Part shown: positions 1 through 64,000 of the stretch, piece by piece
How the letters are laid out: every line of letters starts with the position of its first letter
Position numbering within the stretch: the stretch's first letter is position 1
Position numbers and translations under genes: made by a program
Origin: an uncultured Schlesneria sp.
GTDB lineage: Bacteria; Planctomycetota; Planctomycetia; Planctomycetales; Planctomycetaceae
Direction: 5' to 3'
Length of the DNA stretch: 64,000 nt
Assembly: GCA_903904835.1 (NCBI GenBank)
Contig: CAIVEI010000043.1
Span: 1-64,000, forward strand
Notes under the pieces: model-generated
Told to the model about the DNA's origin: nothing
Seen by the model: the letters and a program-made list of their open reading frames with translations, nothing else
Databases searched by the model: none

Positions 1-18
1 CCAATTCCATTGGAAACG

Positions 19-51
19 TTTGGTGGGCCTCGAAGACTCGACCGACCCTAC
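19..51. repeat. Intergenic repeat, partial copy (family with 54.9 and 55.1 kb)
   Basis: The segment shares a core reading TGGTGGGCCTCGAAGACTCG with 54932-54986 and nearly so with 55057-55111. It lies just downstream of lptE and is probably non-coding. Only the right part of the longer unit seen at 55 kb is present here. Confidence 0.6.
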
Positions 52-70
52 CTGGATCTCACACCCATCG

Positions 71-727
71 TTACCAGGGTGTTTCCATCAGGTTGACGAT
101 TTTTCGGGCCATGCCTTGCATCGCCTGGTCAAGCGCCGTTGCGAGCGATTGACCAAGCTCGGGGGCAAATTCGGCTTGAGCTGTCATCGGAATCGCGTCG
201 GGAGAAAGGGGCAACTCTTCTTGTGCAAGGATGTTACCTGTACGGATATCTTCCCACTTGACCTGCACCATCAGCGAGATCTGGAGTTCTCGAGGATCGT
301 CCTGGGCTGTTTCACCCAGCACATCTTTGCGAAAGGCGACGATCTTACCAGTCAGTTTCGTATCCGCTTCAAGGCCCTTCGCCAGTCGATACTGAGCACG
401 TTTGGTAATTTCTTTTTGAACGTATTCGGTCAGTTGAAACTCGATACCTCGCCGATTTGTTGTATTCTCAAAGATCGGCACGGCCACGGATTTGATGTCC
501 GTTCGAAAGTCGTTTCCCACAGTGTAACCGCACCCTGAGAGTGACGCGATCATGATCAGTAAACAGACGCGTCTGCCAATTGACAGGGGATCGATTGATC
601 GTTGGCCATTTTTACGAATGACCTTACCGTGTTGAATCAAGTCATTCTGTGAACCGACAGAGTTTCTGCAAACAGCGCCCTGACGTGCGCGGTTATCGCT
701 TTGCAGATTAAGTTTGTCGGTTTTCAT
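71..727 (-). CDS. lptE: LptE-family LPS-assembly lipoprotein
   Basis: This is a probable outer-membrane lipoprotein of the LptE family, which plugs the LptD barrel and helps deliver lipopolysaccharide to the cell surface. The protein (218 aa) has a hydrophobic stretch ending in a lipobox, LSGC, with the lipidated Cys at residue 66. It is followed by CGYTVG and the family's characteristic beginning KSVAVPIFENTTNRRGIEF, then a short alpha/beta domain. The roughly 50 residues before the signal core are unusually long, so translation may begin at an internal non-ATG codon such as the TTG at residue 30. The gene is last in an apparent operon recO - BamD-like - lptE, 18 nt after its neighbour. Planctomycete LptE proteins are divergent; the family call rests on the lipobox, the N-terminal motif and the context. 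Confidence 0.8.
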   Translation of the reverse strand: MKTDKLNLQSDNRARQGAVCRNSVGSQNDLIQHGKVIRKNGQRSIDPLSIGRRVCLLIMIASLSGCGYTVGNDFRTDIKSVAVPIFENTTNRRGIEFQLTEYVQKEITKRAQYRLAKGLEADTKLTGKIVAFRKDVLGETAQDDPRELQISLMVQVKWEDIRTGNILAQEELPLSPDAIPMTAQAEFAPELGQSLATALDQAMQGMARKIVNLMETPW

Positions 728-745
728 TTTTCGACTTTACAAACA

Positions 746-2305
746 TTACAGACGCGCACGGCCAGGAGCTTTGGAATTCAATTCTTTTGCTTCGGATTCA
801 GAGCCGGGTGGAAGTCGATCGGGACTTCCTTCGTCTCCATACCAACCACGTCGGCGTTTAGGAGGATTCACCGGTTCGTCTTTCGGCGTCGGTTCGGACT
901 TTTTCAACGACTCCTCTGGCTCGGCGTCATTGGACTCTTCGATTTGTTTTGGCTGCCTGTTGTCGTCTTTGGAATTCGTCTTTGGGCTGGCGTTGGATTT
1001 GTCGCGTGGAGTACCCACAAGCGGATTTTTTACTTTGAATTCATATGCAGGCAATTTTGGCGTAATTGCATCCAGGATCGACGTTTTCTTCGGATCGACA
1101 GGAGCCAGGAAGACTGCACCACTGGCGTATTGCGGTCCGAGTTCAACCAGCTTGGCATGGGCCTTCTTCGCGTATTGCGACTTGGGGTATTTGGCAATTG
1201 TCTGATGGCAATAGATTGCCGCAGCCCGTTTGTTTCCTTTTCTCAACCAGAAATTGACCTGGGAGTAGGTTTCCAGGGCTTTGGAGTCCTCGATATGTGC
1301 CAGTTCCTCTTGAAGGCGCCCTTTCTCCGGAATGCCGGGATACAGCCGCAACGTGGCTTCTTTCAGTTTTTGAGCCTCGTCAAGTGTCCGACTTTCGTAG
1401 TCTGGCCCCTGATAAGACATCAGCTTCACGTGCGAACCTAGCAAGAATGCGTTCTGTACGTGAGGGCTATTAGGAAACGTTTCCCGCAACATCTGAAAAT
1501 ATCGATCGGATTCAACATAGCTACCGATTCTCGCATAGTAACTGGCGACCAGCATCATGGAGTCATCGGCTAAAGGTCCGGTCGGATCATTCATCCAAAC
1601 TGCGGTTAATGCGGCAACACCGTTTCCGGGTGTGTCGAATAGCGGTTCTTTTTTGTTCGTGAAATTTGGCTGAAAGAGCGGCCTTGATTTCGGAAGTGCA
1701 GGGGGTTCTTCCGAAGGGAGTTTCTTTTCAGGATCGTCAAAGTTGACCTGGTGGATTTCGCCCAGTTTGACCACTTCGGGGAAATCGAGCCACAGTCGGC
1801 CAAGCTTGAACATTCTCTCGCTGACGACATTCAAATGCCGTGTCGAGGGGTACTCTTTAAGGAGGACGGCGTAAACATCATGTGCTCGCGAATAGTTGTC
1901 TTGTTGCCAGGCTGATTCAGCCTCCATGAACAATGCGTCTTCGCGTATTTCGCTCTTTTTGAACTGCTTCGCGACCTTCTTGAATGCCTTCTGCGCCTCG
2001 AGATATTTTTCGTCTTTGTAGAGGTCGGTTGCGGCAAGGTATTCATCAGTCCCTGGCAATGGCTTCAGCGACTTTCCTGACAACGAGTTATTAGCAACCC
2101 GGTCTTCTTCCTCTTTCTTTTTGAAGAAGTTCCTTAATGATCGTTCATTAGGGCCTTGAACCCGATCAATGCTGGGATAGTTATCCTTTAGCAACGCGGA
2201 CCGCTCAAGGGGTATTGAGCACCCGGCAACCGAATGCAACATCAACGCACCATAGACCAACGGTCCGTGCATCCATGCAATCTGGCGTATCGTTTTATTG
2301 CCCAT
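746..2305 (-). CDS. BamD-like TPR outer-membrane lipoprotein
   Basis: The product is a large (about 519 aa) lipoprotein with tetratricopeptide-type repeats resembling BamD/YfiO, which acts in outer-membrane protein assembly. A signal peptide ends in the lipobox SVAGC. Helical pairs such as YLEAQKAFKKVAKQF and YSRAHDVYAVLLKEYP, followed by a second TPR block around YVESDRYFQMLRETFPNS, match the TPR pattern of small residues and a terminal proline. The last 100 or so residues are rich in Lys, Glu, Pro and Asp and look disordered. This tail and the length are beyond normal BamD (about 245 aa), so the exact role is uncertain. I chose the Met at 2305 over the upstream one at 2326 because it sits directly before the positively charged start of the signal peptide. 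The gene is 15-36 nt downstream of recO. Confidence 0.7.
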   Translation of the reverse strand: MGNKTIRQIAWMHGPLVYGALMLHSVAGCSIPLERSALLKDNYPSIDRVQGPNERSLRNFFKKKEEEDRVANNSLSGKSLKPLPGTDEYLAATDLYKDEKYLEAQKAFKKVAKQFKKSEIREDALFMEAESAWQQDNYSRAHDVYAVLLKEYPSTRHLNVVSERMFKLGRLWLDFPEVVKLGEIHQVNFDDPEKKLPSEEPPALPKSRPLFQPNFTNKKEPLFDTPGNGVAALTAVWMNDPTGPLADDSMMLVASYYARIGSYVESDRYFQMLRETFPNSPHVQNAFLLGSHVKLMSYQGPDYESRTLDEAQKLKEATLRLYPGIPEKGRLQEELAHIEDSKALETYSQVNFWLRKGNKRAAAIYCHQTIAKYPKSQYAKKAHAKLVELGPQYASGAVFLAPVDPKKTSILDAITPKLPAYEFKVKNPLVGTPRDKSNASPKTNSKDDNRQPKQIEESNDAEPEESLKKSEPTPKDEPVNPPKRRRGWYGDEGSPDRLPPGSESEAKELNSKAPGRARL

Positions 2306-2341
2306 GGTCATCCATGACCGAGACAAAGCCGGTCGGCTTGG

Positions 2342-3088
2342 TTAGTGCTCTAGGTATTTCAACATTTTGGGGCGTTTGCCCATGACATTACAAATCGCAG
2401 CAGTCGTGACGTGTTTCACTTCTTTCAACTGACCTGGCGTCAGGTTCAGTCGCTTCCAGGCTTGTTCGCTCTCACTTGATAGCAACCGCAATGCAGCGGC
2501 TGTTCCGGCATGTATTGAAATTTGCGTGTAGTCTTCTCGCTGGCAATCGGGGCAGATCAGCCCCCCTTCAGTCACCCAAAATCCAAACGTTCGTCCTTCA
2601 GTGAGCTCAATGCCGCACGCGGCACAATTTTCAAAATCGGGTAGTTGTCCAAGTTCTCGCAATAAAACAAGTTCAAATCGAATCACGCCGAGCAGCTTGG
2701 TTTCCGAGGCTCCAAACATCGTCAGAGCTTCTTGCGCGGCCGTGTATAAAATCGGGTGCGGGTCGTAATCTTCAGTCAGTGATAAAAGTAGTTCGGCCAG
2801 ATAGTAGCCTGCATAAAGACATGTCAAATCCCGTTCTTGTGGATGGAACCGCGAAACGAGTTTTGCTTCTGTGAGTAGATCGAGTCCAGATGTGTGCTTG
2901 CGTAAGAACACTATCTGACAAGTCGAGAGAAGGTCAAGAGAGGATTCGAAAGGCCCTTTTAATCTTCGCCCACCTTTCGCCAACGCCGAAATCTTGCCAA
3001 ATTCGCGCGTAAAAACGACCACGATCCGGCTGGTTTCGCTGAAGTCGGTGACTCGCAGCATCAGACCTTCCGATTTTTCGGACGACAA
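2342..3088 (-). CDS. recO: DNA repair protein RecO
   Basis: RecO (248 aa, usual family length) mediates RecA loading onto SSB-coated single strands in the RecFOR recombination pathway. The N-terminal OB-fold begins with GLMLRVTDFSETSRIVVVFT, followed by AKGGRRLKGPF, both typical. A four-cysteine zinc site is visible at C155-x2-C158 and C179-x2-C182. The start is a TTG at 3088: a GGAG lies 7 nt upstream, whereas the next Met (residue 10) would cut into the OB fold. The gene leads the recO - BamD-like - lptE cluster. Confidence 0.9.
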   Translation of the reverse strand: MSSEKSEGLMLRVTDFSETSRIVVVFTREFGKISALAKGGRRLKGPFESSLDLLSTCQIVFLRKHTSGLDLLTEAKLVSRFHPQERDLTCLYAGYYLAELLLSLTEDYDPHPILYTAAQEALTMFGASETKLLGVIRFELVLLRELGQLPDFENCAACGIELTEGRTFGFWVTEGGLICPDCQREDYTQISIHAGTAAALRLLSSESEQAWKRLNLTPGQLKEVKHVTTAAICNVMGKRPKMLKYLEH

Positions 3089-3264
3089 GATGGGTCTCCA
3101 GTTCTAGTCCGTTGTCCACTCGAAATACTCGGGTGCCATTGGATGGTCGTCTTCGGTCACCCAGTGCTCTTCGATTGCCTCGAAAACAGGGAAGACACTG
3201 CTCGGAGAAGACTCCGATGCAGTGGCACACAACCCAAACCTTTATCCTTAAAGACACACGAGCC

Positions 3265-4410
3265 TCATTCACCCTCTGAGGTTGCCTGACCATTTAATTG
3301 CTTCCTGGCGTCTGTCGCGGGAATGCCGACGACTGGCAAGGGATCGCGTGCCGGACGGGCGTCATCGTCCAGTGCCAATCGCTCAAGTGGCATCCGATCA
3401 ACCTCCTGACGCAACAACAGGTAAATCACCGTTGCGGCGGACCAGAAAAAACTGATGCCGACTCCTGACAAAACGATGTGAGAAAGTTGTGTCAGGGGGA
3501 ACAAAAGTGAACTTTGGGCCAGTTCTGCTCCACGACCGAATCCCGAGCATGACATTGCACACATGATGGCGGTTTCGATGAACAGATTCGCCACCGACAT
3601 CAGAATGCTCCCGACAAACAGGCTGATCAGCCCAAACCCAAAAGCGTGCCATGGGCGACCTGTCAGACAACTGTAGGCTCGACTTAACGCTCCAAAACTG
3701 TCGCAATCATCCGTTGCTACGGCGGCAACCATAAGCGGCCAGCCGATGGTGGACACCAGCAGCAAAAATGCGATTGCGAATCCAAGGATCATGACAACGG
3801 GCGAAGCGATCGTCAGCCACAGCAATCCCAAAAATGGCAATTTCCCGACGAACCCGATTCCAGCAATCAGCAGTCCGATGATCAGAGCCGTAAAGAGTGG
3901 AATCAGGGGAGCACTGGCGGATGCTCGAAACCGTACAAGACCATATTGAATGGCACTGTGAACGCTCGATTCGTCGTTGCCAACAAACAACGTTGCCGAA
4001 CGTCGGCAAAGTATCGTTCCGGCCAGCGACCAGATTCCCAATGCCAGCAGAATCTGGACCAGTTGGGCGAATCGTTCATTCCCACCCTCGGTTGAACCCA
4101 GCATCAAAGATGCGGGATACACCAGGGAAGTCCAGGGAAGCAGGAATGTCTCGTACGTACAGAATTCGGCTTTGGCAACGGAATTGATTGGTTGTAACCA
4201 GCGTTCCAGGGTATTGCTGAGCGAATTAGCCGACTGTGTGATCGGTCTTTGATAACCGACAAGCCACGAGGAAACGGAGATCATGACAGAAGCGATCGCA
4301 GCGATCGCCACCGATGCGGGCGAAAGTGCGATGGCCGCTGTGTCAAACAAACGAAGGACAGGGAACTGACGTCTCAATGAGGATCGATCTGACGAAGTCG
4401 CATCTGGCAT
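3265..4410 (-). CDS. Polytopic membrane protein of unknown function
   Basis: I do not recognise this 381-aa protein with certainty. It has about six hydrophobic segments, including FTALIIGLLIAGIGFVGKLP and a long one starting around IASPVVMILGFAIAFLLLVS, and a conserved-looking stretch with DDCDSFGALSRAYSCLTGRP between membrane segments. That layout is reminiscent of planctomycete inner-membrane proteins with a Yip1/DUF4013-like core, but this is only an impression. An AAGGG sequence precedes the ATG at 4410. It is separated from recO by 176 nt and from the nucleoside-hydrolase-like gene by 15 nt, so it may be cotranscribed with the latter. Confidence 0.6.
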   Translation of the reverse strand: MPDATSSDRSSLRRQFPVLRLFDTAAIALSPASVAIAAIASVMISVSSWLVGYQRPITQSANSLSNTLERWLQPINSVAKAEFCTYETFLLPWTSLVYPASLMLGSTEGGNERFAQLVQILLALGIWSLAGTILCRRSATLFVGNDESSVHSAIQYGLVRFRASASAPLIPLFTALIIGLLIAGIGFVGKLPFLGLLWLTIASPVVMILGFAIAFLLLVSTIGWPLMVAAVATDDCDSFGALSRAYSCLTGRPWHAFGFGLISLFVGSILMSVANLFIETAIMCAMSCSGFGRGAELAQSSLLFPLTQLSHIVLSGVGISFFWSAATVIYLLLRQEVDRMPLERLALDDDARPARDPLPVVGIPATDARKQLNGQATSEGE

Positions 4411-4425
4411 TCACAATCCCTTTTG

Positions 4426-5394
4426 TCACTCGGCTTTGCGAAGCATTTGAGTGAAATAATCAAGTACACCCTGTGTGTCGACTTCCAGCAACGCATCAAC
4501 GTTATTGTGCCAGGCGGGTCGTTGTCGACGGTCAAAAACCGTCATTCCACGCGTCAACAGACCTTCCGTTTCCACGTCGATTGATAACGTTGTCCGTTTG
4601 AACAATCGGGGTTGCGAGATAGCGGCGAGCGCCGTGACTTCGGCCAGCCAGATCCCTTCCACGCCAAGATGCTGCCGATGTGCCCGTAATGAAAACGGGA
4701 GCAGGTGTCTCAGCAATCCTCCGTAGCGAGTCGATTCGGACAGCCCCAACCGGTCGAGTTGATCGAATGTCAACATCGCTCGATGACTGACATCACGAGG
4801 AACAACCGATTTCATGGTCGGTGATTTCAGCACGACTCGCGCCGCTTCGGGGTGATGGAACACGTTGAATTCCGCAACGGCCGTGACGTCTCCCTCGCTC
4901 GCAACCGTTCCAGCGAGGCAGACAAGACTACGAAGGCCACCCAGAAATCCAGCGTCCCGATCGGCAGCCAATGCTACGTTGCTGAGAGGTCCAAGTGTTA
5001 ATAACGTGATTTCGTCGGGGAATTCGCGTACCAATTCCGTCATCAGTTTTGCGGCATCACGCGGATGATGCAGATCAGCTACAGCGACAGGCCACTCACC
5101 AAGTCCTTCCTGTCCGTGCAGCAATCGTTGTTGAACCATCCATTCAGAGGACGAAACAAAAGACTCGAACGCTGCCATTCGTTGCGACGCTTCAGGCTGT
5201 CCGATTCGGGGCCATTTGGGTGGATCAAGTGCCTCGAGCAATGCCTGCAGATTTCGTCCTGCCTGAACTGAAGAAACCGCACCGCCTACAGCGGTCAGTG
5301 CGATGACATCCAAGTCAGGATCAGCCAGCGCCATCGCGATCGCCAAGGCATCGCCGATACCGGGGTCCGCATCAATGATCAGTTTCTGTGGCAT
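4426..5394 (-). CDS. Inosine-uridine nucleoside hydrolase family protein
   Basis: Members of this family hydrolyse the N-glycosidic bond of ribonucleosides using an Asp-bound calcium ion. The protein (322 aa from the Met at 5394) opens with IIDADPGIGDALAIAMALAD, the family signature, and contains TLGPLSNVALA and EFNVFHHPEAARVVL, also typical. The signature is altered: the canonical D-x-D-P-G-x-D-D reads D8-A-D10-P-G-I-G14-D15, so the ribose-contacting Asp14 is Gly. The C-terminal metal/ribose Asp region reads LAEVTALAA where HDxLA is usual. Catalysis on ordinary ribonucleosides is therefore doubtful; a changed substrate is possible. I chose 5394 because the 17 residues before it do not resemble the family. 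Confidence 0.82.
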   Translation of the reverse strand: MPQKLIIDADPGIGDALAIAMALADPDLDVIALTAVGGAVSSVQAGRNLQALLEALDPPKWPRIGQPEASQRMAAFESFVSSSEWMVQQRLLHGQEGLGEWPVAVADLHHPRDAAKLMTELVREFPDEITLLTLGPLSNVALAADRDAGFLGGLRSLVCLAGTVASEGDVTAVAEFNVFHHPEAARVVLKSPTMKSVVPRDVSHRAMLTFDQLDRLGLSESTRYGGLLRHLLPFSLRAHRQHLGVEGIWLAEVTALAAISQPRLFKRTTLSIDVETEGLLTRGMTVFDRRQRPAWHNNVDALLEVDTQGVLDYFTQMLRKAE

Positions 5395-5475
5395 AAAAGA
5401 TTTCTCAAGCCGTTTTGCACATCCCGCTAGATCGTAGGCCGTCACGGCAAAGCGTTCAATCCCTTTGTGCGTGGT

Positions 5476-6960
5476 TCATCGAGAACCCAGATATTGAACA
5501 CGTAACAGAACGCACAGGTGGCACGCAACACAGATGCCAATCAATAACGTGTCAAACATGGCTGTGAAAATTATGCTCGTTGGCCCCCCAAGACGAATAA
5601 TCGATGCGATTAAACAAATGATGAAAAACACGCCAAAAGCCATTCCGATTCCTAGCGCGACTGCTCCCCAGCGAACGTAAAGTGCCGCGGCAGCCGCAAA
5701 ATGCGGGATTAACGCAAACAAAAGTAGCCATAGCCAACCGTCATCAACATTGCGGACAAAATTCCAGAGTTCGGCACGCCCGGCGGCGGTGCAGAGAGCG
5801 AAAAAGAGCTTGATGATCGGACCGGGAAGCCAGCCCAGCAAAGCACCTAAAAACTTGTAGTAGACCATGATATTTGATGAATGAGGCAACATCATTAATG
5901 ACGTCAGTGTTTGGCCTCGAATCTCGTCATGCAGCGAACGAGACAGTACCAGTGCCGCATCAACGGCGATAAAAAACGACATCCAAAACAGGCAGCCGTC
6001 AACGTATTCGTCTTGCTGGGGAAATTCTTGTACAAACTCGTAGGCCAACACAATCAATGACATGCCACCATAAATTGCGATCCGAATCAGAATCATCCCG
6101 ATTCCACCCGAAACGAAATAGAAATCTTTCCAGATGAACGGATTTATCTGGGGTCGACCAGCATGGAAACGAAAGAACGCGCGACGTTCGGACACCATTC
6201 CACGTGAGGCGGCTTCCGTCGACGGGCTTCGAGCGGTCACACCGAAAAGCAACAGCGAAAGTCCCGCGAAGATCATCCCGGCGGTCGCGTTACTGATGAC
6301 TTGGATACTTAAAGGGGATTGATTGAATCCGGTTGACAGGATGTCGGAAAGTTGAAGAAGAATGCTCATGCTTCCGAGCGAAAGCTCGTTAAAAATCTCT
6401 TTGGCCACGTATGGCACAACAAAATACAGCGCCAACCCGATGACTACCCATCCTGACGCTTTTCTGCTGCTTGGCGCCAGAGTTGAACAGAACAATCCAA
6501 GCCCGGCGAGAAAGACCATATAAGCTAACAACGCGACAGAGACTGCCGAGATTTGCAGGCTGGAGACGCCCCCCATCGTGACGGCCAATTGCATCAGCGG
6601 GTATTGCACGGCAATCAGCAACAGGGCTTGTATCAATCGACCGCCCGATTTTCCCAGCAAAATCCCCAGCGGACTGATCCCTGCCATCAACATCAACCCA
6701 AGTGTGTCTTCTTCTTTTTCTTCCGTGATCGGGGTTGAAAAGAGTCCGAATCCCATGAGTGTCATGAAAAGGACATCAAGGTATGCAATCCCTTCGAAGA
6801 ACCGCAGACCAGGTGCTCCGAATTGGTCTAAAGTGACCAAGGTCATGTACAGCGCAAAATAGATAGCAACAATCAAGCCCAGTCGAGTTAAATGCGTCGG
6901 CCAGGATCGGGCATCAATTCTGAGCGATCGTTCCAGCAGCGCAAAAACTCCGTTTAACAT
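5476..6960 (-). CDS. ABC-2-type transporter permease
   Basis: This 494-aa protein has roughly ten to twelve hydrophobic segments arranged as in ABC-2 permeases. Features include an N-terminal segment with IAYLDVLFMTLMGFGLFSTP followed by ITEEKEEDTLGLMLM, a stretch characteristic of ABC-2 subunits of the gliding/Nos type. The duplicated appearance (the second half begins near PFIWKDFYFVSGG) suggests two fused permease repeats. No ATP-binding subunit lies next to it in the window; it would have to be supplied from elsewhere. It lies 33 nt downstream of the secretin-N-like gene and 81 nt upstream of the nucleoside-hydrolase-like gene. Substrate unknown. Confidence 0.72.
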   Translation of the reverse strand: MLNGVFALLERSLRIDARSWPTHLTRLGLIVAIYFALYMTLVTLDQFGAPGLRFFEGIAYLDVLFMTLMGFGLFSTPITEEKEEDTLGLMLMAGISPLGILLGKSGGRLIQALLLIAVQYPLMQLAVTMGGVSSLQISAVSVALLAYMVFLAGLGLFCSTLAPSSRKASGWVVIGLALYFVVPYVAKEIFNELSLGSMSILLQLSDILSTGFNQSPLSIQVISNATAGMIFAGLSLLLFGVTARSPSTEAASRGMVSERRAFFRFHAGRPQINPFIWKDFYFVSGGIGMILIRIAIYGGMSLIVLAYEFVQEFPQQDEYVDGCLFWMSFFIAVDAALVLSRSLHDEIRGQTLTSLMMLPHSSNIMVYYKFLGALLGWLPGPIIKLFFALCTAAGRAELWNFVRNVDDGWLWLLLFALIPHFAAAAALYVRWGAVALGIGMAFGVFFIICLIASIIRLGGPTSIIFTAMFDTLLIGICVACHLCVLLRVQYLGSR

Positions 6961-6993
6961 TCAACGATTCCGTTCGATTGAAATAGTTAATGC

Positions 6994-8592
6994 TCACTCG
7001 GCGGATTTGGGAATCAGCCTTCGACCGAAAGATCCTGACGTGCGATCTGTTTTTTTGTAAGTGTCAGCAGATGCTTCGGGATCAACCGCCTTGCTGCTGA
7101 TCAGCGTCTGGATCAGCTTACCAATTTGCTGGTGTGCAGCACGAGTCTGGTTGATCACCAGAACGGCTTGTTCACCCTTGTTGCCCTTGGCGTCTGGCGG
7201 TAACGGTTCGGCTCTAATTTTGAGAATCGTTCCTACGGCATCTGGTCGATCTTCTGACTTCCATGTCTCTGTCATAATTAGATCCGGCAACTCTCTTTCC
7301 ACATCCATAGCCATGTCATAAGACAACCGGTAATAGCCTGTGATGACTTGATCGGGATTGGGACTGGGGGTAACCCGAAGTTTTGAAGTCTTCAATGCCG
7401 TACGGTAGTTTTCCAAGAGTTGCAGTACCTCGTCCAGGGCTGTTTCCGTGTGCCTGACAACAAGAATGTCATGCCGGGGCATATCAATGATGCCGCCTCG
7501 CTCGTCATTTGGTCGCCATTTCGCGCGTGTCTGGCTCAGGATTGCCTCTTTCAATGCGATTGCCTCGTCGCGATCGGCGGACAGATCACGAACGTCGTAG
7601 ACTGCGGTCTTTTGAAATTCACCAGCCGCATCGCTGTTTGTAATCCACAGAACGTCGTCACGCAGATACCAGCTCAGGCCCATGTTCGAGAGTAAGCTTC
7701 GCAGGACCGCATGCAGTTTCTGATCAGCCAGCTTCAACGTGACCGGTGTTCTTTCCCGAACGGCACCTTTGGCGAGAGCGACTCGATCAAGTCGAATGCT
7801 GATCTGTGACAATCGAGAGAGATCCTGGGCAGCGACGACGAGTGGCGTCTCATGAAAATCGACGTCGATCTTCTGTTCCAGTGCCGCTCGCAGCCCATCG
7901 TGTCGTGGTGTATCGAGCGTAAACGTGCGTCGTGCAGGCTTGCGAATCGCCACAAGTAACCCCGCAATTTCCCGATGGACGTCGTCTGTCTGACGAATGA
8001 AGACAACGTCACCGAGCAGAACGGCGGTTCCAAATTCATCGCCTCCATGCACCGTCTTCCAACGCCCGCCGCTGCAGCGTTTGATCGCGGTGAGCAAGTC
8101 CTGCGGTGTATACCCCAGGTCGAAAAGATCTCCGAGATTATACGCAACCGAACTATCATGCTTCAGATATTCTTCGCGAGACGTGATGATCAAGGAATTG
8201 TCATGCTCGTACCATGCCAGTCCGAGTTGCTCTAATCGACTCAGTAATAAGTAGAGCGGTGCATCGTTCAGTTCTTCAGTGACAGGCTCGGTATCCAGCA
8301 GTTTGACATTGGACAAGGCTTTGTAATCGACAAGGACGTTGATCTTCTGATCTTGCTGAAGCCAGGTAATGACTTTCTTCAGCGGGTCACCGTTAAATTT
8401 GACTGTCACTTTTGCCGCTAGCTGAGGTGTGACGAGTGTCGCAGGGTCAACCGTTTTTGGTTCGTTCGGGATCTTGATCGGTCCCGTAACAGCCGGTTCT
8501 TTGTCACGTTGGATCGGTGCGACAACCGGTTGCCCGAACAGAATCGGAGTCTGACTCAGAGTGAGTACTGCCAGTATTAAGGTGATTTTCAC
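6994..8592 (-). CDS. Exported protein with secretin-N/STN-like modules, no barrel (paralogue 2)
   Basis: The 532-aa product has a signal peptide (KITLILAVLTLSQTPILFG) followed by two STN-like modules. The first contains VTVKFNGDPLKKVITWL and INVLVDYKAL; the second contains IDVDFHETPLVVAAQDLS and ISIRLDRVAL. Each module is followed by a segment ending in W-x5-L-x-IT and by an N1/N3-like beta-alpha fold with VLVVRHT or AVLVINQT. Such modules form the periplasmic vestibule of secretins, yet no outer-membrane beta-barrel region follows. The start is probably the GTG at 8592: AGGGAT lies 9 nt upstream and it begins the signal peptide exactly. The upstream in-frame ATG at 8652 adds 20 residues unlike a leader. 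The gene follows its paralogue closely; function unknown. Confidence 0.65.
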   Translation of the reverse strand: MKITLILAVLTLSQTPILFGQPVVAPIQRDKEPAVTGPIKIPNEPKTVDPATLVTPQLAAKVTVKFNGDPLKKVITWLQQDQKINVLVDYKALSNVKLLDTEPVTEELNDAPLYLLLSRLEQLGLAWYEHDNSLIITSREEYLKHDSSVAYNLGDLFDLGYTPQDLLTAIKRCSGGRWKTVHGGDEFGTAVLLGDVVFIRQTDDVHREIAGLLVAIRKPARRTFTLDTPRHDGLRAALEQKIDVDFHETPLVVAAQDLSRLSQISIRLDRVALAKGAVRERTPVTLKLADQKLHAVLRSLLSNMGLSWYLRDDVLWITNSDAAGEFQKTAVYDVRDLSADRDEAIALKEAILSQTRAKWRPNDERGGIIDMPRHDILVVRHTETALDEVLQLLENYRTALKTSKLRVTPSPNPDQVITGYYRLSYDMAMDVERELPDLIMTETWKSEDRPDAVGTILKIRAEPLPPDAKGNKGEQAVLVINQTRAAHQQIGKLIQTLISSKAVDPEASADTYKKTDRTSGSFGRRLIPKSAE

Positions 8593-8655
8593 GGTGTTCA
8601 ATCCCTGTTGAAAGAGGGTTAATTGACTGCAAGTCGCGATGCAAAACGACATTTA

Positions 8656-10401
8656 TTACTTCGATGGAACCGCAAAAAAACCACCGCCAAAACCGCCGCC
8701 GCCCATGCCACCACCACCCATTCCGCCCATGCCACCGCCTCCCATGCCTCCGCCGATACCGCCAGCATGTGGTTCAACGGCGTCACCGAATTGGACCTTG
8801 TTGATGAGCTTGGCGATCGCGTCGTGGGTTTCACGAGACTGGCGAATGATTAAGACCGAATTCGGAATGACGACCGTTTCGGGAACAACAGGGTTCGGCT
8901 TCGGAACGGGATCGGGAGAATGAGCTTTGACCAATTCCGATTTCGACGCCACCGTGCGAATCGTGCCGTTGGCATCGGGTCGCGTGGCTGACCTCCATGT
9001 TTCAGGTTGAATCAACTCGGGGAGAAGTTTTTCGAGATTGTTCGCAATATCCTTCTGCATTCGGTAATAGCGAGTGATCAATTCCTTGGGATCCGCTTCC
9101 GCGTTTTCGCGAGGTTTTGAAATCCGCAGCGCCGTCCGGTAGCTTTCCAGCAGTTTTGCCGTATCGTCCAGTGTCCGCTCGGTATTTCGAACCACCAGCA
9201 CTCCAGGCTTCGGCGAAATCATCGCCCCACCTTCACCATCATCGTCGGCCCATTTGCTTCGTGTCTGCGTCCGGATCGCATTCATCAATCCCGACGATTC
9301 CTTTTGATTACGACAAAGATCGCGGGTGTCGAAGACCGCCGTCTTATGAAGCTCATCCGCTTTTTCTTGAGTCGTGATCTCCAAAACTCCGTCGCGGAAA
9401 ACCCATGTCAGTTGAAGCTTCAGCAAGAGTGCGCGAAGAATGGAATTGAGCGGACGGTCGGTCATTTTCAGTGAAACCGGCGATCGTTCAGAAATACCTG
9501 CATCGTGCAATGCGCCGACATCCAGGCGGATATCCACCTCGACCTGTCCTACAAGTTCATTGATCGACTGGTTCAACGGTATCTCGTCAAATTCGATGCT
9601 GAGTGGTTCGTTCAGTTTTTGACGTAGAATGTCGTGTTGTGGTGGATCGACCGCGAACGTCTGTCGGCCATGATGTCGGATTGCCGCAAGCAAGCCAGCG
9701 ACCTGCTGATGCCCGGAATCGGTTTGGCGGACGAATAAGACATCTCCCAGCAGAACAGTAGCCCCACCTTCGCCATCATCGTCTTCCCATTTCAGTCCTG
9801 TCGTACTTCGAATGGCTCCGAGTATGGCTTGAGATTTGTAACCATTGTCAAAGAGGTCACCTAAATTATAGGGGTTCGTTGTTAAATGTTCGTCCGCCGT
9901 AGCACGCGAAGTGATAAACAGTGTTTCGTCCTCGAAATACCAAACCAAGCTGTTCATGCTCTCTAATCGATTGAGCAGCAAATAAAGCGGTGCGTCGTCG
10001 GAAAGATCGGTGATGGGTTCACCCGCCAGAATCCCCGCATCAGCCAAGGCCGGGTAATCGATCAGGACGTTGATCTGTTGTTTTTCCTGCAACCATTTCG
10101 CAATGTCGCGAATCGGCTTTTCCTCGAAGCTCACCGTGACATTGGCCGACAATGCGGGAGGAACCAAAGTCGCCGGATCGATGGTCTTTGGCTCATCGGG
10201 AATCTCAATCAACAGGCTCGGCGGTTTTTCACCTTCAGCGAGCAGTGGCTTGCGAGGTTCCTGTTCTGCGAACGCACCAGAGCTCTCTTCGCCATTTCCA
10301 AATTGTCCAAGTGCCTGTGGCGGCATCGCAATGCAGAACAGGATCAAGCAGGCTCCAACAGTCAGCGAGCATAAAGACCGACGAAACCAGAAGGATTTCA
10401 T
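8656..10401 (-). CDS. Exported protein with secretin-N/STN-like modules and Gly-rich tail (paralogue 1)
   Basis: This 581-aa protein is a clear paralogue of the next gene downstream: both share PDEPKTIDPATLV or PNEPKTVDPATLV, the DAPLYLLLxRLE motif, the GDLFDxGY motif and the order of modules. It has a good signal peptide ending near PPQALGQ, two STN-like modules (VTVSFEEKPIRDIAKWLQ and LSIEFDEIPLNQSINELV), and a last segment with NSVLIIRQSRETHDAIAKLI resembling the N3 domain of secretins. The C-terminal 35 residues are almost only Gly and Met with a few Phe. A secretin barrel is absent. The two genes were presumably produced by tandem duplication and are transcribed together; the role may be periplasmic scaffolding or peptidoglycan/outer-membrane organisation, but this is conjecture. 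Confidence 0.68.
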   Translation of the reverse strand: MKSFWFRRSLCSLTVGACLILFCIAMPPQALGQFGNGEESSGAFAEQEPRKPLLAEGEKPPSLLIEIPDEPKTIDPATLVPPALSANVTVSFEEKPIRDIAKWLQEKQQINVLIDYPALADAGILAGEPITDLSDDAPLYLLLNRLESMNSLVWYFEDETLFITSRATADEHLTTNPYNLGDLFDNGYKSQAILGAIRSTTGLKWEDDDGEGGATVLLGDVLFVRQTDSGHQQVAGLLAAIRHHGRQTFAVDPPQHDILRQKLNEPLSIEFDEIPLNQSINELVGQVEVDIRLDVGALHDAGISERSPVSLKMTDRPLNSILRALLLKLQLTWVFRDGVLEITTQEKADELHKTAVFDTRDLCRNQKESSGLMNAIRTQTRSKWADDDGEGGAMISPKPGVLVVRNTERTLDDTAKLLESYRTALRISKPRENAEADPKELITRYYRMQKDIANNLEKLLPELIQPETWRSATRPDANGTIRTVASKSELVKAHSPDPVPKPNPVVPETVVIPNSVLIIRQSRETHDAIAKLINKVQFGDAVEPHAGGIGGGMGGGGMGGMGGGGMGGGGFGGGFFAVPSK

Positions 10402-10736
10402 ATCTGCCTCGGCTTTTAAAAGTTCATTTGCGAGCTAGCGCCCGCATTTGATTTGAGTTTTTGGGTTTATCGAGATTGGCCGAAAAAACGTGTCGAGAAT
10501 TGGATTCACGCATCTGCGTCACGATTCGAGTTGGGTCTGATTGTCTTTAGTTGTCCGACAGCTTAGCTGTCGCACTAGCCCGAATGCACCACGTATTTCG
10601 GTACATTACGAAAAAGTTGTCTGAAAGTTGCTCAAAGAATTCCGTCGAAAATGCCTGCCAGACGAGCCTCTCGGCTGACATCCAGTTACAATCCTCACCG
10701 CTTCCAAATAACTTCATTTCAAACGAGAGATTCCTC
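10402..10736. other. Divergent intergenic region
   Basis: The 335 bp between the divergent secretin-N-like operon and the beta-propeller gene must hold promoters for both directions. I recognise no clear -35/-10 pair. The only distinct structure is the 17-bp palindrome listed separately. Confidence 0.6.
10556..10572. promoter_or_regulatory. 17-bp perfect palindrome, possible operator
   Basis: The sequence CGACAGCTTAGCTGTCG has two perfect 8-bp arms around a single central base. It lies in the divergent intergenic region, 164 bp before the beta-propeller gene. It could be a dimeric regulator site or a small hairpin; no other copy was seen in the window. Confidence 0.35.
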
Positions 10737-11648
10737 ATGCGCTCATTTCGTTTTTTCGGGCTGATACTGTCGTTGCTCGCCGCTTCGGTGTGCGGGCTGT
10801 TTGCCGAAGATAATTCATCGGTTCACACCGGACGGCCACGCAAAGTTCTGATCGGTGACTATTCGGCGAAAGCACTCGCGCTGGTCAACGAAAAGGGCGA
10901 TATCGAATGGCAAACGCCGATTCGAAATATCCACGATGCGGCAAAGCTTCCCAACGGAAATATTTTGTTTCAGACCGACTGGACCGAGATCGTCGAAATG
11001 GCACCAGACCACAAAATTGTCTGGAAGTATGACGCTGCCAAGCAGAATGGAAACGAGGGAAAGCGGGTTGAAGTTCACGCGTTTCAAAGGCTCGCCAATG
11101 GTCACACGATGATCGTGGAAAGCGGACCGGCTCGCATCATTGAAGTCGATGCCGAAGGCAAGATTCATAAGCAGGTTCCATTAAAAGTTGAACACACTAA
11201 TCCCCATACCGATACGCGACTGGTTCGTAAGCTGGAAAACGGCAACTATCTTGTGGCTCATGAAGGGGACAACAAAGTCGTCCGTGAATATGACGGCGAC
11301 GGCAAGATCGTCTGGGAATACAAAACCGGAACGAAAGTTTATTCGGCGATTCGTCTGAAAAATGGCAATACTCTGATCGGCATGGGAGATGGACATCGAG
11401 TGATCGAAGTCAATAAGGAGGGCAAGACCGTCTGGTCAGTCGAAGAAAAAGAGCTTCCCGGAATTACGCTCGCCTGGGTGACGATGGTCGAACGCCTTTC
11501 AAACGGCAATACGTTGATCGTGAACTGCCACGGCGGTGAGAACAATCCTCAACTTGTTGAAGTCGATTCCGACAAAAAGGTTGTCTGGACATTCAAGGAT
11601 TTTCGGCGATTTGGAAATAGCCTGCCTGTGGCTCGGATTGTCGAGTAG
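10737..11648 (+). CDS. Exported beta-propeller (PQQ/arylsulfotransferase-like) protein
   Basis: The product (303 aa) has a signal peptide (MRSFRFFGLILSLLAASVCG) and then about six repeats of a roughly 40-residue blade. Each blade has a core like LANGHTMIVESGPARIIEVD, LENGNYLVAHEGDNKVVREY or LKNGNTLIGMGDGHRVIEV, often followed by KxVW. This is the pattern of PQQ-like or arylsulfotransferase-type propellers common in planctomycetes. I see no catalytic residues and cannot name a substrate. I chose the ATG at 10737 rather than an upstream in-frame codon because it begins the signal peptide. The gene is followed by a palindromic repeat element. Confidence 0.75.
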   Translation: MRSFRFFGLILSLLAASVCGLFAEDNSSVHTGRPRKVLIGDYSAKALALVNEKGDIEWQTPIRNIHDAAKLPNGNILFQTDWTEIVEMAPDHKIVWKYDAAKQNGNEGKRVEVHAFQRLANGHTMIVESGPARIIEVDAEGKIHKQVPLKVEHTNPHTDTRLVRKLENGNYLVAHEGDNKVVREYDGDGKIVWEYKTGTKVYSAIRLKNGNTLIGMGDGHRVIEVNKEGKTVWSVEEKELPGITLAWVTMVERLSNGNTLIVNCHGGENNPQLVEVDSDKKVVWTFKDFRRFGNSLPVARIVE

Positions 11649-11670
11649 TTAACGGGAAGGGGAGGCTGAC

Positions 11671-11859
11671 CTGATGAAACGACGTGAAGGGAGGATGGTT
11701 GCGGTATTGGGGACGAAGTGCTTTTGAAACAGAAAGTACTGAAAAAAGGGGTGGCACGGTTTTACCATTTTCGGTAAGGCCGTGCACTTCGGATACGTTA
11801 TCCATCGATGAAGACACGGCCTTGTCGAAGACTCCAAAACCGTGGCATCCCGAGTTTCG
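11671..11859. repeat. Palindromic intergenic element, copy A (~190 bp)
   Basis: This segment aligns along nearly its whole length with 28425-28613, both beginning CTGATGAAACGA. Its right end matches 57908-57954. In the right half two arms of about 31 nt are imperfect inverted repeats: the one beginning near 11752 (CACGGTTTTACC) and the one ending near 11843 (CCAAAACCGTGG). Transcribed, the element would fold into a long hairpin. It fills the gap between the beta-propeller and SDR genes. Confidence 0.8.
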
Positions 11860-11922
11860 CCAGTGTGTCAGGTTGCGAGCAAAACTCTCATCGTTAATGC
11901 GACTTTTCAGGAGATTCATCAA

Positions 11923-12618
11923 ATGGCATCAGGTTCCAATAAAACAATCGTCGTCACCGGGGCGACTCGCGGATGTGGACGTGCGATGACCGAGCGATTT
12001 ATTGAAGCGGGGCACGTTGTTGTTGGATGCGGACGCATCGCAACGTCAGTTCATGAAGTGAATGCGATTTTCGGCAAACCTCATCGGTTTGATACGGTCG
12101 ATGTCTCAGACGATCGACAAGTTGAAGAATGGGCCAAGTCCGTCATCGACTCTGGCCTTGTGCCGGATCTGATCGTCAACAATGCGGCGATTATTAACCG
12201 GAATGCTCCTTTGTGGCAGATTACCGCCGAGGAGTTTCAGCAGATCGTTGACGTCAATATTGTCGGCACGGCGAATGTCATTCGGCATTTTGTTCCCGCA
12301 ATGATCGAGCGGGGCCAAGGCACGATTGTAAATTTCAGCAGCGGCTGGGGGCGTTCAACCTCGCCCGAAGTTGCTCCCTACTGTGCCACGAAATATGCCA
12401 TTGAAGGATTGTCACAGGCTCTTGCTCAGGAACTTCCCTCCGGAATGGTCGCGGTTGCGCTCAATCCGGGGATTATCAATACCGAAATGCTTCAGTCTTG
12501 CTGGGCTGACGGAGCGGCACAGTATCCGTCACCTGAACGGTGGAGTCGAGTTGCCGCCCCATACATCTTGAGCATTTCCCCCAAGGATAATGGTCGTCCG
12601 TTGACAGTGCCACTGTAG
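11923..12618 (+). CDS. Short-chain dehydrogenase/reductase
   Basis: This is a classical SDR oxidoreductase (231 aa) with a Rossmann fold. The nucleotide-binding motif is VTGATRGCGRAM, the structural motif is NNAAI, and the catalytic Ser and Tyr-x3-Lys lie in NFSSGWGRSTSPEVAPYCATK. The C-terminus is slightly short relative to the usual 245-250 aa. I chose the ATG at 11923 because CAGGAGA lies 8 nt before it; the longer frame runs back into the repeat element. Substrate unknown. A convergent terminator follows. Confidence 0.87.
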   Translation: MASGSNKTIVVTGATRGCGRAMTERFIEAGHVVVGCGRIATSVHEVNAIFGKPHRFDTVDVSDDRQVEEWAKSVIDSGLVPDLIVNNAAIINRNAPLWQITAEEFQQIVDVNIVGTANVIRHFVPAMIERGQGTIVNFSSGWGRSTSPEVAPYCATKYAIEGLSQALAQELPSGMVAVALNPGIINTEMLQSCWADGAAQYPSPERWSRVAAPYILSISPKDNGRPLTVPL

Positions 12619-12640
12619 TATCAGTTGCGACGGAAAATGC

Positions 12641-12670
12641 AGAAAGCACACGCAATCGCGTGTGCTTTCT
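12641..12670. terminator. Bidirectional stem-loop between convergent genes
   Basis: A perfect 13-bp stem (AGAAAGCACACGC and its complement) closes a 4-nt loop AATC. It lies 22 nt after the SDR stop and 52 nt after the stop of the oppositely oriented lipoprotein gene. No long T-run follows on the plus strand; on the minus strand ATTTT follows. Confidence 0.65.
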
Positions 12671-12722
12671 CGACGTCATCTTAAAGCTCAATCGGCTTTT
12701 TGAGCGGCTTCAATCACCTGAA

Positions 12723-13241
12723 TCACTTCATGAAGAAGTCCGTTGGTCCACGAAGCGTGTAATACGGGTACTGAACCATTCCTGCCGGCACGCCTTGCTG
12801 TGGATAGACCATATTTTGTGGCCAGTCGTATTGGTAAGTTTGGACATGCGTTGGCATTCCGTTTCGGTATCCACATCCACGACCACAACGTCGGCATCCG
12901 TCCTGGGGGCAAGCGCTTCCATCTTGACAGGCTGGACAACCTGACGCATCGACTGTGTAGGCCTGCTTTCCTGGTGGATAGCAACCTTCGGGGCCCTGGT
13001 AAAAGCCCCCTTCGTAACCGTAATTGTGATCCGCCGCGCTGGCGAGCGGCTTGAAATCATGATGATCGTGTGAGCCTAAATAGGGCTTTTTCATCAAATC
13101 CCCATACCCAGGCGCTGATCCTATGATTGGACCGCTACTGTCCGGTGCCTGACCGCGAACGGTCGGGTTGGTCATTGAACAGCCAATTGAGCAACTGACA
13201 GCGACCAATGCCACCAGACTTAAAACTCCGCGAAATTGCAT
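12723..13241 (-). CDS. Small Cys- and Tyr-rich lipoprotein, unknown function
   Basis: The product (172 aa) begins MQFRGVLSLVALVAVSCSIG followed by the lipobox cysteine, so it is probably an exported lipoprotein. The middle is rich in Gly, Tyr and Pro and contains a cysteine cluster (CPACQDGSACPQDGCRRCGR) that could be disulfide-bonded or bind metal. The end is Tyr/Gln/Pro rich. Planctomycetes encode many such proteins with no assigned role. A GGAGA lies 6 nt before the ATG at 13241, which fixes the start; the longer upstream frame is rejected. Confidence 0.6.
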   Translation of the reverse strand: MQFRGVLSLVALVAVSCSIGCSMTNPTVRGQAPDSSGPIIGSAPGYGDLMKKPYLGSHDHHDFKPLASAADHNYGYEGGFYQGPEGCYPPGKQAYTVDASGCPACQDGSACPQDGCRRCGRGCGYRNGMPTHVQTYQYDWPQNMVYPQQGVPAGMVQYPYYTLRGPTDFFMK

Positions 13242-13513
13242 ATTGTCTCTCCGTCCGTAGAGGCTGACGATGCCACTTCGCCGTTGAACGAAGCGTACTT
13301 CCATTGCAGATCTATCGGCGTTTCTCCCATCAAAGTACGGAGATTCCTCAAAGAAGTACCAATTGGAATCTCAAGTACGACTACCCGTTCTTGCAGAAAT
13401 CCCCTAAACGGAGTATTTTAACAAACGATTTCGTATCGCGGCAAAACGCTTTGAAGTCCGATCTGACCCGGACGTTTTGCCCGTGATCACCCAGATCAAA
13501 GGAGTGACAGGGA

Positions 13514-14257
13514 GTGTTCGTCGCCGTCTCATCACAGTGTTTTTCCGATGTCAATTTCGCCGCCGCCTGCCAGAACGCGGCCGACTTGGGTTACGATAAG
13601 ATCGAACTTTGGCTGAATGAAGCTAGCGATCACCTGAAACCCTCGCAGATCGTTGCATCACCCACGAAGTTTTTTCAACTCTATCGCGAGACCACTCGCC
13701 TGACCCCGGTCGCTTTCAACTTGCAAGAGGACGTCCAATTGGACGTATTTGAGGACCTCTGCAAAGTCTCGAAAATGTTGAAAATTACCCAGATTACCAT
13801 GCCGGCGGCCACGCTTGGCACACCTTTTAACGAGGAAATCGATCGTTTGCGAAGTCGACTGGCTGCGTCAAACTCTGCTGGAATCCGACTTTCGCTAAAA
13901 ACGAAGACAGGACATTTGACGGAAGACCCGCAAACAGCTGTCGAACTATGTCAGGCAGTTCCAGGTCTGGGGCTGACACTTGATGTCAGTTATTACATCT
14001 GTGGGCGATATGCCGGACAAAGTTATGACCAAGTCTATCCGTATGTCTACCACACTCATTTGCGGGATACCACACCGAGTCAGGTGCAAGTTCCCGTTGG
14101 ATTGGGCGAAGTTGACTACAGCAGAATCATCAGCCAATTACGCCGATTCAATTACAACCGAGCTCTCTCGGTGGAAATCCTTCCCGATTATCTTCAAGGG
14201 AACGATCGAGCATTGGAATTAAGAAAAATTCGAATGCTGCTCGAAACGCTGCTGTAA
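13514..14257 (+). CDS. Sugar phosphate isomerase/epimerase-like TIM barrel
   Basis: The 247-aa protein has the features of the xylose-isomerase-like TIM-barrel superfamily. These include an N-terminal strand (FVAVSSQCFSD), the segment LGYDKIELWLNEASDHL, a metal-site region with LGLTLDVSYYICGR, YVYHTHLRDTTPSQVQVPVG with His and Asp ligands, and YNRALSVEILPDY near the end. The start is a GTG with GGGAG just upstream. It could isomerise or epimerise a sugar or sugar acid; the substrate is not visible. It stands alone, converging with greA. Confidence 0.75.
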   Translation: MFVAVSSQCFSDVNFAAACQNAADLGYDKIELWLNEASDHLKPSQIVASPTKFFQLYRETTRLTPVAFNLQEDVQLDVFEDLCKVSKMLKITQITMPAATLGTPFNEEIDRLRSRLAASNSAGIRLSLKTKTGHLTEDPQTAVELCQAVPGLGLTLDVSYYICGRYAGQSYDQVYPYVYHTHLRDTTPSQVQVPVGLGEVDYSRIISQLRRFNYNRALSVEILPDYLQGNDRALELRKIRMLLETLL

Positions 14258-14282
14258 AAAGATAATCGATCGTCCGGCTATT

Positions 14283-14332
14283 GAGGAATCACGTCTCTTC
14301 GATTTGAGTGATCTCGAAGTTCGTGATTCCTC
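14283..14332. repeat. 11-bp inverted repeat overlapping the greA stop codon
   Basis: GAGGAATCACG at 14283-14293 is perfectly complementary to CGTGATTCCTC at 14322-14332, with a 28-nt loop. The right arm and loop code for the last greA codons and the left arm spans the stop. It may serve as a terminator or 3'-end stabiliser, although no T-run follows. Confidence 0.5.
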
Positions 14333-14771
14333 TTGGTGCCTGAAACTGAACGTGATCGCCCACTTTCTTGTGCATCAGTGCCGTCGCTAGTGGCGATGCG
14401 GTAAGGATTTTCATCACGTCGCTGGTGTAGTCTTCTTCACCAGGACCGACAAACTCGTACTGCTCAATCGAATTATCGCTGAGATCTTTTACGGTCACAC
14501 GCGTTCCAAAGGTGACGACTCCTTTTGGAAGGCTGGACTTGTCCACGATGAAACAATCGGCAAGCGTGGATTTTAAAGAGTTAATCCTCGCCTGAAGCAT
14601 TCCCTGGGCTTCCCGTTGCCCGTGGTATTCTGCATTTTCACGAAGGTCACCTTCCGCGCGCGCGTCAGCGATCGCTTGAGCAATCTTCGGCATCTCGATT
14701 TCTTCAAGCTGCCGAAGCTCTTCCTTCTTTTTGTCGTAGCCTTCTCGAGAGATTGGCTGTCGTTCCATCAT
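14289..14771 (-). CDS. greA: Transcription elongation factor GreA
   Basis: GreA (160 aa) rescues backtracked RNA polymerase by stimulating cleavage of the nascent RNA. The N-terminal coiled coil contains the family signature ARAEGDLRENAEYHGQREAQ, whose acidic tip residues (D and E of GDLREN) are intact. The C-terminal FKBP-like domain has GTRVTVKDL, YEFVGPGEED and SPLATALMHKKVGDHV. Length and motif order are standard. It is a single gene, downstream of and possibly cotranscribed with the Gfo/Idh gene (64-nt gap). Confidence 0.95.
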   Translation of the reverse strand: MMERQPISREGYDKKKEELRQLEEIEMPKIAQAIADARAEGDLRENAEYHGQREAQGMLQARINSLKSTLADCFIVDKSSLPKGVVTFGTRVTVKDLSDNSIEQYEFVGPGEEDYTSDVMKILTASPLATALMHKKVGDHVQFQAPRGITNFEITQIEET

Positions 14772-14835
14772 CTATGTCCCAAACCGAAAATCATTGAAGT
14801 ACGCTGAATTATACCAGCGCCAGAGCCAGTTACTA

Positions 14836-15969
14836 TTAGATATCAGTCCAACTGCCCGACTTGGCACTGGAAAGGACCGCGTCGCAAATCTTTTGGGTTT
14901 CCAAAGCATCACGGAATGTTGGACCCACCGAAATACCTTTATCGACCCCTTCCAGGAAGTCGGCAACGTGATGAACAAAAGTGTGTTCATAGCCAATCTG
15001 AAGACCAGGAACCCACCAGTGGCTCATATAAGGGTGGTCGCCGTCGGTGACGTGGATTGATCGCCAGCCTCGAAGATTGCCTTGGTCTTTGTGGTCGAAC
15101 CACTGGAGTCGGTGCAGATCATGCAGATCCCACTTGATCGAGGCGTGTTCGCCGTTGATCTCGAGCGTGTATAAAGCTTTGTGTCCACGTGCATAACGCG
15201 TCGATTCGAACAAGCCCAGCGAACCATTTCCAAATCGGCACAAGAACGCACAAGCATCGTCGATGCCAACCTTTTCGACCTTACCCGTCAAATTGTGCTT
15301 ACGTTCTTTAATGAACGTCTCGGTCATTGCCGTGACGTTTTGGATGTTGCCGTTTAACCAGATGGCCGTGTCGATGCAATGTGCCAGCAAATCGCCGGTC
15401 ACACCGCTTCCAGCGGCGGCGGCATCCAGTCGCCACAAGGCTGTGCCGCCCTGCGGAAGATCAGCTGAAATTGTCCAGTCCTGCAGAAAATTGGCTCGAT
15501 AATGAAAAATCCGACCCAGTTTTCCCGAATCAATCAATTGCTTGGCGAATGTGACGGCAGGGACTCGACGATAGTTGTACCAGACCGTATTCAGGACTTT
15601 TGCCTTTTCGACTGCCTGACACATCGTTTCGCCTTGCGCCGTATCCATCGCAAGTGGCTTCTCACAGAGAATCATCTTTCCATTTGCAGCGGCAGCAATT
15701 GCAATGTCGTGGTGAAGATTGTTAGGGGTGCAGATATCAATCGCATCAATATCTTTTCGCTCGACAAGTTTCCGCCAATCCGTTTCGATCGATTCGTAAC
15801 CCCAACGATCGGCAAATGATTTCACCTTCTCGGCATCGCGAGCGCAGACGGCCTTCAGTACCGGTTGATGATCGGTGTCAAAGAAGTGGTTTACTTTACG
15901 ATACGCATTGGAGTGCGTTCGTCCCATGAATCCGTATCCAACCATGCCGATATTCAAAGGCTTCGCCAT
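14836..15969 (-). CDS. Gfo/Idh/MocA family oxidoreductase
   Basis: This is a 377-aa NAD(P)-dependent dehydrogenase. The Rossmann motif is [14 protein letters not shown], followed by [20 protein letters not shown] and the catalytic-lysine motif LCEKPLAMD. The C-terminal beta-sheet domain contains [20 protein letters not shown]. Enzymes of this kind oxidise or isomerise sugars, inositols or sugar acids. The start at 15969 is chosen because CAGGAG lies 9 nt upstream; a GTG six bases earlier is possible. It precedes greA. Confidence 0.9.
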
Positions 15970-16159
15970 CTTCACTGTCTCCTGAATCTCTGAAGTTCAT
16001 CTATTGCTTGCGGCTCATCATGACTGTCATTGGGCTCGACGAAGATTGGCCGATTCCAAGACGGGTAAGCATCATACGCGCAGTCCGATGTTACCTGCAA
16101 ACGGACCGCAAAGACTTCTTTTCGATTTTGTCATCGGACACCAAATTTACGTATCCTGG

Positions 16160-17263
16160 TCACCCGTACATACGGGCCAATTCTCGTAGTTCATCAAGGA
16201 CATCTTCGACATCGGGCACGACCGCCCCGCACACTCGGCCACCCCGATCACAGGCACCCAACCGTAAAAGATCTTCGTAGTCGTCAGACTCTTTCAATCG
16301 GAGATGTGCCCTGTGACCGATTGTCCGGTCGCGAATTTTATGCACATCCATGTGATGTTCAATCAGCCATGCTGTTCGTTGTGTGATGTGACCGTCAAGC
16401 GCTTCCAATCCGGCTTGAACGTGATTGTGTTTATCGAGTCCCTTACCAACGTCGTGCAGTAAAGCTGCAAGCTGGAATTCCTCATCATACGGAAGTTCTT
16501 CCCTGGCAAGAACATAGCACTGAAGAAGGTGGTATAAAACGTCCCCCTCAGGATGGTAGTGTTCATCCTGCATCACAGTTTCCAGGGGAATCAGAAGCGA
16601 CCGATACACCTGGAAACGATCAATCGCCGCTTCTGCCGCTGCCAGTTCGTTTTCCAGGTCCGAATCGGGGTATTCATTTCGCAAGAATGCTTCATATTCA
16701 GCAAGTGTCGCTCGCTCCATCGCTTTTCCGGTGATTGAGCTTTTGAAAACAAAGCTTGCTTTGTCGGGCGAATACATCGTCAATTCAATTGGAAAGCGAT
16801 CACGAATATGAATATGAGTGAAAACTCGTTCTTCGCCGAGCTTTCGAACTCGCTTCCGCTCAACGTCGTAGTCAATCCCTTCTGCGTCAAGACTGCTGGT
16901 CACGGCTTCGACGCTTGCGGCAAATACGTGGATATCGATATCCGACCCCTGTCGAATATGCCCAGTAAAGGTGCTCCCGATAATCTTGGGGCGACAATGA
17001 GCCAGCATTCGCATGATGCGTAGTGCTTCGACACGCATCTCGCGCAATCGGTCATAGCGAGAATTTCCCTCGAACAAATTTGCCATCCGTTGAATTTCAT
17101 CGCGAATTTCAGCGTTGCTGGGAAGTTCAGAAGGTTTGAGCCAGCCTCGGCAAAGTCGTCGTGCCGCTTTCATCTTTGCTCGGAAATACTCGGTTTCGCT
17201 ACGCGAGTACATCATACGAGCGGCTTCAACGATAATGCCGCGTCTCAGTTTTTCGTCACTCAT
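16160..17263 (-). CDS. Nucleotidyltransferase-HD domain fusion protein
   Basis: The 367-aa protein combines two domains. Residues about 90-190 carry a polymerase-beta-like nucleotidyltransferase motif, with G96-S97 in IGSTFTGHIRQGSDIDIHVF and acidic pair D108/D110. Residues 240-340 carry an HD phosphohydrolase domain with H245, H270-D271 in LAALLHDVGKGLDKH, and H303-H304. This resembles the layout of bacterial CCA-adding enzymes with HD domains and of GlnD/uridylyltransferase, but the flanking domains differ. RNA or nucleotide metabolism is likely; the exact substrate is not visible. It could also be a signalling enzyme. Confidence 0.7.
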   Translation of the reverse strand: MSDEKLRRGIIVEAARMMYSRSETEYFRAKMKAARRLCRGWLKPSELPSNAEIRDEIQRMANLFEGNSRYDRLREMRVEALRIMRMLAHCRPKIIGSTFTGHIRQGSDIDIHVFAASVEAVTSSLDAEGIDYDVERKRVRKLGEERVFTHIHIRDRFPIELTMYSPDKASFVFKSSITGKAMERATLAEYEAFLRNEYPDSDLENELAAAEAAIDRFQVYRSLLIPLETVMQDEHYHPEGDVLYHLLQCYVLAREELPYDEEFQLAALLHDVGKGLDKHNHVQAGLEALDGHITQRTAWLIEHHMDVHKIRDRTIGHRAHLRLKESDDYEDLLRLGACDRGGRVCGAVVPDVEDVLDELRELARMYG

Positions 17264-17289
17264 TCGAGTCGTGTCGGTTTTTTGTGGCG

Positions 17290-17490
17290 ATGAATTCGCA
17301 TCGAGTTCATTCGCACGTGAAAATCGTCTATGCCACCGAGCCCATCAAGGCCGACACCGGGCTCTTCTGGCTGGCATCGATTCTAGCGCGCTACAGTTTC
17401 TCGTCAAGTTGCCAAACAATTCACGTTGACCCTGAAAACCGACTGGTGATACAAGGCGCTCGTTCGTTGGACGAATTTGGTCTGCATTGA
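17290..17490 (+). CDS. Possible small protein, weak
   Basis: A short frame (66 aa) reads plausibly, with AMINO-acid composition like VKIVYATEPIKADTGLFWLA and IHVDPENRLVIQGARSLDEF. It is divergent from the nucleotidyltransferase-HD gene with a gap of about 26 nt. I see no clear ribosome binding site and no recognised domain, so this may be chance. Confidence 0.3.
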   Translation: MNSHRVHSHVKIVYATEPIKADTGLFWLASILARYSFSSSCQTIHVDPENRLVIQGARSLDEFGLH

Positions 17491-17541
17491 TTCGTTGCCA
17501 AGAAAAATCTCGGATCGGTTTGGGCAAAAGGGTATTTGCAC

Positions 17542-18378
17542 ATGCTTCAAAAATGGATTTGTAGCTGCGGTGTATTATTGGTCGTCACGGCCACCGCATT
17601 GTCTGACGAAACCCCAGCCGCACGGGGTGTGAAGAAGCAGCGTGTTTCGCCAAAACTTTTACGTGAAGCGATGGCGCTTCCGGAATATCGAGGGCAGCCT
17701 GCGCCAACATCTCCCCCACCGTCGCTTGAGCATTTGCAGCGCCTGTCCGAAAAGCTGAAGACGAACGGTGATACTGAAGGCAGCGAATTACTTCAACGAT
17801 TTATGCAAGAACATCAGCGGCTCGCCAATCAATCGGCTCGCCTGGCCGAAAATCAGACTGCACTAAACGTTCGCTGCCAGGTCATCGAAGTTCAAACGGA
17901 AAAGCTTCCCGCGGATTCCATCCTGCACAACGGTTTGCCGGATCGCCAACATACAGACGCGTTCTGCAAAGAATTGAATCAGGCCGTATTGGCAAAACAC
18001 GCTACTTATTTATTTGAACCTGTAACCCTTTTAACTCGGGTGAATGAAATCGGCCATTTCCATCAGGGGGACGAATTCTCATTCCCGTCGTCTGATGGAA
18101 GCCCAGCCAGCAAATTTCGGCGAACCGGCACGATCATTGAAGTGTTCGTCACACCTATCGAGCACGACAAGAACCGCCTTGAATTGGTTATCGAATTGAT
18201 TGACCCAGTGTCAGTCCATGCCTCGAATGACTCGGATTCATCATTGAATACATCGGGCCATCGAAAGATGGAAGCAACGATTGAAGCGGTCATCGGCGAA
18301 TCCACCGTTCAAACGATCCCTTCGGAAAGACCGGGACGTAAGATCTTTTGCATTACGAGAATCACTCCCAAGAAGTGA
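17542..18378 (+). CDS. Exported protein, possible secretin-like beta domain
   Basis: I do not recognise this 278-aa protein with confidence. It has a signal peptide (MLQKWICSCGVLLVVTATAL), a helical region (about residues 60-115), then a beta-rich domain. The segments VRCQVIEVQTEKLPADSI and RLELVIELIDPVSVH resemble the alternating pattern of a secretin-domain strand, but this is weak. The ATG at 17542 is preferred to a TTG at 17536; an AAAAGGG lies about 10 nt upstream. It lies 52 nt before the DUF1573-like gene, probably in the same transcript. Confidence 0.6.
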   Translation: MLQKWICSCGVLLVVTATALSDETPAARGVKKQRVSPKLLREAMALPEYRGQPAPTSPPPSLEHLQRLSEKLKTNGDTEGSELLQRFMQEHQRLANQSARLAENQTALNVRCQVIEVQTEKLPADSILHNGLPDRQHTDAFCKELNQAVLAKHATYLFEPVTLLTRVNEIGHFHQGDEFSFPSSDGSPASKFRRTGTIIEVFVTPIEHDKNRLELVIELIDPVSVHASNDSDSSLNTSGHRKMEATIEAVIGESTVQTIPSERPGRKIFCITRITPKK

Positions 18379-18430
18379 CCAACACCTTCAGTTCAAGTTA
18401 CGACTGTTCAAAAGTATCGGGAACGCAATT

Positions 18431-19252
18431 ATGAAGTCGACAACGGGAGTAACGGTTCGACTGATGACATGGGTGATGGCCCTCTGCCCTCTCTCGCTCG
18501 CAGTTCTGTTTCACACCGGAATTCAGTCGATTCCTCTTTCCATTGAAGTTCCGCCCAAGCCAGCACTTGCCTTTCATCAATACGCAGTCGATCTGCGAAA
18601 GATTTCCGCATCGAGTGAAGCAAATGCGATCTTCGTGTTTCAAAATAAAGGATCTGAATCCGTTCGAATCAATTCACTCGTTCCAAGCTGCGGATGCTTG
18701 ACGCCGTTGCTTCAGGGGGACCATGACAAGGTCATTCCCGCCGGGGAATTTGGTCGAGTGATCGTCCGGATGCAGCCCGCGAATTCCACGCCTGGACCGC
18801 ACGAGTACACCGTCGCAGTCAAGTATTCCGACCCCGAACCCCGGGAAACGCAGCTCACACTGAAACTCGATATCCCGACAACGACATTGACAGTGTCTCC
18901 TCCGGCACTGATCGTTTACCATCCCAAAGGGGCCGAACCGACCACGTACGACTTCATGATTACGGACGGACGTGGAACACGGTTTGAAATCACTGAGGTC
19001 TCGATCAATAGCGATCTCGTCGAGACCGCGATCGGGGAATCGTCGAGAACACAGACCGGGCTGTTTCAGCAATCCGTCAGAGTTTCGATCGCCGGAGATT
19101 TGCCGCCGGCACGTACGCAAGTGCTGCTGCGTATTAAGACGGACGATCGCGAAGTTCCCGAACTGCGAGTTCCCTTGATGTTGCAAGGTCCAGTTCCCGC
19201 TGTCGCAGATGAAGGGGATCATGCTCTCGATCACGAGCATCATAAGCATTGA
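18431..19252 (+). CDS. DUF1573 domain protein, membrane-anchored or exported
   Basis: The 273-aa product has one hydrophobic N-terminal segment (LMTWVMALCPLSLAVLF) and then an Ig-like beta-sandwich. The hallmark of DUF1573 is visible: the segment FVFQNKGSESVRINSLVPSC with the following GCLTP, a Cys-Gly-Cys near the start of the domain. A second beta domain follows and the C-terminus is His-rich (DHALDHEHHKH), perhaps binding metal. Its function is unknown in planctomycetes, where many copies occur. The ATG at 18431 begins the hydrophobic segment; the longer frame overlaps the preceding gene and is rejected. Confidence 0.72.
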   Translation: MKSTTGVTVRLMTWVMALCPLSLAVLFHTGIQSIPLSIEVPPKPALAFHQYAVDLRKISASSEANAIFVFQNKGSESVRINSLVPSCGCLTPLLQGDHDKVIPAGEFGRVIVRMQPANSTPGPHEYTVAVKYSDPEPRETQLTLKLDIPTTTLTVSPPALIVYHPKGAEPTTYDFMITDGRGTRFEITEVSINSDLVETAIGESSRTQTGLFQQSVRVSIAGDLPPARTQVLLRIKTDDREVPELRVPLMLQGPVPAVADEGDHALDHEHHKH

Positions 19253-19296
19253 CGGGTGTTCAAATCAGATCACATGAGTTGATTGATGCTGATTTC

Positions 19297-20842
19297 TCAT
19301 CGCCCGCAGACGACTTCAGCTGCACCCTCGCCGCTTGCAATCGCATCGGGGACACCAACTCCGTTGCATGCGATTCCGGCTAACGCGATCCCCGTGTGCT
19401 GTTTGGTCAATTCTTGAATCCGCGCGACACGATCAAGGTGTCCGACAACGTATTGAGGCATGGCACTTGGATATCGAACAACTCGCATGAAGTCGGGTTC
19501 ACCCTGAACACCAAGAACCTCAGCCAGTTCCTCCCTGACGATCTGCTTAATCTGATCGTCGGTCTTTTCATACAGTTCCGGCTGCATCGCACCACCGACG
19601 AAGGTTCGCAACAAGACATGATCCGCCGGCGCACGATCCGGAAATTTTCGACTTGAGAACGAAACCGCGATAATCCTTCGACCTTCGGTATGTGGGATTA
19701 CCAACCCAAAGGCTTTCAGTGGGTCGCGGACGTCAGAAAGACGGTGCCCCGAGACAACGATGGCACTTGATGCATATTCGAGTTTTCTAAGTTCGGAGCT
19801 GAGCCTTGAATCAAGTGACTCCAGAATAACGGCCATTCGAACGGCCGATGCAGCGACGACCACCGACGTAAAGGATTCTTCGGTACCGTCCGATAGCTTC
19901 AGCAAATATCGTTGAGAACCCTCAGTCTTTGAGACTTCTTCGAGAGTATCATGCGCAGAAATTGAAAAAATACCGCAGTTCAACCGGACACGACAGGCGG
20001 ATTCCACCTTTGCTCGCAGTGCACTGACGAGATCCTCCATCCCACCCTTCAGCCCCGCGAACAATCCGTACCGAGCTCCGCTCGACGAATCGATTGGCTC
20101 CTCACCGGCTGTCGTATCGGACGACGTTCCCTTATTCCCTCTTTTCATTTTTTTACTGAGCGACGCTCTGATCAGACTACCATAATCGCGTTCCATTTCC
20201 AGGAAACGAGGCATGGTTGCCGCAAGACTTAATCGCTCGGGATCGGCAGTGTAGATTCCGCCAACCAGCGGCTGAATCAGGCGATTAAGAGCTTCACGTC
20301 CAAATCGTCGCAGAACGAAGTCGGAAAGACTTTCGTCGATGATCGCTGCTTTGTTTGAACCCCCCGTCGCGGTTGGTCCATGAGTGGAATTCTGTGCGTC
20401 TCTCTGTCGGCTGGGCACGAACCATTCTGACAACAATCGATACTTGCCCCAGACCGAGAACAAAGGAGACGTGATCACAGGCCAGACGGCTGTTGGGCTG
20501 AGTAACTGAAAACCTTCGGGTATGGGCAGCGGTCGGCCTTCGCGAAGTACGAGTGCTCCCCGGTAGCGAGCATCTGTCGACACGAGTCGGTCTTCAATGC
20601 CAAGTCGACGACAAAGGCCGACTGCGGCAGGTTTGTTCGTCAGAAACGAATCGGCTCCTGTATCGACCAGATATCCACCAATCTGCTCGGTCCCGACCAG
20701 CCCCCCCAAGCGAGAACTGGCTTCGAAAAGCGTGACTTCGATCGCCTCGTTCCGTTCTTGGGCGAGTTCGATCAGGCGATGTGCTGCTGAAAGACCTGCC
20801 AGCCCGCCGCCGATGACGGCAACTCGCTTCGCACCCTCACTC

Positions 20843-20850
<8 letters not shown>
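19297..20850 (-). CDS. hemG: Protoporphyrinogen oxidase (FAD-dependent, HemY/HemG type)
   Basis: This 517-aa flavoprotein catalyses the six-electron oxidation of a porphyrinogen to a porphyrin in heme synthesis. The N-terminus has the dinucleotide-binding fold [19 protein letters not shown]. There follows the family motif [20 protein letters not shown], and the C-terminus contains [20 protein letters not shown], which closes the FAD site. The ATG at 20850 overlaps the end of hemE by 8 nt, consistent with translational coupling. Gene symbol hemG is used for this FAD type in many annotations; hemY is an alternative. A coproporphyrinogen oxidase of this fold (CPO pathway) cannot be excluded from sequence alone. 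Confidence 0.88.
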
Positions 20851-21889
<1,039 letters not shown>

Positions 21890-21975
21890 ATCGGCTCCGG
21901 TCATAAGGGATCGGATTGTAGCGCGACCGGACGCTTAAGGGAAACGCAAACAAACCATTTCATGCACGAAAATTG

Positions 21976-22377
21976 TCAATGACTGACGAAAGGAGCGATT
22001 AGTCCCAGCGCACCTAGAAGGCTCATGAGCGCTGCCAGCACGTAAGCAGGTGAAAAAGAAAGCGACGGATCGTAAGCGTGAAGTCGTTTCGTTCTCTGAC
22101 GATGTTGCCAGCAAGCCATGGCCAGTGTGACCACTCCGATCACGATCATCAGCAAACCTGTCGGACGAGCTCCCAGAAAATGAGGGGGATGCCGTAACGG
22201 GTCTTGCTCGTGCAGGTATTCGAAAAACTTGTTTAATGTCAGCCCGAACGTTACCAGCGATGTTCCCGTCCGAACCCATGCTAAAAGTGTACGCTCGTAA
22301 GCCAGTAACGTCCGTTCAATCGCCATTTGCCCCTGATCAGGTGGTGGCATGGGCTTCTTAGGTTCATTCGTTGTCAT
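21976..22377 (-). CDS. DUF202 family membrane protein
   Basis: The 133-aa protein has the DUF202/YidH signature: the segment ERTLLAYERTLLAWVRTGTS followed by LVTFGLTLNKF, then two more membrane segments (GLLMIVIGVVTLAMACW and YVLAALMSLLGALGLIAPFV). The family is of unknown function and is related to the VTC1-like transmembrane domain. A proline-rich N-terminus (KPMPPPDQ) precedes the domain. It precedes no obvious partner. Confidence 0.85.
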   Translation of the reverse strand: MTTNEPKKPMPPPDQGQMAIERTLLAYERTLLAWVRTGTSLVTFGLTLNKFFEYLHEQDPLRHPPHFLGARPTGLLMIVIGVVTLAMACWQHRQRTKRLHAYDPSLSFSPAYVLAALMSLLGALGLIAPFVSH

Positions 22378-22453
22378 GGCCTGCTATCCGCGAAAAAAAC
22401 TTGACCACGAATCTCATCCTTGCGCGTCGGCAAAATAGTTCTGATGAACGATC

Positions 22454-23254
22454 TCACGCTCGCTGGTAAACGCGAACATAGTCCACCAGAAACTGTCGTG
22501 GAAAAGGCGTACTGGCATCAGGGTTTCCGAGAAAGTTACCCCCGATCGCGAGATTGAGGATCATGTGAAAACGCTGATCGAACGGAGCGGGATATTTCCC
22601 TCCATCGGAACTCCATTCCTTCTGAGTCTGATAAAGTTCACCATCGACATACCAACGGATGATGCCTTCTTCCCATTCAACCGCGTAGTTGTGAAAGTCG
22701 TCTGTGAAGTTTCCGCTCTCCAGTTTTTTCTGTCCGGTGATGTATTTGTTGCCGGGCCACTTTTTGCCGAAATGCAGCGTCCCCAGAACGACATTGGGTT
22801 CCTGGCCCTTAAATTCCATGATGTCGATTTCACCGCTAGAAGCCCAGGTGCCGTAAACTTCGTCGGTGGGCAACATCCAGATGGCGGGCCAGACTCCCTG
22901 GCCCGCTGGCAGTTTTGCACGGACTTCGAACTTGCCGTATTTCCAGTCACCGCGATGTTTGCTTCGAATTCTGGCCGACGAATAATCTCGAACAGTTCCA
23001 GCAATGTCGCAACGTTCCTTTCGTGCTTCCAATACTAAGTGACCGTCTTCGACGCGGAGGTTTTCCTTCCGATCAGTGTACATCTGAAGTTCCTGATTCC
23101 CCCCGCCAAACGAGTTCACTTCCGCTTCCCACTTGCTGTAGTCAAGCGATTTGCCATCAAACTCGTCGCTCCAGACAAGTTTCCATTCCCGATTTTGTGC
23201 TGATACTGACGACGCAAGAGCTAAAAACGACAACAGGACTACTGATCGAAACAT
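22454..23254 (-). CDS. Glycoside hydrolase family 16 (beta-glucanase/laminarinase-like)
   Basis: This 266-aa secreted enzyme has a signal peptide (MFRSVVLLSFLALASSVSA) and the GH16 catalytic motif GEIDIMEFKG with nucleophile E142, D144 and acid/base E147. It also has the substrate-cleft segments GVWPAIWMLP and FHNYAVEWEEGIIRWYVDGE. The family hydrolyses beta-1,3- or mixed-linkage glucans or galactans; the extra residue in the motif (E-x-D-x-x-E) is that of laminarinase-type members. The gene stands alone in the minus direction after DUF202. Confidence 0.92.
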   Translation of the reverse strand: MFRSVVLLSFLALASSVSAQNREWKLVWSDEFDGKSLDYSKWEAEVNSFGGGNQELQMYTDRKENLRVEDGHLVLEARKERCDIAGTVRDYSSARIRSKHRGDWKYGKFEVRAKLPAGQGVWPAIWMLPTDEVYGTWASSGEIDIMEFKGQEPNVVLGTLHFGKKWPGNKYITGQKKLESGNFTDDFHNYAVEWEEGIIRWYVDGELYQTQKEWSSDGGKYPAPFDQRFHMILNLAIGGNFLGNPDASTPFPRQFLVDYVRVYQRA

Positions 23255-23598
23255 CTATTGGCTTCTCAAAAAAAGGGAAATGTCGTGAAGGGACTGCAGT
23301 ATCCGTCGAAAGGCTGAATGATTAGTACTCGATACAGATCCGAAGCAATGTGCTGCGAGCAATGTCGTCTCATAAAGTAATTGGATTCCTGCTGCTCGAC
23401 CAGTCTCAAGCCGAGCGATTGCGTTGCGTATCGACCCAATCCCGACGTTCCGCGAAGACTTTTTCATGCTCGTCGATGCGCGTGACTGAAGAGTGCTACT
23501 GAGCGTGGTTTCCGAAGAATTTTGGCTGAAGTTTTGGTAGATTCAAATTTTGACAACAAATTCATCATCTTGGCAGTTCTGATCCTGTGGAGTTGAGC
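23255..23598. other. Divergent intergenic region
   Basis: The 344 bp between the divergent GH16 and ComF-like genes holds promoters for both. I see no repeat family, hairpin or convincing small gene; a 70-codon minus-strand frame ending at 23255 has no recognisable features. Confidence 0.5.
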
Positions 23599-24381
23599 AT
23601 GATCCGTTTCAACGATTCCATGAAGTATTGCCAAATCAAAACCGAAGCGATTCTTGCACCGTTTTTCTCCGCGGCGATCAATTTTGTTTACGCTCCGACA
23701 TGCCTGTTTTGTGACCAGGAAGTCAATCCTGTTGGCCACAACTTCTGTGAATCCTGTCGATCGAAACTGAAGCCGGTTCATTCGCTTGAATGCGCCCGCT
23801 GTGGTGCTCCCGTCGGACCCTACACAGATCTGACCCGCGGATGTGGCCAGTGCCATCGAGAAACTTTCGCTTTCGATGGAGTAATTCGCCTGGGTGTCTA
23901 TGACGGCCAGATGCGATTGGCCTCGCTTCGTGCAAAAGCCTCCGGGGGGGGAAGTCTTGCTCGCGGGCTGGCCGATCTCCTGGTTTACCAGAAACGAGCG
24001 AAGTTTGATGAACAAGACTTTGATCTTGTCATTCCGGTCCCGGAACATTGGACAAGACGCTTTCTGCATCCACACTACGCAGCCGAAACAGTCTCACGAC
24101 AGATTGCTCGTAGACTTCATGTTCCATGGAGCCGTGAAATTCTCTTAAAGTCGCGTCGGACCCCCAAACAAGCGACCAGTCCTACTCCTCTTCGTCGTCA
24201 GCAGCAACAAGGTAGCTTTGCGGTCTCTCGTACGAGGCAAATTTCAGGAAAAACTATACTTCTCGTCGACGATATTTTAACAACGGGCTCCACCGCTCAT
24301 GCGGCAGCGAGGACACTTAAGGATGCCGGAGCCACATACGTGATCGTCGCAGTCATTGCCGTCAGTCCGTTGCGCAAATAG
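23599..24381 (+). CDS. ComF family phosphoribosyltransferase-like protein
   Basis: The 260-aa protein joins a zinc-binding domain to a phosphoribosyltransferase fold. Cysteine pairs are visible in PTCLFCDQE, NFCESC, ECARCGAP and GCGQCHRE. The PRPP-binding loop is ILLVDDILTTGSTAHAAAR. ComF proteins are needed for DNA uptake in naturally competent bacteria, but in many organisms the role is undefined. The start is the ATG at 23599, with TGGAG 7 nt before it. It converges with nrdR with a 12-nt gap. Confidence 0.85.
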   Translation: MIRFNDSMKYCQIKTEAILAPFFSAAINFVYAPTCLFCDQEVNPVGHNFCESCRSKLKPVHSLECARCGAPVGPYTDLTRGCGQCHRETFAFDGVIRLGVYDGQMRLASLRAKASGGGSLARGLADLLVYQKRAKFDEQDFDLVIPVPEHWTRRFLHPHYAAETVSRQIARRLHVPWSREILLKSRRTPKQATSPTPLRRQQQQGSFAVSRTRQISGKTILLVDDILTTGSTAHAAARTLKDAGATYVIVAVIAVSPLRK

Positions 24382-24393
24382 CGAAATACGTGA

Positions 24394-24855
24394 TCACCGA
24401 GGACTGTCACCGCGAATGATTGGCTGAAGCTCTTCCACAAAGTCGTTGACGTCCTGGAATTCACGATAGACGGATGCAAAGCGGACGAATGCGACATGGT
24501 CCAGATGCCGCAACGATTCCATGACCTTTTCACCAATTTCGCGTGACGGGACTTCTCGATCAAATTGTTCGTAAAGATTCGCTTCGATTTCCGAAATGAT
24601 ATTTTCGATCTTCTCATCGCTGATCGGTCGTTTGTAGCAGGCTTTTTCCAACCCGGACTTGATCTTTTCTCTCTGAAAGGGAACTCGCGTTCCGTCTTTC
24701 TTAACAACTTTGATCGGAGAATCTTCAATCTTTTCGTAAGTCGTGAATCGTCGATCACAACTAAGGCACTTCCGACGTCGCCGAATCACGAATTGCTGAC
24801 TGGCGCGCGAATCGATGACGCTCGTGTCTTCGTGGCGACAAAACGGACACATCAT
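24394..24855 (-). CDS. nrdR: Transcriptional repressor NrdR
   Basis: NrdR (153 aa) represses ribonucleotide reductase genes in response to dATP/ATP through an ATP-cone. The N-terminal zinc ribbon is intact: [17 protein letters not shown] with a second pair in [16 protein letters not shown]. The ATP-cone follows with [18 protein letters not shown] and the C-terminal stretch [20 protein letters not shown]. All typical and full length. No nrd genes are in the window. Confidence 0.95.
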
Positions 24856-25409
24856 GATCGCAAACTCCTGTCATTCCAACAATCGAGGGGAAATTGTGGT
24901 CACTTCTTTGCCACTGATAATCCCACAAAGCTAAGCCGCTGTTCCCTTCGATATCATCCCTGAAAATACATTACATCCGAAAGTGAGAAATCGCTAGATG
25001 TTAAGGCGTGAATTCTAACAAATTATTCAATTGGCAAACTTCCCAATGTGAATATGTTGCGAAAATCGAAGCGAATGACGACTTGCGAAGTTTCTGGCAG
25101 AAACCGCGACTTTTCGGGCGTCGGCTCACAACATGGCAAGCCAATCGGACCAGGCCAGATTTCACTGAACCAACGTGCCCGGAGCATCCGATACATCGAA
25201 GGCGTTCAGAACCGAACTGTATGGCATCATTTAGTTTCCGGCCGTAAAGGATTGCCCAGCCGGAAAAGTCACCTCAATCGAAAAAGTTGTTTTTGAATTC
25301 CACTATTGGAGTTCCAGAAACACAGGTTGCCGGTGATGGATGTATTGAAATTGACTCGACCCGAGCCGTCACACTTTGTGATGGCTCGCAATAGTTTTTG
25401 AGGAACAGG
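24856..25409. other. Intergenic region of 554 bp
   Basis: The stretch separates divergent nrdR and the proline-rich exported protein. I found no protein-coding frame I believe in. It contains a hairpin at 25363-25387 and a shorter one around 25299-25313 (GAATTCCA with a near-complement). Their role is unknown. Confidence 0.5.
25363..25387 (+). promoter_or_regulatory. Hairpin 22 nt upstream of a start codon
   Basis: Arms GAGCCGTCACA and TGTGATGGCTC are complementary except for one G-T pair, with a 3-nt loop. It lies in the leader of the following gene and ends shortly before the AGGA that precedes the start. It could be a short attenuator/terminator or simply structural. Confidence 0.35.
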
Positions 25410-26972
25410 ATGCCTCACATGAATCTTCGATTAACGTTGCCGATTATTTTCGTGTTCGCTTTTCCCCACCTTATCATGCCCGTTCAGGCGCAAGTTGTCC
25501 CGGGAACCGGGCAACAAATCATCGAAGTCTTTGATGACTTTGAAGACCCAGCCTGGGCTTTCAATCTGAATTTGCCAAAGTCGAGTGCCAACATCGACAA
25601 GGTTGAACGACATCCGTCGGGCTTCTCGAACAATCGTTTGTATCTGGAAAGCCTGTATCGCGGCACTCCTGACTTTGTGCGTCGGGTTGAGACGCCTCCC
25701 GGTGGTTTGCCCGGCAGTACCGGGGCTCTGGCGATGCAGACCATGCACTCCGGTGTTCCAGGAACGACTTCGGCCACGTTTCAGCAGGATGACCTGATTG
25801 CTGGCGTACAGCAAAAACTTGGATACATGATGCCTGTATCCTGGACCCCCAGCTACGTCGTTCGCGTCTATATTCCGCCATTCGACAAATGGGAACAGCG
25901 ACACGGTAGCCATTTTGGTTTTCGCGCCGATTGTAACACGACCATTGATAAGCCAACAAAAATGGGGCGTTTCTTCAAATCCATGGGAACCACAAAAAAG
26001 CTCGAGCAATACTGGCCGGGCTTTTTCGTCCAACTCCATCTGAAACAAAAGTCGGGTGAGAAAGAAGACTACGCCACGATCCTGATCCGTTCCGATCAAA
26101 ACGGCAATGATGTTCCCGGACCCAAGATTACTCGTCCAGGATGGTGGACTTTGGGTTTATCGTTTACTCCCGATGGAAAAGTCCATTACTACGCCCATGA
26201 AGGTGTCGCAAACCTGACCGCCAAAGACCACCTCTATTCGAATTTCCCGTATGGGTATCGTTGCGAACAAACGAGCACATTCTTCTTTAACATCGTGAAC
26301 CAGGATGATGGGCGTACCTGGTCAACTCGCTGGATCGTTGATGATCCGAAGGTTTATGTTGCGTCGGGAACCTATCGCCCGCCGGTTCAACAACAGATGG
26401 CTCAAAAGCCACAACCACCTGTCCAACCAGTGCCGCCAGCTCAAGTAGCAGCACCGACTCTACAACAGACCCCTGTTGCGAAGTCAGCCCCGCCGATTAC
26501 ACAGAACCCTGCGGCGATCCCATTGCTGCCTCCACCTGTCGTAACAAAAGCTCCTTCCACATTGCCTTCGACCACCGCTGCGACGCCAGTCAAGCCGGCC
26601 ACTAATGCTCAGCCAGTTCCCATGATTGCTTCAAAACCGATGGACGTTCCTGCGGTCGCTCCTAAAGAAGAACCGAAACCTGAGCCAAAGCTTGAACCGA
26701 AGGTCGAACCTCAGCCAGAATCAAAACCGGTGACCGAGCCGGAGCCAAAATTCGAGCTTCCAATACCGACCCCGCTTCCGTTGCCGGTTCAAGAATCAAA
26801 ACCAGAAGTCATTCCGGAATCCAAACCGGAAGTCCCTGCAATCGCTCCGCCTGACGCGCCGGTGATCGAAGAACAACCGATGATCGAACCACCTCCGTCG
26901 CTGGAAGCAGGCCCTACACCCGAGAAACCGTCGGAACCGTCTCCGCCTCCAGTTCCGACATTGCCTGAGTGA
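25410..26972 (+). CDS. Exported protein with long Pro/Glu/Lys-rich tail
   Basis: The product (about 520 aa) has a signal peptide ending near LIMPVQAQ, a beta-rich N-terminal domain of about 310 residues, and a disordered tail. The N-terminal part contains FDDFEDPAWAFNLNLPKSSA, a W-rich middle (WTPSYVVRVYIPPFDKWEQR) and FFNIVNQDDGRTWSTRWIVD. This could be a jelly-roll/concanavalin-type sheet, but I recognise no family. The tail alternates Pro with Glu, Lys or Gln, including several PKPEPK-type repeats, and could span the periplasm or cell wall. AGGA lies 5 nt before the ATG at 25410; a second Met at 25419 is also possible. Confidence 0.65.
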   Translation: MPHMNLRLTLPIIFVFAFPHLIMPVQAQVVPGTGQQIIEVFDDFEDPAWAFNLNLPKSSANIDKVERHPSGFSNNRLYLESLYRGTPDFVRRVETPPGGLPGSTGALAMQTMHSGVPGTTSATFQQDDLIAGVQQKLGYMMPVSWTPSYVVRVYIPPFDKWEQRHGSHFGFRADCNTTIDKPTKMGRFFKSMGTTKKLEQYWPGFFVQLHLKQKSGEKEDYATILIRSDQNGNDVPGPKITRPGWWTLGLSFTPDGKVHYYAHEGVANLTAKDHLYSNFPYGYRCEQTSTFFFNIVNQDDGRTWSTRWIVDDPKVYVASGTYRPPVQQQMAQKPQPPVQPVPPAQVAAPTLQQTPVAKSAPPITQNPAAIPLLPPPVVTKAPSTLPSTTAATPVKPATNAQPVPMIASKPMDVPAVAPKEEPKPEPKLEPKVEPQPESKPVTEPEPKFELPIPTPLPLPVQESKPEVIPESKPEVPAIAPPDAPVIEEQPMIEPPPSLEAGPTPEKPSEPSPPPVPTLPE

Positions 26973-26999
26973 CATTATCTTCGTCTGTGAGCAACAACT

Positions 27000-27479
27000 A
27001 TGTTGAAACTCTGGCTGGTAAGACACGGAGAAGCCGTTGATCCTGATTTGGCGCGTTCGGATTTTCACCGAACGCTGACGGAAACCGGTCGACAGCAGTT
27101 GACCGGTTTGACGCGATGGCTGATTGAACGTGTCGAACCGCCAGAACTGATCCTGCATAGTCCGCTGGTTCGTGCACAACAAACTGCGGAAACAATCGCG
27201 GCAGAAATCGGAGCCGATATCGTGACGGTTCGCCTGGAAGAAGCCCTTTCTCCAGGGATCGACATCGATGAATTGCTTCGTCGAGTCGCCAGCACGGCGG
27301 CGGAACGGATCGTCTGCGTCGGACATCAGCCAGACATGAGTCGTTGTCTGGCTGACATGATCGGCGGCGGCACGATTCATTACTCGCCCGGAACGATTGC
27401 CGGAGTGGAATTCAGCGGCCCCATTGTCAGGCACGGTGGACGCCTTCGCTGGTTGGCTGATCCACATTGGTTCGGCTGA
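27000..27479 (+). CDS. sixA: Phosphohistidine phosphatase SixA
   Basis: SixA (159 aa) is a small member of the histidine phosphatase superfamily that dephosphorylates phosphohistidine, e.g. in two-component HPt domains. The RHG motif is intact: LWLVRHGEAVDPD (R8, H9, G10). The second cluster ILHSPLVRAQQTAETI with the further Arg and the C-terminal catalytic His in CVGHQPDMSRCLADMI are all there. Length is normal. It is 27 nt after the proline-rich gene, converging with the DUF1570-like gene. Confidence 0.9.
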   Translation: MLKLWLVRHGEAVDPDLARSDFHRTLTETGRQQLTGLTRWLIERVEPPELILHSPLVRAQQTAETIAAEIGADIVTVRLEEALSPGIDIDELLRRVASTAAERIVCVGHQPDMSRCLADMIGGGTIHYSPGTIAGVEFSGPIVRHGGRLRWLADPHWFG

Positions 27480-27492
27480 GTTTCGCCGTTCG

Positions 27493-28320
27493 TCACTTCA
27501 AATGATCGATAATCGCCTGATCCAGATTCGGAATCCGTTTTCGCAACAGCTTACTTAACGGCGTCTCCTGGGCACCCGAATTGATCTCTTCAAAGTAAAT
27601 ATCCAGGGCCATTCGCGCTTCCTTTGGACCGTGAAGCAGAAAATGGACAATGCCCCACGAATCGCGATAGTCCTTACCATTCATGTCGAGCAGTTTTCGC
27701 TTCGCCTCAAGCTTTTCAATATTTGGCCGCCATCCCTGGTACCGAATCGCGTCACGCAATTCTTTCCGATGCGAGTGTCCTTTCTCTCTTGATGACCCGG
27801 GCATTTCAAAATATTCCGCCAACCCCTCGTCGATCCAGATCGGGACGTAGGGAAGTGCCGTATGCAGCAACGCATGAGTCGTCTCGTGCCGAACATCAGT
27901 TTCCAGATCGCGCTGGCGATACGCATAAATCCGACCGGTACCGGGATCGGTGCCCGGGACATACAATGCCTGGCGATTGATCCCTTCGGGAATTCGAACC
28001 CGCAAGTACTGGTCGTAGCTGCGTTTACTTTGAAAAAGATGAATCTGAATTGATTCCGGCTGGCATTTCAGTCGGAGTGTTTCTTCCAGATCCTGTTGCA
28101 GGTCACCCAGGTCTTGAACCAGACCATGCACGTCCTGAAGAGGAAACTCCGACCGAATCAAGTACGGTCCCAATTCCCGCTCTTCAGCCCATTGCGAGCT
28201 GTCAGCTTGCCCACGTCCACCGCCCCACGTGAAGCTTGATTTGATCCGACTCCACGGAGATGCATTCACTGACGCCGCAGCGATCAAAATCAGACACGCA
28301 GTCAGCGGGGCATAACGCAT
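27493..28320 (-). CDS. DUF1570-type putative zinc metallopeptidase
   Basis: The 275-aa exported protein (signal peptide MRYAPLTACLILIAAASVNA) has a gluzincin-like zinc motif RHETTHALLH with H145, E146, H149. The third ligand is likely the Glu in WIDEGLAEYFE (E165 or E169). This arrangement matches DUF1570/peptidase-MA-like proteins frequent in planctomycetes. Function unknown; cell-wall or matrix proteolysis is possible. The true start is at 28320; the in-frame extension to 28569 runs through a palindromic repeat element and is spurious. Confidence 0.78.
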   Translation of the reverse strand: MRYAPLTACLILIAAASVNASPWSRIKSSFTWGGGRGQADSSQWAEERELGPYLIRSEFPLQDVHGLVQDLGDLQQDLEETLRLKCQPESIQIHLFQSKRSYDQYLRVRIPEGINRQALYVPGTDPGTGRIYAYRQRDLETDVRHETTHALLHTALPYVPIWIDEGLAEYFEMPGSSREKGHSHRKELRDAIRYQGWRPNIEKLEAKRKLLDMNGKDYRDSWGIVHFLLHGPKEARMALDIYFEEINSGAQETPLSKLLRKRIPNLDQAIIDHLK

Positions 28321-28424
28321 GTCGCGCGGTATATGAAGTGATCCCAGTTCGGTCAAGATGTCTTGACGGCTCAACACTTCAGGCAGAATGGGTAATTGAG
28401 GCGTCGGGCAGGAGTTCCACAGGA

Positions 28425-28613
28425 CTGATGAAACGAAATGAAGTCGGGCTGTTTGCGTTGCTGGGGACGATGTGCCTTGGGAACAGATAGCCGTGAAAAA
28501 GGGTGCCACGGTTTTACCGTCTTCGGTAAAGCCGTGCTCGTCGAAGACGTTATCGATCCATGAAGACACGGCCTTGTCGAAGACTCCAAAACCGTGCCAC
28601 CCTAAGTTTTGCG
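28425..28613. repeat. Palindromic intergenic element, copy B (~190 bp)
   Basis: This is a second full copy of the element at 11671-11859, in the same orientation. The internal arms at about 28506-28536 and 28567-28597 are imperfect inverted repeats of about 31 nt (CCACGGTTTTACC versus CCAAAACCGTGG). It sits upstream of the DUF1570-like gene and creates false N-terminal extensions in both strands. Confidence 0.82.
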
Positions 28614-28744
28614 TGCCATTCAGGACATAACGAGCAACAGTATGACCTTACGCCAGTTCGGCCGTTTCATCATGGCAGTGTGCCACGGGCGTGCGACTTA
28701 GCTCGCCAGTGCTCTTTTGATCGCGCCACGAGAATAATATCGGC

Positions 28745-29719
28745 TCACGCAATTTTTACTGTCGATCCGGTCCGGCCCGACGCCAATATCGCCTGAGTCA
28801 TATCAAAAACCGGCAACGCCGATGCAGGTGGTGAACGATCCGGTTCACCCTTTAAGACCATATCAAGCAGTCCCGAAACGGGATTCGAATCCGGTTCATC
28901 GGCCGCCAATCGTTCTCGCCGTCCCCCCTCGTCGATCCACAGTTCGTCATGTCGCAGCATCAGATCAGCTCGTTCACAATAAATATGCAGGTCTTCACTC
29001 AAGTATTGTGCATTTCCGATAAAGCCCATCGTCAACGTGACATCATCAGTCAACAGGGCAGAAACGCTGGTCACGATTTCCACATGACTTCCCCACTTCT
29101 GATTGCGAGCAAAAACTTCGACAGGTTTCAGCCCGGTGACATAAAACAGGGCGTCAAGCTTGTGGCTACCAGCATCGGTGACATAACCGCCCGGGTTCTG
29201 ACCCGGATCATCTCGCCACGTGCCACCGATTGTCGACTGCCAGTACTCGACGTTGTTAGAAATGATAGCCTGCACTGCCCCCCATTTTCCGGACAGAACT
29301 TCTCGACGAAGCGTCCGGAACAACGATGTGTAGCGTCGCTGATAGCCGAGCGTAAACGCCTGCCCTTTGGACGTGGCGTCGTCCGCCAGCCGAATAAGCT
29401 CAAGAATCTGCTCCCGATTCGAAGCGAGCGGCTTCTCACACAGCACATGCCAACCGCGACTTAAACATGATTTCGACTTGGGATAATGCTCTGCTGTCGG
29501 AGTGCAAATGATGGCCGCATCAATTCCCTCGCGTGACATCAGTTCATCGAACGTCTTTGCGACCCACGCCGAAGGCCACAAATCCGTTTTCAAACGCTCG
29601 GCCATCGACGGATGGGCATCGAACAGCGCTACAACTTCGCCCCGACCGTCTTCGATCATTTTTTCGCTATGGTGCCGACCCATGCGACCACAACCGATCA
29701 TGGCAAATCGCATTTTCAT
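28745..29719 (-). CDS. Gfo/Idh/MocA family oxidoreductase
   Basis: The 324-aa enzyme has the Rossmann motif MIGCGRMGRHHSEKM, then IICTPTAEHYPKSKSCLSRG and LCEKPLASNREQILEL with the catalytic Lys. The C-terminal domain has GGTWRDDPGQNPGGYVTDAG with a conserved Asp/Gly stretch. It probably acts on a sugar or polyol derivative. I chose 29719 (or the Met 6 nt later) because the upstream in-frame residues overlap a hairpin and do not resemble the family. It is not closely related to the one at 14836-15969 beyond the family. Confidence 0.9.
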   Translation of the reverse strand: MKMRFAMIGCGRMGRHHSEKMIEDGRGEVVALFDAHPSMAERLKTDLWPSAWVAKTFDELMSREGIDAAIICTPTAEHYPKSKSCLSRGWHVLCEKPLASNREQILELIRLADDATSKGQAFTLGYQRRYTSLFRTLRREVLSGKWGAVQAIISNNVEYWQSTIGGTWRDDPGQNPGGYVTDAGSHKLDALFYVTGLKPVEVFARNQKWGSHVEIVTSVSALLTDDVTLTMGFIGNAQYLSEDLHIYCERADLMLRHDELWIDEGGRRERLAADEPDSNPVSGLLDMVLKGEPDRSPPASALPVFDMTQAILASGRTGSTVKIA

Positions 29720-29790
29720 TATTGAATCAGCCTGGCTGGTTGGCATCGTCGGTCCCGCACCCTTCAAAGGAAAAGGATTTTTCACGTAGC

Positions 29791-29809
29791 GGCGGCTTCC
29801 AGCCGCCGA
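29791..29809. repeat. 8-bp stem hairpin CGGCGGCT/AGCCGCCG
   Basis: A perfect 8-bp stem with loop TCC lies 72 bp upstream of the Gfo/Idh start, in a gap also holding a larger inverted repeat. GGCGGCTGGAAGCCGCC-type motifs are widespread in planctomycete intergenic DNA. Confidence 0.6.
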
Positions 29810-29853
29810 GAAAGGATATTGAACCCAAGGAATGCTGCAAGCCTTTGCAAGAG

Positions 29854-29958
29854 GGGGTCGGGCGTTCAAATCTCAAAATTGGCTGCGTCGGTCAATTCGT
29901 TGATGAAAACCGCTTGTCTGGCCAATTTTGAAATTTTGAAATTTGAATTCCCGACCCC
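29854..29958. repeat. Imperfect inverted-repeat element (MITE-like, ~105 bp)
   Basis: Left arm 29854-29884 and right arm 29920-29958 are inverted copies. Both contain GGGGTCGGG, TTCAAAT, TCAAAA and TTGGC (or complements); the right arm carries an extra 8-nt duplication of the TTTCAAAA unit. About 35 nt separate the arms. No coding sequence is inside. It fills the gap between two minus-strand genes. Confidence 0.7.
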
Positions 29959-29998
29959 AGAACGTAACGCCCTCCCAACTTCATTGGCGCGTTAAACC

Positions 29999-31354
29999 TC
30001 ATTTTTCATTCAGGCGTTTTTCATGGAACGACTTCCATTCGTCACCAAGTTCCTTCACTGTCTTGCCGGTCAGGTCTTTCCAAAGTTCCTCGGTATAGAT
30101 TCCCTCCCGAGCGGCGGCGTTCAGCTTGCGGACAATCTCTTTGTCATACGTCCTGGTCACCCAATCCAGAAAATTGCCGCTCACACGATAGCTGCCATCA
30201 TATTTCGCTAACGCGAGATTCCCTTTGGTGATTTCAGCCCCTTTCGACTGCGGTTCGAAAAGGAACCAGCGGATATAATCCGGGATTCCTTCACTCAGCC
30301 AACCCGGTGTCGGCGAAGAGGTCCGATCACGTCGTTGACGCCAGTAATTCTGGACAACATGAACCATCTCGTGGACGACACAGCCAAGAGCTTCCCGATC
30401 TCGTTCGCCACGAAACCATCGCAGGTTCAGATTCACACTCGCACCCGTTGCCGAGCCAGGAATATTGCCCATGTCGCCGCGAAATCGAAATGTCACTTCT
30501 GACGGGGCTGTATATCCCTCGCTCGGCAACATCGCAACAATTTTCGGATACCACTCCTGGATGACCCCCTTGAGTTCCTTTCCGGCCCAGTCGGCCATAT
30601 CAGGCGCCTCGGTCACATCGATCGTGTAATGAAATTTTCCATCGTCGGAATCAAACGTTGTGAGAACCGGCTTCTGCACAGTCGAAATCGGCTCCGGTCC
30701 ATCCGCGTCAATCACATCGATTTCGCTGAAAAACGTATTTCCGAATGGATCATGAGCCTCAGTCCGGGAAGCGTCGACTAACAGATAGCGATATTTCCCG
30801 ATAACTCCGTCGCCGTTTGTGATTCCAACGCCATATTGTCCACCCCCGTCACCATCTTTTGGTCGCGTGTCGACACTCGCGATCAAAGTCCAGCCACACG
30901 TCGCCGGATCAGTCCGTTTTTTCGGTGCGGGTCTGAAATTGTCAGCAGTTCCGTTTGCTGCATACAGCTTGTAAACCTGCGGTCCACGAGTCATCCCGTG
31001 CCATGAATAGCTGTTGACTTGCTTAACAGAAATTATCTTGCCGAAGTCGATCTGAATCCGCCCGCCATCGGTCCCCGCACCGAAGAAAAAATTCGCCGAC
31101 GGCTGGTCGTGGTTTACAGGAACTCGACCATCATGCAGTACGCCAAGATCACCCCCATTTACGTCTCGATTGCCATCGACCAGGCTGAACGTTGCGTCGG
31201 TCGCTGCGTCGTTACTCGCGGGAGCCGGAACCGACTTGAACGTAAAACTCAACCCGTGTTCGTGATAACCAGTGGTCACAGCGATCTCCGCTTGCGCTTC
31301 CACGATCCAGACGAACGGCAATAATCCAACGAGCAAAGTCGCGCCGAGCTTCAT
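29999..31354 (-). CDS. Basic-secretory-protein-type metallopeptidase with N-terminal discoidin-like region
   Basis: The 451-aa exported protein (signal peptide MKLGATLLVGLLPFVWIVEA) has two parts. Residues 20-225 are beta-rich with IQIDFGKIISVKQVNSYSW and YRYLLVDASRTE, like F5/8 type C (discoidin) carbohydrate-binding modules. The second part matches the plant basic secretory protein / BSP peptidase family, with the zinc-binding helix VVHEMVHVVQNYW (H328, E329, H332) and WLSEGIPDYIRW. The BSP family is known from plants and bacteria as metallopeptidase-like; substrate unknown. GGAAA lies before the ATG at 31354. Confidence 0.8.
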   Translation of the reverse strand: MKLGATLLVGLLPFVWIVEAQAEIAVTTGYHEHGLSFTFKSVPAPASNDAATDATFSLVDGNRDVNGGDLGVLHDGRVPVNHDQPSANFFFGAGTDGGRIQIDFGKIISVKQVNSYSWHGMTRGPQVYKLYAANGTADNFRPAPKKRTDPATCGWTLIASVDTRPKDGDGGGQYGVGITNGDGVIGKYRYLLVDASRTEAHDPFGNTFFSEIDVIDADGPEPISTVQKPVLTTFDSDDGKFHYTIDVTEAPDMADWAGKELKGVIQEWYPKIVAMLPSEGYTAPSEVTFRFRGDMGNIPGSATGASVNLNLRWFRGERDREALGCVVHEMVHVVQNYWRQRRDRTSSPTPGWLSEGIPDYIRWFLFEPQSKGAEITKGNLALAKYDGSYRVSGNFLDWVTRTYDKEIVRKLNAAAREGIYTEELWKDLTGKTVKELGDEWKSFHEKRLNEK

Positions 31355-31481
31355 GGCAATATTTCCGGTAAAATGCAGCCCCAGCCGCATCGTTACGTGA
31401 CCAAACTTCGAGAAACTATACCTTCGTTTCCAGCAATGTCACAGCTTTGTTCCCATTTTCATTCGCCAACAGACACCAAAG

Positions 31482-31521
31482 AAAAAAACCGCCGCGATCC
31501 AGCCCGGTAGGATCGCGGCGG
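31482..31521 (-). terminator. Rho-independent terminator of the secretin gene
   Basis: Read on the minus strand, a perfect 12-bp GC-rich stem (31510-31521 and 31489-31500) with a 9-nt loop is followed by seven T residues. It lies about 105 nt downstream of the secretin stop codon, the strongest terminator in the window. Confidence 0.9.
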
Positions 31522-31625
31522 CCGAGGACTTGCGACAGAGCCTCGGGGGGGTTTCTTTAGAATCGTTCTGCTCGACTGCGGGTCATCCGAGTTTCAATCG
31601 GATAACCCACACATCACGGTCGTAA

Positions 31626-34600
31626 CTAGTTGTTACGTGGGATACCGAGCAATTCTTCCTCTTCTTCTTGAATGATGATACGTGGAGTCACCATCATCAT
31701 GAGACTTTCTGTTTCACGGCCAACACCGCTGTTCTTGAACAATCGGCTGACGTAAGGAATCTTGTTCAAGATTGGCACGCCCGCCATCGTGCGGCCTTCT
31801 TTAAGTCGCTTAACACCACCCAGCAACACGCTACCACCGTCAGGGACGCTTACTGTTGTTTGAACGGTGATGACTTCGACAACGGGTAGCTGAACAGCAA
31901 TTCCACCTGCGCTACCGCCCTGTCCCTGTTGGCCCCCTTGTTGGCCTTGCTGACCACCGCCCTGGCCACCCTGACCGCCCTGACCACCGCCACCACCACC
32001 GCCACCAAAGCCACCTTGCTGCGTGAAGAGGGTCTGCATCAGTTGCATGCTACCGAGGCCACCGCCGATACCGAACTGGCCACCGCCACCTTGACCACCA
32101 CCACCACCACCGCCGCCGCCACCGAACTGGCCACCGCCGAAGCCGCCCTGGCCACCTTGTTGACCACCGCCGCCCTGACCACCGCCAGCACCAGCGTTCG
32201 TGCCCGTCGCGGTGTACGAGAAGACGTCGGTGATACTTGAGAAGTTGGGAATCAGCGTCAGACGTACGAATCGACGATCTGCTGACACAACCGGTGTCGC
32301 GGTCAGCGTAATCCCTTCAGGAATGATCGAGATAATCGGCGTGTATCCGACTGCGGCAAAACCAACGGTCGGAACGAGACCCGTCACGAACGGACGTCTT
32401 CGCGTATCGCTAACCGTCGCTGGGATACCGTTAAACGTTGTGACTTTAGGAGCGAACAACAAGTTCGTACGCGAATCACCCTGGGCCGCCGAGATGAAGA
32501 AGAAGGCTTCAAGGTCACTCAGGATCGCAATACCTGTCTGAACACCGGCTGTCGGGTTGTAACCACCGAATGTTGGAATCCCGACGTCGAACGACCCCTG
32601 TTGGAACGGAATTGTCAGGTCTGGTGTGAAACTGGTCGGAGACTTCAGACCGACGACCGTGTTGCTGGCAGGGTTGTTGATTAAACTCTTTTGTGGAGGT
32701 GCATCGAACAGACCTGTCGAAGACGTTTGACCTTGTTGACCTTGTTGACCGCCTTGCTGCCCTTGTTGACCACCTTGTTGACCACCTTGCTGTCCGCCGC
32801 CGCCACCATTCTGACCACCCGCTTGTCCTGTTTGACTGAACAAGTTCTGGCCTGCTTGTGGAACGAGTGTTGAGCCGAACGGAAGGATTGGCAGAAGGCT
32901 GTTGTCAACCTTTGGATATCCGACGGTTGGTTTGATATCAAAGTTGAAGTCGACCCCAATTCGCTCGAAGAATCGGTCAGCAACTGTGATGAACCGGACT
33001 TCGATGGTGACTTGCAAGTCTTGCAGTCGACGAAGCTGAGCCAGCAAATCCGCGATTTCTTCGTGAACCTTTTGCGTCTGGCGGATGACCAGACTCAATG
33101 TCGTTTCAAACGGTTGAACCCTGGCTTGTCCCCCCGCCTGTTCCCAGGTATCCGGAGAAATTGTCGAGGTAATCAGATTTGTCAGTTCCGTGAAATCCGT
33201 ACTTCGGCGTGCACCGTTCAATCGAGAATCTTGTTCGCCAGGAATATTAAATCCATTGGCATTTGGGCCAACCTGTGCGAATGCCTGGCCGGTGAGACCA
33301 TTGTTGAGAAACGCCTGATTTGCAAAGCCCTGGCTCGAACCAGGTACTCCACCGAATCGCGGCGACGCAGCGGAAGAATCCGTACCGAAATTCGGGATCG
33401 TGACGACCAGATCTGCAACGTTATAGGTTGCATTGATCAATTCGCCTCGTTGACGAACGTGATTCGTGATCTTCAAGACTTCGTCACCAACCATGTACCC
33501 CAACTGGAAGCGTTGCAGGATCAGGTTCAATGCACTCTTGACCGTAATGCTGTCAACATCGATCGAGATGGCCGTGTTGGAGCTGACCCCTTCTTCTTCC
33601 AGACCCGCTTCGTCGAAGACGATGTTGATATCGGCGACTGCCTTGATTTTGCGGATGACATCAACAAGTGGCACATTGTCTTCGTGCAACGAAATCTTGC
33701 GTTGAAGGTTCTTCTCGATCTGAATTTCTTCTTCGCTCTTGTTGCGATTGTCTACACCGTACTTACCTTTGCGTTTGTTGACGTTCTCCCACATCTTCTT
33801 GTCGAACGAGAGTGGATGATCATCGGTCAGGTCATGGACAAGTCCACGTTCAATATCGTTACCCGTCTTCAGCCGAGTCTCCTCTTTGTCGCTTTTCAAG
33901 TCTTCGTTGAACTTGTTCTGTAGAGCAAGTTGCCCTTTGATTACCATCACGACGACGGTTGGATCTTTCGGATTCAACTCTTTTGCTTTCTTGGCGACAA
34001 TGACTGCTTCCGCATATCTCTGTTGCTTGTAGAGTTCATTGTACTCTTCGACGAGCTTGACCATGTCCTGATCGATGCGGACAGCCGCCTTGATTTCCTT
34101 TTCGATCTGATCCTTCACGCGTTTGTTCTCGGCATTCAACGCAATGTTTGGTGCCTTCTGTTCAATCTCGGTTCGCAGGACGCTACGCGTGCGGTTGAGC
34201 TGCTTCATCAGCGGAGCAGCCGATTCAGTCGAAAGCTCGGCGTTTTCCACCTTCGCCATCGTCTGGTCGATCAGTTCAAGAGCCTTCTCTGGATCGGTTT
34301 CTTTCAATCGCTCGGCCTTGAAGACCGAGTTCAAAACGTCCGCCCGAACTCGCTCGAATTTCACGAGTTGTTCCTGTTGAGCGGCATCCATTGGCGTCTG
34401 ATCGGAAAGTCGCTCTGCTTGTTCGCTCGCCATTTGAATGCCACTACGGTTGGCTCGTGGAGCCAGGTCACGCAGGTAATCGTTGAGCCGTTGCGTACGG
34501 ACGGGGTCGAGTCGTTCTCCGGAATCGAATGCCGCTTTGAACGCCTGGTATGCGAGTTCTCGTTTACCCTTTTTCAGTTCGGCCATACCCTTGGTGTAAA

Positions 34601-36542
34601 GTTCACTTGCGGAAAGGCCAGCTTGTGCGATTTCAGGGACATCGTCGTTTTCGGCGACTTGTGTTCCACTCGCCCCAACCAGGTTACCTCGGTGACCGGC
34701 TCGTGCAGCAAATGTGTTATCATTATCCGCATGGGTCTCGACCGCATTTGCGGTGCTGACACTGCCCGATGGTTGTCTACCGGTTCTCGAAGCGATGTTC
34801 TGAGCAGAAATCGTTTTGTTCAAATCTGTCAAAAGGAGTTCCGGGCTGTCGGCTGTCACCGGAAGCGCGACTTCCATTGCATCGACTTCCAGTGCTTTGG
34901 CTCGGGCTTCTTCAAATCGCCCTTCTTTCATCAGCTTTCGAGCATCTCGGAGCATCTTGATTGCTTCGGTCTGTTTGGCCAGGCCATCAACTTCCTTTTC
35001 TTCGGTCATTGACTTATTCGTTGATCGGCGACCTGCGCCATTGCCGGCTCGTTCGATGTCTGCCAGCACGATTTCAGGGGTGTCTTCAAACAGGCCAAAC
35101 GCGACCTTCATCTCGTCGGCCTTCAAGGCGAGTTCCTTCGCCTCGTCAACACGTCCTTCTTTCAACGCTGCTCTTGCCTTAGACAACAGGGCTTTGGCTT
35201 GTGGTGCCTCCTCGTCTGATCGGACCGGGACGACTTTGCTGTCTTTGCGTGCAATGTTCTGTGAAGCACGACGGGCTGCAATTTCGTTCAAAACGACGTC
35301 TGGCATATCTTCAAACAATTTGTAGACAACGTTCAATCGCTCGGCCTGCTCTGCTTTGGCTTGTGCAGTTTCCAGATCGCCCGCTTCCATTGCCTTGCGA
35401 GCCTGCTCGACCAATTTCAACGCCTGTTGCTTCTTGACGCTGTCAGCACTGTCAGATGCCGAGGCTTGTTCCAAACCACGGTCTGCGTCTTTGCCTGCCT
35501 TTGTTTTGCCGGCAGTGCTCATCGAGGATCTTGACCCCGAGTTACGAGCGATGGTCGTTGTATTCTGCCGACGATCGATATCCGCCAGAAGCAATTCTGG
35601 TCGGTCGTCGATGATATCGTAAGTTGCATCAAGCTGATCCGCTTCCAACGCTTTTCGCTTAGCTTCGTCGAGACGACCTGCCTTGATGTCTTCCCGTGCC
35701 TGGGCGATCAGTTTGACAGCGAGTTCCTTCGTCGTACTCATCCGGCGGTTGCCCGTTTCTTCACGGGGCGAGCTTTCTTCACTCGCGATCGAGTCCGCGA
35801 AATCATCGGATTCATTGCGAGTGGACGTTTGCCGAATGTCAGCACGATTTGCGCCCTTCGAAGCGGCTTGTTTTACGCCCGATGCCGGTACGGAATCATT
35901 ATTGGCCCAATCGGTTGCTGAATTGGCAGAAGCGTTCGATTTACCAGAAGCATCCAGTTTGACTGGCGTCAGCTTGGCGAGGAACTCGCCAGGTGACATC
36001 TGATCCTTTGCAAACTTAAGCTTGGCGGACTTTGCCAGCTTGTTTGCGAGGGTTGCCAGCTTCGCTGCTTCGGCTTTATCGCCGAACTTATAAGCGGCCT
36101 TCGCCTGGATCATCAGTTGTTCGACTCGGTCGCGTGCATCGTCGCTCGATGCATTGCCGGTCTTTGGCGAATCACTTTCCCAGGAATCGGATTGGCCACG
36201 CACCACCGACGGTTTGTCGGAAGTGTCGTTCTGGTCCGCGACCCCTTGAACTTTGAGTCGGGTCCGATTCAGGCAATCGTCGTTCTGACGACGCTCTGAG
36301 GCGGACAGCCCCGTCGTCGAGAGCGAAGCTTCCTCGAGATGGGGAAGAGCGTCGAAGTACTTACCGCGAAGGTAAAGCTCTTTACCACGTTTGTAATGTT
36401 CACGAGGCGTCAGCTTGACCTGACTACCCCCGCGGTCTTCGCCACCCTTCAGAGTGGTGGTCTCAACGTGCTGAAGGTTGGTCAACCGCAATCCTGCGAT
36501 AACCAACATTGTGCAACCGATCAGTCCGATGATCCTACCCAA
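31626..36542 (-). CDS. Giant type II/III-type secretin (GspD/PilQ-like) with tandem helical repeats
   Basis: Secretins form multimeric outer-membrane channels. This protein is about 1,638 aa, more than twice a normal GspD. After an N-terminal hydrophobic anchor (LGRIIGLIGCTMLVIAGLRL) come at least four 60-70-residue helical repeats, recognisable by A-REGRxDEAKxxALxADxM and a following P-E-[IV]-[VL]-L-[AT]-D-[IL]. Then come a TPR-like stretch, N0/STN (ISLHEDNVPLVDVIRKIKAV), N1-like domains, and the secretin barrel with the C-terminal motif SVPDGGSVLLGGVKRLKEGR, VPILNKIPYVSRLFKN and SLMMMVTPRIII. Two Gly/Gln-rich low-complexity inserts interrupt the barrel region. The start is a TTG at 36542 with a GGAGGAGG at 36551-36558. 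No other secretion-system genes are adjacent. Confidence 0.85.
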   Translation of the reverse strand: MGRIIGLIGCTMLVIAGLRLTNLQHVETTTLKGGEDRGGSQVKLTPREHYKRGKELYLRGKYFDALPHLEEASLSTTGLSASERRQNDDCLNRTRLKVQGVADQNDTSDKPSVVRGQSDSWESDSPKTGNASSDDARDRVEQLMIQAKAAYKFGDKAEAAKLATLANKLAKSAKLKFAKDQMSPGEFLAKLTPVKLDASGKSNASANSATDWANNDSVPASGVKQAASKGANRADIRQTSTRNESDDFADSIASEESSPREETGNRRMSTTKELAVKLIAQAREDIKAGRLDEAKRKALEADQLDATYDIIDDRPELLLADIDRRQNTTTIARNSGSRSSMSTAGKTKAGKDADRGLEQASASDSADSVKKQQALKLVEQARKAMEAGDLETAQAKAEQAERLNVVYKLFEDMPDVVLNEIAARRASQNIARKDSKVVPVRSDEEAPQAKALLSKARAALKEGRVDEAKELALKADEMKVAFGLFEDTPEIVLADIERAGNGAGRRSTNKSMTEEKEVDGLAKQTEAIKMLRDARKLMKEGRFEEARAKALEVDAMEVALPVTADSPELLLTDLNKTISAQNIASRTGRQPSGSVSTANAVETHADNDNTFAARAGHRGNLVGASGTQVAENDDVPEIAQAGLSASELYTKGMAELKKGKRELAYQAFKAAFDSGERLDPVRTQRLNDYLRDLAPRANRSGIQMASEQAERLSDQTPMDAAQQEQLVKFERVRADVLNSVFKAERLKETDPEKALELIDQTMAKVENAELSTESAAPLMKQLNRTRSVLRTEIEQKAPNIALNAENKRVKDQIEKEIKAAVRIDQDMVKLVEEYNELYKQQRYAEAVIVAKKAKELNPKDPTVVVMVIKGQLALQNKFNEDLKSDKEETRLKTGNDIERGLVHDLTDDHPLSFDKKMWENVNKRKGKYGVDNRNKSEEEIQIEKNLQRKISLHEDNVPLVDVIRKIKAVADINIVFDEAGLEEEGVSSNTAISIDVDSITVKSALNLILQRFQLGYMVGDEVLKITNHVRQRGELINATYNVADLVVTIPNFGTDSSAASPRFGGVPGSSQGFANQAFLNNGLTGQAFAQVGPNANGFNIPGEQDSRLNGARRSTDFTELTNLITSTISPDTWEQAGGQARVQPFETTLSLVIRQTQKVHEEIADLLAQLRRLQDLQVTIEVRFITVADRFFERIGVDFNFDIKPTVGYPKVDNSLLPILPFGSTLVPQAGQNLFSQTGQAGGQNGGGGGQQGGQQGGQQGQQGGQQGQQGQTSSTGLFDAPPQKSLINNPASNTVVGLKSPTSFTPDLTIPFQQGSFDVGIPTFGGYNPTAGVQTGIAILSDLEAFFFISAAQGDSRTNLLFAPKVTTFNGIPATVSDTRRRPFVTGLVPTVGFAAVGYTPIISIIPEGITLTATPVVSADRRFVRLTLIPNFSSITDVFSYTATGTNAGAGGGQGGGGQQGGQGGFGGGQFGGGGGGGGGGQGGGGQFGIGGGLGSMQLMQTLFTQQGGFGGGGGGGGQGGQGGQGGGQQGQQGGQQGQGGSAGGIAVQLPVVEVITVQTTVSVPDGGSVLLGGVKRLKEGRTMAGVPILNKIPYVSRLFKNSGVGRETESLMMMVTPRIIIQEEEEELLGIPRNN

Positions 36543-36558
36543 GATAACTTCCTCCTCC
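36540..36558 (-). promoter_or_regulatory. Strong Shine-Dalgarno deciding a TTG start
   Basis: On the minus strand GGAGGAGG is followed by 8 nt and TTG, the codon that begins the hydrophobic anchor. Upstream in-frame ATG codons at 36569 and 36800 have no such site. Confidence 0.75.
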
Positions 36559-37027
36559 GGGTCTGGCATTTTCGAGGCGCGTCGAACTCTTTCCGACAAC
36601 TGGATGAGCCGTGGGCGAAATGCGACCCGGCCGTTTACTGGACAATTTCGCGTTTGGTTGACCCCGGCCCAATGGGCTGGAAGTCCGTTTTGAAGGGCTA
36701 AATAACAATCAACGTCATTCGAATCTGTGACAGGGCGCGATTGATAGTCCATCTTGCGGAAATGGGTCAATACGACTCGTACGGGAATTTTCTCAATCAA
36801 TCGTCAAATTCGTTATGGATCGGGTAACTTCGGCAGAGTTTGCCACAAAATAGAGGTTCTGGGGCATCTACTGTTTGGCGTCGATCAAATTTCACGCTCG
36901 TTTGATTCGCCACACGTTCGGAACAGTTTGACTTCCACCAAATGAATTCGTATTGGAACTCTGGCAGCTGTCGGGTAGCATCCGCGAATCTGTGCCATGC
37001 ATCAGGTCGACCCCTTGATAGTGTCGT
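36559..37027. other. Divergent intergenic region of ~470 bp
   Basis: The region between the secretin gene and the MoaD-like gene must hold both promoters. I find no repeat, hairpin or credible small gene in it. Confidence 0.5.
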
Positions 37028-37297
37028 ATGCCGGTGACCGTGAAAGTTGAGCTGTTCGGTATTCCGCGTGCCCGGGCCGGTGTTGCACAGACCACTTCAG
37101 TGGGTCACGATCTCGGTGATGTCATTAGCGACATGGCGTCGCGGTTCCCCGAACTTGCCATGAGCTGTATTCAGGGTCGTCACCTCAAGCCGGGCTTTAC
37201 AGCAAATCTGTCTGGTCATCGATTCGTCACAGACCCAGATACATTGCTGAGCGACGGTGACTCCGTTCTGATACTCTCATTGGATGCCGGGGGATAA
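37028..37297 (+). CDS. MoaD/ThiS-family sulfur carrier protein
   Basis: This 89-aa ubiquitin-like protein begins VTVKVELFGIPRARAG and ends with LILSLDAGG. The C-terminal Gly-Gly is the site of adenylation and thiocarboxylation in MoaD and ThiS, which deliver sulfur for molybdopterin or thiazole synthesis. The reading frame of the next gene's upstream codons overlaps its end; the aldehyde:ferredoxin oxidoreductase start is 20 nt after its stop. The proximity suggests it supports the tungstopterin of that enzyme. The call is sure at the fold level; the specific partner is inferred. Confidence 0.85.
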   Translation: MPVTVKVELFGIPRARAGVAQTTSVGHDLGDVISDMASRFPELAMSCIQGRHLKPGFTANLSGHRFVTDPDTLLSDGDSVLILSLDAGG

Positions 37298-37316
37298 AAA
37301 GAGGGAGTGCGTCGAA

Positions 37317-39137
37317 ATGGTATCCTTTCCAATGTCAGATGTTAACATGCGACGCGAAATTCCGGGTTATCACGGCCGTTACCTGCGAATCGATTTGTCC
37401 GATGGATCATCAACGCCGATTCCGCTAGGTCCCCAAATCCTGCGTGATTATCTGGGTGGAAGCGGATTAGGCGTTGCCATCCTGCTGCATGAACGGGCCG
37501 CCGAAGTTGATCCGCTTTCGCCAATGGCTCCAATCGCCTTCGTCTTCAGTCCTTTGGTCGGAAGCCCACTGACGACCTCCGCGAAGTTTGCCGTCGTCAG
37601 TAAAAGCCCTTTAACCAACCGAATCAACGATTCACTCGCCAGCAGCGGCTTTGCATTAGCCGGTAAAAAAACGGGATACGATGCGATTGTCCTGGTCGGT
37701 CAGGCACGCCATCGATCGATTCTGGTCATCGACGACGATCAGGTTCGACTGGAGTCGGCTGATGATTGCTGGGGCCTGTCAAATCAAGAGACGCGAGACC
37801 ATCTACGATTGCGCCTCGGAAATGAATTTCAGACCGCCACGATTGGTCAGGCAGGTGAAAGACAAGTTCGCTACGCTACAATTTCACACGATGGTCGGCA
37901 CGCAGGACGCGGCGGCAGCGGAGCTGTTCTTGGTTCGAAAAACATCAAGGCGATTGCCGTCCGCGGCTCACACCGCCCGCATTGGGCAGAACCAGCCGCT
38001 CTGGTCGGACTGGCCAAGCAGTTGTCCGAAAAATCGTTCGGACCAGCCACCGCGAAATATCGAGAATTGGGGACTGCCTCGAATCTGTTGACGTTCAATC
38101 GATTAAACGTGCTCCCCACGCGCAACTTTCAAGAAGGAAGCTTTGACGGAGCCATCGCAATTTCCCCCGAGGAACTGAGTGTCGCTCGTGATCGGGCGCG
38201 AGCGTCGTGCGCCGCCTGTACGATCGGTTGCGAACATCTTTACAGCATGAAAAATGGCAGTGGTTCGGTCCGGCTCGAATACGAAAACCTGTTTGCGTTC
38301 GGTCCTCTTTGCGGAATTGACGATCCCGAAATCGTTCTGGAAGCGTCTCGCCGATGTGACGAATGGGGACTCGATACGATCAGTGCTGGTGGAACAATCG
38401 CGTTCGCCATGGAATGTGTCCAGCGAAATCTACTCGACGAACCCTGGTTGAAGTTCGGAGACGGACAGTCGTTACTGAAAGCTCTCGATTCGATCGTCAG
38501 CGGTAAGGGACTGGGATCGTTACTGGCTCAAGGGAGTCGCCGCATGGCACATCACATTGGCCACGAATCAATCGCTTTTGCGCCCCAGGTGAAAGGGCTC
38601 GAGCTACCTGGTTATGACCCTCGCGGGCTGCAGACCATGGCACTTGGTTTCGCCGTCGGAACTCGGGGCGCTGATCATAACCGGTCCGGTGCCTACGAAG
38701 TCGATTTTTCCGAGGCGGTCGATCGAAAACACGTGGGACCTGAATCGGCACACCTGGCGGTTGAAACGGAAGACAAAGCCGCTCTGATGGACTCGCTGAT
38801 TTTATGCAAATTCCTGCGAGGTGTTTTCACCGATTTCTTCGCCGAATCAGCCGAAATCTTGCAATTGGTGACAGGCTGGGATGTCACCGCAAGCGAACTG
38901 CGCGAGACGGCACGCCGGATTGTCACGGCCAAAAAACGATTCAATATCCTCGCCGGATGGACTCCCGACGAAGATACTTTACCCCGTCGAATGTTACAAA
39001 AGCCCGCTTCCGACGATTTGCGAGGCCATCTGTCGCTCGAACGCCTGAATGAATTAATTTCTGCTTACAATCAGGCCCGTGGCTGGAGTCCCGAAGGATG
39101 GCTCCATCCGTCGGATATGCAGTCAGAGATTTTCTGA
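37317..39137 (+). CDS. Tungsten-type aldehyde:ferredoxin oxidoreductase
   Basis: The 606-aa protein belongs to the AOR family, which oxidises aldehydes to carboxylic acids with a tungsten-bispterin centre and a [4Fe-4S] cluster, reducing ferredoxin. Visible features include the N-terminal LRIDLSDGSSTPIPLGP and YLGGSGLGVAILL, GRHAGRGGSGAVLGSKNIKA, and the cluster cysteines C298-x2-C301-x3-C305 in CAACTIGC with a fourth, C497, in LILCKF. Residue spacing is close to the archaeal enzyme (288/291/295/494). GGGAG lies about 9 nt before the ATG at 37317; an upstream in-frame ATG at 37284 would overlap the sulfur carrier gene. It ends overlapping the convergent SDR by 15 nt. Confidence 0.92.
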   Translation: MVSFPMSDVNMRREIPGYHGRYLRIDLSDGSSTPIPLGPQILRDYLGGSGLGVAILLHERAAEVDPLSPMAPIAFVFSPLVGSPLTTSAKFAVVSKSPLTNRINDSLASSGFALAGKKTGYDAIVLVGQARHRSILVIDDDQVRLESADDCWGLSNQETRDHLRLRLGNEFQTATIGQAGERQVRYATISHDGRHAGRGGSGAVLGSKNIKAIAVRGSHRPHWAEPAALVGLAKQLSEKSFGPATAKYRELGTASNLLTFNRLNVLPTRNFQEGSFDGAIAISPEELSVARDRARASCAACTIGCEHLYSMKNGSGSVRLEYENLFAFGPLCGIDDPEIVLEASRRCDEWGLDTISAGGTIAFAMECVQRNLLDEPWLKFGDGQSLLKALDSIVSGKGLGSLLAQGSRRMAHHIGHESIAFAPQVKGLELPGYDPRGLQTMALGFAVGTRGADHNRSGAYEVDFSEAVDRKHVGPESAHLAVETEDKAALMDSLILCKFLRGVFTDFFAESAEILQLVTGWDVTASELRETARRIVTAKKRFNILAGWTPDEDTLPRRMLQKPASDDLRGHLSLERLNELISAYNQARGWSPEGWLHPSDMQSEIF

Positions 39138-39938
39138 CGATTTCTTCTCGGGGGCGGCCGCCCGCGCCAATCGTTTCTGAATTCGCGTATGAACGTGAGC
39201 AAAATTGTGCAGCCACTTATCGTAGTCTTGAGTCTTGAATTGAAAGAATTCCTTGACCTCGGGCTGAGGTAACACCAGAAACGTTTCGTTCCTCAGTACG
39301 TCAATCACGCACTCCGCAACATGTTCCGGTGTGACTGACATGAAGTGCAGGAACTGGTGGATCGGGTCTTCCATGTCGAGAAAGCCTGTGGAAACACCCG
39401 CCGGACAAAGGCAAGCCACGTTTAATCCGCGATTGCGATAATGCACGGAAAGCCATTCCGCAAACGCGACCGCACCATGTTTGGTGACTGAATAAGCTGC
39501 GGAGCCAATCTCCGTCAGCAAACCTGCTGCCGACGATGTGATCACAAACGTCCCGCCACCCTGTTCAATCATCGCGGGAACCGTCGCTCGCGAGAGATAA
39601 ACATGAGACATCAAGTTGATCTGCCACATGCGATTCCAGTCCTCATCCGGGGTCTCGAATCCCCCTTTGATCGTGGCACCCGCGTTGGAGATGACGACAT
39701 CAATTCGCCCGAATAAATCTCGGGTCTTTTGAACAACAGATTGCACTTCGGACTCAGAACTGACATCGCATGCGATCGCCTGAGCGCCGATTTCCCGAGC
39801 AACGATTTCAGCATTTGCCAGATCGCGATCAGCGATCACGATTCCACGTGGTTTTTCCTGCGCGATTCGCTGGCACAAAGCGCGACCAATTCCATTGGCA
39901 CCACCCGTCACGAGGACAACACGACCGCTCAGTTCCAT
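39123..39938 (-). CDS. Short-chain dehydrogenase/reductase
   Basis: A classical SDR of 271 aa: VLVTGGANGIGRALCQRIA binds the cofactor, VVISNAGATIKGG is the NAG motif, and SSAAGLLTEIGSAAYSVTKHG holds the catalytic Ser and Y-x3-K. The sequence is nearest in appearance to the SDR groups acting on long-chain or cyclic substrates, but the substrate is not visible. The ATG at 39938 begins right before the Rossmann strand. The C-terminal tail (KRLARAAAPEKKSSENL) is charged and its coding sequence overlaps the AOR gene end. Confidence 0.9.
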   Translation of the reverse strand: MELSGRVVLVTGGANGIGRALCQRIAQEKPRGIVIADRDLANAEIVAREIGAQAIACDVSSESEVQSVVQKTRDLFGRIDVVISNAGATIKGGFETPDEDWNRMWQINLMSHVYLSRATVPAMIEQGGGTFVITSSAAGLLTEIGSAAYSVTKHGAVAFAEWLSVHYRNRGLNVACLCPAGVSTGFLDMEDPIHQFLHFMSVTPEHVAECVIDVLRNETFLVLPQPEVKEFFQFKTQDYDKWLHNFAHVHTRIQKRLARAAAPEKKSSENL

Positions 39939-40238
39939 TCCAGATCCCGTTTCAGTGTGACAACGATTGACGATGTAACGACTTGGCACGTCGAAAGAGT
40001 TCCCAAATCGAAACAACGTTCTACCACGGACGTTTGAGGAACTGAAAGACCAAGTCCGGAACTGACAGCCGGGCCTGGTTGGAGACATCTCATAAACTCA
40101 AACAAAACCGAGGCGAATCCGCCAAAGGTGGTTCCTTCGTTCCCTCCCCACGCTTGTTTCCCACAAATTTGCTGAGATTTTCCGTTCGTCAGAAAAAGTG
40201 AGCAAGATTTTGTGCCCGGCGGCAACTATTCTTTTGCC
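39939..40238. other. Divergent intergenic region
   Basis: The 300 bp between the SDR and the sigma-factor gene. A promoter for the sigma operon is expected; I recognise no sure element, repeat or gene here. Confidence 0.45.
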
Positions 40239-40802
40239 ATGAATGAACGGAATCGAATACCGAGCCAGGAATTGAGCGAGCCAGGATGGTCCGCTCGTTT
40301 GATACATCATTCGCGCTGGTTACGAGCTGTAATCGTGGCGCGATCGGGAGATGTCTCTGCGATCGACGAGATTTTTCAGGAAGTCGCACTGGCTGTCGTG
40401 AAGCAGAAGGAGGATCTTCCTGAAGATCGGGTCGCACCCTGGCTGTATCGGATTGCCGTACGACAGGCGCTGTTGTACCGGCGACGGTTGGGTCGGCAGA
40501 AACGAATCCACCGCGATTACACCTGGCGACGTTCAGCGGATTCTGATCCAGAAGCCTCAATGGACCCGTTGCTTTGGTTGCTCAGCGACGAACGTCAACA
40601 ATTGGTTCGACGGGCGATTCAACGGCTGCATGCAAAGGATGCCGAATTGCTGTTACTCAAATATTCCGAGAACTGGAGTTACCGCGAATTGGCGGAACAC
40701 CTGGGAGTCAGCCACAGTGCCGTGGAAGCAAGGCTTCATCGAGCGCGACAGCGGCTGCGGGAAGAATTGGTCGCGTTGGAAGTTGTTGAGGTAGAAGCAT
40801 GA
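40239..40802 (+). CDS. ECF-type RNA polymerase sigma factor
   Basis: The 187-aa protein has region 2 (SAIDEIFQEVALAVVKQKE and WLYRIAVRQALLYRR) and region 4 (LLLKYSENWSYRELAEHLGV followed by SHSAVEARLHRARQRL), a DNA-binding helix-turn-helix. It is an extracytoplasmic-function sigma factor, normally held inactive by an anti-sigma factor. The next gene, overlapping by ATGA, is the likely anti-sigma factor. The start at 40239 is uncertain; a GTG at 40212 is in frame. Confidence 0.9.
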   Translation: MNERNRIPSQELSEPGWSARLIHHSRWLRAVIVARSGDVSAIDEIFQEVALAVVKQKEDLPEDRVAPWLYRIAVRQALLYRRRLGRQKRIHRDYTWRRSADSDPEASMDPLLWLLSDERQQLVRRAIQRLHAKDAELLLLKYSENWSYRELAEHLGVSHSAVEARLHRARQRLREELVALEVVEVEA

Positions 40803-41611
40803 ATGAATTTGAAATGGTATCAGCAATCCAGTTAGACCGGCTGGTTGATGGCGAACTGTCCGAGTCTGAACGGCGCGAGATACTGAGCACGCTCGATCGC
40901 GAGGAATGCAGCGTGACATGCGGATGGCGACGTCTTGCACTGGCATTTGTCGAAGACCAGTCGCTTCGTCAAGATTTGCGGCGATTGACGGTTGAGGTCC
41001 CCTCACGTTTGAGTGACTCACCGCATGAAGAGGGATCCGCGTCTCGTGCCAGTTTGCGAGCAATCAAACCGATTGACGATCGATTACTTTCTTCAAATCA
41101 ATCAGAAAACAAAAAAAAACGGAATTCATTCGTTGCCCTTTTGCAATTGGCAACTTTGGCGGCCTGTTGTCTTATCGCCTTCAGCTTCGGACGTTTGTCG
41201 GGCTTTCCACCAGTTGAGATTGCAGCCACCGAACCGCGGGTCGATCCAATCACACGCTCGGATATTGTATCACCTGCGCGACAGGCAACTGAGGAATCGC
41301 TGGTGGCCAAGAATGCAATTTCACCCGTGGAAAAATGGGAGTCGTTACGGCTGGTTCTGGAAGATGTCGAGGGAACGCCAACCCAGTCGTTCGACATTCC
41401 GGTGGTCAGCGACATGAGAATTGATCCGATCGCGTTCTTCGATGCACCTCCGTCAGTACCACTAGCCATCCGACAAGCTTTGCTTCGTCAGGGGCGGGTC
41501 GTCCAGGAACAACGTCAGTTACTTGAAATCGAATTGTCGGATGGTCGACGAGGCGTGTTACCCGTCAGTGATGTGAGTGTGGTCGACGCCGGAACTGATC
41601 TGTTTCAGTAG
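40799..41611 (+). CDS. Membrane-anchored putative anti-sigma factor
   Basis: The 270-aa protein has a cytoplasmic N-terminus (about 100 aa) with helical segments (IQLDRLVDGELSESERREIL), one membrane segment (LLQLATLAACCLIAFSFGRL) and a periplasmic C-terminus of about 130 aa. This is the RseA-type layout. No zinc-binding HxxxCxxC motif is visible, so it is not the ZAS type. Its ATG overlaps the sigma gene stop by 4 nt, indicating coupling. The identification as an anti-sigma factor rests on layout and context. Confidence 0.72.
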   Translation: MNEFEMVSAIQLDRLVDGELSESERREILSTLDREECSVTCGWRRLALAFVEDQSLRQDLRRLTVEVPSRLSDSPHEEGSASRASLRAIKPIDDRLLSSNQSENKKKRNSFVALLQLATLAACCLIAFSFGRLSGFPPVEIAATEPRVDPITRSDIVSPARQATEESLVAKNAISPVEKWESLRLVLEDVEGTPTQSFDIPVVSDMRIDPIAFFDAPPSVPLAIRQALLRQGRVVQEQRQLLEIELSDGRRGVLPVSDVSVVDAGTDLFQ

Positions 41612-41638
41612 GCATTTTTTGGAAAAGGATGAATTCTG

Positions 41639-43135
41639 ATGAATTATCGAAAAACATGGATGGGAATTGCAGCAGTTGTCTGCTGCTGGGGCGTGTCGGT
41701 GTGTCATGCTCAAGAAGAGGAATCGAATTATCGAGTCAACTTTGATGTTTTGGAAGTAGGCGGCGACACGACGCTGATTGACGACGTTTCGGTCGCCAGG
41801 GTCAACGTCGAGCTACCGAAGTATTGGATCGGTCTGTTGTGCATCGAATTGAGCGACGCATTACGAGCCCAGTTGAATCTCGAAGGGAACGTCGGTCTGC
41901 TGGTCGACGCCGTCACCGAAGACAGCCCTGCCAGGAAACAGGGGTTGGAACGGAATGATATTTTGCTGAGTGCCCGGTTTGCCGCCGAGCCGCCTGAAAA
42001 GGAAAGCAGGAAGTTATCGCAGGTCGCGGATCTGGTCAAAATCGTGCAAGAGGCTGAATCGAAACCGGTCCAGTTCGAAGTTCTCCGCCGAGGCGTGCGG
42101 AAGACGATCGAAGTGACGCCGGTCGAACGCCCAATGCAGGACCACGCGCGTTTGCAAGGCAATCTGGTGGATTACACGGCGCGACTGACTCATTCATTGA
42201 GTCCAGACGGGAAGGATTTCCGCATGTTTATTGCGGGACCGATGTATGAATCGGCAGGGAAATCGCCACCCCTTCCCGAAGGAGTCTCGATGGAATTCCA
42301 TCAAGTCGTTGGTGAGCGTGAGAAAATCACCGTGAAGAAAGGGGATCAGAAGTGGGAAACGACCGTTGACGAGGCTGCAAAGCTTCCAGAAGAAATACGG
42401 GGCATCGTCCTGACACAATTGGCGGCCCGTCGATCCGGCCCGGTTCCTCACGTTGCCGTTCTTCCACCGACGTTGACGTCGCCACCTTTGCCACACTTAG
42501 TTCCCGCGCCACCGGGGGTTCCTGTGCAACCGCGTGCTGTACCAAAGGGTTTGCCAGACGCGAAATCGCAGGTGGGCTGGGTGGATGAGAAAGTTACGGT
42601 GCCAGTTGCCAAAGTCGTGTTGTTCTCGACGACTGACCTGCCCGAGAATGTCACCGTATCGATCGTCCGTAATGGGACGTACCCCGCCAAGATCACGGTG
42701 AAGAAGGACGAGCAGTCTTGGGAAGTGACCGAAAAAGAATTAAGTAAGCTTCCTGAGGATGTGCGAAAGCTTGTCGAGCCGATGATTCCCCGTCAAATGA
42801 AGTCTGCACGTGTTGAATATACTCCACATACTTATACGGTCAAACAATATGGTGTCGTGAATGATCCCAACGCCGGTGGCAGAGCCGTTATCAAATCGAC
42901 TTTGGTTGACGAACTGAACCCGGTTACTGCAAAGGCGGCCGAGGTTCAGCGACAAACTGCTGTCTTAAATCAACAGAATTCGGAACTGTTCTCCAGAGTA
43001 CTTGCCCGCGAGGCCGCTCTCGACAAACAGGTGAAGGAACTTCATGACAAGTTGCAGTCACTGAATGAGCTGAAATTACTCAACGAAAAGATCGAGAAAC
43101 TTCAGCAGTCGCTGGATAAAGCGTTGCCGAAATAA
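41639..43135 (+). CDS. Exported PDZ-domain protein with coiled-coil tail
   Basis: The 498-aa protein has a signal peptide (IAAVVCCWGVSVCHAQ), a PDZ domain (about residues 55-160: YWIGLLCIELSDALRAQL followed by NLEGNVGLLVDAVTEDSPAR and LERNDILLSA), a beta-rich middle, and a coiled coil at the C-terminus with leucine heptads (KELHDKLQSLNELKLLNEKI). A repeated KITVKKGDQKWETTVDEAAK and KITVKKDEQSWEVTEKELSK motif indicates an internal duplication of about 150 aa. It has no protease domain. It is 28 nt downstream of the anti-sigma gene and is probably the effector or sensor of the envelope response. Confidence 0.75.
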   Translation: MNYRKTWMGIAAVVCCWGVSVCHAQEEESNYRVNFDVLEVGGDTTLIDDVSVARVNVELPKYWIGLLCIELSDALRAQLNLEGNVGLLVDAVTEDSPARKQGLERNDILLSARFAAEPPEKESRKLSQVADLVKIVQEAESKPVQFEVLRRGVRKTIEVTPVERPMQDHARLQGNLVDYTARLTHSLSPDGKDFRMFIAGPMYESAGKSPPLPEGVSMEFHQVVGEREKITVKKGDQKWETTVDEAAKLPEEIRGIVLTQLAARRSGPVPHVAVLPPTLTSPPLPHLVPAPPGVPVQPRAVPKGLPDAKSQVGWVDEKVTVPVAKVVLFSTTDLPENVTVSIVRNGTYPAKITVKKDEQSWEVTEKELSKLPEDVRKLVEPMIPRQMKSARVEYTPHTYTVKQYGVVNDPNAGGRAVIKSTLVDELNPVTAKAAEVQRQTAVLNQQNSELFSRVLAREAALDKQVKELHDKLQSLNELKLLNEKIEKLQQSLDKALPK

Positions 43136-43243
43136 TCAAGCGGCAACGTCGGTACGGAAAACATCCTCGCAAGGGGAAAGTGCCGTATCGATGACAAGTA
43201 GACCCTGAATGTCTCTTCAAACTGGAGTGACAGTGGAAAACAG

Positions 43244-43283
43244 CCTGACACTTGGCTCAATGAGTCAAGTGTCAGGTTTTTTA
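43244..43283 (+). terminator. Rho-independent terminator after the sigma/anti-sigma/PDZ operon
   Basis: An imperfect stem CCTGACACTTGGCTC ... GAGTCAAGTGTCAGG (positions 43244-43276) is followed by six T residues. It sits about 110 nt after the PDZ gene stop and is strong evidence that the operon ends there. Confidence 0.88.
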
Positions 43284-43635
43284 TTGTCCGGATTTTATCC
43301 GTCGCGACGAACGCCGGTTGCCGGCATCTTGAACGAGGATCAATTTCCCGTTGTTTTCAAAAAAGTCTTACCTTGTAATTCAGATATCGACCACCTCGAA
43401 AAAACAACCTCACTTTCCGGTTTCATCTTTTATTTCCGCCAGGCAATGGCTTCTTTTCTGGAGGTCAATTCCACGAATATTTCACCCCTGAAACCCGCTG
43501 GAATCGATTCATTGTTGTTTTCCATTTTTCGACTGGAAATATCTGGGGCCGGTCTACAATTTCGGGTCGCTTTTTTAAGCGTTCCTTAAATGGCTTGTTA
43601 TTAAACTCGCCGAATGCACTTTATTTGGCGGTGAA
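43284..43635. other. Intergenic region upstream of the PEP-CTERM gene
   Basis: About 350 bp with no gene. A reading frame of 126 codons starting at 43209 runs through the terminator hairpin and is rejected. The promoter of the PEP-CTERM gene is expected here; GGCGG shortly before the start is a weak ribosome binding site. Confidence 0.5.
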
Positions 43636-44271
43636 ATGCGGTTCTGCTTTGGTGTTTTGTTAGCTTCTTTCGCACTTTCGTTCGGTCAGTTCGCGACGGC
43701 GGGTCATATGATTGTCGGATCGGAAGGTCTTTCAGGTAATGGTGCGACGTCGGGGACCTTAGGTGGATCGACAGATGTCACAAAGGCGACGAGCATCACC
43801 TGGACCAATTTCCTCGACACGGCGAATAAGACCGATGATTTTACGGCGATTCCAGACTTTCTCATGATCTCGGGAAGTAGCACTCTGTCGTTGAAAACGG
43901 GGACTCCAACCACTGCGTGGACGATTCATAGTGCGGCTTGGGGGACATTCACAGAAACATCGATATCCTCCATCACTAAAGTTTCGAACGGGTTGAATGT
44001 TTACGTGGACGGAACGTTCACCCCAGGAACCGATTTTGATTCGTCAATTACAGGCAACACCGCGCAGATGGTCATTTCGATCAACCAGGCCGGAGGTGCC
44101 GGACATGCAATCTCAACGGGTGCCACGCTCACGTCCCCTGACGCTGCTGCGGTTCCTGAACCTGCTGGAGTCGCTCTCGTCCTCTCGGGGCTCTTGTGCC
44201 TCGGTGTCGGCCGCTTTTTCCGCCGGAAGAATTCGTCGACTTATACCGTTGTGGATCACGCACGGCGTTGA
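43636..44271 (+). CDS. PEP-CTERM sorting-signal protein
   Basis: The 211-aa protein has a signal peptide (CFGVLLASFALSFGQFATAG) and ends with the PEP-CTERM signal VPEPAGVALVLSGLLCLG, followed by VGRFFRRK. The family is recognised by the VPEP motif, a membrane segment and basic residues; an exosortase cleaves it and the mature protein is exported or attached at the cell surface. The body is rich in Ser, Thr, Gly and Asp, with no catalytic motif. No exosortase or EPS genes are in the window. The protein may be a matrix or adhesin-like protein. Confidence 0.88.
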   Translation: MRFCFGVLLASFALSFGQFATAGHMIVGSEGLSGNGATSGTLGGSTDVTKATSITWTNFLDTANKTDDFTAIPDFLMISGSSTLSLKTGTPTTAWTIHSAAWGTFTETSISSITKVSNGLNVYVDGTFTPGTDFDSSITGNTAQMVISINQAGGAGHAISTGATLTSPDAAAVPEPAGVALVLSGLLCLGVGRFFRRKNSSTYTVVDHARR

Positions 44272-44655
44272 AGGTTAGGCTCTCCGATCGATGAGGGAAA
44301 GTTCGTTCTCCCTCTATGGGAAATCGTTTGAAACTTTATGGTCGAGCTGCTGGTGAGAATGTTGCCCTGGCGACCTGAGTGCTACCTCGCCGTTCCGAAA
44401 GATGACTCTCCTGTGGAACCGCCGAACTCGTACACGCATCGCCTCAGCTTGACGCCAGCCTTTTGTTTCAATCGAATTTCGTGCACAGTCTGCGCCGTGG
44501 AATTGTAAGCTTGTTCGTTAAATCCGACAGATCCGCTACGCTGCCGCAATAATTGCCGGTTGATAATTATTTCGCTGGCGTCTGATCCATTCCCGCCAAC
44601 CGATACCCAAAAAGGGTGACGTATCGGCAGCAAAATGCACAGCGGGGATGGGGTG
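44272..44655. other. Intergenic region of 384 bp
   Basis: Located between the PEP-CTERM and thioredoxin-YHS genes. A small hairpin GAGGGA ... TCCCTC lies at about 44294-44315 and may terminate the upstream gene. No convincing gene or repeat family is present. Confidence 0.5.
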
Positions 44656-45576
44656 ATGTTGCAATCGTTTTTCGACCGGGTTTCCGGTCGTGATCTTAAG
44701 TCGCGTCGTTCGACATTTTTGATGGTCGGACTTGCGCTCTTTGGTGCGGCGACCACCTCGCAACTTTTGGGGTCTGATTCCGAAGTCTTTCGAACGGACT
44801 ACAAAACGGCGCTTCAGGAAGCAGAAGAGAAGAAATTACCGCTCCTCGTTCACTTCTATGCCGAATGGTGCTCGCCCTGCAAACGGATGGACCGTGAAGT
44901 TTTCCCCAACGCTGCTGTGAAGGAAATACTTGGGAGCCGGTTTGTCGCTGTGAAGATCAATTCGGATGACCGACAGGATCTCGTCCGTCGTTACGGAATT
45001 GAGACACTACCGAGTGATCTGGTCATCGACTCGCTGACGGGTCGCGTCATCACGTTGCACGCCGGTTCTCAGGATAAAAATGGTTATCTTGCGACTGTCT
45101 CTCAAGCCGAAGCTAAGTTCATCCAAGCACATCCCAGAAACGTCGTCGTCGCCCAACCGGTCGCTGAAGCCAAATCGGCCACGCCGGAATTGGGTGATCC
45201 CAAGCCGATTATCGGGCTGGCCGGGTTCAGTCCAGTTGCATTAGCCAAAAAACGGCAGTGGAAGCGCGGATCTGCCGAATTCGCCTGGGAATACAAAGAA
45301 GTCACGTACCACTTTTCGACGCGTGAAGAATTGGAAGAATTCCGCAATAAGCCCGAAGACTTTGCACCTAAGCTGCTGGGTTGTGATCCTGTCATTTTGT
45401 GGGAGTCGGATAAAGCAGTCTCTGGCGATATCAAATATGCTGCTTTCTTCAACGATGAATTGTTTCTGTTCAAGTCGGATGAACGACGAAAACAATTCAA
45501 GGCCAGCCCCGAAAAATATATCCGCCTGCAACATGCTCTGAAGGTTGACCAGATCGAACCAACCGTCATACGTTAG
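44656..45576 (+). CDS. Thioredoxin-fold protein with C-terminal YHS-like domain
   Basis: The 306-aa protein has an N-terminal membrane or signal segment (FLMVGLALFGAATTSQLLG), a thioredoxin fold with active site W71-CSPC (C72, C75) in HFYAEWCSPCKRMDREVFPN, and a cis-Pro in ETLPSD. The C-terminal part (about residues 205-285: KRGSAEFAWEYKEVTYHFST, FAPKLLGCDPVILWES, FLFKSDERRKQFKASP) looks like a YHS domain, a small metal-associated fold. It could be a periplasmic thiol-disulfide or metal-handling protein. GGGG before the ATG at 44656 supports this start. Confidence 0.75.
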   Translation: MLQSFFDRVSGRDLKSRRSTFLMVGLALFGAATTSQLLGSDSEVFRTDYKTALQEAEEKKLPLLVHFYAEWCSPCKRMDREVFPNAAVKEILGSRFVAVKINSDDRQDLVRRYGIETLPSDLVIDSLTGRVITLHAGSQDKNGYLATVSQAEAKFIQAHPRNVVVAQPVAEAKSATPELGDPKPIIGLAGFSPVALAKKRQWKRGSAEFAWEYKEVTYHFSTREELEEFRNKPEDFAPKLLGCDPVILWESDKAVSGDIKYAAFFNDELFLFKSDERRKQFKASPEKYIRLQHALKVDQIEPTVIR

Positions 45577-45616
45577 TCGACGTGGTTTGCCGTTTTCTTC
45601 TCAGAGTTGGGTATCG

Positions 45617-46750
45617 ATGACGAATCCGTTGGAGTACGCGCGTCACCTTGTTGGTTCCCCTTCCGTAAGCGCTCAATCGAATACCGAGGTCAGCAATGTC
45701 GTTGAGGCGATGCTCAGATCGTTAGGCTTTAAGATCGAACGACAAGAGTTTCCTGATCCTCACGGGGTTCCCAAAGTCAACGTGATCGGCAAAATCGGAA
45801 CGGGCATTGGCGGGGTCGCCTACTTCGGTCACACGGATGTCGTTCCCGCCGAGACATGGTCAATCGCAGAACATGGACCGTTTGAACCGACCGTGCGGAA
45901 CGAGCGACTTTATGGTCGCGGAAGCTGCGACATGAAGGGTTCGATTGCATGCGCCCTCGCCGCTGTTGATCGCCTGAGTTCTCCCAACTTGCGTGAACCG
46001 ATTTACGTCGTCTGCACGGCAGACGAAGAAGTGGGGTTTCATGGTGCTCGGGAGGTTGTCGAAAAATCAGCTCTTTATCGCGAGATTGTCGCGGGTCAAA
46101 GCCGGTCGATCATTGGCGAGCCGACCGAGTTAAACGTCGTTCACGCTCATAAAGGAATCATGGGATTTCGAGCGATCTCGTACGGGAAGGCGGCTCATTC
46201 CAGCACTCGCGGTGGCAAGAATGCAAATCTTGCCATGATTCCATTTCTGCAAGAAATGAAACGAATTCACGACGAAACGCTGGTCGACCCCAGGTGGTTA
46301 AACGACGAATTTGATCCACCCTGGATCAGTTGGAATATCGTGATCAACGATGGGAATTGTGCGGTGAATATCACGGCACCGCTGAGTATCTGCAAGGTTT
46401 ACTTTCGGCCGATGCCGGGTCAGCCAGGCGATGAACTTGTGAATCGTGCGCGAGACGTCGCCGAGCGATGTGGTCTGGAGTTTATTCATGAGTGCGCAGG
46501 TCAGCCTGTCTATTCGGATCCAAACAGCGAGTTCGTTCGAGAGACATTGACTCTTGCTGGTTGTTCACAATCGAAAACCGTCTGCTACGGAACGGACGGG
46601 GCGATGTTTTCGGAGCTAAAAAACATCCTGGTGCTTGGTCCTGGCAGCATCCAGCAGGCGCATACTGACGACGAATGGATTTCGCTCGATCAACTGGAAC
46701 GGGGAACACAGCTCTTCGAACGGCTATTTCGCCACTGGTGCGTGCAATGA
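45617..46750 (+). CDS. M20-family metallopeptidase (ArgE/DapE/ACY1-like)
   Basis: The 377-aa protein has the M20 zinc motifs: GHTDVVPAETWSIAEHGPFE with the first His and Asp, RGSCDMKGSIACAL, ADEEVGFHGAR with the catalytic Glu pair, and IIGEPTELNVVHAHKGIMGF. The C-terminal part has GTDGAMFSELKNILVLGPGS and HTDDEWISLDQL. Members cut N-acyl amino acids, dipeptides or succinyl-diaminopimelate. There is no lysine or arginine biosynthetic context here, so the substrate remains open. The ATG at 45617 is used; it overlaps the membrane-protein gene by 4 nt at the end. Confidence 0.9.
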   Translation: MTNPLEYARHLVGSPSVSAQSNTEVSNVVEAMLRSLGFKIERQEFPDPHGVPKVNVIGKIGTGIGGVAYFGHTDVVPAETWSIAEHGPFEPTVRNERLYGRGSCDMKGSIACALAAVDRLSSPNLREPIYVVCTADEEVGFHGAREVVEKSALYREIVAGQSRSIIGEPTELNVVHAHKGIMGFRAISYGKAAHSSTRGGKNANLAMIPFLQEMKRIHDETLVDPRWLNDEFDPPWISWNIVINDGNCAVNITAPLSICKVYFRPMPGQPGDELVNRARDVAERCGLEFIHECAGQPVYSDPNSEFVRETLTLAGCSQSKTVCYGTDGAMFSELKNILVLGPGSIQQAHTDDEWISLDQLERGTQLFERLFRHWCVQ

Positions 46751-48804
46751 ATCGACGTGCAGATTCCACGGATCTTGTGTCAGATCGTGATTCCTCGGCT
46801 AACCTGCGAACCGCACAAATTTTGATTGTGGTGATCGCGACACTGTTGCATACGGTGTTTCTCAGTAAAGCCAGGCCGTTACAAAGCGCGAATGATCGAT
46901 CGCGGTGGTGTACCGTCTGGTCACTTGTCGAACGTGGCACTTTTCAGATCGACGAAATTCGTCAGCGACCCGGCTGGGACACGATCGATATGGTCCACGT
47001 TGACGACCATTTTTATTCCACCAAGCCGCCTCTGCTGACTTCGGTCGTGGCGGGAATTACCTGGTGTCTGCAACGGATGACGGGCTGGAACCTGTTTGAC
47101 CAGCTTCAGCCACTAACATTCCTGGTTCTATTGCTAGTCAATATTGTTCCCTTTACCGCATCGCTGCTCATCTGGATCGCGATCCTGAATCGATGTTCTA
47201 CTCAGCCTTGGACTCGCTTGTTTGGCCTGGCAATCGCCGCTTTTGGGACGTTATTGACTCCATTTCTGATGACGCTCAACAACCATACGGTTGCTGCCGC
47301 GTCGACCACATTCGCCATTTACGCACTGATACGAATTCTGCAGAGTGACGATGAGTCACGTCAAAGCTGGTCGTTTGCTTTATGTGGTTTTTCAGTCGCC
47401 TGGACCGCTGCCAACGAGCTCCCTGCCTTTTTATTAGTCGCGATTGCTTTCGTTTTGACATACCGATGTTCGGCTCGCAAGACGCTGCTGTTTTTCGTTC
47501 CGGCGGCAGCGATTCCACTGATCGCTTTCGTTGCGTCGAATGTCCTCGCGACCGGAAGTTTGAAGCCGACCTATGCCGATTACGGGACTGACAAATATCG
47601 GTTTGTGATCGATGGCGTACCGAGCTATTGGATGAATCCCCAAGGGGTCGATCGAAATCTCGACTCACCGTTATGGTACCTGTTTCATTGCACGGTCGGA
47701 CACCACGGGCTGTTCTCGCTGACTCCGATCGCTTTGTTTGCGTTACTCGGTTGGCTCAGTGCGTTTTTCATGCGAACCGATTCAACAGACCTTGATGACG
47801 CGAATCATGAGTCAGCCCAAGACCAGCTCGTTGAACTGTCGTCTCGAAAGCGATCCCTTCGCACTTTGCTCTGGCTGGGGCTTTTGGTTTCGACGGTTGT
47901 CGTTGCGTTCTATTTGACTCGAACGCAGAACTACAACTTCGGGGGGGTCAGCTGTGCGCTTCGCTGGGCACTTTGGTTCACTCCACTCTGGCTGGTTGGG
48001 ATCGTGCCGGTTTTGGATCTCTGTGCAAAGTCTCGAATCTCCCGATGCGTGGCCGTCATGCTCGGGTTGGTTTCGATGTATTCGGCGTGGCAACCGATCG
48101 ACAACCCGTGGCGTCAACCGTGGCTGTTTCATTACATGGAAAACCGAGGCTGGATCGACTATTCCGATCCACCGGTGGAATTGAAAAAACCGCTCTGGAC
48201 CTGGTTCGCTTCGCTGCCCGAATCCGCTGATGGTGAACCTGCATGGATTGAATTTACTGTGGCTCAATCTGGCCTGACACCACGGACCGTACGGTTGACG
48301 GCACAACCGGTTTCAAAAGAACAACGCAACTCGTTGATCACGATGGAAGTACGGGAATCCTGGGGCGATTCTAAGCGATCTGATCGCAATCGAACGCTTC
48401 TGATTGATGCTCAACAGTTTAATCGAGGTGCTCCACCGGCTGATTTTGTGCGGTGGGATAATCCGAATGTCACCGTCGAAGAACAGCAGGCGGACCTTGC
48501 GTTTGTACGAGGGCTGCCACGTAAAGTTCCTTACGAAGCCAGAGTCACGCGTTATTTAAAGACCCCATTGCGACGCGAAGCGTTGCAATGCGTCCAGGCG
48601 GCCGCGCATGTGACGTTTGGGAAAGATGATTCTGAAAAGCCCATGAACCATCGCTGCGATGTCTGGTTAAGTGACGATGTTCCCTTCGGCGTGGCTCAAG
48701 TGGAATTTCGGGTAAGCGACTCTCAAAGCGGCGCCACATTTTTTCAAGAGCGATGGACGGTCAAAGATTGTTCACCGAAGGTCAAGCCGTATTCAATGCC
48801 GTGA
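46747..48804 (+). CDS. GT-C-like polytopic membrane protein
   Basis: The 685-aa protein has about ten membrane segments, mostly in residues 20-450, and a soluble C-terminal portion of about 200 residues. Near the start, after the first membrane segment, SKARPLQSANDRSRW and TIDMVHVDDHFYSTKPPLL form a conserved loop, suggestive of GT-C (mannosyltransferase/oligosaccharyltransferase-like) proteins where acidic residues follow the first membrane segment. The ATG overlaps the M20 stop (ATGA), so the two are coupled. Exact family not recognised. Confidence 0.62.
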   Translation: MNRRADSTDLVSDRDSSANLRTAQILIVVIATLLHTVFLSKARPLQSANDRSRWCTVWSLVERGTFQIDEIRQRPGWDTIDMVHVDDHFYSTKPPLLTSVVAGITWCLQRMTGWNLFDQLQPLTFLVLLLVNIVPFTASLLIWIAILNRCSTQPWTRLFGLAIAAFGTLLTPFLMTLNNHTVAAASTTFAIYALIRILQSDDESRQSWSFALCGFSVAWTAANELPAFLLVAIAFVLTYRCSARKTLLFFVPAAAIPLIAFVASNVLATGSLKPTYADYGTDKYRFVIDGVPSYWMNPQGVDRNLDSPLWYLFHCTVGHHGLFSLTPIALFALLGWLSAFFMRTDSTDLDDANHESAQDQLVELSSRKRSLRTLLWLGLLVSTVVVAFYLTRTQNYNFGGVSCALRWALWFTPLWLVGIVPVLDLCAKSRISRCVAVMLGLVSMYSAWQPIDNPWRQPWLFHYMENRGWIDYSDPPVELKKPLWTWFASLPESADGEPAWIEFTVAQSGLTPRTVRLTAQPVSKEQRNSLITMEVRESWGDSKRSDRNRTLLIDAQQFNRGAPPADFVRWDNPNVTVEEQQADLAFVRGLPRKVPYEARVTRYLKTPLRREALQCVQAAAHVTFGKDDSEKPMNHRCDVWLSDDVPFGVAQVEFRVSDSQSGATFFQERWTVKDCSPKVKPYSMP

Positions 48805-48859
48805 AATTCCAAAAAATCATCTCGTTTTGACCGAACTACAGCGTCCCGATGGTCCACGG

Positions 48860-48938
48860 TCTCACAGAAGCACTGAGACACGGAGGAGTGATCAATCTCG
48901 TTCTCATGCATCTCTGCGTCTCCGTGACCCTGTGAGAG
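48860..48938. repeat. Palindromic intergenic repeat (TCTCACAG family), copy 1
   Basis: Bounded by TCTCACAG and its complement CTGTGAGA, with arms containing CACTGAGACACGGAG and GCGTCTCCGTG. A second copy lies at 50679-50743 with the same internal GGAGGAGTG and TCTCATGCATCTC. It fills the gap after the GT-C-like gene. Confidence 0.75.
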
Positions 48939-49022
48939 ATCAATTCAGCGTCGAAAGTGGGAGTAAATACCTGCGTTCTCGCATGGCTTTGACCGAATTC
49001 GGCATTCAACAAAACTGTTTTG

Positions 49023-49451
49023 TTAAATGGACGACGAATCTGTATTGCGGAACACCTCAAACGAATCCCACTCGCCTGGGACACATTTGAGCCAAACTTC
49101 GAGTCCAAGATAGTCGTCGTCGCGTTCGATTCCCGCCTTCGGCGGCTCGAGAAAATGACACCTCACACAGATCTGGAACCACGGCGGGGCGGCATGTGCG
49201 ATATAGGATTCGCTTGCAATGTAGTACGTTCCTGTCAGCTTGCGACGATGCGGGAATCCTTCTTCGTTGCCTTCGAATACGAGTTCCGGATCATTCAGAT
49301 ACTCCTCGACCTCGCAACGGACGACGGTCATCATCTTATCTCGGTGTCGCTGGATTGCGGTGAACTCCTCGACAGTCACACGAGCGATTATGAGATCGGG
49401 CTGCGTGGCCCACAGTGGCGGGTCGATCCGAACGAAGTTGAAGTGCGCCAC
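49023..49451 (-). CDS. Hypothetical protein
   Basis: I do not recognise this 142-aa protein. It is soluble with balanced composition and a single CVRC motif (QICVRCHFLEPPKAGIERDD) plus LEVWLKCVPGEW near the end. Coding appearance is good. It is 25 nt downstream of the broken TPR gene and may have been in its transcript. No family assigned. Confidence 0.6.
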   Translation of the reverse strand: MAHFNFVRIDPPLWATQPDLIIARVTVEEFTAIQRHRDKMMTVVRCEVEEYLNDPELVFEGNEEGFPHRRKLTGTYYIASESYIAHAAPPWFQICVRCHFLEPPKAGIERDDDYLGLEVWLKCVPGEWDSFEVFRNTDSSSI

Positions 49452-49476
49452 CGATTGCCTCCACTGCCCAGCCGAT

Positions 49477-50148
49477 CTAATTACGTCTATTAAACTTTCT
49501 CACTAACTTGTCGCGAAGCTTCTGTGTATTTGGCGTCGCTGCGTGGGATTGGACGGCCAAATCAAGGTCCGCCACTCCCTTTTCTAACTCGCCCATTTCG
49601 TCGTAGATCTGTCCGCGCACTTCGTAACCGTAGGCTCACTGAGGATGAATCTCGATGGCAACATTAATGTCATGTAGCGATTCATCGAACCGCTTAAGTT
49701 GCTTGTACACGATGGCGCGTCCATACCAGGGGAAGAAATTCTGCGGACAAGCCTTGATGCCCGCTTCATAATACTCGATGGCTTGGCTCCATTTCTTCCG
49801 TGCGACCGCCATGTGGCCGAGACTGACCCAGATGTCGACATTGCTGGGGTCCAATGCTACTGCGGATTTTAAGTCGGCTTCTTCCCGTCGCGGGTTGGGG
49901 AAAAAGTAACTCGTCAGCATGGAACGCCAATAATAGTCGTCGGCCGTTGCTTCCGGATTATTCTCCACCAGCCAAAGGTCAAACGCCGCACGATAGGCAC
50001 GCGCCTCTTGTGTCGAGAGCGAATTCATGAACTGTGTATGCGTGCCACGGCGAGTCTTAACCTTCATCCGCTCGTTGAATTGACGCAGCGCATCGGTCAT
50101 TTTCGGCTTCTGACGATCTTTCCACCAGCGATGCAGCCATCGCAACAT
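49477..50148 (-). pseudogene. TPR-repeat protein interrupted by an in-frame TGA
   Basis: The first 170 codons from 50148 encode TPR-like helices (SVALDPSNV appears as KSAVALDPSNVDIWVSLGHM, then WSQAIEYYEAGIKACPQNFF and FDESLHDINVAIEIHPQ), ending at a TGA at 49636-49638. The same frame continues without a break as AYGYEVRGQIYDEMGELEKG and ADLDLAVQSHAATPNTQKLR to a TAG at 49477, a perfect further TPR pattern. The simplest explanation is a nonsense mutation (for example CGA or GGA to TGA). Translational readthrough, recoding or a sequencing error are alternatives. GGAG lies 9 nt before the ATG at 50148. Confidence 0.8.
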
Positions 50149-50340
50149 ATCGTCTACTCCATAAAAAACCAGATATTCTGTTCCGTAACGATCGAAAGAA
50201 ACAAAGGGAATAGTTCCAGTTTGAGAACAAAAAGTGGACATTTCCAGGTGTTTTCAATTTATTTTGACACCAAATGACCTGTCCGCTTTTCTTCAGCACC
50301 ACCACGAATGACCTGGCGCGGGCTTCGCCCGCAACCGAAT

Positions 50341-50418
50341 GGGAGGGCGAGGCTCCTGCCGAGCCGCCGAGTCGATGCGTGTACCTACTTCACGGCTCGG
50401 CGGGAGCCTCGCCCTCCC
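50341..50418. repeat. Long hairpin repeat (GGGAGGGCGAGGCTC family)
   Basis: Two 26-bp arms at 50341-50366 and 50393-50418 are inverted copies with one mismatch, separated by 26 nt. GGGAGGGCGAGGCTC elements that read EGEAPAEP in one frame are frequent in planctomycete hypothetical ORFs, from memory; that is prior knowledge, not shown here. Confidence 0.85.
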
Positions 50419-50678
50419 ACGAAACATCTTCGCGGCGCGCGAAGAAACAAAACATTAGAAATACGAAGAGCGCGAAGGAATCAGAGGAAAAAATCTGGAT
50501 GCCATTCTTCGGCCTGGGTGTTGTTACATCGGTGAAAAGTCGCACTGCCGATCACACGATTGAATTTCCAGCTTCGAGCTCGTCGTGTCCTTCGTGGTAA
50601 TTTTCTGCCATTCTCCGTCGCCGAACGTTAAAAGTAACGCGGGCTTTCTCACCGGATTGAATCGTGGTCTATTCGGTT

Positions 50679-50743
50679 TCTCACAGAGCCACTGAGACAC
50701 GGAGGAGTGTTCACTTCGTTCTCATGCATCTCCGCGTCTCAGC
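50679..50743. repeat. TCTCACAG-family repeat, copy 2
   Basis: The segment matches 48860-48938: TCTCACAG followed by a CACTGAGACACGGAGGAGTG core and TCTCATGCATCTC. The right end differs, so this copy is shorter and its terminal inverted repeat is lost. Confidence 0.75.
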
Positions 50744-50820
50744 GGCGATGTTAGCGATTTATTTTTCAATCGAACGACTAGGTTAACCCGCGCGGGCAAA
50801 GCGGCGCGAGGGAAGCTGAG

Positions 50821-51105
50821 CTAAGATTTCAAGATCGGCATGGCAGGCCGTGAAGCCGCCACTTTGTCCGTGTCGGGTTGAACCGCTTGTTCGGCGATGG
50901 CTTCTTGTCGCCGGCTTAATTGAGCGAGATGAATCTCGATGACATTCAATAACTGTTCGTCTTCAATCTCCCAGAGCGATTGGTTTTCAAATTCTTCGGA
51001 CAGAAACCCCAGATTGGCCATCAACTGACCAAATCGGATGTCAGTAGACAGATCGCACAACGCCAAAAGTTTCTCGATGATTGCTTGTTGAATTTGGCTG
51101 ATCAT
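50821..51105 (-). CDS. Small acidic protein, ATGA-coupled to the ParB-like gene
   Basis: This 94-aa protein has helical sequence such as IIEKLLALCDLSTDIRFGQL and WEIEDEQLLNVIEIHLAQLS. RFGQLxANL followed by an acidic W-x-I/V-E-D segment recalls small immunity- or antitoxin-like proteins, but this is an impression. Its start overlaps the ParB-like gene's stop by 4 nt, a layout seen for partner proteins. Unknown function. Confidence 0.55.
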   Translation of the reverse strand: MISQIQQAIIEKLLALCDLSTDIRFGQLMANLGFLSEEFENQSLWEIEDEQLLNVIEIHLAQLSRRQEAIAEQAVQPDTDKVAASRPAMPILKS

Positions 51106-51413
51106 GGCAGCACTTCTCTAATTTTTGGTGACTTGGCGTGGTTTTTGGGGATCTTTCCGATGACTTCCACAGGAACCGTGGTTCCAGGTGACAGCTTCGC
51201 AATTCGCGTCGCACGAGTGGCTCCATTGTAGATGACCAGAACACCATCCGACGATTCGAAAACCCACAACGGCGGCATTCCTTCTCGAGAAGCTCCAAAT
51301 TTGGCAATTTGACGTTGCAATTTTCCAGGGTCTGCACCTTGCGGCCGGGACGGCGGCACGCGCAATTCACGGGGGTCAACTTCACGGTAATCAGGTTGCA
51401 TGGCGGCCATCAT
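51102..51413 (-). CDS. Small ParB/Srx-like domain protein
   Basis: This protein (about 103 aa from the Met at 51413; a GTG at 51431 is also in frame) contains YREVDPRELRVPPSRPQGAD, PPLWVFESSDGVLVIYNGAT followed by RATRIAKL, and VPVEVIGKIPK. This order of motifs, an N-terminal V-x-x-L-x3-P strand and a G-x-T/H-R segment, is like the ParB/sulfiredoxin fold. Proteins of this fold include nucleases, CTPases and adaptor proteins. It is too short to be a chromosome-partitioning ParB. It is followed, overlapping, by a 94-aa partner. Confidence 0.5.
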   Translation of the reverse strand: MMAAMQPDYREVDPRELRVPPSRPQGADPGKLQRQIAKFGASREGMPPLWVFESSDGVLVIYNGATRATRIAKLSPGTTVPVEVIGKIPKNHAKSPKIREVLP

Positions 51414-51475
51414 ACCAGAAATTCGTTCCACAAAAAGGTGCTGATCGCGGGGATCGTCCCTTCAAATAAGTCGGG

Positions 51476-51673
51476 TCAACTTCTGCACCCACACCTGTCG
51501 ATGTTCGGTCCTTCTTCGTACGTACCATTGCCTCTGCAAATTGGACAACTGTCCCCAACATTCGCGCAGCAAGCACATTTATAGATGTTGGGCCCTTCCT
51601 CGTACCATCCTTTGCCACCGCATAATGGACATTCATGTCGTTTATTGTCGGCAGATCTGTTGTTCTGTGGCAT
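51476..51673 (-). CDS. Double zinc-ribbon miniprotein
   Basis: The 65-aa protein consists almost only of two copies of a zinc motif: CPLCGGKGWYEEGPNIYKCA and CPICRGNGTYEEGPNIDRCG, each with CxxCxGxG and a trailing Cys pair, like DnaJ-type zinc fingers. It probably binds two zincs. It lies between the two ATGA-coupled pairs, all in the same orientation, so may belong to the same transcript. A longer reading frame in another phase is rejected. Confidence 0.65.
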   Translation of the reverse strand: MPQNNRSADNKRHECPLCGGKGWYEEGPNIYKCACCANVGDSCPICRGNGTYEEGPNIDRCGCRS

Positions 51674-51765
51674 TGTTTGTACGCCCTTATTGTGATGTCA
51701 ACGCCGAACGTCAAAGGTCAGCAGGTGTACTCACTCGGCTGGACCGAGTTGTTCGGCAATCTCAA

Positions 51766-51999
51766 TCAATTCGGTGAAACAAGATCAGCAGGTGAGGAAC
51801 CCGATTCCGATTCTCGGGCCTCTTCACTTCCCTCATAGAGAGCGAGTTCCTCGTGCAGGCGGGCCACCATTTTTCGAATTCCCGCTTTCGCAAACCCCTT
51901 GGAACCGATTGGATGCGACGCCTGAAGCAGCTCCAGACGATTCTGTAGATCGCGAAGTTCTTGTTCGGCTTTCTCGTATTCGACTGTATTTGTGATCAT
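51766..51999 (-). CDS. Small coiled-coil protein, partner of the nucleotidyltransferase-like gene
   Basis: The 77-aa protein has a helical heptad region (EYEKAEQELRDLQNRLELLQ) and a conserved-looking core SKGFAKAGIRKMVARLHEEL, with a short acidic tail. It starts 4 nt inside the preceding gene (ATGA overlap). Its first residues resemble N-termini of some HigA-like antitoxins, but no helix-turn-helix is visible. It is probably the binding partner of the nucleotidyltransferase-like protein. Confidence 0.6.
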   Translation of the reverse strand: MITNTVEYEKAEQELRDLQNRLELLQASHPIGSKGFAKAGIRKMVARLHEELALYEGSEEARESESGSSPADLVSPN

Positions 52000-52427
52000 A
52001 GTTGAACCTCAACAAGCCCTTTGCGTCGGCCGTCCCATTCGCGAGTTCTACCAAAGAATTCTACCCAATCGTTCCAGTCGCCAACATCTTCCGCTGCAAA
52101 GATTTCTTCGGGGCAACGTGTCAAAAGCATCTCTTCCAGTTCCAACGCAGCCGCCAATCCTCGTGCAACGCGTTGCTCGAAGTCGTTCGAGAGCAACACA
52201 ACAGCATCAATATCATTCGGCGATTCTTTGGCAGTAACGAAGCTCCCGTCGATGAGTAAGCGAATCGCACCAGCCTGACGCGAAAGTTCGATCCAACGCC
52301 GAAGCCTCAAAACCAGCCGTCTTCGGCGCGGCGACGACACACCGAAGCGAAATATCACCTCCGCGTCAGTGGCGAGATGGACGCCGTCAGGCAAGTATCC
52401 ATCGTCGCGAAAGTCTGGGATCATCAT
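51996..52427 (-). CDS. Nucleotidyltransferase-fold protein (DUF6932-like)
   Basis: The 143-aa protein contains LLIDGSFVTAKESPNDIDAV, a minimal nucleotidyltransferase motif (G-S ... D-x-D) with the second acidic pair D-I-D. The C-terminus (VGDWNDWVEFFGRTREWDGR) is characteristic of DUF6932. Related minimal nucleotidyltransferases of MNT/AbiEii type act in toxin-antitoxin pairs by AMP-ylating or NMP-ylating partners or tRNA. The following gene, overlapping by ATGA, would be the partner. The family call is fairly good; a role as toxin or antitoxin is inference. Confidence 0.7.
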   Translation of the reverse strand: MMIPDFRDDGYLPDGVHLATDAEVIFRFGVSSPRRRRLVLRLRRWIELSRQAGAIRLLIDGSFVTAKESPNDIDAVVLLSNDFEQRVARGLAAALELEEMLLTRCPEEIFAAEDVGDWNDWVEFFGRTREWDGRRKGLVEVQL

Positions 52428-52975
52428 TACGACCGTGTTTTACAAACCTGCCAAGTTTCTCGAAGTCGAAGGCAAACCTCGACAGTCAGACTACACGTTT
52501 GGATTTAGTTTTGCACGCCGCCGACTGCCACATTGACAACGCATTTGACCGCCAGCTGTGCACTCTGATTCAGTTCCAGGCACTCGCCACCGAGGCCAAG
52601 CGAACGGCGACGATTAGGCATTTAGGCATTAGCAATCCGCGAGAACCACTTCGACATTCAGACCCGATTGAATTGCGGCTTGACGGGCATGCCAACCATT
52701 GTTTCGAAGAGCGTTATCGAGTTGATCATCCCGGACTACGACCTTCGCAACGTCGCCGCCAATGTCCGCTTCGAATTGGACGATCACTTTCTCCACGTGT
52801 ACATGCGAAAACCATGACCGGATCACGTTGATCGCAGCTGAATGATCCATGAAATATTCCAAATTGGTCGAACGACCAAAATCAACCGGTTGCCGCCAAG
52901 TGACTTTGAATTCAAGGAACGCCCGATCGGCAACTCGGGTGCATTTTTTTGTTCCGCTAAACAGAGCTGTGCTTC
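52428..52975. other. Mostly unassigned 548-bp region
   Basis: Between the VOC gene and the nucleotidyltransferase gene, both minus-strand. Only a weak minus-strand frame (listed at 52629-52850) is of interest. I see no repeat or hairpin family here. Confidence 0.4.
52629..52850 (-). CDS. Possible small protein, weak
   Basis: A 73-aa frame with protein-like composition (IVQFEADIGGDVAKVVVRDD, LDNALRNNGWHARQAAIQSG). No family is recognised and no clear ribosome binding site is present. The start used is an internal Met; a longer version overlaps the VOC gene. Confidence 0.3.
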   Translation of the reverse strand: MDHSAAINVIRSWFSHVHVEKVIVQFEADIGGDVAKVVVRDDQLDNALRNNGWHARQAAIQSGLNVEVVLADC

Positions 52976-53353
52976 TCAAGGAAGCAGACTCGTGAGGACC
53001 ACCGTGTAGCCCTCGATGTCTCTGAGCCAATACTCCCAGTTTCCGTTTTCGCTGAGCTGACATGGCCTAAGAACATGTACGTTCATAACCTCTGCTCGCA
53101 CGACAGCGGCGTGAAACTCTTCGAGTTCAAACCAAAGAATCACTCCGTTGCCATACGGCTTAAGAGATGGGTCACCAAGCGGGCCATGGTGATGCTCTAT
53201 TTCCCACTGGTGAAGTTGCAGGACAAGTTGATCGCCGTCATTGAGTCGCTCGTACTCAGGGCCACCATGTCCGCTTGTGAGGCCGAGCAGCTGTTGGTAC
53301 CAGCGGCTACTCGATTCGACATCCCGGACACAGATTAACGGCGCGAGTTTCAT
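52976..53353 (-). CDS. VOC/glyoxalase-bleomycin-resistance family protein
   Basis: The 125-aa protein has the beta-alpha-beta-beta-beta fold of VOC proteins: LICVRDVESSSRWYQQLLGL, VLQLHQWEIEHHHGPLG and GVILWFELEEFHAAVVRAEV, and a C-terminal WLRDIEGYTVVL with the usual D-x-x-G-Y. Metal or substrate specificity is not visible. The start at 53353 is preceded by AGGGAAAA. It stands at the edge of a gene-poor region. Confidence 0.82.
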   Translation of the reverse strand: MKLAPLICVRDVESSSRWYQQLLGLTSGHGGPEYERLNDGDQLVLQLHQWEIEHHHGPLGDPSLKPYGNGVILWFELEEFHAAVVRAEVMNVHVLRPCQLSENGNWEYWLRDIEGYTVVLTSLLP

Positions 53354-54490
53354 GGTTTTCCCTGGGCGGATCAATGCGGAACGTCGATCCATGTATGGCC
53401 GAACAGTTAAGTGTACCAATCGCCGTCTAGTTGTGTATCGTTTTCATGTCATTTTGGCTCGGTGTACGTGGAATTGTGACCACTGTAAACCGCAAAGTCA
53501 ATTGCCAAATGGCAACAATTGATTTTTTGGAACAATATTGTTACCCTAAAATACCTCGTGCAGCATATTGTGATATGGCTGCACGCCATGAATATTGAGA
53601 TAGACTGCGCGGTGTGATGTGGATTCTTGGCAAATTGGTGGGTCGAAATCGAGTTCACACACTGGGCGTTCGGGCGAAATTGTCTCGGCGCGAAATGTTT
53701 CGGGGAATCGGGGGACGGTGGCGTTTCTAAGAACCGGTCGAAGGATTCGGGTTGAGTGTTTTCTGAACACTCGTTCTAACGCCTAAACAGCACAAACGTG
53801 GTCCGCCGGGCGATGGCATGGTTTCTTGGTCGTGCGGGAAACGCAGTGCGCCCCTGCCGCCAGCGAAACATTTTCAAAAGCACCTTCCAAACGTTAAGAA
53901 AATATTTCTCTTTTTCTATTGATAGGCGATATAAAAAATTGTAAAAATATGTCGCTTCTTGTGAAGCGTGATCGAACAGGTCCGCGAGGAAGAGCAGGAA
54001 ATAAAAGTTGCCATCATCGCATTGAGGTTGTCCGTTTATTTCTTGTAACTTCCTTCCGCCACACGCCGTTGTCTGGAAAGGGCTAAAGCCCATTCTACGG
54101 CTTGCGGCTCGCCTGGATTTTCGAAACCACAACCTGACGACGACAATTGATCTTTGACAAATCGGAAAACAATTTTGTTTGTTACGGACTGAGCCCCCTT
54201 CTTTTTCGGTGGGCGATCCTCAGCAACTCGTTGCTTGCATTGAGGGTGCGGTCGAGTCGGCCCGGGGCCAGCAGCGTCTCGCAAAACCGGCTGCATTTTT
54301 TCGTGCTTTCATTCTTTCGTGATCCTCTTGGTGATCTCGCTTTCAGCGAATTGAAGATGAAATCCAATCACGAAAACACGAAAGTTCGAAAATACGAAAA
54401 AAAGAAAGGCAAACTTGATCGAACTCGCGCGAACTCGGGTGAACTTGTTGACGACGTAAAGATTGACGAAACCCTACGAATTACGAGGAA

Positions 54491-54612
54491 TGGTCGAAGT
54501 CGCGCGAACTCGCGCGAACTTTTCGATCGAATTTCGTGGCGACCGATAAATGACAGAACGGAAGAGAAGATTTTTGAACAGAAGGACACGAAGTTAACGA
54601 AGTATAGAGAAT
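54491..54612. repeat. 122-bp direct repeat, copy 1
   Basis: Nearly identical (3 mismatches) to 54751-54872, starting TGGTCGAAGTCGC and ending AGTATAGAGAAT. The high identity suggests a recent local duplication. No frame is conserved in both copies as a credible gene. Confidence 0.85.
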
Positions 54613-54750
54613 CACGAAGAGTCCGTGAGCTAACGCGCCTGGGAGGAATGGAGGGTGTCGAACTTGATCGAACTGCGTCGAACTTGATCGAACTCGAACA
54701 CCCCAAAGAACGGGGGGAATGATCGCACAAACCCTATGAAGTAAGGGGTG

Positions 54751-54872
54751 TGGTCGAAGTCGCTCGAACTCGCGCGAACTTTTCGATCGAATTTCGTGGC
54801 GACCGATAAATGACAGAACGGAAGAGAAGATTTTTGAACAGAAGGACACAAAGTTAACGAAGTAAAGAGAAT
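54751..54872. repeat. 122-bp direct repeat, copy 2
   Basis: Second copy of the repeat at 54491-54612, 260 bp later, ending AGTAAAGAGAAT. A looser similarity extends about 20 nt further upstream (ACCCTA-GAA...GG) in both. Confidence 0.85.
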
Positions 54873-54931
54873 GATCAAGTTGACGAAGTTGACCAGCTTC
54901 AACATCGAGAAAAGCCTATGAAAATAGGAAC

Positions 54932-54986
54932 TTGGCCAACGTTTTGAATGTTTTGGTGGGCCTCGAAGACTCGACGCCACCCTACG
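54932..54986. repeat. 55-bp repeat, copy 1 (TGGTGGGCCTCGAAGACTCG family)
   Basis: Begins TTGGCCAACGTTTTGAATG and ends GACGCCACCCTACG. The core also occurs at 19-51. In one frame it reads WASKTRRHPT. Confidence 0.8.
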
Positions 54987-55056
54987 AAATCAGAAGGGGG
55001 CCGGGTGGAACGGCGCCCTCCCGAAGATCTGGCGAGAACGGGCGATGTTGGTCAAG

Positions 55057-55111
55057 TTGGCCAACTTTTTGAATGCTTTGGTGGGCCACGAAGACTCGAC
55101 GCCACCCTACG
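55057..55111. repeat. 55-bp repeat, copy 2
   Basis: Begins TTGGCCAACTTTTTGAATGC and ends GACGCCACCCTACG. It is 125 bp after copy 1 in the same orientation, with few mismatches, and reads WATKTRRHPT in one frame. Confidence 0.8.
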
Positions 55112-55274
55112 CTTGCTTTGCGAATTCGATGGAACTCTATCGTTGCCTATCCGCTGCGATCGTTGCCGAGAGATCGTTGCCGAAGCTTTGCCATGAGTCC
55201 GGGGGCTTACGCACCCCGGCTCGCCTGTGAATTGTTTTCCATCCATCGTTGCCCAACGGGCTTTGAAAGGACGA

Positions 55275-55745
55275 TTACTTGTCGGCGGAACTCGAAAGCT
55301 GTCGCAAGATTTTTAATGCTTCTTCGACATGTTGACTGGCGAAAAGTTGCGATACGAATTTGGATCGGACGATCCCTTCCTGATCGATAACATAGGTCAC
55401 TCGACCGGGCAGAACAAACATCACGCTTGGGACTTCAAATAGCTTTCGCAATGCGTTTCCACGATCAGAGATCATGAGATACGGCAGCTTCTTTTTGGCA
55501 GCAAAATCACGGTGGGTTTCGTCTGAATCCGAGCTGATGGCAATGACTGCCGCTCCGATTTTGACGAAATCTTCATACGCATCTCGAAACGCGCATGCTT
55601 CCTGAGTGCAGATCGGCGAATTGTCACTCGGGTAGAAGAAGATGACGACTGACTGTTTCCCTTTGAACCCCGCCAGCGAGATTGTCTGTCCGTCCGGTGT
55701 CGTGGCTGTAAAATCCGGAGCGGGATCGCCGATTTCGACCGACAT
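55275..55745 (-). CDS. bcp: Peroxiredoxin, BCP/PrxQ type
   Basis: The 156-aa thiol peroxidase reduces hydroperoxides using a thioredoxin-type donor. The peroxidatic cysteine C46 lies in SPICTQEACAFRDAY and a likely resolving C51 follows 5 residues later, the BCP/PrxQ spacing. The N-terminus IGDPAPDFTATTPDGQTISL and the Pro-Ser-x-x-x-Pro region (YPSDNSPIC) are conserved. The Met at 55745 is chosen because it gives a gap of 11 nt after the beta-helix gene; a TTG at 55760 would overlap it. Confidence 0.93.
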   Translation of the reverse strand: MSVEIGDPAPDFTATTPDGQTISLAGFKGKQSVVIFFYPSDNSPICTQEACAFRDAYEDFVKIGAAVIAISSDSDETHRDFAAKKKLPYLMISDRGNALRKLFEVPSVMFVLPGRVTYVIDQEGIVRSKFVSQLFASQHVEEALKILRQLSSSADK

Positions 55746-55756
55746 GATTTCTGCTT

Positions 55757-57733
55757 TCAATGTTTGGAGTGAGGATTCGAGATGTAAGGTGTTGTATTAC
55801 CCTCACCCCGTTTAATCAGTTGTCTATCCCTGAAACGAGTTTCGTCGATCAGGGTCATGAACGGGTCGCCGGAGTAACAGACCTCGCCGAAAAACGCGAA
55901 CACCCGTCCATTTTCATTCACAAACATCGGGGCAAGCTTTCCCGCAGTGGTGGTGTAGCTGAATCCCCCGAGAATTTCGCTCCACCCACCAATCGTTGTA
56001 TGTAACAGAGTTCCGCCGCGTTCGGTTTTGTAGCCCAGAACCCATAACTTTCCACCATCGTTCTTCATGTGAGTCCCTTCGTTTTCCACATTCAATTGTC
56101 GAGCCCACACCTTCTGTGCGGGGTTGAAGTGGAGGGAGTTTGTGGCAACATCGTCGAAGAAAACATCACCCTTTTTCCGGGAGATGACGTTCGCCGATTC
56201 AAGGCTTCGCAGCACGACAGTGCGCGAAGTGTCAATTTCGATTCCTCCATTGATGGGAGAGAAATGTTCGATCATGATTTCCGGCGCATCCCCGTCCTCA
56301 ATGATGAAATCGGGCTTTGATTGTTTGTTGTAATCAATCCAGCCTCCAATTCCCTTTAGTCGCCTGACGGCTCCACGAACCTTGACCGGTTTTGAGAGGC
56401 TGTAGGAACCGGGTAAGAAGACTGTTGTCGCTCCTGAATCGACGGCCTTTTGTATTGCATCAGACGAGTCCTTGCTGCCCGTCGGGTCAGCACCGAAATC
56501 ATCGACGATTGCCCAGTTGGCAGGCGGGTCAACGGGAACAAACGGAGTTTCTTTGACGGGAAGTCGAAGGGACTTCTTAAAATTAAGACCCGCAAATAGA
56601 CTCGTGACCGGGTGCGAGAAATATTCGGTGATGTTTGGCCCCTGACTTCCGCGTTTATCGACACCCTGAATGCGACGTGCGGCGAACGAATCAGGGGTTT
56701 CGACATCGCCCAATGCTCGCTGGTATCCAGTGGTTTCGACATCTCGTAAAAAGATCCGGCCACCATTGTAATTGATGATCGCAGGTACTTCTGCTGCACC
56801 ATCCCGGCCGGTCAGATCTGCGTCAATCAGACTGAGCGTACCATAAGTTTGAATGGCAGGAACACTGTTTTCACTGACAAGGCCACGGATTGAGATCGCT
56901 TGCCCTTCGTTCTCGAATCCAAATTGCGTTTGCCCGCGAAGTGTCAGGCGTTCAAAAGTCTGGCTATTAACCGCTCGCGATGTGCTGACACCACGGCGAA
57001 AGCCGCAGATTTCGCAATTGCGAACGAGCAATGGGCCATTCATATCGCGGTGCCCCAGGTCGAGTCCCACGATCCCATTTCCAGATTCGTCGAGAATTCG
57101 GCAGTTTCTGACGGCACCGGTGTTATTCGAGTAGAACTGCAATCCGATCGCACCTGGGTTGTCACGTCCAATATCGAACGTGATATCTTGAACATAATTG
57201 TGGAACCAGTCGGCTGATCCAAAACCTCCACACCACATCATTGCCTGGGGATTTTTCTCGTCAGTGAATGTGCTATCACGAAGCTTGAGGACCGTTTTCA
57301 GGGCATTCTGTCCTTGAAGGAAGTTAAATCCCCAGGCGTTGTTGCCCGCCGAATTCTTGTTCGACCAGTTGATCGTTTTCGAGACGAGATACGTTCCCGC
57401 AGGAAGGTAAACGACCTTGCGCAGTCCCATCGTGTCGTGTAACGCTCGCTGGATAGCCTCGGTATCATCGGTCTGGCCGTCCCCCTTTGCGTCATAGGGA
57501 TGCTGCGTGACATCGATGATCGCAGGATTGCGAGGAAAGAACGCATCAGGAATGGTCCTGAATTCGGCATCGAAGTTCGGCGATTCTTCGGCCGAAATTC
57601 CACGTGATAACGGGTTGGCAATCATCAGAACGAGCAACCCGTATATGGTTACATGATGAACGGCCATGTCAGAGAACGCCGACAGGCAGTCTCGCCAAAT
57701 TGAATTCGTGTTGCGGGATAAATTGGTAAACAC
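55757..57733 (-). CDS. Exported right-handed beta-helix protein (pectate-lyase/GH28-like)
   Basis: The 658-aa product has a signal peptide with a long charged start and core (IYGLLVLMIANPLSRGISA). Near residue 75 comes VTQHPYDAKGDGQTDDTEAI, the opening of the pectate-lyase-superfamily N-terminal segment, and VVYLPAGTYLVSKTINW. A second instance (VDDFGADPTGSKDSSDAIQK and TTVFLPGSYSLSKPV) shows that two helix domains are fused. Short strands with N and G repeats follow. I chose the GTG start at 57733 because AAGGAG lies 10 nt upstream. Its substrate may be a polysaccharide. It is followed by the peroxiredoxin gene. Confidence 0.8.
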   Translation of the reverse strand: MFTNLSRNTNSIWRDCLSAFSDMAVHHVTIYGLLVLMIANPLSRGISAEESPNFDAEFRTIPDAFFPRNPAIIDVTQHPYDAKGDGQTDDTEAIQRALHDTMGLRKVVYLPAGTYLVSKTINWSNKNSAGNNAWGFNFLQGQNALKTVLKLRDSTFTDEKNPQAMMWCGGFGSADWFHNYVQDITFDIGRDNPGAIGLQFYSNNTGAVRNCRILDESGNGIVGLDLGHRDMNGPLLVRNCEICGFRRGVSTSRAVNSQTFERLTLRGQTQFGFENEGQAISIRGLVSENSVPAIQTYGTLSLIDADLTGRDGAAEVPAIINYNGGRIFLRDVETTGYQRALGDVETPDSFAARRIQGVDKRGSQGPNITEYFSHPVTSLFAGLNFKKSLRLPVKETPFVPVDPPANWAIVDDFGADPTGSKDSSDAIQKAVDSGATTVFLPGSYSLSKPVKVRGAVRRLKGIGGWIDYNKQSKPDFIIEDGDAPEIMIEHFSPINGGIEIDTSRTVVLRSLESANVISRKKGDVFFDDVATNSLHFNPAQKVWARQLNVENEGTHMKNDGGKLWVLGYKTERGGTLLHTTIGGWSEILGGFSYTTTAGKLAPMFVNENGRVFAFFGEVCYSGDPFMTLIDETRFRDRQLIKRGEGNTTPYISNPHSKH

Positions 57734-57907
57734 CGAACACGATCTCCTTGTTTTCTGGGATTGATAACGGGAGCGTCGACCTGATACCCGATAAATCCCG
57801 ATTCAAATCGTGATGATTCAATTGGGAGCGTTCTTACGAGGCTCGCTCCAATGACATGCCGTCAAACTTTATCGCCGAGATAAGATTATCGACTATCGAG
57901 ACGAGAC

Positions 57908-57954
57908 GACACGGCCTTGTCGAGGACTCCAAAACCGTGGTACCCCAAGTTTCG
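57908..57954. repeat. Palindromic intergenic element, copy C (right end only)
   Basis: Matches the right arm of copies A and B: GACACGGCCTTGTCGAGGAC with TCCAAAACCGTGG and the tail CCCCAAGTTTCG. The left arm is missing, so the copy is truncated. Confidence 0.75.
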
Positions 57955-57968
57955 TACAAGTCGCTTTT

Positions 57969-58334
57969 TTAGATTCCCATGTTCGCCAGAACATCGATGA
58001 ATCGATAGACGACACTCGTCGCCACAGGGGCTTCGACTTCCGCCCGCGCTGCCGCTTCTTGCAGGCGGGTGCTCGCGGACTGGATTAGTCCCGCTGAATG
58101 TGGTTCATGCAGCGAATGAGTGACGTCGCTGACCGCTTCGGCAAGATGTGTCGTTTTCTCTAACTCGTGACCGTTGGAATCTAAATGGACCGAGAGTTCG
58201 TCGAGCAAGCTGGCGAGCGAGGATTGGGTTGTCGAATCCAAATGGTCAGTCTGGCGGATCGAGGCCGAAAGTTGCCGTAGTCTGGCCTGCAGTTCAGCAA
58301 CGGCCTGTGGTTCCCGTGCGGATTGATCGGACAT
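57969..58334 (-). CDS. DUF4404 family protein
   Basis: The 121-aa protein contains LQARLRQLSASIRQTD, a long helix with Leu heptads, then LAEAVSDVTHSLHEPHSAGL and a small C-terminal helix (VYRFIDVLANMGI). The pattern resembles DUF4404, a family of small helical proteins of unknown role. The start at 58334 removes an upstream in-frame stretch (to 58400) with no similarity. Confidence 0.6.
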   Translation of the reverse strand: MSDQSAREPQAVAELQARLRQLSASIRQTDHLDSTTQSSLASLLDELSVHLDSNGHELEKTTHLAEAVSDVTHSLHEPHSAGLIQSASTRLQEAAARAEVEAPVATSVVYRFIDVLANMGI

Positions 58335-58438
58335 GATGACGGTTTCTGCTTGAGGAGACCCAAATCGACGTACGACCTTTCGGTACGCCGCTACAAACAA
58401 CAGCGTACCAATCCCAATCTCAGATAAACATCCCTTTT

Positions 58439-61400
58439 TCAGGACAACAGCAGCCTCAGATCGTCGGTCGTCAGATTTTGCATAATCGAGTTGTTCTGTT
58501 CGAGAATCGCGTCAGCCAGTTCTCGTTTTGCCTGTTGCAGTTCGGCAATCTTTTCTTCGACGGTATTCTTACAGATCAGCCGATAAGCAAAGACTTGCCT
58601 TGTTTGTCCAACGCGGTGTGCCCGGTCGATTGCCTGCGTTTCGACGGCAGGGTTCCACCAGGGGTCGAGGATGAAGACGTAATCTGCGGCTGTCAGGTTG
58701 AGACCCAGTCCCCCTGCCTTCAAGCTGATCAGGAACACGCCACAATTGTCATCGGTCTGGAATCGTTCGACTCGTTCCTTACGGTCACGGGTCTGACCGT
58801 CGAGGTATTCGTAAACGATCCCCTTCTTGTCCAGAGCCTGTCGTACGATGGCCAGCATGCTGGTGAACTGAGAAAAGACCAGCGTTTTATGCTTTTCTTC
58901 CAGCAGTTCTTCGATATGCGGAATCAATACGTCGAGCTTGGCACTGGAATCGTCTGGTGCCGACCGATTCAGCAGGGCAGGGTGACACGCAGCCTGACGC
59001 AGCCGGAGCAATGCTTCCAGCACGTGCATTCGCGTTTTGGCAATCCCTTGTTCTGCAACCAGGCCCAGCAACGAGTCTCGATAATGGTCCCGAAGCTCGT
59101 TGTAAAGGCGTTGCTGATCTTCGCCCATCTCGCAGAAGATGGTCTGTTCGAGCTTCTCGGGAAGTTCGCTGGCTACGCTGGCTTTTGTGCGGCGAAGAAT
59201 CAGAGGCCGCAGTCCTTCGGAAAGGACTCGACGCGTCTCTTGATTCGTGGGATCGGCAGCGTGCTGCTTAAACGCCGAACTTCGACCAAGCATACCAGGA
59301 TTGAGGAATTCAAATATCGAGCAGAGGTCACCCAGATGATTTTCAATCGGGGTACCGCTGAGTCCGACGCGATGTTTGGCTTGCAACAACCGGACTGCTT
59401 TGGCGACTTGTGACGTGGAGTTTTTGATCGCCTGTGCTTCATCGAGAATGACGTAATCGAAAGTCAATTCTTTCAGGATCAGCACGTCACGACGAAGCGT
59501 ACCGTACGTCGTTAAAATCAAATCCATTTTCAAAAATTCGTCGCGCAACTTCGAACGATCCAATCCAGCGTACTCCATGACTTTGATGCCAGGAGTAAAT
59601 CGTTCGCACTCGTGCTTCCAGTTGAACATCAAGGACTTTGGCACGACGACCAGAGTTGGATTTCGCTTTTTGACGCGAAGACGTCGATCTTCAAGAAATG
59701 CCAGCATCTGGATTGTTTTACCCAGACCCATGTCGTCCGCGAGGCATCCACCGAAGTTGAATTCCTCGAGGAATTTCAACCAGCCAATCCCTTCGCGTTG
59801 ATACGGTCGAAGTTCGCCTTGGAATGTAGGTGGTTCACGTTCCGTCTTGATGCCGTCGAATGCCGCCAATCGTTCGCGTGTTTCCAGGAACTTGGCGTCG
59901 AAATCGACATCTTCTTTGGACGTTAATAACGCATCGATAATACTGACCTGAACCGCGTTGAACCTCAGGTGTTCACCCTCTGCGACTCCAAGTCCTGCCA
60001 GCAGGCCATATTTGACCAGCCATTCTTCAGGCAGAATGCCTAAAGACCCGTCATCGAGCACGATCGTGCCGTCACCTCGGGCGAGTGCCGCAAGCAGTTC
60101 CGGAAACGTGACACGTGCGCCTTCGAAATTGACGTCACCGTGTAATTCGAACCAATCAATACCCGATTTGATCTGGAATTTCAGGTCGACTGCCTGACGA
60201 ACATGCTTACCATCGGCGCGAACCTGCCAGCCTTCGGCCATCAGTTTTCGGACCGCCGGGGCAAGATCACGAGCGGCGATTTCTGCGTCGTGAGCTCCTC
60301 GTTTTTGATCCAGCAGTCGCCGGAAGCCGTAGTCCATCAACTGCGACCACGCGAGTGCTTCTTTCGGCTTATCGCGAACGAGGCATCGACTGGCTTCGCG
60401 CTGGACGATTGCCCATTGGCTGCTTGATGCCCGGATCGAAAGACCATCGTAATCAAACAAGACTTCGGCTTTGAGCCGGTCGTTGTGCCAGCGTGATTTT
60501 CCAGGTGCGTGAACGACCAGGATTGGCTTTGGCTCAAGCACAACTTCCATCAACTTCAGCTCTTCAGGCAACTCGAGTCGAGGCAATGCCGGCATGTCGA
60601 GCAGGCGGTCGACGAGTTCGTGTTCTTCTCCGACCGGCACTTTCAGATCGTCAGATCGACGCAGAAGTGCGACCCAGGGATAGGCATCAAAGTCTTGAAA
60701 TGGTCTGACCAAAGTCGTGGTGATGGCCAGTCCGCCCGGGACGACGAGCACGGGGTCCTTGAGGGACATGTGTTCGTCACCGCGCCGCAGCGATCCTCGC
60801 AATTTCCAGGCTTCTTCGGCAGGTTCGAATTCGACCTTCAGACACAGTTCCCAATGACCGCCGTCATCCCACGCGAGGGTCTCGGTCACGCGTTCATCAT
60901 CGCCGAGAATTCGGATACGTCCTGTGGCACAAATCGCGGGAAGCAATAATTGACACAAGTCATGTGGTAAGCGGTATCTGTGCGCGGCAAGACTGTCGGT
61001 CACGGGGCCCGTCATCGAGCTGCGATCGGGCGTTCCACCGACGAGGTGCGCGAGAATTCTGCGGTCTTCGTCATCGTCGATGTCTTCGAATTTACCAGGC
61101 TTCAGTTTTAGTGGCTTAAGTTTACCCCATTCACCATTCGACCGCCTTTGGCGATTCGAGGTCTGGATGATAATCAAGCCCGCTTCTTCACTGGCAACCG
61201 CATCGATCTCATAAAAAATCTGGCGTTCTCGACCTGCAGAATTTGAAGCGCCGGCAGCATCTTCACCCTGCATGGCCTTGCGAAGTTCGCTCAGTCGGGA
61301 TTCCCACTCGCGAAGCCGAGGCACGGCAGCCGCTTCGATTTCGGCGCGGATCGATTCCCGCTCGGCCCGCTTTGTCGATCTTGAATTGCCGATCGAAGAA

Positions 61401-61783
61401 TAGGCCTCTTCGTCGTTATCATCCCAGTCGTCGTCTCCGAAATCGAGCGGCTCATCTTCGACGGCGAATGGAGGAATATAGCCCTGCTTGGCTCCATCTC
61501 CGATATATTTGCCCGCATCAGCGGCGAGAATCGTCGCCCACAAATGTTTGCAGTGCGGATTTCCGCTCTTGTTCGCATCTGTGCCAACACAGTTACACGA
61601 AACTTTCAATAAGCCATTATCGCGACTCAGTTGCGTCTGGTATTCGACGCCGTCACGTACGATGGCAAATAAGTGGTCGGGCGTGACGCGAATTACCGCC
61701 ACCCGTTCCGCCTGAATATACGCAGCCCCTCGGAAACGAATATCTCCGCGAAACTTGCTTTCCAGCAGTTCCGACAACGTCAT
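58439..61783 (-). CDS. SWIM zinc finger-SNF2 family helicase/ATPase
   Basis: The 1,114-aa protein joins an N-terminal SWIM zinc finger (CNCVGTDANKSGNPHCKHLW, residues about 75-95) to a C-terminal SNF2 ATPase. The Walker A region is CLADDMGLGKTIQML, motif II is VILDEAQAIKNS, motif III VGLSGTPIENHLGDL, and motifs V-VI include LISLKAGGLGLNLTAADYVF and WWNPAVETQAIDRAHRVGQT. SNF2 enzymes translocate on DNA and remodel protein-DNA complexes, for example RapA-like recycling of RNA polymerase. The substrate here is unknown. CAGGGAC precedes the ATG at 61783. Confidence 0.93.
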   Translation of the reverse strand: MTLSELLESKFRGDIRFRGAAYIQAERVAVIRVTPDHLFAIVRDGVEYQTQLSRDNGLLKVSCNCVGTDANKSGNPHCKHLWATILAADAGKYIGDGAKQGYIPPFAVEDEPLDFGDDDWDDNDEEAYSSIGNSRSTKRAERESIRAEIEAAAVPRLREWESRLSELRKAMQGEDAAGASNSAGRERQIFYEIDAVASEEAGLIIIQTSNRQRRSNGEWGKLKPLKLKPGKFEDIDDDEDRRILAHLVGGTPDRSSMTGPVTDSLAAHRYRLPHDLCQLLLPAICATGRIRILGDDERVTETLAWDDGGHWELCLKVEFEPAEEAWKLRGSLRRGDEHMSLKDPVLVVPGGLAITTTLVRPFQDFDAYPWVALLRRSDDLKVPVGEEHELVDRLLDMPALPRLELPEELKLMEVVLEPKPILVVHAPGKSRWHNDRLKAEVLFDYDGLSIRASSSQWAIVQREASRCLVRDKPKEALAWSQLMDYGFRRLLDQKRGAHDAEIAARDLAPAVRKLMAEGWQVRADGKHVRQAVDLKFQIKSGIDWFELHGDVNFEGARVTFPELLAALARGDGTIVLDDGSLGILPEEWLVKYGLLAGLGVAEGEHLRFNAVQVSIIDALLTSKEDVDFDAKFLETRERLAAFDGIKTEREPPTFQGELRPYQREGIGWLKFLEEFNFGGCLADDMGLGKTIQMLAFLEDRRLRVKKRNPTLVVVPKSLMFNWKHECERFTPGIKVMEYAGLDRSKLRDEFLKMDLILTTYGTLRRDVLILKELTFDYVILDEAQAIKNSTSQVAKAVRLLQAKHRVGLSGTPIENHLGDLCSIFEFLNPGMLGRSSAFKQHAADPTNQETRRVLSEGLRPLILRRTKASVASELPEKLEQTIFCEMGEDQQRLYNELRDHYRDSLLGLVAEQGIAKTRMHVLEALLRLRQAACHPALLNRSAPDDSSAKLDVLIPHIEELLEEKHKTLVFSQFTSMLAIVRQALDKKGIVYEYLDGQTRDRKERVERFQTDDNCGVFLISLKAGGLGLNLTAADYVFILDPWWNPAVETQAIDRAHRVGQTRQVFAYRLICKNTVEEKIAELQQAKRELADAILEQNNSIMQNLTTDDLRLLLS

Positions 61784-61943
61784 GAACGCGTCCCTGTTCC
61801 AATCGAACAAACCAGTCTTCAACAACTCGCGTCGGTATCAAACGACAACAATTCGCGCGAGCAAGGCAAATTAACCGATCTTGAGATGAGTGGGTAGTCT
61901 GGACCAGCCTGCGGTTCGTTCAAGTAGGCAGAATCGGCACCAA

Positions 61944-61970
61944 CGAGAATTGGATTCATCAAGATTCTCG
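61944..61970. repeat. 7-bp inverted repeat CGAGAAT/ATTCTCG
   Basis: Perfect 7-bp arms separated by 13 nt, in the divergent intergenic region. It could be a short hairpin or a regulator half-site pair; weak on its own. Confidence 0.35.
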
Positions 61971-62013
61971 ATTGGGTCTGGCGTCTGGCGGGTTCGTTAA
62001 GGTATCTTAATGA

Positions 62014-62039
62014 GTGTCGAATCCGGAACGATTCGACAC
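62014..62039. promoter_or_regulatory. Perfect 10-bp inverted repeat upstream of the cytochrome-c/DUF1549 gene
   Basis: GTGTCGAATC and GATTCGACAC are perfectly complementary around a CGGAAC spacer (26 bp in all). It lies 167 bp upstream of the start at 62207. It could be an operator or a leader hairpin; no other copy was seen in the window. Confidence 0.45.
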
Positions 62040-62206
62040 GCTGGAACTCCTGACAATATTCAACCCGCCGAACAATCCCGACTGATCACCTGCCAGGAAG
62101 CACCCGTACGGCTCCCGTTGATTTCAACGAGGATCACAGGGGGTGAGTTTCGTGACGTAACCTTAACGCTTCAGGCACGTTTCAAATGTCACACACGAGA
62201 TGTTAC

Positions 62207-64000
62207 ATGCGTCGCTCGATCACCCTTACGCTGCTGCTCGTGACGTTTGCGAAGACGTCATCAGCTCAATCCCCGAATGAAGAAGGCTTAAAGTTCTTCG
62301 AGCAGAAAATTCGTCCGGTGCTTGTACAACACTGCTACAGTTGCCACTCGGTAAGTGCTCGCGACGCGAAAAAGTTGCAAGGAACGCTTTTTCTGGATTC
62401 GGCGGAAGGAATCTTGGCTGGAGGTGAGAGCGGCCCGGCGCTCGTTAAGGGTAAGTCTGCCGAAAGTCGAATCATCAAGGCACTGAAGTATGACGGCATG
62501 GAAATGCCTCCTTCAGGAAAATTGTCGGATGAAATTATTGCTGACTTTGCCAAATGGGTCGAAATGGGAGCGCCAGATCCACGCGAGGGGACGGCACCCA
62601 TCAAACCCAAGCGCGAAATCAATATCGACGAAGGTCGAAAGTGGTGGTCATTTCAGCCGCTCAAGATTATGGCACCACCTTCAATTCCTGAGGGAATTCC
62701 GACGCGATCACCGATTGATCATTTCGTCATTGCTGCCCAGAAGCAACAAAATCTGAAACCAGGAATTCCGACAAGCAGAGAAAAGCTGATCCGCCGCGCC
62801 TACTTCGATTTAATCGGGCTTCCGCCAACCCCAGAGCAGATCGATAGCTTTCTGAACGATGGGTCGCCGCAGGCGTTTGAGAAAGTCATCGACAGCCTGC
62901 TGGAAAGTCCTCGCTACGGTGAGAAGTGGGCCAGGCACTGGCTGGACGTCGCTCGATTTGCGGAAAGCGGCGGGTACGAATTCGATGGATTCCGGCCAGG
63001 AGCTTATCACTACCGTGACTGGGTGATTCGGGCACTGAATAATGACCTTTCGTACGATCAGTTTGTGCGAATGCAATTATCCGGTGATAAGTTACAGCCC
63101 GATGACTATCTGGGGGCATCTGCCAGTGGCTTTCTCGTCGCCGGGCCCTACCCAGGGCAAATTACCGCCAAAACCGTGGAGGGGATTCGTTACGATCAGC
63201 TCGACGACATGCTGATGACGGTCGGTGGATCGATGCTGGGTCTGACACTCGGCTGTGTTCGCTGTCACGACCACAAATACGATCCTCTGCAGCAGAAGGA
63301 CTATTATTCTCTGGCCGCGTCGCTGGCACGAACGGTGCACGGGTCGCGGTCAATCGATCCTGATCCTGCTGCGACACAACGAGCATGGGAAAGTTATCGG
63401 CAGGCACACGAGCCTTTGTTGGCGGCGCTTCGTAAGTTCTCGACTGACGAATTGCCAAAACGATTTGAAGCCTGGCAATCAGCCGAGTTACCCAAACAAG
63501 CTGAGACACCTCGCTGGCAGTTCATGGAGCCTGTCGACCTCGATGCGGACCGATCCTGGCTCAAGTGGTTACCGGGCGGAATCGTTGCCCACAATGGATC
63601 GATCCTTCCCGGTACGGTTCTATTCCAAAGGGGCCAGCGTCGCGTTGTGCCGCATCAAGAGCGATACATGATCACTCTGCACACGTTCCAGAAAAACATC
63701 GCATCACTTCGAATCGACGCCTTCGCCGACAAAACTCTTCCCGCGAAGGGCCCGGGATTGAACGGAGACGGCAGCTTTCAGTTGGCTGAATTGAAAGTCA
63801 TCGCTCGACCGTTGGACGGCAATGCGGCGGAAGCACCGCAAGAGCTGAAGCTGAAGCCGGTCTACGCGGCATTTGAAGAAAAAGATCAGCCGCTCGGACA
63901 TGCTGTCGATGGTAAACCTGAGACGGCTTGGGTCGTTCGACCACCAGCCAACAAAGACAATGCTGCAATTTTTGAGTTCGAAGCGCCATTTGCTGGTTTT
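62207..64000 (+). CDS. Planctomycete cytochrome c (PSCyt1) - DUF1549/PSD1-type protein, 3' truncated
   Basis: The visible 598 codons run off the window. The signal peptide is MRRSITLTLLLVTFAKTSSA. Then comes a cytochrome c-like domain with a heme motif C43-x2-C46-H47 in HCYSCHS, and around residue 190 a DUF1549 domain (IRRAYFDLIGLPPTPEQID, YGEKWARHWLDVARFAE). A second C-x-x-C-H appears in LGCVRCHDHKYDPLQQKDYY. These multi-domain proteins, typically followed by a DUF1553 domain, are specific to planctomycetes and related bacteria. Their function is unknown; a link to extracytoplasmic electron transfer or carbohydrate metabolism is suspected from gene context in the phylum. GAG six bases before the ATG supports the start. 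Confidence 0.92.
   Translation, partial: MRRSITLTLLLVTFAKTSSAQSPNEEGLKFFEQKIRPVLVQHCYSCHSVSARDAKKLQGTLFLDSAEGILAGGESGPALVKGKSAESRIIKALKYDGMEMPPSGKLSDEIIADFAKWVEMGAPDPREGTAPIKPKREINIDEGRKWWSFQPLKIMAPPSIPEGIPTRSPIDHFVIAAQKQQNLKPGIPTSREKLIRRAYFDLIGLPPTPEQIDSFLNDGSPQAFEKVIDSLLESPRYGEKWARHWLDVARFAESGGYEFDGFRPGAYHYRDWVIRALNNDLSYDQFVRMQLSGDKLQPDDYLGASASGFLVAGPYPGQITAKTVEGIRYDQLDDMLMTVGGSMLGLTLGCVRCHDHKYDPLQQKDYYSLAASLARTVHGSRSIDPDPAATQRAWESYRQAHEPLLAALRKFSTDELPKRFEAWQSAELPKQAETPRWQFMEPVDLDADRSWLKWLPGGIVAHNGSILPGTVLFQRGQRRVVPHQERYMITLHTFQKNIASLRIDAFADKTLPAKGPGLNGDGSFQLAELKVIARPLDGNAAEAPQELKLKPVYAAFEEKDQPLGHAVDGKPETAWVVRPPANKDNAAIFEFEAPFAGF

What the first reader, a model, noticed from the sequence alone, without database searches (positions are those of the whole stretch)
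11671..28613. Repeated ~190-bp palindromic intergenic element (copies A, B and truncated C)
Copies at 11671-11859 and 28425-28613 align over nearly their full length, with a truncated third copy at 57908-57954. Each contains two ~31-nt inverted arms that would form a stable hairpin; one arm reads like a peptide (HEDTALSKTPKP) in annotations, so it is often mistaken for coding sequence. Such a uniform, dispersed element with no transposase may be a REP/MITE-like family mobilised in trans.
Basis: seen in the sequence. Interest (0 to 1): 0.55.

Follow-up and report, generated by a model that had tools for sequence, protein, structure and literature searches.

The report
Mobile hairpin repeat in Schlesneria genomes
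The repeat is one of many copies of a short, gene-less, apparently mobile DNA element in one genus of planctomycete bacteria that carries a pair of mirror-image hairpins; the enzyme that moves it is not known.

Summary
The repeat is real and not local. The host genome has 71 copies of one arm (up to 3 mismatches; reversed control 0) and 198 exact matches to the hairpin unit GTG[C/G]-CAC-N9-GTCTTC-N9-GTG. Units often form inverted pairs, most often 64 bp apart. Across genomes stems keep pairing through two-sided changes, so the single hairpin is the conserved unit. Of 297 genomes of the class, only the window's genus (Schlesneria by relatives' record titles) has more than 6 units. The element is longer than reported: 257-283 bp with terminal inverted repeats. 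Copy B is near full length, copy A lacks its 3' end, copy C is one arm. Relatives lack the insert at both window sites. Flanking direct repeats are suggestive (p=0.003 in this genome) but not significant in the independent part of a second genome (p=0.18). The same kind of hairpin pair also sits inside another terminal-repeat element with clear 9-11 bp target duplications. No enzyme was identified; no Y1 gene examined has intact units on both sides. New variant of a known kind.

The parts
11667..11882 (+). Copy A of the element: 5' terminal repeat TGACCTGATGAAACGACG at 11667-11684, 3' end missing
   Evidence: profile match window 11655-11882, model positions 2-230 of 283; site empty in G001 (37 bp in place of 257), G006 (61 in place of 310) and G007 (62 in place of 299)
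11749..11784 (+). Copy A, arm 1 (hairpin unit, foot GTGG)
   Evidence: model match 11749-11850
11815..11850 (-). Copy A, arm 2 (inverted hairpin unit)
28421..28677 (+). Copy B, near-full element (about 257 bp) with terminal inverted repeats ACTGATGAAACG / CCGTTTCATCATGGCA
   Evidence: profile match 28419-28679, model 12-272; G005 has 32 bp in place of 314, G001 114 in place of 384
28501..28536 (+). Copy B, arm 1
28567..28602 (-). Copy B, arm 2
28414..28423 (+). Possible direct repeat left of copy B (GTTCCACAGG, 8 of 10 like the right one); overlaps the uncertain first bases of the element
   Evidence: the G005 site without the insert holds GTGCCACAGG once on that strand
28680..28689 (+). Possible direct repeat right of copy B (GTGCCACGGG)
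57894..57959 (-). Copy C: arm-2-only remnant
   Evidence: profile positions 144-209; exact arm 57910-57939
50340..50419 (.). Palindrome GGGAGGGCGAGGCTCC..., the same sequence type as the outermost bases of many copies (landing site or element end, not resolved)
   Evidence: inverted repeat I4; GGGAGGGCGAGGC-like sequence (9 of 13 or better) on at least one side of 8 of 21 full copies in G000 and 11 of 16 in G005

Best explanation
A non-autonomous mobile element of 257-283 bp. Its core is an inverted pair of REP-type hairpins (unit GTG[C/G]-CAC-N9-GTCTTC-N9-GTG, usually one 'Y' apex and one 'Z' apex, most often 64 bp apart, spacer ends CTCTTCG...CGAAGA). The outer parts end in terminal inverted repeats (TGGCCTGATGAAACGRCC, perhaps preceded by GGGAGGGCGAGGC). 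Shown: copy number, dimer geometry, stem covariation across subfamilies, terminal inverted repeats, sites without the insert in relatives. Suggestive only: 8-10 bp direct repeats at the ends. Inferred: a transposase supplied in trans moves the whole element, most likely one that makes staggered cuts, by analogy with the second terminal-repeat element that carries the same hairpin type and has clear target duplications; the hairpin core is a recognition unit, probably for a Y1 (HUH) transposase now or formerly in the lineage. Copies near gene ends may also act on transcripts, but nothing tested here requires that.
For: Copies: 71 and 75 arm matches, controls 0; 198 exact units in the own genome, 0 to 553 in the 15 genus genomes, reversed control 0 in all 15. 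Unit as pairing element: 127 distinct units in the loci then held, 72.2% of N9 pairs standard vs 51.7% shuffled, 256 two-sided changes vs 97 (sd 11), 0 of 1000 shuffles reach it. Dimers: 28 of 47 at 64 bp, 37 of 47 Y/Z heterodimers by my own apex rule. Element limits and terminal repeats: profile of 71 loci, 17 of 59 well-scoring copies complete at both ends. Insertion: sites without it, or with other repeats, in relatives for both copies. Direct repeats: own versus permuted flanks p=0.003, 21 copies in G000. Second vehicle: terminal repeat CAACGCCGTGAAGGATTTTT, duplications in 9 of 14 end pairs (4 exact 9 bp, 1 of 8/9, 2 of 10 bp with 10 and 9 matches, 2 of 11 bp with 11 and 10 matches read from the printed flanks), with a hairpin unit of this family inside 6 of 13 good pairs.
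Against: No transposase with these terminal repeats was found; a search of the own genome for the A-type terminal repeat (up to 3 mismatches) gave only 8 sites, none paired around a gene, but it misses most diverged ends. The end positions used in the G000 direct-repeat test were chosen after a scan of the same copies (best z 3.76 of 7344 settings). In G005 all 16 full copies give p about 0.003, but 6 of them share flanks with G000 copies; the other 10 give p=0.18. Five of the 16 G005 insertions match the same G000 locus on both sides, so part of the family is inherited, not newly inserted. 3' outer sequence is more often the reverse complement of GGGAGGGCGAGGC (6 of 16 in G005) than a direct copy (4 of 16), which leaves open whether it is element end or target. 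Alignment ends bunch at the hairpin feet (16 of 59 copies start at model 70-95, 14 of 59 end at 190-222), from local-alignment trimming or from movement of the core alone.
Confidence: 0.65

Rival explanations
1. Ordinary REPIN/BIME family: only the 102-bp hairpin dimer moves, processed as single strand by a RAYT-type Y1 enzyme; the outer inverted repeats are older palindromes it landed in.
For: Arms conserved above the loop and outer parts; the same core type in two different outer contexts and in core-only copies; alternating unit arrays in relatives (six units in L297). IS200-like Y1 reading frames have a unit within 400 bp in 7 of 40 cases against 0 of 53 for the other Y1 frames, and unit counts follow the number of IS200-like genes per genome (Spearman 0.72, p=0.002; other Y1 genes 0.003; n=15, not corrected for descent, gene counts assigned by me from Pfam scores). 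L107 (own genome) and L192 (G011) have a unit on one side of the Y1 gene and a fragment resembling the start of a unit on the other.
Against: Matched terminal repeats are not expected of it, nor are the target duplications of the second vehicle. Among the 7 near cases L157/L163 and L108/L162 are pairs of close relatives in the tree at like distances from the gene, and L157, L163 and L154 carry the B-type terminal repeat beside the unit (one end only visible in L154, at a contig end), that is, they look like inserted vehicles. No intact unit on both sides in the 83 loci examined.
Confidence: 0.24
2. A host RNA element (terminator, attenuator or mRNA stabiliser) that happens to be repeated; the hairpins are kept by selection on transcripts.
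For: Strong predicted RNA fold; of 38 copies with both neighbours called, 11 lie between convergent and 4 between divergent genes, against 2 and 8 of 26 gaps of 100 bp or more in the window (crude gene calls).
Against: The long hairpin shows no compensatory change beyond shuffles among 55 copies (1 pair with two-sided change, shuffles 4.2). Sites lack the insert in relatives. No Rfam family matched in the window.
Confidence: 0.06
3. A 5'-truncating retroelement or ribozyme-bearing repeat (the 5' part reads CTGATGAAACGA, like a hammerhead core; resemblance recalled).
For: 5'-truncated copies exist.
Against: CTGATGAAACG is the terminal inverted repeat and recurs inverted at the other end; 3' truncations also exist; no Rfam hit in the window.
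Confidence: 0.01

Closest known systems
REPs, BIMEs and REPINs (PMC2817692 and PMC3733652 read in passages; PMC3116915 seen in a listing only)
   Same: Short palindromes with a foot, many mostly intergenic copies, head-to-head dimers with a conserved spacer and two apex types, alternating arrays in relatives
   Different: Foot is GTGC or GTGG before CAC, not GTAG; no Y1 gene found with intact units on both sides; the dimer lies inside elements with terminal repeats
Bacterial MITEs (general knowledge)
   Same: Short, no gene, terminal inverted repeats, presence/absence between relatives
   Different: Centre is a REP-type dimer; no parent insertion sequence found; target duplication clear only for the second vehicle
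REP dimers inside long palindromes in A. variabilis (GTAG-15) and H. neapolitanus (CGTC-1), and TIRYT/TIRtron repeats (PMC3733652, passages and section 16)
   Same: REP dimer nested between inverted repeats; Y1 genes with long terminal repeats
   Different: Other sequences and phyla; no target duplication is mentioned in the passages read
TnpAY1 subclass 1.2 (PMC6006769)
   Same: 35 of 86 Y1 proteins here carry its [DN]HuH and Y---Q--HH signature
   Different: That paper's table says 'no' REPs for subclass 1.2; here repeats found on both sides of three such or closely related genes (L102, L107, L108) recur inside terminal-repeat elements (L108's frame lacks the Y motif)

Membership tests
REP / REPIN | Short palindromic, mostly intergenic, high-copy repeat | tested here: met
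   198 exact units in 8.18 Mb; 67 of 71 cores outside called genes by a crude gene model
REP / REPIN | Inverted dimers with conserved spacing | tested here: met
   47 dimers in the loci held, 28 at 64 bp
REP / REPIN | Hairpin kept by compensatory change | tested here: met
   across subfamilies: 0 of 1000 shuffles; not within the own genome's 55 copies
REP / REPIN | GTAG or GTGG tetranucleotide foot | tested here: not met
   arm 1 of 55 copies: GTGC 36, GTGG 18, other 1; arm 2 likewise 37, 15, 3. GTGG is a minority, GTAG absent
REP / REPIN | Cognate RAYT gene flanked by the repeat on both sides | tested here: not met
   no intact unit on both sides in 15 of 15 own Y1 loci nor in 68 further loci of the genus (83 loci, 144 matches); L107 and L192 have a unit and a fragment
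REP / REPIN | Cleavage by its Y1 transposase | not testable with these tools
   needs protein and ssDNA substrate
MITE | Short, non-coding, multicopy | tested here: met
   257-283 bp, 71 copies
MITE | Terminal inverted repeats | tested here: met
   TGGCCTGATGAAACGACC ... TTGGCCGTTTCATCAGACCA in the profile consensus and in single copies
MITE | Target-site duplication (the element of the finding) | tested here: inconclusive
   p=0.003 for 21 copies in G000, ends chosen after a scan; p=0.0034 for 16 copies in G005 but 0.18 for the 10 that share no flank with G000
MITE | Target-site duplication (second vehicle with the same hairpin type) | tested here: met
   9 of 14 end pairs, 4 of them exact 9 bp; mixed flanks reach 8 of 9 in 0.5%
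MITE | Related autonomous element in the genome | tested here: not met
   no terminal-repeat pair around a gene at up to 3 mismatches for the A type; B type only partly surveyed
CGTC REP | CGTC foot | tested here: not met
   foot GTGC or GTGG
Rfam RNA family | Score above gathering threshold | tested here: not met
   0 matches in the window

The most novel reading that the evidence does not exclude
A modular traffic system: small terminal-repeat vehicles that duplicate 9-11 bp of target pick up interchangeable REP cargoes, including repeats that flank IS200-like subclass 1.2 Y1 genes on both sides, and deliver them into other palindromic repeats. REP spread in these genomes would then owe as much to staggered-cut transposition of vehicles as to single-strand processing by Y1 enzymes, and subclass 1.2 would gain REPs that it was said to lack.
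Probability: 0.32. Interest if true: 0.65.

Novelty: new variant of a known kind. Interest (0 to 1): 0.43.

Why it matters
How REP sequences spread is an open question: Y1 enzymes cut some of them in vitro, but dispersal has been hard to show. Here hairpin dimers sit inside elements with terminal repeats, in one vehicle type with clear target duplications, and that vehicle carries several unrelated repeat families. That gives a second, testable route of dispersal. It also warns annotators that arm-2 peptides such as HEDTALSKTPKP are not coding.

Tried and rejected
The window's own record was not named, so the genus rests on relatives.

Hammerhead or retroelement reading of CTGATGAAACGA: dropped once the same motif appeared inverted at the other end.

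Cognate RAYT: all 15 own Y1 loci and 68 further loci from 14 other genomes of the genus were scanned (83 loci; one search lists 144 matches in 15 genomes, so many in G003, G004, G006, G007, G010 and G014 were not examined). None has an intact unit on both sides. The excess of units beside IS200-like Y1 frames (7 of 40 against 0 of 53) shrinks because of related pairs and inserted vehicles. My scans with loose patterns were too narrow or too noisy to use. The element beside L192 lies outside that gene's own GGCCC-type repeats.

Within-genome covariation: none beyond shuffles for the long pairing or the two local hairpins. It appears only across subfamilies (that set includes chance hits from unrelated bacteria, which were not removed, and shuffling ignores relatedness).

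Direct repeats of the A type: a scan over 7344 end settings gave a best z of 3.76. I first took G005 as an independent repeat. On checking, 6 of its 16 full copies share flanks with G000 copies (5 on both sides of one locus), and the other 10 give p=0.18. I also withdrew my reading that the outer GGGAGGGCGAGGC is certainly the landing site. L081's apparent B-type terminal repeat looks like chance.

The class-wide pattern search had 5 hits in the reversed control over 297 genomes, so single hits outside the genus are not evidence. Own-genome model and DNA searches scored only the best candidates (40 of 129; 100 per genome), so those counts are lower bounds.

Literature: only names Schlesneria (with 'palindrom': 1 paper, on Gemmata, listing seen only). 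Searches searched REP, RAYT, REPIN or MITE terms, some with planctomycete names; no title listed was about REPs of this genus. That speaks for this open-licence library only.
Full report
Observation. Copies A (11671-11859) and B (28425-28613) are similar over almost their whole stated length (82%) and C is a one-arm remnant. Both fold far better than shuffles. The family is genome-wide: arm 2 occurs 71 times and arm 1 75 times with up to 3 mismatches in 8.18 Mb, with no match for the reversed patterns. I fetched all 71 arm-2 loci and lined them up; 59 have a recognisable arm 1, of which 55 went into alignment A1, four with inserted or variant spacers left out.

Anatomy of the core. Consensus: GGGTGCCACGGTTTTACCGTCTTCGGTAAGGCCGTG, a 30-nt spacer CTCTTCGGACACGTTATCGAACCATGAAGA, then CACGGCCTTGTCGAAGACTCCAAAACCGTGGCACCC. 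The two arms pair with each other, but arm 1 and the reverse complement of arm 2 each also fold alone. They are the same 36-mer except for five positions at the apex. Among the 55 copies the long pairing shows no compensatory change beyond shuffles, nor do the local hairpins, so copies within this genome mostly record decay.

The unit across genomes. Reducing the arm to GTGSCAC-N9-GTCTTC-N9-GTG gives 198 exact matches in the own genome, 553 in G005, 187 in G001, 68 in G002, 65 in G012, 61 in G010 and G011, 17 in G008, 16 in G013, 11 in G014, 4 in G006, 2 in G004 and none in G003, G007, G009; the reversed control is 0 in all 15. Different genomes favour different stems. Over 127 distinct units in the loci then held, 72.2% of the N9 pairs are standard against 51.7% when the two halves are shuffled, with 256 two-sided changes against 97 (sd 11), 0 of 1000 shuffles (shuffling ignores relatedness, and chance hits from other bacteria were kept). 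Units form inverted pairs: 47 exact dimers in the loci held, 28 at 64 bp, 37 with one Y and one Z apex by a rule of mine. The spacer ends CTCTTCG and CGAAGA are seen in both the CACGG and CACTG subfamilies. Over 297 genomes of the class, 24 have any match, with at most 6 units outside the window's genus and 5 reversed-control hits in all. Record titles of matching contigs are mostly Schlesneria (capped list; taxonomy).

The whole element. A profile over the 71 loci extends to 283 positions and ends in inverted repeats. Of 59 copies scoring at least 100 bits, 17 are complete at both ends; others lack one or both outer parts, with ends bunched at the hairpin feet (local alignment may cause part of this). 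Copy B is nearly complete (28419-28679), copy A ends at model position 230, copy C covers 144-209.

Insertion. In relatives the neighbouring genes of copy A are still adjacent but the site holds 37 bp in G001, 61 in G006 and 62 in G007 instead of 257, 310 and 299; G002 (up to its contig part held) and G005 carry other repeats there. At copy B, G005 holds 32 bp instead of 314 and G001 114 instead of 384; G002 carries another repeat. On the other hand, 5 of 16 full copies fetched from G005 lie at the same place as a G000 copy (flanks match on both sides), so part of the family was inherited from a common ancestor.

Direct repeats. Copy B lies between GTTCCACAGG and GTGCCACGGG (8 of 10 alike), and the G005 site without the insert holds GTGCCACAGG once on that strand. 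Testing copies with both ends, the best 8-10 bp direct repeat near the terminal-repeat boundary is better in the true pairing of flanks than in permuted pairings for 21 copies in G000 (p=0.003; 0.0026 on repetition), but the boundary range was chosen after a scan of these copies. For 16 complete copies of 20 fetched from G005, p=0.0026 (0.0034), but without the 6 that share flanks with G000 the remaining 10 give p=0.18. Single clear cases are L372 (AGGGCGAGG twice), L385 (8 of 9), L053 (9 of 10), and L374 (9 of 10, shared with G000 L049). Outside the boundary a GGGAGGGCGAGGC-like sequence (9 of 13 or better) stands on at least one side in 8 of 21 G000 and 11 of 16 G005 copies. On the 3' side it is inverted in 2 and 6 copies and its GGGCGAGG part direct in 4 and 4, so it may be a longer terminal repeat or a palindromic landing site such as the one at 50340-50419. 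I leave that open.

A second vehicle. CACTG-type dimers in G005 lie inside 190-bp elements with another terminal repeat, CAACGCCGTGAAGGATTTTT. Its first 19 letters plus C, up to 3 mismatches, occur 37 times in G000, 65 in G005, 41 in G001 and 27 in G002, controls 1-2. Of 14 end pairs with readable flanks, 4 have an exact 9-bp duplication (L277, L355, L362, L363), one 8 of 9 (L281), two 10 bp (L358 exact, L347 9 of 10), two 11 bp (L352 exact, L359 10 of 11, read from the printed flanks); L348, L354, L356, L357 and the poor pair L286 have none that is convincing. Targets are mostly CC...GG palindromes. Interiors differ: 6 of the 13 good ones hold a unit of this family, the others other repeats. 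Of 13 interiors compared with the 83 Y1 loci, L352 and L359 match both sides of Y1 genes L107 and L108 (and one side of L151, a gene of the other group), L355 matches both sides of L102, the six with our units match one side only, and four (L347, L356, L357, L358) match none.

Which enzyme. The genome has 15 Y1 genes. A midpoint-rooted tree of 80 proteins falls roughly in two halves. One is IS200-like (L157, L162 and L107 above the cut-off of NF033573, L192 below it); the other includes REP-associated tyrosine transposases (L115 above, L113 below the cut-off of NF047646). 35 of 86 proteins have the HuH and Y---Q--HH signature of subclass 1.2, for which PMC6006769 lists no REPs (sections 12, 13, 17, 18, outline and passages read). 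Units lie within 400 bp of 7 of 40 IS200-like frames and of 0 of 53 others, and unit counts follow the number of IS200-like genes (Spearman 0.72, n=15, uncorrected). But no gene has intact units on both sides. L107 and L192 have a unit on one side and a unit-like fragment on the other, and several neighbours look like inserted vehicles. I therefore leave the enzyme open. That the whole element moves by a staggered-cut transposase is inference from its terminal repeats and from the second vehicle.

Known relatives. Head-to-head REP dimers, heterodimers and REP dimers nested in long palindromes are described in PMC3733652 (passages and section 16 read); GTAG and GTGG feet in PMC2817692 (passages read). 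In PMC8266576 (passages read) the GTAG foot is crucial for the E. coli enzyme and more tolerant of change in two others. This family shares the plan but has mostly a GTGC foot (36 of 55 copies in arm 1, 18 GTGG), no cognate gene found, and lies within terminal-repeat elements. Hence: works like a REP dimer carried by a MITE; not filed as a canonical GTAG REP.

Role in the host. Copy A lies between a beta-propeller/arylsulfotransferase-like gene and a short-chain dehydrogenase gene, copy B between a GFO/IDH/MocA oxidoreductase gene and a DUF1570 gene, copy C between a pectate-lyase-like gene and a DUF4404 gene. Crude gene calls place 67 of 71 cores outside genes, and 11 of 38 with both neighbours called between convergent genes. 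A transcript role is possible and untested.

Noticed in passing
window 10-42, 54929-55111: Copies of a GTAG-tagged hairpin repeat (GTAGGGTGGCGTCGAGTCTTCGAGGCCCACCA type). A close version flanks the REP-associated transposase gene L115 of the same genome on both sides, a textbook REP arrangement.
   Followed up: partly
window 54416-54879: Cluster of direct repeats built on TCGAACTTGATCGAACT, with a 162-bp unit repeated at 90% identity.
   Followed up: no
window 31933-32822: Long run of CCACCGCC-type repeats inside a 1724-codon reading frame, probably a low-complexity stretch of a large protein.
   Followed up: no
copy A site in G002 (L328) and G005 (L330): The same intergenic spot is occupied by other palindromic repeats in two relatives, so it looks like a hot spot for repeat insertion.
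   Followed up: partly
L042 (G000:C88 about 117355-117534): Arm 1 of one copy has expanded into a run of about seven 15-bp tandem repeats ending GGTAAGGCCGTG or close to it, suggesting slippage in the hairpin.
   Followed up: no
L102-L109: Eight IS200-like Y1 genes in one genome, most with long inverted repeats of different sequence around them; the literature read lists no REPs for this subclass.
   Followed up: partly
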